Below are positions 1 through 23,929 of a DNA stretch of 23,929 nt, piece after piece. The stretch covers positions 1 through 23,929 of the IMG/VR virus record IMGVR_UViG_3300031851_000184. One strand, 5' to 3'. The DNA comes from a virus. The first letter of the stretch is position 1. The number at the start of each line of letters is the position of its first letter. A program made the translations under genes and the position numbers. Under the pieces are notes generated by a model, which searched no databases, was not told where the DNA came from, and saw only the letters and a list, made by a program, of their open reading frames with translations.

Positions 1-459
1 ATCATTTGCAAATTCTATAGAACCTTTGTTAAGAATCTTAACTCCTGGCTGTAAAAAGAACGGAACAGATTCCAACATAGTAACAAGACGAGCAATCATC
101 TCTCTTGCAATTGCACCTTTGTTAGCAAGGATTGCAACAGTCACTTCGGGGTGAAATAATAGAAACCATAATAGATATGCACAAGAAGTTATTGATTTAC
201 CACTCTGTCTACTTGCAAGGACAACACTAAAACGAGAGTCGTTGTAGTGGTTAATTAACTTATCTTGATACCCACGAAGTTTGAAAGGAACCATACCTTC
301 GTCTAGTGAAATAATTTGTGTATAGTTTTCTATGAAATGACAAGGGTTTTTAGAACATTTTAGATATTCATCTAATTCTTCTTTTGCGTATTGAGTTTCA
401 ATACCTGCTCTTTTGATAAGATTATTTCCAAGATAACCTTCATTCTTATTAACCGTCAT
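1..459 (-). CDS. gp17: Terminase large subunit, N-terminal part (runs off the window)
   Basis: This is the motor ATPase/nuclease that packages phage DNA into the prohead. Translating the minus strand from the ATG at 459 gives 153 open codons to the window edge, so only the N-terminal part is present. A P-loop Walker A motif (SRQSGKS) lies at residues 83-89, in the same setting as the T4 gp17 motif. It is preceded by a segment (PFKLRGYQDKLI) typical of the Q-motif/adenine-binding region of large terminases. The start overlaps the end of the small-terminase gene by 11 nt, the usual gp16-gp17 order. The Walker B motif and the nuclease domain lie outside the window. The Walker A motif occurs about 75-80 residues earlier than in T4, so the N-terminal extension seen in T4 is absent. 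The family call is firm. Confidence 0.93.
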   Translation of the reverse strand, partial: MTVNKNEGYLGNNLIKRAGIETQYAKEELDEYLKCSKNPCHFIENYTQIISLDEGMVPFKLRGYQDKLINHYNDSRFSVVLASRQSGKSITSCAYLLWFLLFHPEVTVAILANKGAIAREMIARLVTMLESVPFFLQPGVKILNKGSIEFAND

Positions 460-859
460 CTTTTTTACTTTCTTTCTTTAGGAACTTTTGAAGTTCTGAA
501 GTAGAACCAACATATAAATGATTATGTTGTGTTTTAACACTTCCGTTTTCATCTTCTAACTTCTTCAATTTGGTTTGAACGTCTAGTAACTTCTCTGCAG
601 TTTCACCTACAGTTTTAATTAACTGACCTGCTACTTCATATGCACGAGGATTCTCTGTCTCTTTACATACATCTAGAATACCATCTATTGCATCTTGTCC
701 TCTTTCTACAAGTCCATAAAGATTTTCTCTAGTGTACTTATAGTCCGTTTGGACATTATCAGCCTTAGGTGGGGATTTGATTACTTGAGTTGTTTCTTTC
801 TTTATTTCTGAAGAAATATCAAGTACATCATTTAATTTTGAATCTATATCTTTTGCCAT
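449..859 (-). CDS. gp16: Terminase small subunit
   Basis: This 136-residue protein has the form of T4-like small terminase subunits, the ring-forming regulator that recognises DNA and modulates the gp17 motor. It is rich in charged helices: residues about 40-105 look like long amphipathic coiled-coil helices (for example AEKLLDVQTKLKKLEDENG), which form the central domain in this family. It is shorter than T4 gp16 (164 residues). Its place between gp15 and gp17, with a 2-nt gap upstream and an 11-nt overlap downstream, matches T4 and cyanophage order. The start codon is ATG at 859; I see no strong Shine-Dalgarno there, so translation may be coupled to gp15. Confidence 0.87.
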   Translation of the reverse strand: MAKDIDSKLNDVLDISSEIKKETTQVIKSPPKADNVQTDYKYTRENLYGLVERGQDAIDGILDVCKETENPRAYEVAGQLIKTVGETAEKLLDVQTKLKKLEDENGSVKTQHNHLYVGSTSELQKFLKKESKKDDG

Positions 860-861
860 AA

Positions 862-1914
862 TTAACTTGCATCAGTCACTTTATCCTCTGTAAATGTAGA
901 AGGAGCGCCATCATCATAAAATGTTACAGTTTCTGCAACAACAAAGGTGTCGCCTGGGTCTACTGAACCAACAAACTTGAGTGAAGTATTACTACTAATA
1001 GTAACTGCATTGGACACTACTATTGATAGTTTGTCTTCTGCAATACTTGAAATAGTTGGATTGGTTGTTAAGTTTGTTCCAAATACTTCATCACCCACAC
1101 TTATACTATTATTTATTGCAGTTGAAAATGGTATTGTTGTGGAATCAGATACTGCAGTGGATGTCACTTCTGCGAATGCAGGTTCGTAATGTTTAACTTC
1201 TTTTATTAGACCTGAATCATCTATTTGACTTGTTGTAAATAACCCACTTGTTGTATTAATATAATCTCTTTCAATAACATTCTTAATGACTTTACCAGTA
1301 TAAACAGGGCCAAAGTAGTTTAATTGCATTGTAAAACTTAGATTGTATTCTATTACTCGTCTTTCAGTAAAGTCCCCTTCATATGTATCTGCAAGTTCAA
1401 CACTATTCAATACAATTGGTACATCTCTATAGTCGGTCATAGAATCAATCATCTTCATTGTGACTGTATATTCGGGTTGGAAATAAGGTATTATCTGTTC
1501 CACTATCTGTAAAGCGTCACTCATATTCTTCGCTAGAATACTTAAAGTGAACGATAGGTTGTAAGGTGCAGGTTGGTATTGATATGCTCTGTTAGACGTG
1601 TCAGCGCTCTCTAGCGTCATTTTCTGATGTCTTATAAGTTTGTTCTGTTGTCTTGCTGGGTCATACTCATAACCACTAAGTTCAAATGCTATACGAGGTA
1701 AACTAATTGCAGTTCTGTTATTGTCATTTAGATTTGGTTCTTCTGCAAGTCTTTGTAGGAATTTCTGTTTAGGGCCATATGAGATTGGGACTTTCTGTTC
1801 TGTTATTACAGTACCATCTTCCTTTATCTTCTTTACTGTTAAATTATTAAAAAGAGTTCCAAATATAGATACTGCTCGTTTTGTTGTCTCATTATAAAAG
1901 AATGTCCCAAACAT
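862..1914 (-). CDS. gp15: Tail sheath stabilizer and completion protein with C-terminal insertion
   Basis: This protein caps the contractile tail after sheath polymerisation and joins it to the neck. The N-terminus (MFGTFFYN, then AVSIFGTLFNNLTVKK) follows the T4 gp15 pattern, as do the downstream IPISYGPK-type strand, the LPRI segment and ALQIVEQIIPYFQP at about residues 135-150. The protein is 350 residues against about 270 in T4. The excess lies after about residue 235 and is a Thr/Ser/Val-rich beta segment (SVGDEVFGTNLTTNPTISSI) resembling a small module common in marine phage virion proteins. The ATG overlaps the gp14 stop (TAATG), implying translational coupling. Confidence 0.9.
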   Translation of the reverse strand: MFGTFFYNETTKRAVSIFGTLFNNLTVKKIKEDGTVITEQKVPISYGPKQKFLQRLAEEPNLNDNNRTAISLPRIAFELSGYEYDPARQQNKLIRHQKMTLESADTSNRAYQYQPAPYNLSFTLSILAKNMSDALQIVEQIIPYFQPEYTVTMKMIDSMTDYRDVPIVLNSVELADTYEGDFTERRVIEYNLSFTMQLNYFGPVYTGKVIKNVIERDYINTTSGLFTTSQIDDSGLIKEVKHYEPAFAEVTSTAVSDSTTIPFSTAINNSISVGDEVFGTNLTTNPTISSIAEDKLSIVVSNAVTISSNTSLKFVGSVDPGDTFVVAETVTFYDDGAPSTFTEDKVTDAS

Positions 1915-2768
1915 TATGTGACCTCACCGAATGGATTTGTTTCAGAGAAGTCTAAGTATTCGTCTGCTTTTGTTTCAAAGTCTGTATTTTGTGCAGAACC
2001 ATCATTACTAAATGTCAATACATCTTCTATAGATTGAATAGTGTATTCTGCAGCTGAACTTGCACCAATTAAAACATCATTATCTGCAAGTGTTATTGTA
2101 TTATCTTTTACGGATAATAAATGATTTTGTGGAGACCATGAAACCACTTCTCCAACAACAACTCCATCTTTAGTGACATTCTCATTAACAGTATAATTAC
2201 CACTACCACTATTAAACATGGTTAATTTAACTTGATATGCTTGGTCTAGTTCTACTAAGTCTGCGTTTGTTCCAGTATCAAAATCTTCTCCACTGTATTC
2301 AAAGAGTTCACATTGCAATTTAAATACAAATAATTTACCTACTTGATAGAATGGATTCTCATGTTCTACGAATTTTATTTCGAACATTGAACCACTAAGA
2401 GGGAAGTGTATTAAATCACCTTCGTTAGGTCTTAGAGATGTTGCAAGGTTAGAGTCTAATGATATGAATCTTTCCCATGTTCGTAAAGATATGACAAAGG
2501 TTGCAGTATCCCTTACTTGTACACCGAACTTACTAAAGAGGTCACCCTCTCCTTCAAAGCCATCAGTATTTTCTATATACATCTCTACAGAATATGCATC
2601 ACCGAATGTTGATTGCACATCTTCACCAAGGATAGAATCTTCCTCTACAATTTCTCTTGGTAGATAGAATGTTTCGTGTCCATACATTCTTAACGACTCA
2701 ACAACTAAATCCTCGTAAAGGTGTTGTTCAGTTGATACTGCATGGTTAAAAAATACATTTGTTGGCAT
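1914..2768 (-). CDS. gp14: Neck protein gp14
   Basis: This head-completion/neck protein acts with gp13 to seal filled heads and join them to tails. Its 284 residues begin MPTNVFFNHAVSTEQ, a signature of gp14 homologues in T4-like cyanophages, and include ESLRMYGHETFYLPREIV, another typical segment. An internal stretch at about residues 195-250 (GNYTVNENVTKDGVVVGEVV and the following beta-rich residues) looks like an inserted decoration module, because T4 gp14 is about 256 residues. It starts 3 nt after gp13 and its stop overlaps the gp15 ATG, so gp13, gp14 and gp15 form a translational block. The name rests on sequence pattern and synteny. Confidence 0.88.
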   Translation of the reverse strand: MPTNVFFNHAVSTEQHLYEDLVVESLRMYGHETFYLPREIVEEDSILGEDVQSTFGDAYSVEMYIENTDGFEGEGDLFSKFGVQVRDTATFVISLRTWERFISLDSNLATSLRPNEGDLIHFPLSGSMFEIKFVEHENPFYQVGKLFVFKLQCELFEYSGEDFDTGTNADLVELDQAYQVKLTMFNSGSGNYTVNENVTKDGVVVGEVVSWSPQNHLLSVKDNTITLADNDVLIGASSAAEYTIQSIEDVLTFSNDGSAQNTDFETKADEYLDFSETNPFGEVT

Positions 2769-2771
2769 AAT

Positions 2772-3587
2772 TTATCCCATTAAGTCCATGACTGGCATTT
2801 CAAAATTCAGTCTTGACTCTTCTTCTAATCTTGTAATCTCTTCTTGTGCTTCTGTTTTAATTTGTTGTGCATCAAGTGTAACCCCGCCTGGAAGTGCGAT
2901 ACCTTGGAACTTAGATAGATTCTCACCCCACTGATACTTAACAAGTGCAGTTGCATACTTCTTAAGGAACATATCGTTATATATGTCTGTAAAGTCTACA
3001 GGGTCTATTTTCCTATAACATTCTATTATTATGTACTCTCCAGCAGTTAACTTTGCAGTAGTATAATCAATATACAATCTATTTTGATGAGAGTTGTATC
3101 GTATTGGTATCTGTCCGACTAACATATCGTTTATTAATTTTATATGTTGTTGAACTTGTGAGTAGTATAGTACACTTGTTGATGTTAAATCCCAAAGGTC
3201 ATTTAGTCTCAACTGATACTGTATGTCAAACATACTAGATGTTTGTCCTGAATTAAATGGAAATATTCTTAGTACACTTAACACATGTTCGGGTAGTGTT
3301 ACATAACTTTTACTCTCTTTGTAAGATTGATTTGAGATTGCCTGTGTTCCACTTGTAGAACCAGTAAGAGTGTCATCTGTTTTAAATGAATCAATTTCGT
3401 CTTGTGTGATTTGGTGTTTTAAATACGTCTTAATGGAACCATTGTAATGATATTCATGAAAGTATTGTAATGCCTCATCAATTCTGTCATCTAACTGGTC
3501 ATCATCAACATTAATCTCTAATACTGGAGCTCCAAGTTTCCTCTTTATATAGTCTTTTAAGGTACTTTTTGATGTTGGTTCTGCCAT
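2772..3587 (-). CDS. gp13: Neck protein gp13
   Basis: This is the head-completion protein that forms the neck ring with gp14. The protein is 271 residues. Its N-terminus (STLKDYIKRKLGAPVLEINV, then DDQLDDRIDEALQYFHEYHY) is the conserved opening of gp13 in T4-like marine phages. The start at 3587 is supported by AGGA five nt upstream and by a perfect late promoter box (TATAAATA at 3619-3626) that predicts a leader of about 25 nt. This promoter heads the gp13-gp14-gp15-gp16-gp17 block. The C-terminus (EEITRLEEESRLNFEMPVMD) is helical and acidic, as in homologues. Confidence 0.9.
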   Translation of the reverse strand: MAEPTSKSTLKDYIKRKLGAPVLEINVDDDQLDDRIDEALQYFHEYHYNGSIKTYLKHQITQDEIDSFKTDDTLTGSTSGTQAISNQSYKESKSYVTLPEHVLSVLRIFPFNSGQTSSMFDIQYQLRLNDLWDLTSTSVLYYSQVQQHIKLINDMLVGQIPIRYNSHQNRLYIDYTTAKLTAGEYIIIECYRKIDPVDFTDIYNDMFLKKYATALVKYQWGENLSKFQGIALPGGVTLDAQQIKTEAQEEITRLEEESRLNFEMPVMDLMG

Positions 3588-3618
3588 AGTATTCCTGTAG
3601 TAAATTTGTGTCTACTAC

Positions 3619-3626
3619 TATTTATA
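3619..3626 (-). promoter_or_regulatory. T4-type late promoter for gp13
   Basis: The minus strand reads TATAAATA, an exact match to the T4 late promoter consensus recognised by the gp55 sigma factor. It sits between the stop of the small membrane protein and gp13, 32 nt from the gp13 ATG. Placing the box at -13 to -6 puts +1 at about 3613. The box is followed by GTAGTAG, part of an extended AAATAGTA motif shared by five of the seven intergenic late boxes here. Confidence 0.85.
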
Positions 3627-3638
3627 TGAATTTAGAAC

Positions 3639-3899
3639 CTATTCTTGGAAGTAAGTCTTAGATTGTAGACGGTCTATCTTCTCGTCTATCCTGTTCATAG
3701 TAGCGATTAGTCTTTCAGACACAATTTCCACTTCTTCACGAGTAACATATTCTTTTGCTAACTCTTCTCTTGTCTTATTGACAAGTATATCTATTCTCTT
3801 CTGTTCGGATAAAAGGTTTCTTATTAGGAATCCTAAAGGTGCTAACACGAATGTTATCATAAGGTTCCAAAGAAGGTGAGTGTCTATTACTATTTCCAT
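3639..3899 (-). CDS. Small membrane protein with coiled coil, unknown function
   Basis: This 86-residue protein has one hydrophobic N-terminal segment at about residues 8-28 (LLWNLMITFVLAPLGFLI), followed by a charged helical/coiled-coil region to the C-terminus. The topology resembles small holin-like or haemolysin-XhlA-like phage proteins, but no family signature is decisive, so lysis, membrane anchoring and other roles remain open. No Shine-Dalgarno precedes the ATG. Instead a late promoter box ends 5 nt upstream, so the mRNA is predicted to begin at the start codon. It sits between the modification-like cassette and gp13. Confidence 0.75.
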   Translation of the reverse strand: MEIVIDTHLLWNLMITFVLAPLGFLIRNLLSEQKRIDILVNKTREELAKEYVTREEVEIVSERLIATMNRIDEKIDRLQSKTYFQE

Positions 3900-3904
3900 A
3901 CTAC

Positions 3905-3912
3905 TATTTAGA
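3905..3912 (-). promoter_or_regulatory. T4-type late promoter (TCTAAATA) abutting a start codon
   Basis: The minus strand reads TCTAAATA followed by GTAGT and then the ATG at 3899. With the T4 geometry (box at -13 to -6), +1 coincides with the A of the ATG. The box matches the CTAAATA variant seen at the other intergenic sites here and carries the AAATAGTA extension. It also lies about 5 nt from the stop of the upstream oxygenase gene. Confidence 0.72.
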
Positions 3913-3916
3913 ATAG

Positions 3917-4621
3917 CTAGTCGGTTGAAAGGTCTCCATTGGGATGAACATTATAAACAAATTCATCATCATTGTAGTTTGGTATGTCACCACTATGACC
4001 ACCTTCAGCAGGATATCTCATTTCTATATTAAATGATATTGAATATCTTTCTTTATCAGTTACATTTGGTTCTACCATATGCATAAGACCACTTGGAAAA
4101 AGTATGAGTTTACCACCTTTGGGTTCAAATCCTTTACTCGTTGCAGTTCTAGGTGAGTTTGGAAAATCTGCGACAACTTTAGGATGTGTATCAATCATTT
4201 CAATATGACCTTCATCTCCATCTGCTTTTATATAAAACACACCACTATACCAACAACCATTATGCAAGTGTGGTTTGTTCCATGCAAGATGGTCGTTAAT
4301 ATTTGCCCAAGAATTTCCTATATGCATATTTGCTTTGTTACGGTCTAATCCATGGAAAGGCCATATCTCATCATAAAACATAGTTTGTATTCTATTCATT
4401 AGTTTTTGGAATGCAGGATTAGATTCACAACCATCATGTGATTGCCAACCAGTGTATGCATTAGAAAGTCTTCTACCTTCGGGGTCTTTTCTTCTCATAC
4501 CATCCATAGTATCAGTAAGAAGGTCTAAGTAATTTTGGTCTACACCTCTATTTGAATCTAAACTAGGGTCTAGTAAATCTCTCTCAAAGATATATGTTGG
4601 GAAAAGTAATCTAACTGCCAT
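3917..4621 (-). CDS. 2OG-Fe(II) oxygenase, PF13759/TIGR02466 type
   Basis: This is a predicted 2-oxoglutarate and iron dependent dioxygenase whose substrate is unknown. It has 234 residues from the ATG at 4621, which I chose because it has GGAG about 10 nt upstream and overlaps the previous stop by 11 nt. A longer reading to 4750 would lie inside the upstream gene. Family marks are the opening RLLFPTYIFERDL, NSWANIN at about 103-109, PHLHNGCWYSGVFYI at 117-131, FPSGLMH at 175-181 (distal iron histidine H181) and RYSISFN at 192-198 (R192 fits 2OG binding). Homologues are frequent in marine T4-like phages. It is the last gene of the modification-like cassette. Confidence 0.85.
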   Translation of the reverse strand: MAVRLLFPTYIFERDLLDPSLDSNRGVDQNYLDLLTDTMDGMRRKDPEGRRLSNAYTGWQSHDGCESNPAFQKLMNRIQTMFYDEIWPFHGLDRNKANMHIGNSWANINDHLAWNKPHLHNGCWYSGVFYIKADGDEGHIEMIDTHPKVVADFPNSPRTATSKGFEPKGGKLILFPSGLMHMVEPNVTDKERYSISFNIEMRYPAEGGHSGDIPNYNDDEFVYNVHPNGDLSTD

Positions 4622-5501
4622 CGAAATCAAACTCCAATTGTGTTTCTTCTGAAACTTCTTTGTTGTGAAAAGGACACTCGGGTGGTGGATTCTCTTCTTT
4701 ATAAAGTTTGCCTTTTGGTTTCCAATAACCCTGTCTACGGTATGCACCAAACTCTTTTACACTGTCTTCGTCAAATTCTACTAACTGACTCCACTCTTGC
4801 ATAGATTTATTTGTAGAAACTGTTCTATCGAACTCTGATGTTCCTGTTCCACGATTATCAATCCAAGATTTATGTGTATTGACTTGATAGGAACCAACCC
4901 ACTTCTCTCTTTTATATGGTATTATCTGACAAAGAGGAGTCCCTTTTGGTATTACAAATGAGTAATCTACTTTAGGATAAAAAATTATTTGTGCATTGTC
5001 CATACCCACATTAAAGTCGTCTGTATCTATGATACCTTGCCATGTTGCAAAATGATTATTCTGAAATAGGAATGGGTCTAGGTAAAAACAAGAATAGCCA
5101 GGTGGTGTTTTGATATTCCAAGGGTTTCTCATTTTAAATGCATCCTTAATTGGTTTACCACCACCTAAGTATTCAAATGCATCTAGTGTTTGTGTTGTTG
5201 GATGACTATTAGAATTGTAACCACCCCCATGTGGGTCAAAGGTTGCGAGAGTATCACTACCTCTATCGTCTCCACCAATTCCGTTTATAACATGTATATC
5301 TCTATTTGCCAATAGTATCCAACCACTCTTTAACCAATCATCCATGGCTGGACAGGCACGAATGGTCTGTTGAACCGTACCATTTACTAACTCACCTGCT
5401 TTTGCTTTCTTCCACCAATCAGGTGATATAGAACTTGCAAGGACTGGTTTAAAGTCTTTGAGTGTTTCTTTATTATATGTGTGAAATTCTATCGTTGGCA
5501 T
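4611..5501 (-). CDS. DUF6065-like protein, function unknown
   Basis: This 296-residue protein has the features that I associate with DUF6065: ISPDWWKKAKAG at about 25-36, a TIRACPAMDDWLKSG segment at 46-60, RNPWNIKTPPGYSCFY at 125-140, DTDDFN at 159-164 and the IPKGTPLCQIIPYKR block at 184-198. The layout suggests a cupin-like beta fold, but no catalytic activity is established to my knowledge. A Cys/His group (ECPFH) lies near the C-terminus. The start is the ATG at 5501; a TTG one codon earlier is less likely. It overlaps the upstream oxygenase by 29 nt and the downstream one by 11 nt, so the three are probably translated together. Confidence 0.75.
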   Translation of the reverse strand: MPTIEFHTYNKETLKDFKPVLASSISPDWWKKAKAGELVNGTVQQTIRACPAMDDWLKSGWILLANRDIHVINGIGGDDRGSDTLATFDPHGGGYNSNSHPTTQTLDAFEYLGGGKPIKDAFKMRNPWNIKTPPGYSCFYLDPFLFQNNHFATWQGIIDTDDFNVGMDNAQIIFYPKVDYSFVIPKGTPLCQIIPYKREKWVGSYQVNTHKSWIDNRGTGTSEFDRTVSTNKSMQEWSQLVEFDEDSVKEFGAYRRQGYWKPKGKLYKEENPPPECPFHNKEVSEETQLEFDFDGS

Positions 5502-6192
5502 CAAAAAACTCTGATTGGTCTACTAATCTTACTTCGTCCCCTCTCAAGACTAGTGACCTTCTGTCTATGTATCTTGCTGATGGAGTAGGTGCATCTGCAC
5601 CATGAGGTATTCTACCATCAAACATTATTAATCTATTTGGTTTAAATTCTATTTCTGCAATCTGATGGTTGTCAATATGTTCTTGTCTTCCATCTAAACC
5701 TTGTTGCATCTTATTATATAGTCGTAACTTACCACCCCAATTTTTGTTCCAAAACTTATTGGTGTAGTATAGGAATGAAAGGTTCCAATCATCTTCTTCT
5801 TGACAATCTGCATGGGTAGTTCCCTGCAATCCTTGTGTTTGTGAGTTTAAACCCATGTACTGAAATCGTTGCCACTTGAATCCAAATTCTGTTTGCAATC
5901 TTCTATTCATATAGTATGGAAAAAATGTATGAAGTTTATCCATATCCTTTTCCAACTCCATATCATTTCTATAGAATGTTGCACCCCAAAAACTATGATG
6001 TGGTAATCCTGTTGGACTTCCACTAGAAACTTGATTTGTTTTAGACCAAAGATTATGTCCAACTATATAGTCATCAAAATGGTGATGAAGTTCAGTTGCA
6101 AGATAGTTATCTAAAACATAAACATCTTTAAGTGGTAAGTCTTCTATTTTAAAGGGTTCATCTATATAGACAACCTTTATATCGTCATACAT
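5473..6192 (-). CDS. 2OG-Fe(II) oxygenase, prolyl-4-hydroxylase-like
   Basis: This 239-residue protein is a predicted 2OG-Fe(II) dioxygenase of the PF13640 (prolyl 4-hydroxylase-like) type. The HxD iron motif is HAD at 127-129, NWGGKLRLY at 151-159 is the conserved GG-strand, the distal histidine is H197 (GRIPHGAD), and the 2OG-binding arginine is R207 or R211 in RYIDRRS. All residues needed for activity therefore appear present. Members of this family hydroxylate proline or other side chains, and viral ones are often of unknown substrate. It starts 3 nt after the preceding gene and overlaps the DUF6065-like gene by 29 nt. Its closeness to Pro/Tyr-rich repeat proteins is discussed under findings. 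Confidence 0.85.
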   Translation of the reverse strand: MYDDIKVVYIDEPFKIEDLPLKDVYVLDNYLATELHHHFDDYIVGHNLWSKTNQVSSGSPTGLPHHSFWGATFYRNDMELEKDMDKLHTFFPYYMNRRLQTEFGFKWQRFQYMGLNSQTQGLQGTTHADCQEEDDWNLSFLYYTNKFWNKNWGGKLRLYNKMQQGLDGRQEHIDNHQIAEIEFKPNRLIMFDGRIPHGADAPTPSARYIDRRSLVLRGDEVRLVDQSEFFDANDRISHI

Positions 6193-6195
6193 GAC

Positions 6196-6753
6196 TTATC
6201 TTTCGTGGTCGGGTAATAAAGAAGCTTTTGGTAGTTGTACAACATACTCTTGTAATGGTTTAAGATAGTCTTCTCTAGTAGCGAAAATTTCATTTACAAG
6301 TTGGTCATATATTACATATTGTGAATCTGCAAATTCTAAAATTCTTCTTGCATTTGACCTATATGGATGGTTAGAACCCTCTCTACCAGCAAATGTTGCT
6401 TCTGATAAATCATCAAATCCATAGTTATCAGTAAACTCTGAAATGTTATTTTTAACTTCACCAATCAAGTCTTGTACATACTGATTGTTTAATGTGGTTC
6501 CAGCTGGTGGTTCAGAGTTATCTATGTAGTTTTCTATAATATCTTTTTCAGCACTAGTTATATCTCTTTTAATTTGGTCATCAAAACAGAGATTGTCATC
6601 CCATTTTTCAATTACAACTTCTATATCATCATATACAAGAACATCAAAATCGAATCCTAGTTCGGGTTGGTCTGTATTATCAAATTCATATTGTAAACCA
6701 TTTGGTTTTCTTACTATTAGTTTTTGGTCTTCTGTGTAAATTAGTGCGTTCAT
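6196..6753 (-). CDS. Acidic protein of unknown function, possible tail-fibre assembly factor
   Basis: I do not recognise this 185-residue acidic protein with certainty. Its start (MNALIYTEDQ) is set at the ATG at 6753; a TTG six codons earlier would lie inside an apparent promoter. The N-terminal third is beta-like and rich in Asp. The C-terminal half (about 120-185) is helical and contains HPYRSNARRILEFADSQY. This pattern recalls small tail-fibre assembly/chaperone proteins encoded beside fibre genes, but that is only a resemblance. It lies between the glycosyltransferase and the first oxygenase. A TATAAT box with a 17-nt spacer from TTGTAA precedes it and would place +1 at the ATG. Confidence 0.72.
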   Translation of the reverse strand: MNALIYTEDQKLIVRKPNGLQYEFDNTDQPELGFDFDVLVYDDIEVVIEKWDDNLCFDDQIKRDITSAEKDIIENYIDNSEPPAGTTLNNQYVQDLIGEVKNNISEFTDNYGFDDLSEATFAGREGSNHPYRSNARRILEFADSQYVIYDQLVNEIFATREDYLKPLQEYVVQLPKASLLPDHER

Positions 6754-6759
6754 ACTGTT

Positions 6760-6788
6760 ATTATACCTCAATTTTATGTATTTTACAA
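6760..6788 (-). promoter_or_regulatory. Possible sigma70-type promoter (TTGTAA, 17 nt, TATAAT)
   Basis: On the minus strand TTGTAA (about 6783-6788) is separated by 17 nt from a perfect TATAAT (about 6760-6765). Six nt (AACAGT) then separate the -10 box from the ATG at 6753, so +1 would fall on the start codon. This is unlike the other promoters here, which are late-type. It could be a host-polymerase (early) promoter or a chance match in AT-rich DNA. Confidence 0.4.
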
Positions 6789-6801
6789 GCGGTTTTCATT
6801 T

Positions 6802-8367
6802 TTATTTTTTCCACTTTCTATAATCTTCTAAGTTATTTATGTGACTAGAATCCATGTCATCTATCCACGGGCCTCCTCTAGTGTAGTGAATACCAGTGTA
6901 ATCCCATTTAACTTTAGGGTCGTCATATCCCTCAACAAATATGTATTTTTCGGGTATTGGACTTATCTTATCTGTCCACTCAAACTGATGTAACTGTTTT
7001 CCAGTCCAAGTGTTGACAACTTCGGGTGTTAGTTTCTTACAATCTTCATGTCCATTATTAAAAAACATCATTGAAGACCACAACTTACATGGATAGTCTA
7101 TATTCACTTCTCCATCAAATTTAGTTTCATCATGTTTTATTTGTGGATATTTAATACATGCAACTGCATCATCAGGATTTAGATAGTAAAACATTGGTAG
7201 TATAGACTTGTTGAAAATAAAATCATCATCTATAAATAAACTAAATCCTTCATAGTTTTCTAAGTATGGGATTAAGAATCTACTATATGTGAATTCAGTA
7301 GATTGATTTGCATATTCTCTAGTATACTCGGAAATTTTAGACTTGTCAAGAAATTTAATTTCGGGTGTAAACTTATTATAGTTTACAAATCTACCACCAC
7401 CGATAGACTTTTGAATAGAATGTAATAAAGATTCTTTACATATATCTTGTAGGTCGTTGTGCCTACTATCATATCCTATGTAAACATTCAAGGGTTTACC
7501 TTTAGAAAGTTTAGTAACTTTCTCACTATGTTCCCAAACATATTTTCTAAAATCTACATTACTAAAGTCTGCCTGAAATTCTATAGTACCCATTGTCCAT
7601 ATTGCAGAGAGACCTTTATACTTTGGTTTTCTAACTCCATTACATACTTTGTCTTGCCAATACTCTAAACATTCCTTGACTGTTATAGGTTCTACTGGTA
7701 TAATATCATGAGAGTCCCACAATAATAATTCATTAGTTGGGTCTTCCATCTCTTCAAAACAACCTGAACGAACAGAGCCAGGATGTATCATTAATTGAAC
7801 TTTATCACCCGTAGATTGAGTTACACCCTGTATGGGTGCCCAGAGTCCTTCTTCCATAATACTTTGAGTTAACCAATGTGCTTTTGCACTATGATAATAC
7901 ATAGAATTTAATGAAACTGGAAAATCTTCAGCTTCAAAATCACCTGTTTCTAACTCATCACCAACGTAATCTTTTATCTCTACTATTGTATCACCACTTG
8001 GTTCTGATACTGCAAATTTTGTAGAAGGCGCTCCATGTTCATTTATAGAACCTGATGTATAAACTTTTGGGAAGAATTTATGGTATGAATTTGCCTGAAA
8101 TCTAAGACCTTGCCATCCAAGTAGTTCACCACTTTTTCTTAGTGGGTCTAAGTCTGACCATTTGCATTTTTTGAGTGGTGGCATATTCTCAAACATGTAT
8201 TCAAGAATTTTAAAGAATTCCGACTCCTCATCTATATTAGATAAGTCATCTAGTGAACCCAAATGCCATTGGTCTAACTCTCTTCTTGTTCTATGAGTTA
8301 GTTCTGTAAATGACTCGGGTATCTCTAGGAATTCTTTTGTTTGCTCTAGGGTTTTTAGTTTATCCAT
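6802..8367 (-). CDS. GT8-like glycosyltransferase with ParB-like N-terminal region
   Basis: This 521-residue two-part protein has a C-terminal half (about 293-505) that resembles a GT-A fold, GT8-like glycosyltransferase. It contains the nucleotide-sugar strand PLNVYIGYDSR at 292-302, STEFTYSRFLIPYL at 356-369, the metal-binding DxD-type motif FIDDDF at 378-383 and HYTRGGPW at 494-501 near the end. The N-terminal half is less clear. Residues about 176-205 (APIQGV then LMIHPGSVRSGC) recall a ParB/sulfiredoxin-like segment seen in phage proteins, without evident function. The start has AGAGG about 8 nt upstream, within a predicted 13-nt leader from a CTAAATA promoter. Possible acceptors include virion proteins, host surface sugars or a small molecule. 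It is transcribed directly after repeat protein A. Confidence 0.75.
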   Translation of the reverse strand: MDKLKTLEQTKEFLEIPESFTELTHRTRRELDQWHLGSLDDLSNIDEESEFFKILEYMFENMPPLKKCKWSDLDPLRKSGELLGWQGLRFQANSYHKFFPKVYTSGSINEHGAPSTKFAVSEPSGDTIVEIKDYVGDELETGDFEAEDFPVSLNSMYYHSAKAHWLTQSIMEEGLWAPIQGVTQSTGDKVQLMIHPGSVRSGCFEEMEDPTNELLLWDSHDIIPVEPITVKECLEYWQDKVCNGVRKPKYKGLSAIWTMGTIEFQADFSNVDFRKYVWEHSEKVTKLSKGKPLNVYIGYDSRHNDLQDICKESLLHSIQKSIGGGRFVNYNKFTPEIKFLDKSKISEYTREYANQSTEFTYSRFLIPYLENYEGFSLFIDDDFIFNKSILPMFYYLNPDDAVACIKYPQIKHDETKFDGEVNIDYPCKLWSSMMFFNNGHEDCKKLTPEVVNTWTGKQLHQFEWTDKISPIPEKYIFVEGYDDPKVKWDYTGIHYTRGGPWIDDMDSSHINNLEDYRKWKK

Positions 8368-8385
8368 AATATATCCTCTTACACT

Positions 8386-8393
8386 TATTTAGT
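8386..8393 (-). promoter_or_regulatory. T4-type late promoter (ACTAAATA) for the glycosyltransferase
   Basis: The minus strand reads ACTAAATA just before the stop of repeat gene A. With T4 late geometry +1 falls at about 8380, giving a 13-nt leader (AAGAGGATATATT) that carries the Shine-Dalgarno AGAGG. The fit of promoter, leader and ribosome site supports a real promoter starting the modification-like cassette. Confidence 0.75.
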
Positions 8394-8395
8394 GT

Positions 8396-9478
8396 TTAAG
8401 AAGATATAGGTGTTCCAGGCCACGTTTGTGATAAATTACCATCCCATCTAATAACAGGTGTTCTACCTTGTCTAGCATATGTGCCAGGTTGTCTATTTTG
8501 GTATGTAAACGGTGTTTGACCCTGTCTAGCATATGTGCCAGGTTGTCTATTTTGGTATGTAAACGGTGTTTGACCCTGTCTAGCATATGTGCCAGGTTGT
8601 CTATTCTGATAAGTGAATGGAGTCTGACCTTGTCTAGCATATGTGCCAGGTTGTCTATTTTGGTATGTAAACGGTGTTTGTGCATTAACTGGATTCTGAT
8701 AGATACTAGGTTGTCTATTCTGATAAGTGAATGGAGTTTGTGCATTAACTGGATTCTGATAGGTACTAGGTTGTCTATTTTGGTATGTGAACGGTGTTCT
8801 ACCTTGTCTTGCATAGGTGTTAGGTTGTCTATTCTGATAAGTGAATGGAGTCTGTCCTTGTCTTGCATAGGTGTTAGGTTGTCTGTTCTGATATGTAAAC
8901 GGTGTTTGACCCTGTCTTGCATATGTTCCAGGCTGTCTGTTCTGATATGTAAATGGTGTTCTACCAGTTCTTTGATATGTACCAGGCTGTCTGTTACTAT
9001 ATGTAAATGGTACTCTGTAACTTACAGGGTTTCTGTATGTAAATGGTGACCTGTTACTATATGTAAATGGTACTCTGTAACTTACAGGGTTTCTGTATGT
9101 AAATGGTGACCTGTTCTGATAAGTGAACGGTAACTGATAACCTACTGGGTTTCTGTATGTAAATGGAGACCTTCTCTGATAAGTGAATGGTTGTCTAGCA
9201 TTAGCAATATATGGAACCCTGTATGTAAATGGATTTCTATATGTAAATGGTTGTCTAGCATTCGCAATATATGGTACACGATAGGTAAATGGGTTTCTGT
9301 ATGTAAATGGTTGTCTAGCATTCGCAATATATGGAACCCTGTATGTAAATGGGTTTCTGTATGTAAAAGGAGACCTTCCATTAGCGATATATGGCACACG
9401 ATAGGTAAACGGCACCCTATATGTAAATGGTTGCCTAGCGTTTCCTATATTAGGTACTTGATAATTTCCTATTGCCAT
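8396..9478 (-). CDS. Repeat protein A: Tyr/Pro/Arg-rich low-complexity protein
   Basis: This 360-residue protein is made almost entirely of repeats. The N-terminal half uses 20-residue units such as RQPFTYRNPFTYRVPYIANA. The C-terminal half uses 18-residue units such as TPFTYQNRQPGTYARQGQ, with occasional 20-residue variants (PSTYQNPVNAQ). It contains no Lys, Cys, His or Glu and a single Asp near the C-terminus (RWDGN), so it is extremely basic through Arg alone. There is no signal peptide, no membrane segment and no globular C-terminal domain; it ends TWPGTPISS. AGGA about 9 nt before the ATG supports the start. It is related to proteins B, C and D in this window. Context suggests a virion fibre or adhesive element; the function is unknown. 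Base-level repeats are nearly perfect in places. Confidence 0.85.
   Translation of the reverse strand: MAIGNYQVPNIGNARQPFTYRVPFTYRVPYIANGRSPFTYRNPFTYRVPYIANARQPFTYRNPFTYRVPYIANARQPFTYRNPFTYRVPYIANARQPFTYQRRSPFTYRNPVGYQLPFTYQNRSPFTYRNPVSYRVPFTYSNRSPFTYRNPVSYRVPFTYSNRQPGTYQRTGRTPFTYQNRQPGTYARQGQTPFTYQNRQPNTYARQGQTPFTYQNRQPNTYARQGRTPFTYQNRQPSTYQNPVNAQTPFTYQNRQPSIYQNPVNAQTPFTYQNRQPGTYARQGQTPFTYQNRQPGTYARQGQTPFTYQNRQPGTYARQGQTPFTYQNRQPGTYARQGRTPVIRWDGNLSQTWPGTPISS
8466..9450 (-). repeat. Tandem coding repeats of 54 and 60 bp in gene A
   Basis: The DNA repeats with a 54-bp period in 8466-8680 (units around 8470 and 8524 are essentially identical) and a 60-bp period from about 8940 to 9440. Units at 9001 and 9061 are identical except at their last few bases. 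Periods are multiples of three, so unit gain or loss keeps the frame. This is coding repetition, not an intergenic array. Confidence 0.9.
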
Positions 9479-9489
9479 TTATATTTTTC

Positions 9490-9792
9490 CTATACTACTT
9501 CTATTAAAAGAGAACCGTAATGTCCTGTAAGAGTTCTCATATTATCAGGTACATCAATATCATCAGGATATGGAAGAACGTAAGACATTGAGATAATCTC
9601 GGTGATTATATTGTTTTCCACAATCTGTAAAAAGTTATTACAAGCCTCATCATCTACAGTAGTTCCTACCGTAAATTCACTTTCATTTACATTAACATCT
9701 ACTTGATAGTCTACACCATCAATAGTTACCTCTTTTAGAGGATTACTCTTTCTATGTTTTATTCCGTTTTTTAAAAATGTTGTTGTTGCCAT
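9490..9792 (-). CDS. Hypothetical 100-residue protein between repeat genes B and A
   Basis: I do not recognise this 100-residue, mildly acidic protein. It starts with a short basic segment (MATTTFLKNGIKHRKSNPLK) and continues as mixed alpha/beta (DGVDYQVDVNVNESEFTVG) to a hydrophobic end (YGSLLIEVV). It has no repeat units, no membrane segment and no signal peptide. A strong Shine-Dalgarno (GAGGAG, 8 nt before the ATG) supports the start. Its position between two repeat genes, 15 nt after B and 11 nt before A, suggests a partner or assembly factor for them, but nothing in the sequence proves this. Confidence 0.75.
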   Translation of the reverse strand: MATTTFLKNGIKHRKSNPLKEVTIDGVDYQVDVNVNESEFTVGTTVDDEACNNFLQIVENNIITEIISMSYVLPYPDDIDVPDNMRTLTGHYGSLLIEVV

Positions 9793-9807
9793 GTTATTTT
9801 CTCCTCA

Positions 9808-11442
9808 TTATAAAATTGCTAAACTGTTTGGTGAACCACTAGGTGCGACATAAAAAGCAGCACCATTAATGTTTACTGTTTTGTAACAGTAAGTGTCGTT
9901 GTAAGGGTAGAATGTAAACCCTGCAAAAGGATAATCATTCTGACCAGCAGGGGTTATTACTCTAAATTTTGTTGCCGGTGAAGCAGGTAAACTAACATAT
10001 GCACCACTTATATAGAACTGACCAAGGGTTACTGTACCATTTGGACTAGTGCCTGGTGTAAATATTGTAAATTGTTTCCCTGTATTCTCTGACCATGGTA
10101 TAGTTGGGTTTTGAGGCCAGTTACCGTTAGTTCCCAACGGATTATTTCCTGTAGGAGCAAACGGAGATTGACCAAAGTCAAAACCATTTTTCAATGAACT
10201 ATACCCATAGCCAGGGTAAATAGTAGCTGAAGTTGACGTGAATGGCCCAGCAACTAATGGGTCGGGATACGGATATGTACCTGGCGTTCTAAATGAATAT
10301 GTAAATGGTGTCTGTCCATTTGCAGGATATCTTGCATTCGCAGGATATCTAGCACTGTAAGTAAAAGGTTGTCTAGCATTACTAGGTGATTGAGCATTCG
10401 CAGGATACCTAGCATTGTAAGTAAACGGTGATTGTGCGTTACTAGGTGATTGAGCATTCGCAGGATACCTAGCATTGTAAGTAAACGGTGATTGTGCGTT
10501 ACTAGGACTCTGAGCGGCAGCAGGATACCTAGCATTGTAAGTAAACGGTGTTTGACCATTCGCAATAACTGGTTGTTGTGCAGATACTGGGTTTCTATAA
10601 CCTCTTGGAGTTCTAGCATTCGCAATATACGGTTGTTGTGCAGATACTGGGTTTCTGTATCCTGCAGGTTGTCTAGCGTTAGCAATATATGGTTGTTGAC
10701 CGTTTACAGGGTTTCTATATCCAGCAGGTTGTCTAGCGTTCGCAATATATGGGGTCTGACTGTTAGCAATATAAGGATATGGTTGCTGAGCGTTAGCGAT
10801 ATAAGGCGTTTGACTGTTTGCAATATACGGATAAGGTTGTTGTGCAGATGCAATATAAGGCGATTGACTATTCGCAATATATGGATACGGTTGTTGTGCA
10901 TTCGCAATGTAAGGACTCTGACTATTAGCAATATACGGATAAGGTTGTTGTGCAGCTGCAATATATGGTGTTTGTGCATTTACTGGATTTCTGTATGTAC
11001 TAGGTTGTCTTGCATTCGCAATATAAGGTGTCTGAGCGTTACTAGGATTTCTGTATGTACTAGGTTGTCTAGCATTTGCAATGTAAGGTGTCTGACTATT
11101 TGCAATGTACGGATATGGTTGCTGAGCATTTGCAATGTAAGGACTCTGACTGTTTGCTATGTACGGATATGGTTGTTGTGCATTTGCAATATATGGAGTC
11201 TGACTATTAGCAATATAAGGATACGGTTGTTGAGCGTTAGCGATATAAGGAGTTTGACTATTTGCAATATACGGATACGGTTGTTGAGTATTTTGTTGAC
11301 CTGATGCATTATTCCACCCTGTAGGTGTTTTTACATATATTTGGTCTACAGCCTTCCACGTTGTAGAACCTGTTTTAACCCATCCACCTTGAGTTGAACT
11401 CCAACCCGAAGGTGTTTTTACCTTTTGTGACCCTGTTGCCAT
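9808..11442 (-). CDS. Repeat protein B: Tyr/Pro/Gln repeats with N- and C-terminal domains
   Basis: This 544-residue protein has three parts. Residues 1-50 form a small domain with three GW motifs and VDQIYVKTPTGW at 32-43. Residues about 53-390 are repeats, first 18-residue units (QQPYPYIANSQTPYIANA) and later 20-residue units (ARQPAGYRNPVSAQQPYIAN, SPFTYNARYPANAQSPSNAQ). Residues about 391-544 form a globular, aromatic and Gly-rich domain (PYPDPLVAGPF, PGYGYSSL, SPFAPTG, WPQNPTIPW, IFTPGTSPNGTV) that clearly matches the C-terminus of protein D. The repeat zone lacks acidic residues. It is probably a fibrous virion protein with a distal globular tip. A terminator-like hairpin lies just upstream, and the ATG has AAGG about 11 nt ahead. 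Confidence 0.85.
   Translation of the reverse strand: MATGSQKVKTPSGWSSTQGGWVKTGSTTWKAVDQIYVKTPTGWNNASGQQNTQQPYPYIANSQTPYIANAQQPYPYIANSQTPYIANAQQPYPYIANSQSPYIANAQQPYPYIANSQTPYIANARQPSTYRNPSNAQTPYIANARQPSTYRNPVNAQTPYIAAAQQPYPYIANSQSPYIANAQQPYPYIANSQSPYIASAQQPYPYIANSQTPYIANAQQPYPYIANSQTPYIANARQPAGYRNPVNGQQPYIANARQPAGYRNPVSAQQPYIANARTPRGYRNPVSAQQPVIANGQTPFTYNARYPAAAQSPSNAQSPFTYNARYPANAQSPSNAQSPFTYNARYPANAQSPSNARQPFTYSARYPANARYPANGQTPFTYSFRTPGTYPYPDPLVAGPFTSTSATIYPGYGYSSLKNGFDFGQSPFAPTGNNPLGTNGNWPQNPTIPWSENTGKQFTIFTPGTSPNGTVTLGQFYISGAYVSLPASPATKFRVITPAGQNDYPFAGFTFYPYNDTYCYKTVNINGAAFYVAPSGSPNSLAIL
10270..11290 (-). repeat. Tandem coding repeats of 54 and 60 bp in gene B
   Basis: The segments 10381-10440 and 10441-10500 are identical 60-mers. 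The block from about 10740 to 11290 repeats with a 54-bp period and more synonymous drift. Mixing of identical and diverged neighbours suggests repeated local duplication over time. Confidence 0.9.
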
Positions 11443-11461
11443 ATTCTATATTACCTTATAA

Positions 11462-11493
11462 AGTTAAAAATTAAATACTCTTACTAAGAGTAT
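11462..11493 (-). terminator. Probable intrinsic terminator after the 910-residue fibre gene
   Basis: An 8-bp inverted repeat (ATACTCTT / AAGAGTAT) with a 3-nt loop lies at 11475-11493. On the minus strand it is followed by TTAATTTTTAACTT. The fibre stop codon (TAG) spans the loop and stem edge. The stem is AT-rich, so it may be a weak terminator or an mRNA 3'-end stabiliser between the fibre and repeat gene B. Confidence 0.55.
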
Positions 11494-14216
11494 AAAACCC
11501 ATAAATCACCAACTGCACCATCACTACCTGTAGGAGATGAAGTTGATTGATATATGTTTCTCACATATCCACCCGAGTTCGAAGTGTTACTAGTTGTTAT
11601 TGTTCCTAGTGTTGCATTAGAACCACTCTCATATTTAGTGTTTAAGGCAGTCTGTAGTCCGTCAACATTTGCAATTGTGTGATTATGCGAATCGTCTGCA
11701 ACTGCAGCTGAAATTGTAATATTACCAGTTCCATCAAATGATGCAGAACCTGATAAGTCTCCACCCAATGCAATTGTTCTTGCAGTAGTTAACTTAGCAG
11801 CACTAGATGCAGTAGAAGCGTTTCCTGTTAATGAACCTTCAAAAGAAGATGCCTTAACATTATGTGAACCAAATGTCCATTCGTCTTCTGACTCGTCCCA
11901 TGTCAATGAAACATTAGCAGAAGTTCCTCTTTCAACTTCAATACCTGAATCCTGTGAAGGTGTTCCAGTAACATCATTGTTAAGTGTAATGATATTATCA
12001 GATACATTAAGCGTTGCAGTGTTAACAGTTGTTGTAGTTCCGTTAACAGTCAAATCACCTGAAAGTGTAAGGTCTGCGAATTGAACATCACTAGTTGTTG
12101 AAACTGCCTGTCCAATACTAATTGCACCACCACTGAATCCAACACCAGTACCTGCACTTAAATGAGCACGAGTCTCAGCAGCACTTGGGCCTGTATATGT
12201 TATCACACCAGTACCACTGTTATATGCAAGTGAACCATCTCCACCTGAATCTGTTACTGATAGTTTACCTCTTACTTGTGAATCACTGATACCTGAATAT
12301 GTGATTGCACCAGTTGAAGAGTTGTATGATAGCGAACCATCTCCAGCGTTATCTGTTACCGATATTAGTCCTCTTACTTCTGCATCTGTTCTTTCTGTGA
12401 ATGAGAAAGCACCAGTTCCACTGTTGTATGATAAATCTCCACCAGCAGATAATAAACCTCTAATACTTCCATCTGATAAACCAGCAAGTGTAAGTGTTCC
12501 AGCAGTATCGTCATATGTAGAAGTGATGTTTGTTCCACCAACTACTAAACCATTTACGATATCTTCGATTTCTTCTTCAGTTTTTCCTGAAGTATTAATT
12601 GTAAGTGTTCCAGCAGTGTCATCATATGATGTTGTTATGTTAGTACCACCAACCAATAATGCATTTACTCTGTCATCAACTCTTTCTGAAGTATGATATA
12701 AGTTACCATTTTCTGAAATATCACCAGTGTCTAGTGTTACTGAAGAACCTAATGCAGTTGAACTTCCGTTAACTGTTATTGTTGAGTTCGCAAGTTTATT
12801 ATTTGCGATTGAACCTGCAAGTTTACTTTGATTGATTGAACCTGCCAACATAGCATTAGTAATACCTGATGCCTTAACCTGAACTGTATCTGTATCTATT
12901 TCTAATGAACTGTCATCAACATTTACGTTTAAAGTTACATCACCTGAAGTTCCACCACCAGTTAAACCAGTACCAGCAACTACGGATTCTATATCACCAG
13001 CATCATTTGTGAATGATATTACACCACTAGTAGAGTTATATGATAAATCACCACTAACACTAATCGCACTTCTTGCCCTTGCAGCAGTATGATAAAGGTT
13101 ATTCGAACCTTCTGTAATTTCGTCTGAATTGTCTTTAGTAGCAACTTGAGCATCAACATATGCCTTTACGGATTGCTGTGATGGAAGTTTTGTAGCACTA
13201 TCAGAGACCATGTTGTCTTCGTCTATTAATGCATTAGTAATTCTTGCATCTACTCTTGCAGATGTGTGATAAAGGTTAGTTGAACCTTCAGTGATTTCGT
13301 CTGTATTGTCTTTACCTGCAACTTGTGAGTCTACATATGCCTTTACGGATTGTTGTGAAGCAGCGTGAGATGCACTGTTTGATGTCATATCATCTTCATC
13401 TTTAAGGTCTAAGTTTACAGTAACAGCACCTGAAGTTCCACCACCAGTTAAACCTGTTCCAGCAACTACAGATTCTATATCACCTGCATCATTAGTAAAT
13501 GATATTACACCAGTTGAACTATTGTATGATATATCACCACTTGCAGATAGAGCAGCTCTTGCTCTTGCATCTGTAAAGTAAAGATTGGAACCTTCTGTAA
13601 TTTCGTCTGTATTGTCTTTACCTGCAACTTGTGAGTCAACGTATGCTTTTACTGACTGTTGACTTGGAAGTTTAGTAGCACTATTTGATGCCATATTATC
13701 TTCATCAACTAATGCATTTGTAATTCTAGCATCTGCTCTTGCATCTGTAAAGTAAAGGTTACTTGAACCTTCTGTTATTTCATCTGTATTGTCTTTTGTT
13801 AGAATACTTGCATCAACATAAGCTTTAATTGATTGTTGTGATGCAGCGTGAGATGCACTGTTCGAAGACATATCGTCTTCGTCTTTAAGGTCGATTGCAA
13901 TGTCATCTGCGTTTACAGTAATACCTGTACCAGCACCAATGTTTAATGTTGCATCACCTGAAGTTGCAGTACCAGTTAAACCAGCACCAGCATTTACTCC
14001 TGTGATATCTCCAACATTACCTGTGATTGTTAATGTGTTAGCAGAATCATCATATGATAATCCAATACCAGCACCAGCAGTTAGTAACGAAGCAACTCTA
14101 TCGTCAATAGTCTCACTACCAATAGCAGCACCAGTAATAGAACCACTAGAGTCTATAACCTCTACACCACCAACGGATAGACCATTTTTAATATTAAAAT
14201 TCTTTTCTCCAGCCAT
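11484..14216 (-). CDS. Long modular tail-fibre-like structural protein (910 residues)
   Basis: This is a large Gly/Ser/Thr/Asp-rich beta-type fibre protein without Cys. The N-terminus (GLSVGGVEVIDSSGSITGAAI) is shared with the 76-residue upstream protein. Residues about 115-430 contain repeated cassettes: DEDNMASNSATKLPSQQS, KAYVDSQVAGKDNTDEITEG and LYFTDARA. Next come repeated SYNSGTG and RGLLSAGGDL units. A late module (SGDLTVNGTTTTVNTATLNV and on to TWDESEDEWTFG) recurs in two other proteins here. It ends SSPTGSDGAVGDLWVLYS, a typical capping end. It is probably a trimeric side or short fibre; baseplate location is inferred. The ATG overlaps the previous stop (TAATG) and GGAGGG lies 8 nt upstream. 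Confidence 0.85.
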   Translation of the reverse strand: MAGEKNFNIKNGLSVGGVEVIDSSGSITGAAIGSETIDDRVASLLTAGAGIGLSYDDSANTLTITGNVGDITGVNAGAGLTGTATSGDATLNIGAGTGITVNADDIAIDLKDEDDMSSNSASHAASQQSIKAYVDASILTKDNTDEITEGSSNLYFTDARADARITNALVDEDNMASNSATKLPSQQSVKAYVDSQVAGKDNTDEITEGSNLYFTDARARAALSASGDISYNSSTGVISFTNDAGDIESVVAGTGLTGGGTSGAVTVNLDLKDEDDMTSNSASHAASQQSVKAYVDSQVAGKDNTDEITEGSTNLYHTSARVDARITNALIDEDNMVSDSATKLPSQQSVKAYVDAQVATKDNSDEITEGSNNLYHTAARARSAISVSGDLSYNSTSGVISFTNDAGDIESVVAGTGLTGGGTSGDVTLNVNVDDSSLEIDTDTVQVKASGITNAMLAGSINQSKLAGSIANNKLANSTITVNGSSTALGSSVTLDTGDISENGNLYHTSERVDDRVNALLVGGTNITTSYDDTAGTLTINTSGKTEEEIEDIVNGLVVGGTNITSTYDDTAGTLTLAGLSDGSIRGLLSAGGDLSYNSGTGAFSFTERTDAEVRGLISVTDNAGDGSLSYNSSTGAITYSGISDSQVRGKLSVTDSGGDGSLAYNSGTGVITYTGPSAAETRAHLSAGTGVGFSGGAISIGQAVSTTSDVQFADLTLSGDLTVNGTTTTVNTATLNVSDNIITLNNDVTGTPSQDSGIEVERGTSANVSLTWDESEDEWTFGSHNVKASSFEGSLTGNASTASSAAKLTTARTIALGGDLSGSASFDGTGNITISAAVADDSHNHTIANVDGLQTALNTKYESGSNATLGTITTSNTSNSGGYVRNIYQSTSSPTGSDGAVGDLWVLYS

Positions 14217-14446
14217 TATAATGTCCCTCCATCAATCTGAACATTTGCCAGAGTTTTAGATGTAGATGCATCTGAAAGATGCGTATCTACTAATGAGTTT
14301 GCGTAGTACTTAGCGGAACCTTCTGCAAGATTATCAGTAGTTAAATCTGATATTGCAGCTGCAACTATCTTACCTGATGAATTGATTACTTCGGTGGTTC
14401 CAACACTGACTCCGTATTCTACTACAAATTTGTTTTGTGTTGCCAT
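14216..14446 (-). CDS. Mini fibre-module protein ending IDGGTL
   Basis: This 76-residue protein matches the N-terminal module of the 910-residue fibre that follows (here GVSVGTTEVINSSGKIVAAA), then has one NLAEGSAKYYANSLVD unit and ends ANVQIDGGTL. It thus looks like a stand-alone N-terminal fibre module rather than a broken gene: it has its own late promoter about 43 nt upstream and AGGA before the ATG. Its stop overlaps the next ATG. It may be an adaptor or assembly partner of the 910-residue fibre. Confidence 0.75.
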   Translation of the reverse strand: MATQNKFVVEYGVSVGTTEVINSSGKIVAAAISDLTTDNLAEGSAKYYANSLVDTHLSDASTSKTLANVQIDGGTL

Positions 14447-14488
14447 TTTTTCGTGTGTCCTATTTGAAAAATTACTTTATCTACATAC

Positions 14489-14496
14489 TATTTAGA
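14489..14496 (-). promoter_or_regulatory. T4-type late promoter (TCTAAATA) for the 76- and 910-residue genes
   Basis: The minus strand reads TCTAAATAGTATG in the 82-nt gap upstream of the 76-residue gene. Predicted +1 is about 14483, giving a 37-nt leader with AGGA 11 nt before the ATG. A 5-bp inverted repeat (GAAGA / TCTTC, 14495-14510) lies immediately upstream of the box; its role is unclear. Confidence 0.72.
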
Positions 14497-14528
14497 AGAT
14501 AGTGTTCTTCATAAAGTACGTTTTTTTA

Positions 14529-15272
14529 CTAAACTTTTAATAAATTTCTACTTATTTTGAATGCAGTAGAGGATGCTGAAGCAGGAGTTACTCTTAGTCT
14601 AACATTTCCTGAATTTGTGTCAACCGACAAACTAAAAAGTGAATTGTTTGTATAGATATCCCCAAATTGAGAGAAGAAAGCATTAGTAGAATTGTGTATT
14701 ACCATAACTTCTGTTGCATGGTAGTTAGTTCCTTGTGATGCTTGTATATGATACTTTGCACTTCTATAACTTAATAGTGGAAATGTATCTAAATTAACTT
14801 CCGTAGTTGCAGTTGTTGTTAAATTTTGGTCTGCGTCCATTCTCAAATTACTTAAAGAGAGTGGGCCTACTGCAGTTAACTGACCTGTTGCTTCTATATC
14901 ACCAGCTTTAAAGTCTGCATATGCATAACCTGTTCCACTAATGTTTACTGTATTTCCTGGCTCGACTTCTAATCCATCAAAAAGTTTCCAAGTTGAATCA
15001 CTTGCATCTCTGAAAAGACCTGTATATTCACTTGACCCGTCTGATAATCCATCATCATAGTTTCCATATACACCTATATCTAATAAATCACTTGTAGTGT
15101 TTCCACTTGCAAGTTCAAACATAGAATCAGTAACTGAAACTGTTGTTGAGTCGATTGTTAAACTACTTCCTTGAACCGTAAAGTTACCAGTGACTGTTAA
15201 GTCACCATCTACGGTACTGTTGTCTAAGGATTGAAACCCTAAATCTGTAAAGAACTTAGTTTTAGTTGCCAT
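14529..15272 (-). CDS. Fibre/decoration protein with shared C-terminal module (247 residues)
   Basis: This is a structural beta-type protein. Residues about 20-105 contain the module DGDLTVTGNFTVQG, DSTTVSVTDSMFELAS, then a YTGLFRDASDSTWKLFDG strand. This is the same unit seen in the 910- and 543-residue proteins. Residues about 150-247 form a C-terminal module (TTATTEVNLDTF, YRSAKYHIQAS, HATEVMVIHN, SGNVRLRVTP) shared with the next two upstream genes. No Shine-Dalgarno is seen; a late promoter box ends 5 nt before the ATG, predicting a leaderless mRNA. A strong terminator separates it from the upstream gene, so it starts its own transcript. Confidence 0.8.
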   Translation of the reverse strand: MATKTKFFTDLGFQSLDNSTVDGDLTVTGNFTVQGSSLTIDSTTVSVTDSMFELASGNTTSDLLDIGVYGNYDDGLSDGSSEYTGLFRDASDSTWKLFDGLEVEPGNTVNISGTGYAYADFKAGDIEATGQLTAVGPLSLSNLRMDADQNLTTTATTEVNLDTFPLLSYRSAKYHIQASQGTNYHATEVMVIHNSTNAFFSQFGDIYTNNSLFSLSVDTNSGNVRLRVTPASASSTAFKISRNLLKV

Positions 15273-15277
15273 AATAC

Positions 15278-15285
15278 TATTTATA
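15278..15285 (-). promoter_or_regulatory. T4-type late promoter (TATAAATA) abutting a start codon
   Basis: The minus strand reads TATAAATAGTATT followed directly by the ATG at 15272. With the box at -13 to -6, +1 is the A of the ATG. It lies right after the terminator hairpin, making a compact terminator-promoter-start junction. Confidence 0.82.
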
Positions 15286-15286
15286 C

Positions 15287-15316
15287 AAAAAGAAAGGGGG
15301 ACTTAATGTCCCCCTT
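15287..15316 (-). terminator. Strong intrinsic terminator after the 136-residue gene
   Basis: A 9-bp GC-rich stem (AAGGGGGAC / GTCCCCCTT, 15294-15302 and 15308-15316) with a 5-nt loop is followed on the minus strand by TTCTTTTTG. Flanking poly-T on the plus side means it could also stop antisense transcription. It ends the transcript of the 274- and 136-residue genes. Confidence 0.85.
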
Positions 15317-15338
15317 AAAGATTTTTTTAAAATCCGTT

Positions 15339-15749
15339 CTAAGCGTCTACTGTAGTCCTATCGAACTTAATAACTGTAGATGATGTACTTTCGGGTGTAA
15401 CTAATAATCTTAGGTTATCCCCTGAAATATCAGCATCAAATGAAGCCAGGTTACTAGATTTTAAAGTACCATATTGAGTTAACGTAACTGCAGAACCATC
15501 ATGAACCACAACAACTTCAGTAGAGTGGAAATCACTTCCACTAGACATTGCAACTATGTATCTTGCAGCCCTATACGTTGCGTGAGCAAATGTATCGAGT
15601 GCAACTTCTGTAGTTGCAGTTGTTGTTGTATCATTGGACACTCTGTCAGCAGATTGAATTTTCTTTGTAGTAGTGATTTCATCATTTGCTACATCAAATT
15701 GGATTCCACGAATTAACTCAGCAATTTTAAATGCATTTGTTTTTGCCAT
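15339..15749 (-). CDS. Small decoration protein consisting mainly of the shared C-terminal module
   Basis: This protein has 136 residues. Residues 1-40 are a short helical or linker N-terminus (AFKIAELIRGIQFDVANDEI), and about 41-136 are the module shared with its two neighbours: TTATTEVALDTF, YRAARYIVAMSS, HSTEVVVVHDG, NLRLLVTPES. It is therefore close to a minimal version of that module. AGGAG precedes the ATG, and the gene lies 9 nt after the 274-residue gene. It is probably a virion surface or fibre-tip component; the binding target is unknown. Confidence 0.78.
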   Translation of the reverse strand: MAKTNAFKIAELIRGIQFDVANDEITTTKKIQSADRVSNDTTTTATTEVALDTFAHATYRAARYIVAMSSGSDFHSTEVVVVHDGSAVTLTQYGTLKSSNLASFDADISGDNLRLLVTPESTSSTVIKFDRTTVDA

Positions 15750-15758
15750 GTTTTACTC

Positions 15759-16583
15759 CTATTGTAATCTGATTTGGAATGTCTTTAATGTTGTATTTGT
15801 ATTAGAAGGTGTTACTAACAATCTCATATTTCCACTATCTATATCCGAAGATAAAGCAAATAATGAAGAACTTGAGAATGCATCACCATACTGTACAAAG
15901 TATGCATTAGTGCCATCGTTAATTAATAATACTTCAGCCGCATGTGTACCAGCAGTAGCGTGAGATGCCATTATGACATATTTCACAGCTTTATTGCCGA
16001 CAGCATTAGAACTCAATACTTGGTCTGCTGTAGTAGCAGTTAGTGCAGAAGTTGTAAAGAACCCCTGAACTAAATTTGATATTGAAGTCTGAGCGACTAT
16101 CTCTAGTACATCTCCTGAAACTGCAGTTGCCTGTAGTGTTATTGTAGAAGTGTTTGTTCTTGCATAGTCGTCTCCGACAACAAGTTTAACACCATTTAGG
16201 TATACCTGTTCTAATCCAAGTGTGTACGATAAGGATGCTCCATTATCGTCACTACCTGAAAAAGCAGTAGTATTACCTGTAACACTATAAGTAAATGTAG
16301 TAACACCAGTTGAAGGTGCATCAGTGAAACCTATGGTTCCACTTCCGTCTGTGGATAATAATTGTCCACTTGTACCATCACTAGTTGGAAATGTAACTGC
16401 ATCATTTATGGTTAGTGTAGAAGGGTTTGACCCGACTTCTACTACAGCAGCAGACCCATCATTCTTTTCAGTGTAAAACCTACCGTGGTAAGTATTTACA
16501 GCAAGCTCCCCTAGTGATAAATCACTAGTCGCAGGAACTTGATTTTGAGTAGAACTTCTTTTAAATTGGATTACTGTTGCCAT
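15759..16583 (-). CDS. Fibre protein with Mtd-like N-terminus and shared C-terminal module
   Basis: This protein has 274 residues. The N-terminus (MATVIQFKRS, then SDLSLGELAVN) follows the pattern of the N-terminal virion-attachment domain found in phage tropism determinants and collar fibres. Residues about 120-165 (EQVYLNGVKLVVGDDY, then SGDVLEIVA) form a small beta module common in marine phage fibres. Residues 181-274 form the C-terminal module shared with the next two genes (VKYVIMASHA, HAAEVLLINDG, NMRLLVTPSN). AGGAG 6 nt before the ATG supports the start. It is likely a short fibre or tip protein. Confidence 0.8.
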   Translation of the reverse strand: MATVIQFKRSSTQNQVPATSDLSLGELAVNTYHGRFYTEKNDGSAAVVEVGSNPSTLTINDAVTFPTSDGTSGQLLSTDGSGTIGFTDAPSTGVTTFTYSVTGNTTAFSGSDDNGASLSYTLGLEQVYLNGVKLVVGDDYARTNTSTITLQATAVSGDVLEIVAQTSISNLVQGFFTTSALTATTADQVLSSNAVGNKAVKYVIMASHATAGTHAAEVLLINDGTNAYFVQYGDAFSSSSLFALSSDIDSGNMRLLVTPSNTNTTLKTFQIRLQ

Positions 16584-16620
16584 TTTACTCTCCTATTGAA
16601 TTGGTTAATCGGACTATTAA

Positions 16621-18252
16621 TTAAAATGTTCCACCGTCAATAGCAGTAACTGCTACAGCACCTGAAGTAACTGTAAAGTTATCTGAAGCAAAACTTGCAA
16701 TACCTTTTACTGAAGTAGTAGCATCTTTAATAGATACAGCACCTGAAGATACGTCAAATATTGCAGAAGCAAAACTTGCGATACCTTTATTAGATGTTGT
16801 AGCGTCTTCTGCAGACAATGTGATTGCACCGTCAGCATTAGTTACGTCAAGACCTTCACCTGCAGTTAAAGTTGCAAGTTCCATATCTCCGTTAGTACCG
16901 TTTCCAATCATCAACTGACCAGCAGTTGGAGCAGAACCGTCTATAGATGTTATTGAACCACTTAAAGCAAGACCAGCACCTGATAAGTTACCAGCAGTTG
17001 ATAGACTTCCTACTGTTAATGCACCAAATTCTGCATCACCAACACTTCCACTGAAGACTGAAGATGTATCTGTCGCATCTTGGATAAATTTGAATTTACC
17101 ATCAGAGTCGTCCATACCAAAGAAACCAACTTTTGCAGCTGAACCATTGTGCCAGTTGAATTTGATACCTCTGTCTAAGTTATCGTCTGAAGTTCCTTCA
17201 CCGATTTCAAATACAGGGTCATCAATTTCTACTGTTGTAGAGTTAACTGTTGTTGTTGTTCCGTTTACTGTCAAGTTTCCTGAAACTGTTAAGTTTCCTG
17301 TTGCAGCTATGTTTGTAGATGTGATGTCATCAGATGTAAGTGTTCCATCAACGTCTAAGTTGTTGAAAGTTACGTTATCTGTTGTACCTACTGCCTGACC
17401 AATAGCGAAAGTTGCCGCTTGTCCTGAAACAGAAGTTGTTACACCAGTTCCACCAGTAAATGTGATTGACTGTGAGTCTAAGTCGACTGCACCAGTTCCT
17501 GAATCACCAGCAAGGTCTAAGTCCTGTGCTGTTACTTGTGAATCTACATATGCTTTTACAGATTGCTGAGAAGGAACTTTAACTGCAGAGTCTGAAGCCA
17601 TATTGTCTTCGTCTACTAAGAAGTCGATTTTTCCTACTGTTACATTACTGTCTGCAATCATTGCTGTTTCTACAGCGTCGTTTGCGATTGTTACAGCACC
17701 ACTAGATGCCATAGTAACGTCACCACTCATTGATACGTTGTCAAAAGAATTACTTCCGTCATGAACAAGTAGTTGTCCACCTGTTGGAGAAGAGATATCT
17801 GAATCCGTTGCACCTGCTAGTGTTGATGTTGTTGATAAGAATGATAAGTTTCCACTACCGTCTGTACCAATTACTTGGTTAGCAGAACCGTCTGCAGTTG
17901 GAAGTACGAATGTTGTTGAAGCACCTAATGTATCAGCAGCTTTCAATGCAACGAAGTTTGTTCCGTTGTCTGAATCTTCTAATAATTGTACACTTGCACC
18001 AGCAGTTGAACCATTACCAACCTTAAGGTTAGCTGGAGTTGCTTTTGCACCGTCCAAGATGTCCGTGTAGTATTTACCACCGACTTCGTGAATAGCTGCA
18101 GCTCCTAATGAGTCTACTGATTCTATGTATAACTTAGCACTTGCACCGTCATTCGACCTATCCTGAACGTACGCCAATTCACCTTCTGATAAATCAGATA
18201 CTGCAGGAGCAGCGGAACCCGTACTTCTTTTAATTTGAATTACTGTTGCCAT
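16621..18252 (-). CDS. Modular tail-fibre-like protein with Mtd-like N-terminus, ending IDGGTF
   Basis: This protein has 543 residues. It opens MATVIQIKRSTGSAAPAVSD, the same attachment-type start as the 274-residue gene. The middle contains DEDNMASDSAVKVPSQQS followed by KAYVDSQV, as in the 910-residue fibre, then NLTVNGTTTTVNSTTVEIDD and FNWHNGSAAKVGFFGMDDSD, a version of the module also found in the 247- and 910-residue proteins. The C-terminal part has repeated TTSNKGIASFASA-type units and ends VTAIDGGTF. It has its own promoter with an unusually long leader (about 128 nt). AGGA lies 9 nt before the ATG. It is a probable fibre protein. Confidence 0.83.
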   Translation of the reverse strand: MATVIQIKRSTGSAAPAVSDLSEGELAYVQDRSNDGASAKLYIESVDSLGAAAIHEVGGKYYTDILDGAKATPANLKVGNGSTAGASVQLLEDSDNGTNFVALKAADTLGASTTFVLPTADGSANQVIGTDGSGNLSFLSTTSTLAGATDSDISSPTGGQLLVHDGSNSFDNVSMSGDVTMASSGAVTIANDAVETAMIADSNVTVGKIDFLVDEDNMASDSAVKVPSQQSVKAYVDSQVTAQDLDLAGDSGTGAVDLDSQSITFTGGTGVTTSVSGQAATFAIGQAVGTTDNVTFNNLDVDGTLTSDDITSTNIAATGNLTVSGNLTVNGTTTTVNSTTVEIDDPVFEIGEGTSDDNLDRGIKFNWHNGSAAKVGFFGMDDSDGKFKFIQDATDTSSVFSGSVGDAEFGALTVGSLSTAGNLSGAGLALSGSITSIDGSAPTAGQLMIGNGTNGDMELATLTAGEGLDVTNADGAITLSAEDATTSNKGIASFASAIFDVSSGAVSIKDATTSVKGIASFASDNFTVTSGAVAVTAIDGGTF

Positions 18253-18397
18253 TTTTTATTTTCCTATAAAAAAGTTATGTTATTTTAAATGACCCGTCAC
18301 TATCTGGGCCGTGATTTCATAATATATTTCTGTCCACTCACAATGTGGGTCGTTGTCTCAATGTCGACAACCTTGATTTGTATTAGTATTTAGACAA
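18253..18397 (-). promoter_or_regulatory. Long, possibly structured leader with late promoter
   Basis: This 145-nt gap, the longest in the window, holds a CTAAATA late box at 18387-18393 (+1 near 18381). Between the box and the ATG at 18252 I see three short inverted repeats: GTTGTC / GACAAC (18352-18371), CCAC / GTGG (18334-18348) and TCAC / GTGA (18297-18314). None is followed by a T-run, so they are more like leader structure than a terminator. No known riboswitch or tRNA is recognised. Confidence 0.5.
18387..18394 (-). promoter_or_regulatory. T4-type late promoter (TCTAAATA) with long leader
   Basis: The minus strand reads TCTAAATAC five nt after the stop codon of the 81-residue gene. 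Predicted +1 is about 18381, leaving about 128 nt before the 543-residue fibre ATG. It lacks the AAATAGTA extension of most other boxes here. Confidence 0.65.
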
Positions 18398-18643
18398 TTA
18401 AAATGTTCCACCATCTATAGAAGTGGTAGTTGTCCATTTATCAGAAGAGGCATCATATGAAAGAAGTCCGTCATCTGTTTCTGTTGCATTTACATCTGCA
18501 AGTTCGTTTAAATTTTTAGTTGATATATCTGTAGTAGTAGATGCATTTCCTATCGCAACCTGTTTTGCACGAAGGTTGCCTTGTCCTTGTATTCGTCCAC
18601 CGATAGTTGCAACTCTACTTAATGTTCCTTTTATGTTGCTCAT
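18398..18643 (-). CDS. Small structural protein ending IDGGTF
   Basis: This protein has 81 residues. It begins MSNIKGTLSRVATIGGRIQG and continues NLNELADVNATETDDGLLSY and DASSDKWTTTTSIDGGTF. The LADVN ... DGLLSYDASSDKW pattern is the usual display/linker motif of phage fibre proteins. The ending is shared with the 543- and 76-residue proteins. ATGA overlap with the preceding gene plus AGGAG 7 nt upstream supports the start. It is probably a minor virion or fibre-adaptor protein. Confidence 0.75.
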   Translation of the reverse strand: MSNIKGTLSRVATIGGRIQGQGNLRAKQVAIGNASTTTDISTKNLNELADVNATETDDGLLSYDASSDKWTTTTSIDGGTF

Positions 18644-18972
18644 CTTGTCACTCCTGGCGTCACAATTGCCTGACCTTCAACAACTCTAGTTTTGTTTCCT
18701 CCACCACTGGTGACTGTCATATCATAGACATATCTACCAGCTTCTAATGCTGTTGTTTGTGTGTCTGTTAATGCCATGGTAACTTGCCCACTTGATTCTT
18801 GTACGGTGCATGTGAATGTTCCACTTGCAGTTGAAGAAGAATATGTTTTTCTTATTTGTGCAGCTGCAGAGTATCCTGACATGTTTAATACATCACCTGA
18901 AGAGTCTGTAACATCTACAGTGATTGAAAAGTCAGCACCTTGGTCGATAAATATGTTTGCAAGTATAGCCAT
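18640..18972 (-). CDS. Ig-like small virion protein, BppU-N-like
   Basis: This 110-residue beta-sandwich type protein has IFIDQGADFSITVDVTDSSG at 7-26, LNMSGYSAAAQIRKTY at about 29-44, then a hydrophobic/Thr strand series, ALEAGRYVYDMTV at about 80-92 and VVEGQAIVTPGVTR at the end. This order of motifs resembles the N-terminal domain of baseplate upper proteins (BppU) and small virion proteins of marine phages. No Shine-Dalgarno lies at the right distance; a TATAAATA box ends 6 nt before the ATG, so the mRNA would have 0-1 nt of leader. Confidence 0.77.
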   Translation of the reverse strand: MAILANIFIDQGADFSITVDVTDSSGDVLNMSGYSAAAQIRKTYSSSTASGTFTCTVQESSGQVTMALTDTQTTALEAGRYVYDMTVTSGGGNKTRVVEGQAIVTPGVTR

Positions 18973-18978
18973 ATATAC

Positions 18979-18986
18979 TATTTATA
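18979..18986 (-). promoter_or_regulatory. T4-type late promoter (TATAAATA) next to a start codon
   Basis: The minus strand reads TATAAATAGTATAT and then the ATG at 18972. With standard geometry +1 is 18973, one base before the ATG. It lies just before the stop of repeat gene C and separates that gene from the decoration genes. Confidence 0.82.
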
Positions 18987-18991
18987 CCTTT

Positions 18992-19942
18992 TTAAGTCTT
19001 GTTAAACTGGCCAGTAGGAACTGACTGGTGAATTTTCTCTACAGTTCCACTATCATTGACATATATCTCATCAACCTTTTCAACACTTCCATTATTGTTT
19101 CTGAATACACCTTTAACTTTTGCAATCGGGCCAACTGTTCTAGTTGTTGTATATGGTTGTTGGAACGTATACGATTGTTGGTATGAGTATGGCGCCTGAT
19201 AAGGTTGTCTTGTAGTACTAGGTTGTCTAGCATTAGCAATATATGGAATCGTATATGTAAACGGATGACGGTAAATAGAAGGTTGTCTATTTTGATATAT
19301 TACTGGTGTCCTTGCAGGAGTTGGAGTCGTATATGTCGCTGGATGTTGATATGTAAACGGTGTTCTACCTTGTGTAGCATATGTACTAGGTGACCTATTC
19401 TGATAAGTGAATGGACTTTGTGCATTTGCTTCATATGTAGCAGGTTGTTGTGCATTCGCAGTATATGGATAGGGTTGTTGATGGTCATAGTTTACTATAG
19501 ATTGTCCATTCGCAATATACGGATAAGGTCTTTGTGCAGATGCAATAGGTCTTGTTGCTGGAGTTTGTCCAGCAAATGGATATGATACCGTTCCTTGATT
19601 TATAAATGGGTAGGGAGTTTGTGCATTCGCAGTATATGGGTAAGGCCTTTGTGCAGTTGCAATAGGTCTTGTTGCTGGAGTTTGCATATTAGCAGGATAT
19701 GGAACCTGAGCAATAGCAGGGCCTCTAGCAGAGTATTGTGCATTTGCAATAAAAGGTACTTGATATTGTGCATTATTTTGTGCATTTGCAATAATGGGTA
19801 CTTGATATTGTGCATTATTTTGTACATTTACCTGTCTTATTGCAGGAGCCTGATGAGAGTAAAATCTTGTTGCAGTATACTGAACATTGACTGGAGTTCT
19901 TGCAGGAGTTATGTAAGGTTGTTGTGTTTGTCCTATTGCCAT
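18992..19942 (-). CDS. Repeat protein C: Tyr/Pro/Gln repeats with C-terminal DEIYV module
   Basis: This protein has 316 residues. Residues 1-265 are repeats related to A, B and D but more varied: NVQNNAQYQVPIIANAQNN, QRPYPYTANAQTPYPFINQG, SPFTYQNRSPSTYATQGRTP, YSYQQSYTFQQPY. Residues about 270-316 form a short non-repetitive end (AKVKGVFRNNNGSVEKVDEI, YVNDSGTVEKI). The DEIYV motif at 291-295 matches the N-termini of B (DQIYV) and D (DEIYV). The ATG overlaps the stop of D (TAATG) with GGAG 8 nt upstream. It is likely a fibre or adhesin partner of D, as A is of B. Confidence 0.83.
   Translation of the reverse strand: MAIGQTQQPYITPARTPVNVQYTATRFYSHQAPAIRQVNVQNNAQYQVPIIANAQNNAQYQVPFIANAQYSARGPAIAQVPYPANMQTPATRPIATAQRPYPYTANAQTPYPFINQGTVSYPFAGQTPATRPIASAQRPYPYIANGQSIVNYDHQQPYPYTANAQQPATYEANAQSPFTYQNRSPSTYATQGRTPFTYQHPATYTTPTPARTPVIYQNRQPSIYRHPFTYTIPYIANARQPSTTRQPYQAPYSYQQSYTFQQPYTTTRTVGPIAKVKGVFRNNNGSVEKVDEIYVNDSGTVEKIHQSVPTGQFNKT
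19130..19930 (-). repeat. Degenerate coding repeats in gene C
   Basis: Short units coding for P-[YF]-x-[YA] strings recur with less regular spacing than in A and B. Examples are two copies of a GQTPATRPIA[ST]AQRPYPY-type unit and the twice-repeated NAQYQVP[IF]IANAQ. Confidence 0.75.
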
Positions 19943-21324
19943 TAGTACATCTCCACTTTTTGTGTTCCATACGCACTAGCAACATAATAACCTGCACCAA
20001 ATACACTCACTGACCAATACCAAGTATGGTCAGCTGGAGAACCAGTAGAAGTTCCTTGTGAAGTACTCAATGTAGAGGTCTGTTCATTTGGTCGTCCAAT
20101 ATTGGTAGTACATTTCATATATTGAATGTCAACTCCTACATTACCTGTTGGGCCTCCACCACTCTCATCTGTCAAATCATAGTAAGTACCACTTGGTGTT
20201 CCCTTATACACATGTCCAATATAGACTGTACCAGTTGGATTAGTGCCTGGTGTAAAGATACTGTAATGTACACCTGAATTTAATGCCCATGGTATATTTG
20301 GATTTTGAGGCCAACCATTATTTCCACTATCTGATGGATTACCATTAGCACCCAATGGTCTACTCCCAACTGGTGCAAAAGGAGAACCGTTTCCTTTAAA
20401 TCCGTTTAGAGATGAATTGTACCCATAGCCAGGATTTACAGTATCAACTCTAGAGAAAAACGGCCCTAATACAATTGGGTCGGGATAGGTATATTCAACA
20501 GGTCTTCTTGCACCAACACTAGAAGGTTGTTGTGCAGTACTTGGGTGTTGATAAGGTTGTGCTACAATAACAGGTGTATTATACGGCTGTGAAACAGTCG
20601 TTGGATGCTGATACGGTGCAGGTTGTTGATGCTGATATGTCGTTGGATGCTGATACGGTGCAGGTTGTTGATGTTGATATGTCGTTGGATGTCTATATGT
20701 AACCTGATAATTTCCAGTAACCTGATGGGTATATGTTGAAGGAACCCTATATGATTGTTGGAATGAGTAAGGTTCACTCCCCTGTCTTTGATATGTAGAA
20801 GGTTGACGACCAGTATCATTGAATTCATAAGGTTGTTGACCTTGTCCAGTATATGGGTTCTGATAACTTTGTTGAAAACTATATGGTTCTTGACCCTGTC
20901 TTGCATATGTAAATGGCTGTCTCGTTGTTGCAATAACAGGAGAAGTTCCCTGTCTCTGATATGTGAAAGGGTTTCTTGTATTTGCCTGATATATGGAAGG
21001 TTGTCTAGCATTCGCAATATATGGAGATTGTGCATTCGCAATATAAGGATAAGGTTGTTGTGCAGACGCTTGGTAAGTATAGTTTCTTACTGTTTGAACT
21101 ATAGATGGTACTTGTCTGTTTGCATTATAAGGTGTCTGAGCGTTACTAGGTTGTCTAGCATCTGCAGGTTGTCTGTTCTGATAGGTAAACGGTGTTTGTA
21201 CATTGACAGGTCTTCTAGCAATATACTGCGCCTGTGCAATAGGTGTAGTACCTTGTGCAACCCCTTGTCCTTGGTAAGGTTGTTGGAACGAAGTTCCTAT
21301 ATTTACATAAATTTCATCAGACAT
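19942..21324 (-). CDS. Repeat protein D: Tyr/Pro/Gln repeats with C-terminal globular domain
   Basis: This protein has 460 residues. It begins MSDEIYVNIGTSF (the DEIYV motif at 3-7). Residues about 13-278 are repeats such as QQPYPYIANAQSPYIANARQ, TPFTYQNRQPADARQ, EPYSFQQSYQNPY and 14-residue TYQHQQPAPYQHPT units, the last adding His. Residues about 279-460 are a globular end with YPDPIVLGPFF, NPGYGYNSSLNGF, SPFAPVGSRPLGANG, WPQNPNIPW and IFTPGTNPTGTVYIG, clearly homologous to the end of B. It starts 1 nt after the fibre stop with no strong Shine-Dalgarno, so translation is probably coupled. It is a probable fibre with a distal receptor-binding tip. Confidence 0.85.
   Translation of the reverse strand: MSDEIYVNIGTSFQQPYQGQGVAQGTTPIAQAQYIARRPVNVQTPFTYQNRQPADARQPSNAQTPYNANRQVPSIVQTVRNYTYQASAQQPYPYIANAQSPYIANARQPSIYQANTRNPFTYQRQGTSPVIATTRQPFTYARQGQEPYSFQQSYQNPYTGQGQQPYEFNDTGRQPSTYQRQGSEPYSFQQSYRVPSTYTHQVTGNYQVTYRHPTTYQHQQPAPYQHPTTYQHQQPAPYQHPTTVSQPYNTPVIVAQPYQHPSTAQQPSSVGARRPVEYTYPDPIVLGPFFSRVDTVNPGYGYNSSLNGFKGNGSPFAPVGSRPLGANGNPSDSGNNGWPQNPNIPWALNSGVHYSIFTPGTNPTGTVYIGHVYKGTPSGTYYDLTDESGGGPTGNVGVDIQYMKCTTNIGRPNEQTSTLSTSQGTSTGSPADHTWYWSVSVFGAGYYVASAYGTQKVEMY
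20590..20690 (-). repeat. 42-bp coding repeats in gene D
   Basis: Two adjacent, nearly identical 42-bp units code for the 14-residue unit TYQHQQPAPYQHPT. They differ by a single base in the part I compared, indicating recent duplication. Confidence 0.85.
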
Positions 21325-21325
21325 A

Positions 21326-23152
21326 TCATATCACAAACCATAAGTGTCCAGTAGACGTACCACCCACTTGAGTAGGTGCAGAACTAACGGTCTCATAGTC
21401 TAACTGAACAGAATTACTATTAATCGTTATTCCATCACTTGTATTTAGGTCGATTGTAATTGTTCCATCTAGGGGGTCATCAGCACCACCATTTGCATTA
21501 TCAACATATGTTTTTACAAGACCTGATGAAGATGCAACATCTATAATTGCATTCATTCTGTCATCTGAAAAATACTTATTATTGGAACCTTCTGAAACAT
21601 TGTCTGTAGTATTACTTGGGTCTACAGGTTCCCAATATCCTGCACTAGCATCCCATGCAAGTATTTGACCTGCAGTTGGGTTTGTAGTGTAATTAATATC
21701 ACTTAAATCATCTGCAGTGTTATTTGCAAGGTTGTCTTCTGTTGCAGATAATCTTAACTCATCACCAACTTTACTTACGGTAATGTTAGTATGATTAGAG
21801 TGATTTAATATAGTGTCTGTTCGTGTTGATACTCTTGCATCAGTAAAGTATTTGTTACTGCCTTCTGATAAATCATCAGTATCTTTAGTTGCAAGTCTTG
21901 TATCAAAAGCAGAGTTTACTCTTGTATCAGTATAATACAAATTAGACCCTTCTGTCAAGTCTCCTGTATTATGATTTGATATATCTGAAACTGTACCAGT
22001 GACATCACCAGTTAAGTCTCCTGCAAAGTTTGTACTTGCAGTAATTAATGTACCAGTAATTGCAGCTGCAGTTGAACTACCGATTACTGTACCGTCTATA
22101 TTACCACCATTAATGTCCACTGTAGTCAATGTGGAGGTGCCTGTTGCATTCAAATCTGTTGAGTATAGAGTTGACCACCTTTTACTACTAGACCCTAAGG
22201 CACGAGTATTATTCGTATCTGATATTATATCAGAATCTACTGAACCTGTCAAGCTAATCGTATCACCACTGGCATTACCTAAATCAACATTACCATTAAC
22301 TGTTAAGTTTGCAGTGGTAGATAAATTACCTGTAAACGTACCTGTTGTACCTGAAACTGCAGAAGAGAATGTACCTGTTGTACCTGAAACTGCAGAAGAG
22401 AATGTACCTGTTGTACCTGCAACATCTCCTGAAGAAGTAAGTGAACCAACTGCAACATTACCACTGAATGAACCAGTTGTTGCACTCGTTATTGCACCAC
22501 TATTAATAGACATAGTTCCGTCTGTAAGTGTTGGTGCAGTCAATGTTTTACCACTTGCAAGTGTTACATTATCTTGGTGATATACATTTCCATCAAATTC
22601 AATCTTTGCACTTGTTGAAAGTGTAGTTGTCGCATTGATAGAAGTTTCATTAAATATGATACCACTATCGTTGTTATTGTAAATTACATTTTCTGAAGTT
22701 TGGTTAAAGAATCCTGTTGCAACACCTGAATCTGCAACTCCTAAATATGAACCAGTGTATGAATATACAGTAATCTTATCACCTGCAGTTGCACCACTAG
22801 TAAGTGTAATCTGACTATAAGTGTTAGCACTCAATACACCAAATCCACCGATAGTATAGTCATCATCTTTTAATTGGTGGTCTCTTTGTATATAAACCTG
22901 TAATCTGTCTTTTTTATATTCTAATTCATTTCCATTAATATCTAAACCCGAGAATACTTGTTGACCCGAAGTTGCAATGAATATAAATTCTTGGAAGAAG
23001 AATGATTTATCCTCAATACTATTAACTGCATCTACAAGAGTTCCTTGACTAGTAGTTCTAAGCCCACTTACATCGCCAACGTCTGTAGAAACCTGATTAA
23101 AGGTTTCTCTGAAGTTCTCTAAAGTACTGAATTGGTCTACTTGTTTAGCCAT
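21326..23152 (-). CDS. Tail-fibre-like structural protein (608 residues)
   Basis: The N-terminal part (FSTLENFRETFNQVSTDVGD, LVDAVNSIEDKSFFFQEFIF, RLQVYIQRDHQLKDDDYTIG) is a recognisable virion-attachment region of fibres in T4-like marine phages. The middle is Gly/Thr-rich with 11-residue GTTGTFSSAVS repeats at about 250-275 and GNLSTTANLTVNGNVDLGN. Later units are the TEGSNLYYTDTR and SEGSNKYFTDAR type. The end is SSAPTQVGGTSTGHLWFVI, similar to the end of the 910-residue fibre. It overlaps the upstream gene by 8 nt with GTGGA before the ATG. It is probably a long side fibre or baseplate fibre. Confidence 0.83.
   Translation of the reverse strand: MAKQVDQFSTLENFRETFNQVSTDVGDVSGLRTTSQGTLVDAVNSIEDKSFFFQEFIFIATSGQQVFSGLDINGNELEYKKDRLQVYIQRDHQLKDDDYTIGGFGVLSANTYSQITLTSGATAGDKITVYSYTGSYLGVADSGVATGFFNQTSENVIYNNNDSGIIFNETSINATTTLSTSAKIEFDGNVYHQDNVTLASGKTLTAPTLTDGTMSINSGAITSATTGSFSGNVAVGSLTSSGDVAGTTGTFSSAVSGTTGTFSSAVSGTTGTFTGNLSTTANLTVNGNVDLGNASGDTISLTGSVDSDIISDTNNTRALGSSSKRWSTLYSTDLNATGTSTLTTVDINGGNIDGTVIGSSTAAAITGTLITASTNFAGDLTGDVTGTVSDISNHNTGDLTEGSNLYYTDTRVNSAFDTRLATKDTDDLSEGSNKYFTDARVSTRTDTILNHSNHTNITVSKVGDELRLSATEDNLANNTADDLSDINYTTNPTAGQILAWDASAGYWEPVDPSNTTDNVSEGSNNKYFSDDRMNAIIDVASSSGLVKTYVDNANGGADDPLDGTITIDLNTSDGITINSNSVQLDYETVSSAPTQVGGTSTGHLWFVI
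22338..22403 (-). repeat. Perfect 33-bp tandem repeat inside the 608-residue fibre
   Basis: 22338-22370 and 22371-22403 are identical 33-mers, each coding for 11 residues, followed by a partial third copy. The period keeps the frame. Confidence 0.9.
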
Positions 23153-23357
23153 TTATCTTTTCCACTAGTTGATTAAGCATGTCTTTTATATCTCTCATGT
23201 CATCCTTAATATTATTTATTTCATCTACCTGTTTTTTATAGTTATCTTTTCTAAGTTTATGTAATCTCCAAGCACTAACATCAGTACTTACTATTGCAGA
23301 AGATTCGGAATCCCTTAATAGAGATGTATGTCCTTCTACTTTATAGTACTCTGACAT
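23145..23357 (-). CDS. Small coiled-coil virion-region protein (70 residues)
   Basis: It begins MSEYYKVEGHTSLLRDSESS and has a SAWRLHKLRK segment, then a C-terminal coiled coil of about 30 residues (VDEINNIKDDMRDIKDMLNQ). Small proteins of this layout accompany fibre genes in T4-like marine phages; the function is unknown. I start it at 23357, where the ATG overlaps the preceding stop (TAATG); a start 18 nt earlier would lie inside the upstream gene. It overlaps the 608-residue gene by 8 nt. Confidence 0.78.
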   Translation of the reverse strand: MSEYYKVEGHTSLLRDSESSAIVSTDVSAWRLHKLRKDNYKKQVDEINNIKDDMRDIKDMLNQLVEKING

Positions 23358-23929
23358 TATGCAAGTCCTAAACATCTTAATGCAGATACCATAGGAACCA
23401 CTGAACTATTAGAACCTTTACCTACAATCTTAATCGCAAATGCACTGAACTCGGGTAGGTCGTCTATAGTCCATTCATACTCTTTAAAGTTTCTTGCATC
23501 TGCCTCTGTTGTTGTATCGGGTGTTCCATAGTCATTAAAGTACTCCCAATTTAAATCGTCAAAAGGTGTAGATTCATCATTTTTAAGAATCTTATATAAC
23601 ACTTGAACATTTGTTGTTGGTGGTCTAAACACATCTGCAATAACTTTAAGTGTTGATGCAGGAGTTTTTAGATTTACCTTTCTAGTGCAATATACCATTG
23701 CGTTGTTATCTCCATCAGGTTCTGTTGATGCAGTATAAACTGTTCCTGTAGGTACATCTGCATTGGAATCTATGTTGTTGATTCTATTTCCTATACCTAT
23801 CGCACCTATTGTACCCACATCTATAACTGGAGATACATTTGAGTTAACTGATTGTAACTGAAGTGTGCATGTGAATGATTTCTCTGATGACATCTCATTA
23901 GTTTCATTAATAGGAGATGCAATAACACT
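23357..23929 (-). CDS. C-terminal end of a large virion structural protein, probably DUF4815-type
   Basis: The frame stays open to the window edge (the residues before the internal Met read SVIASPINETNE), so this is the last 190 residues of a longer protein, not a 178-residue gene. Motifs resemble the end of large structural proteins near the baseplate in T4-like cyanophages: VIADVFRPPTTNVQVLYKIL, DESTPFDDLNWEYF, FKEYEWTIDDLPEFSAFAIK and VPMVSALRCLGLA. I associate this ending with DUF4815-type proteins, but the diagnostic N-terminus is not in view. Its stop overlaps the next ATG. Confidence 0.7.
   Translation of the reverse strand, partial: SVIASPINETNEMSSEKSFTCTLQLQSVNSNVSPVIDVGTIGAIGIGNRINNIDSNADVPTGTVYTASTEPDGDNNAMVYCTRKVNLKTPASTLKVIADVFRPPTTNVQVLYKILKNDESTPFDDLNWEYFNDYGTPDTTTEADARNFKEYEWTIDDLPEFSAFAIKIVGKGSNSSVVPMVSALRCLGLA

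Follow-up and report, generated by a model that had tools for sequence, protein, structure and literature searches.

Proline/aromatic repeat proteins beside the tail-fibre genes of uncultured marine phages and the candidate fibre-modifying enzymes encoded with them

Four repeat proteins, A to D, encoded in a viral stretch of 23,929 nucleotides (the window) are probably tail-fibre proteins, and there is a little less than an even chance that they form fibre tips or shafts that are hydroxylated, and probably glycosylated, by enzymes encoded beside them. All four open reading frames are intact on the minus strand, at the positions that an earlier reading from the letters alone (the sequence-only reading) had assigned to them (Table 1). 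They form two pairs, D with C and B with A, each directly preceded by a fibre gene. A two-residue register of prolines and aromatic residues within the repeats, and a glycosyltransferase (GT) and two 2OG-Fe(II) oxygenases downstream, are both absent from that reading.

Table 1. Features of the window discussed in the text
Feature	Position	Strand	Remarks
Fibre gene, 608 aa	21326..23152	-	phrog_697 structural protein, E 3.6e-7; 1-nt gap to pair D+C
D, repeat protein, 460 aa	19942..21324	-	repeats N-terminal; C-terminal domain common to B
C, repeat protein, 316 aa	18992..19942	-	one-base overlap with end of D
LtfC-like tail-fibre assembly protein, 110 aa	18640..18972	-	phrog_3304, E 1.2e-23
Fibre gene, 910 aa	11484..14216	-	phrog_697, E 2.7e-43; tail protein phrog_1197, E 7.5e-14; 41-nt gap to pair B+A
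B, repeat protein, 544 aa	9808..11442	-	short VKTP.GW-type N-terminus, then repeats and a C-terminal domain
Small protein, 100 aa	9490..9792	-	between B and A; restricted to some clade members
A, Arg-rich repeat protein, 360 aa	8396..9478	-	conserved C-terminal tail
Glycosyltransferase (GT), 521 aa, GT8-like	6802..8367	-	N-domain, residues ~1-290; GT-A domain, 291-521
p61, conserved protein, 191 aa	6196..6771	-	cassette member
Oxygenase 1, prolyl-hydroxylase-type 2OG-Fe(II) oxygenase	5473..6192	-	PF13640, 37.5 bits (cut-off 27)
p46, phrog_7084 protein	4611..5504	-	E 6.5e-33; cassette member
Oxygenase 2, 2OG-Fe(II)	3917..4648 (longest ORF to 4750)	-	PF13759, 68.6 bits (cut-off 27)

Repeat proteins without a named family

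The four proteins are indeed acid-poor, with Asp and Glu together accounting for 1/360 residues in A, 6/544 in B, 7/316 in C and 18/460 in D, and they abound in Tyr, Arg, Gln and Asn. The leading autocorrelation lags are 20 and 18 in A and B, 10 and 18 in C, and 38, 20 and 18 in D, in agreement with the periods of 18 and 20 residues first described, and TRF finds periods of 54, 60 and 108 bp in A and B. Gene A consists of repeats throughout apart from the tail RTPVIRWDG.L.Q.WP; the C-terminal domain common to B and D is non-repeat, and C ends in a tail of its own. A related locus (L221) holds a single gene with the start of B and the tail of A, which suggests that the two proteins belong to a single structure. 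The small protein encoded between them has relatives in 14 of 120 sequences (phmmer; 119 motif loci and the window itself). With dN/dS values of 0.08-0.13 against four orthologues, A is under purifying selection; the values for B, against three orthologues, are 0.19-0.26.

The pairs lie among tail-fibre, LtfC-like fibre-assembly and neck genes, as expected of the virion gene cluster that had been proposed (Pfam LtfC matches the assembly protein at E 3e-5 and 25.0 bits, cut-off 27). Of the roles suggested for the repeats, head decoration was rejected on this position in favour of a tail fibre, a placement also backed by the isolate S-SCSM1, whose short tail fibre contains the register too. The late-promoter motif TATAAATA was seen 4 times against 3.3 expected.

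No Pfam or PHROG model covers A-D, which upholds the view that they fit no named family. Every Pfam match is below cut-off, and PHROG matches are confined to short, low-scoring stretches, the best for A reaching E 1.1e-5 with no stretch passing alone and that for C reaching E 0.0037 across 35 residues. The exclusion of collagen-like, pentapeptide and Gly-rich repeats also holds. As to collagen, lag 3 is outside the leading lags and Gly makes up 5% of A; Gly at every third residue is not found in A-D. Nor do the leading lags include the 15-residue repeat of the triple beta-spiral fibre shaft. Plant extensins combine Pro runs (SPPPP) with O-glycosylation of hydroxyproline. The proposed likeness to Pro-rich wall proteins gains a possible chemical basis from the downstream GT and oxygenases, but the extensin-like Pro runs are missing, with adjacent prolines in only 11 of 3412 spacings among 83 non-redundant relatives. 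The repeat class has no name, and the arrangement would be a new version of virus-encoded virion modification.

At least 119 IMG/VR stretches match one A-D motif. In a tblastn search of 50,697 phage records, B had no match at 1e-5 and C none at 10, while D matched Pseudomonas records only, at E 0.3 or worse. Gene A matched 28 records, of which one from Pseudomonas, one from Vibrio and that of S-SCSM1 (E 0.1) were looked into. The Pseudomonas match (E 6e-13) is a tandem repeat outside the annotated gene's frame with 25/51 spacings even, the Vibrio match (E 3e-10) a perfect 24-bp repeat, and both were taken as chance. The clade consists of uncultured marine phages, with no cultured member found, and a cyanobacterial host is unsupported since no psbA-family match occurs in 8 clade records (~820 kb together).

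A conserved enzyme cassette behind the repeat genes

Across relatives, the repeat gene or genes are followed, with few insertions, by GT, p61, oxygenase 1, p46, oxygenase 2, a small ORF and gp13. Among the best 80 of 309 GT relatives, a repeat gene lies at most two genes upstream of GT in 75; two loci lack one, their upstream sequence ending after 306 and 522 bases, and three start at GT. Seven large records each hold one full GT, which adjoins repeats in six, those with the neighbourhood seen. A scan with gp13 (best 80 of at least 579 relatives) gave 24 loci with gp13 identity of at least 64%. The GT position is covered in 18 of these, with GT present in 17 and a repeat gene in 16; one locus (L203) starts inside GT. 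Another (L220, gp13 66%) keeps p61 and both oxygenases, with no fibres, repeats or GT before p61. At gp13 identities of up to 57% in the same best 80, GT and repeats were found in 0/56 loci, a count weaker than it looks because only 13 of the 56 have at least 5.5 kb upstream; a gene like oxygenase 1 or 2 occurs in about 10 of them. Contigs recur across scans, and the GT-scan (75/80) and S-SCSM1-type (15/19, see below) counts take near-identical contigs separately. Because the cassette marks one clade, the association of GT with the repeats could also reflect shared descent.

The cassette can also be read, with a chance of roughly one in four or slightly better, as acting on the host envelope, for instance altering the LPS O-chain to block co-infection, while the repeats would be unmodified receptor-binding tips that vary by repeat number. 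The gene position would suit such tips, as the genes of the T-even gp38 tip adhesins, which carry Gly-rich motifs, lie directly behind a fibre gene; A-D share this position, whereas gp38 lacks the Pro/Tyr register. A-type proteins do range from ~206 to 559 aa among relatives, and in Mosig and S-SCSM2R the homologues of GT are surrounded by carbohydrate or methyltransferase genes and are not next to fibres. Moreover, excerpts of a pelagimyophage study assign the GT8 enzymes of the host-recognition region to O-chain modification (PMC7029224). However, no sugar-nucleotide or other LPS gene was recognised in the cassette, where p61 and p46 have no assigned function. The repeat gene precedes GT in 75 of the 77 upstream-reaching loci (best 80 of 309), the other two being cut short, and L220 is without both.

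The glycosyltransferase and the oxygenases

GT matches Pfam GT8 (PF01501) at E 9e-4 and 19.3 bits, under the 24.3 cut-off, and 6 of 18 GT members match this model at E <= 0.01. Its AF2 model (pLDDT 83) has a GT-A fold with a DxD metal site, of which Asp380 and Asp382 are invariant in the 18. Structural neighbours include LgtC (Z 15.2, rmsd 3.2, 202 aligned), GlyE, glycogenin and the Skp1 galactosyltransferase; Foldseek TM-scores do not exceed a modest 0.55 by target length, both structure searches having used the whole model, N-domain included. A ParB-like identity of the N-domain, guessed from a sequence pattern, was dropped, as a profile search of PDB sequences gave no match at E <= 10.

Oxygenase 1 is likely a proline hydroxylase, judging from its sequence matches. 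PF13640 is matched at E <= 0.01 by 18/18 members, the HxD...H iron ligands (His127, Asp129, His197) are invariant in 18, and the best PDB match is an entry named prolyl 4-hydroxylase alpha (E 0.001), followed by weaker ones to EGLN1 and TPA1 (E 0.1-0.8). Additional 2OG oxygenases are found elsewhere in clade phages, without such repeats. A likeness of p61 to S-SCSM1 ORF247 is unsupported (hhalign probability 0.2%).

It is conceivable, at about one chance in four, that the fibre is modified on other residues, by a glycogenin-like enzyme on Tyr or Thr and by oxygenases acting on Asn, Arg or Asp. Such a reading would accommodate the glycogenins among the GT neighbours, the frequencies of Tyr and Thr in A, which are about that of Pro, and oxygenase 2, whose PDB matches include no prolyl hydroxylase. 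It is set against the prolyl hydroxylases that head the oxygenase 1 matches and against S-SCSM1, which has the Pro register in common but few Tyr.

A two-residue register of prolines and aromatic residues

Spacings between successive prolines are even in 44/46 cases in A, 61/74 in B, 34/38 in C and 40/50 in D, values reached by 0/2000 shuffles of each protein. In the 83 non-redundant relatives, 3168 of 3412 spacings (93%) are even, with each protein above 79%, against 46% in 400 other proteins and a mean of 47% (maximum 50%) in shuffles. Aromatic residues mostly occupy the parity opposite to Pro, with 404 at odd and 73 at even positions for offsets 5-10. The motif that picks repeat proteins requires aromatics at +1 or +3, and the first DNA motif includes a pair of prolines at a spacing of 8; pooled aromatic counts at +1 and +3 are therefore partly selected. 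Motif selection does not affect A-D of the window itself, the insert of S-SCSM1 or the offsets 5-10, which the detection motif leaves untouched.

Aligning A with four orthologues gives 15 gaps, all of even length, whereas B shows odd-length gaps too, over its whole length. Tandem copying of even units alone keeps even spacing, as in the perfect 8-residue Vibrio phage repeat (16/16), and the informative part of the register is the mixing of units of 6, 8 and 10 residues. This pattern fits two-faced extended (beta) strands; AlphaFold of A (21-row alignment) returned a pLDDT of 39 and no secondary structure, an outcome taken to speak neither for a fold nor against one, and it is the register that points to a beta fold.

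The missing predicted structure, together with the richness in Tyr, Arg, Gln and Asn, would also suit coats that are disordered and sticky (Tyr/Arg), lack a regular fold and act as adhesives or form condensates. We consider such coats improbable, since they offer no clear reason for a Pro spacing that is 93% even although units of three lengths are mixed, for aromatics mostly at odd offsets or for gaps that are all even among A orthologues.

Related arrangements in other phages and viruses

In the cyanophage isolate S-SCSM1, which is in culture and for whose virions a CsCl purification is published and MS data exist, the register occurs as an insert in the short tail fibre QFG06509, where 28/30 Pro spacings are even and 23/23 aromatics lie at odd offsets (0/5000 shuffles). 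As in the window, oxygenase genes lie nearby, seven 2OG genes flanking the fibre on both sides, and among 19 IMG/VR loci retrieved with this fibre, 15 have the fibre with oxygenase relatives nearby. Taking the count of 24 oxygenases from PMC9602691, the enrichment round the fibre is 7/10 (hypergeometric 1e-6), a value that ignores the clustering of oxygenase genes with each other. In contrast to A-D, the insert is rich in Arg, Pro and Phe with few Tyr, a paralogous fibre lacks it, and no relative of GT lies within 48 kb around the fibre. The text examined of PMC9602691 draws no link between oxygenases and fibres. The record note of the repeat protein does not carry the term 'virion protein', which stands in that of its neighbour. 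In HTVC008M and Mosig, 2OG clusters lie between fibres and neck, with no two-residue-register protein in the regions examined; 2OG clusters thus adjoin fibres without such repeats too, which counts against exclusivity.

In phage systems for base hypermodification, oxygenases work together with glycosyltransferases. DNA repair has been proposed for cyanophage 2OG oxygenases (PMC9146016 and PMC3686209). Nevertheless, a role of the cassette enzymes in modifying DNA bases or repairing DNA, with the position beside fibre genes incidental, is very improbable given that Tet/JBP matches are weak, below cut-off and limited to 2 of 7 records (70-154 kb, maybe incomplete), that the thymidylate-synthase/hydroxymethylase family is absent from the same seven, that prolyl hydroxylases are the closest matches of oxygenase 1 and that the single full GT per record adjoins repeats in the six with the neighbourhood seen.

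Partial parallels exist outside these phages. GlyE of Streptococcus pneumoniae glycosylates a serine-rich-repeat adhesin; it resembles GT in its GT8-like catalytic domain (Z 14.3, rmsd 3.0, 187 aligned) and in having a repetitive adhesin as target, and differs in its Ser-rich acceptor and in the lack of a hydroxylase. An alga-infecting giant virus also has its own prolyl hydroxylase, reportedly described in 1999 under a title claiming evidence for 4-hydroxyproline in viral proteins and said to accept Pro-rich repeats among its substrates; we know of no case in that virus where genes for a fibre repeat, a glycosyltransferase and a hydroxylase form a fixed operon. In the Skp1 hydroxyproline-glycan pathway of Toxoplasma and Dictyostelium, a prolyl hydroxylase is followed by glycosyltransferases. 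The entry 6mw5, titled as Skp1 galactosyltransferase, aligns with GT (Z 13.3, rmsd 3.2, 177 aligned), a likeness at fold level only; the Skp1 target is a regulator protein and no repeat fibre is involved.

A fibre tailored by its own enzymes

According to the preferred reading, in which the fibre is hydroxylated by co-encoded enzymes, a marine, T4-like phage would carry two tail fibres, and each pair of repeat proteins would build the outer end of one of them, as distal shaft or tip. One face of the polypeptide would carry Pro, Thr/Ile, Gln/Asn and Arg and the other Tyr, Phe and Ala, and with this alternation the chain would run as extended beta strands, the aromatic face packed within the fibre and the Pro/Thr/Arg face outward. 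Late in infection, oxygenase 1 might hydroxylate prolines of the exposed face, and GT might attach a sugar to hydroxyproline, Thr or Tyr. The resulting fibre, hydroxylated and probably glycosylated, could stabilise or tune binding to the host surface. The sequences themselves establish the enzyme families, the register, the order of the genes and the purifying selection; the beta fold, the position in the virion, the timing, the substrates, the sugar and the benefit are inferred.

The conserved enzyme order, with one conspicuous Pro-rich candidate substrate, makes the role of these phage enzymes testable. A wider proposal is somewhat doubtful, at under one chance in three: that marine T4-like phages possess a glycosylated beta fibre rich in hydroxyproline, written in a two-residue code over hundreds of residues and modified by enzymes of the same operon, and that the abundant prolyl-hydroxylase-like genes of marine phages are at least partly a virion fibre-tailoring system, in at least two phage lineages. 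If true, this would be an oxygen-dependent tailoring of a phage fibre and a new repeat architecture for fibres. As A has 44 Lys and Arg in 360 residues, such fibres might then escape routine tryptic virion proteomics.

Gene order in the fibre region

The window comes from a T4-like marine phage; it carries relatives of gp13, gp14, gp15 and the terminase, and its closest isolates, such as HTVC008M and P-SSM2, show about 66–70% DNA identity across 17–23% of its length. In transcription order, a fibre gene (608 aa) is followed by D, C, an LtfC-like assembly protein, further fibre genes, a 910-aa fibre, B, a small protein, A, a glycosyltransferase (GT), the conserved p61, oxygenase 1, p46, oxygenase 2, a small ORF and gp13. 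From the 910-aa fibre through oxygenase 2 the intergenic gaps measure only -38 to 41 nt, which suggests that these genes are co-transcribed. The observation made in the sequence-only reading is confirmed: A to D are complete ORFs at the positions tabulated, and they lie on the minus strand. No Pfam or PHROG model exists for them.

Coordinates of the features discussed
Feature	Record	Coordinates	Strand
D, repeat protein	window	19942-21324	minus
C, repeat protein	window	18992-19942	minus
B, repeat protein	window	9808-11442	minus
A, repeat protein	window	8396-9478	minus
GT	window	6802-8367	minus
p61 (191 aa)	window	6196-6771	minus
Oxygenase 1, 2OG-Fe(II) type	window	5473-6192	minus
p46 (phrog_7084)	window	4611-5504	minus
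Oxygenase 2, 2OG-Fe(II) type	window	3917-4648	minus
gp13, gp14, gp15 and terminase relatives	window	1-3587	
Duplication in 910-aa fibre gene	window	12927-13892	
Open frame opposite repeat gene	window	8468-9049	plus
Open frame opposite repeat gene	window	10492-11304	plus
Stretch without fibre-repeat-GT block	L220	1-6034	
GT N-domain-like gene	L304	8597-9229	
GT N-domain-like gene	L312	2708-3544	
HTVC008M	L120	17655-19894	
Mosig	L332	14811-19896	
Flu_PA14_4 tandem repeat	L335	4001-4735	
F23s1 tandem repeat	L336	7-423	

The 910-aa fibre gene contains a large internal duplication (a 483-bp unit present twice, 80% match). The long open frames opposite the repeat genes, which were not counted as genes, are probably a by-product of repeated codons.

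A two-residue register

In A, successive prolines are 6, 8 or 10 residues apart 44 times out of 46, and every one of the 65 aromatics lying up to 9 residues after a Pro sits at +1 or +3. Across 83 non-redundant repeat proteins (representatives of 366 clustered at 70% identity, with spacings of up to 20 residues counted), 3168 of 3412 Pro-Pro spacings are even, the lowest single protein reaching 80%. Composition shuffles give 47% even on average and always stay at or below 50%; the value is 46% for 400 other Pro-containing proteins of the fetched loci. In the 83 proteins, Tyr, Phe and Ala occupy +1 and +3, while the main residues are Thr/Ile at +2, Gln/Asn at +4 and Gln/Arg at +6. The aromatics at +1 and +3 are partly imposed by the selecting motif; at offsets 5–10, unused by it, odd positions hold 404 aromatics and even ones 73. 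Aligned with four orthologues, A shows 15 gaps, every one of even length (dN/dS 0.08–0.13), and B has both odd and even gaps against its orthologues (dN/dS 0.19–0.26). The alternation may arise from beta strands that turn one face inward and the other outward; AlphaFold yielded no model for A.

Perfect tandem repeats with an even unit satisfy this rule trivially; the A-D family mixes 6-, 8- and 10-residue units. The motif passed over 435 proteins that have 12 or more spacings; 22 of them are at least 75% even, of which 16 are fibres of the type found in the isolated cyanophage S-SCSM1 (the isolate and 15 IMG/VR sequences) and six have at most 16 spacings. Loci outside the clade encode 31 such unpicked proteins; 6 are at least 70% even, none of them with more than 18 spacings. 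Nine phages, one of them a single-cell genome, were covered in 11 regions, two of which, both from P-SSM2, overlap; of the 48 proteins there that have 12 or more spacings, the S-SCSM1 fibre is the only clear case, followed by an S-SKS1 protein with 10 of 14 even. Pseudomonas phage Flu_PA14_4 (E 6e-13) and Vibrio phage F23s1 (E 3e-10) contain tandem repeats that mimic A when read in a different frame, a caution for tblastn searches with repeat proteins.

Extent of the family and its association with the cassette

One degenerate motif, PFTYQNRQP, matched at least 119 IMG/VR stretches, six of them 99.96–100% identical to the window. By a motif-density rule, 118 of the 119 hold 207 repeat ORFs of at least 80 aa, mostly in adjacent pairs, to which the window adds its four. 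Register proteins were also sought in four large clade records. G001 (153 kb) and G002 (151 kb) each encode four Pro-rich ones as two pairs, all within the fibre region, plus a few flagged proteins, none of which exceeds 16 spacings; G003 and G004 have four each in the first 120,000 bases.

Queried with the GT, IMG/VR yielded 309 relatives. Among the 80 top-ranking loci, a repeat gene stands no more than two genes upstream of the GT in 75; L124 (306 bases of upstream sequence) and L148 (522 bases) have none, and three further loci begin at the GT. With gp13 (best 80 of at least 579 relatives), 24 loci share at least 64% identity, and among the 18 that extend to the GT position the GT is present in 17 and repeats in 16 (L203 begins within the GT). 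At 57% identity or less, neither was found in 56 loci, just 13 of which have at least 5.5 kb upstream. By these counts, the cassette marks one clade. Seven large records each carry one full GT, with adjoining repeats seen in six, together with 2–6 PF13640 and 2–5 PF13759 matches, several distant from fibres.

The clade member L220 keeps p61 and both oxygenases with no fibres, repeats or GT ahead of p61, where two unrelated ORFs lie, one of 241 aa and one of 503 aa; it offers a natural comparison for the cassette. In L221 a single gene combines the start of B with the tail of A. Two clade contigs, L174 and L197 (the latter also numbered L204), have an extra 430-aa gene between p46 and oxygenase 2.

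Cassette enzymes

The GT has a C-terminal GT-A domain and an N-terminal half of another, unrecognised type. Pfam GT8 matches below cut-off. The AlphaFold model (pLDDT 83) aligns with LgtC (Z 15.2, rmsd 3.2, 202 residues), and also with GlyE, glycogenin, LARGE1 and a Skp1 galactosyltransferase; Foldseek ranks WbbM and UGGT glycosyltransferases highest, with modest TM-scores, and lists the PBCV-1 capsid glycosyltransferase (E 2e-3). The N-domain may also occur without a GT domain, since separate genes resembling it exist in the clade genomes L304 (E 9e-9) and L312 (E 9e-8), where they adjoin genes that by eye resemble CMP-Kdo synthetase and HAD proteins. Oxygenase 1 matches PF13640 in all 18 relatives, with H127, D129 and H197 kept; its profile finds a prolyl 4-hydroxylase as best PDB match (E 0.001), followed by EGLN1 and TPA1 (E 0.1–0.8). 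Oxygenase 2 passes the PF13759 cut-off.

Fibres and oxygenases in other phages

S-SCSM1 has a short tail fibre with an Arg/Pro/Phe repeat in its middle, next to a paralogue without it. Even spacings make up 28 of 30 in this insert, a share attained in none of 5000 shuffles, and all 23 aromatics are at odd offsets. A matches it weakly (tblastn E 0.1), and the two repeats may be either homologous or convergent. The two fibre genes have four oxygenase genes immediately upstream and three more downstream. GenBank annotates all seven as 2OG-Fe(II) oxygenases and RefSeq five, naming the others minor coat protein and ferrochelatase; Pfam places five over oxygenase cut-offs, one only as DUF6445 below cut-off and one nowhere. 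A search with this fibre led to 19 IMG/VR loci: 15 have it with the register, each with some relatives of these oxygenases nearby, and four match it partially. Other phages set limits to the association. In the pelagiphage isolates HTVC008M and Mosig, 2OG oxygenase genes cluster between the fibre genes and the neck genes (L120 and L332 in the table), and the regions read encode no register protein. In P-SSM2 the oxygenases are located among replication genes.

Interpretation

The sequence-only reading had left the repeats as fibre shaft, adhesive or head decoration. Part of this holds and can be extended: the repeats belong to no named class, and the account with the best support is that of a tail-fibre component whose regular, two-faced chain would be tailored by its own hydroxylase and glycosyltransferase. 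Alternatively, the enzymes could act in DNA modification, which is disfavoured because the seven large records, possibly incomplete, contain neither a Tet/JBP match over cut-off nor a thymidylate-synthase family.

Tailoring of the fibre chain would not be new in kind, as virus-encoded modification of virion proteins is already known. The cassette appears undescribed in the literature searched, where the portions available neither describe the A-D repeats nor name a phage fibre protein as a substrate of phage oxygenases. In the sections consulted, the role given for pelagimyophage GT8 enzymes is O-chain modification (PMC7029224), and those for oxygenases are DNA repair (PMC9146016; PMC3686209) and reprogramming of host metabolism (PMC9602691). 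Excerpts of the Phold paper liken marine phage oxygenases to human EGLN3 (PMC12774648), and those of PMC9301287 mention collagen in viral tail fibres, terming the use of the enzyme cryptic.
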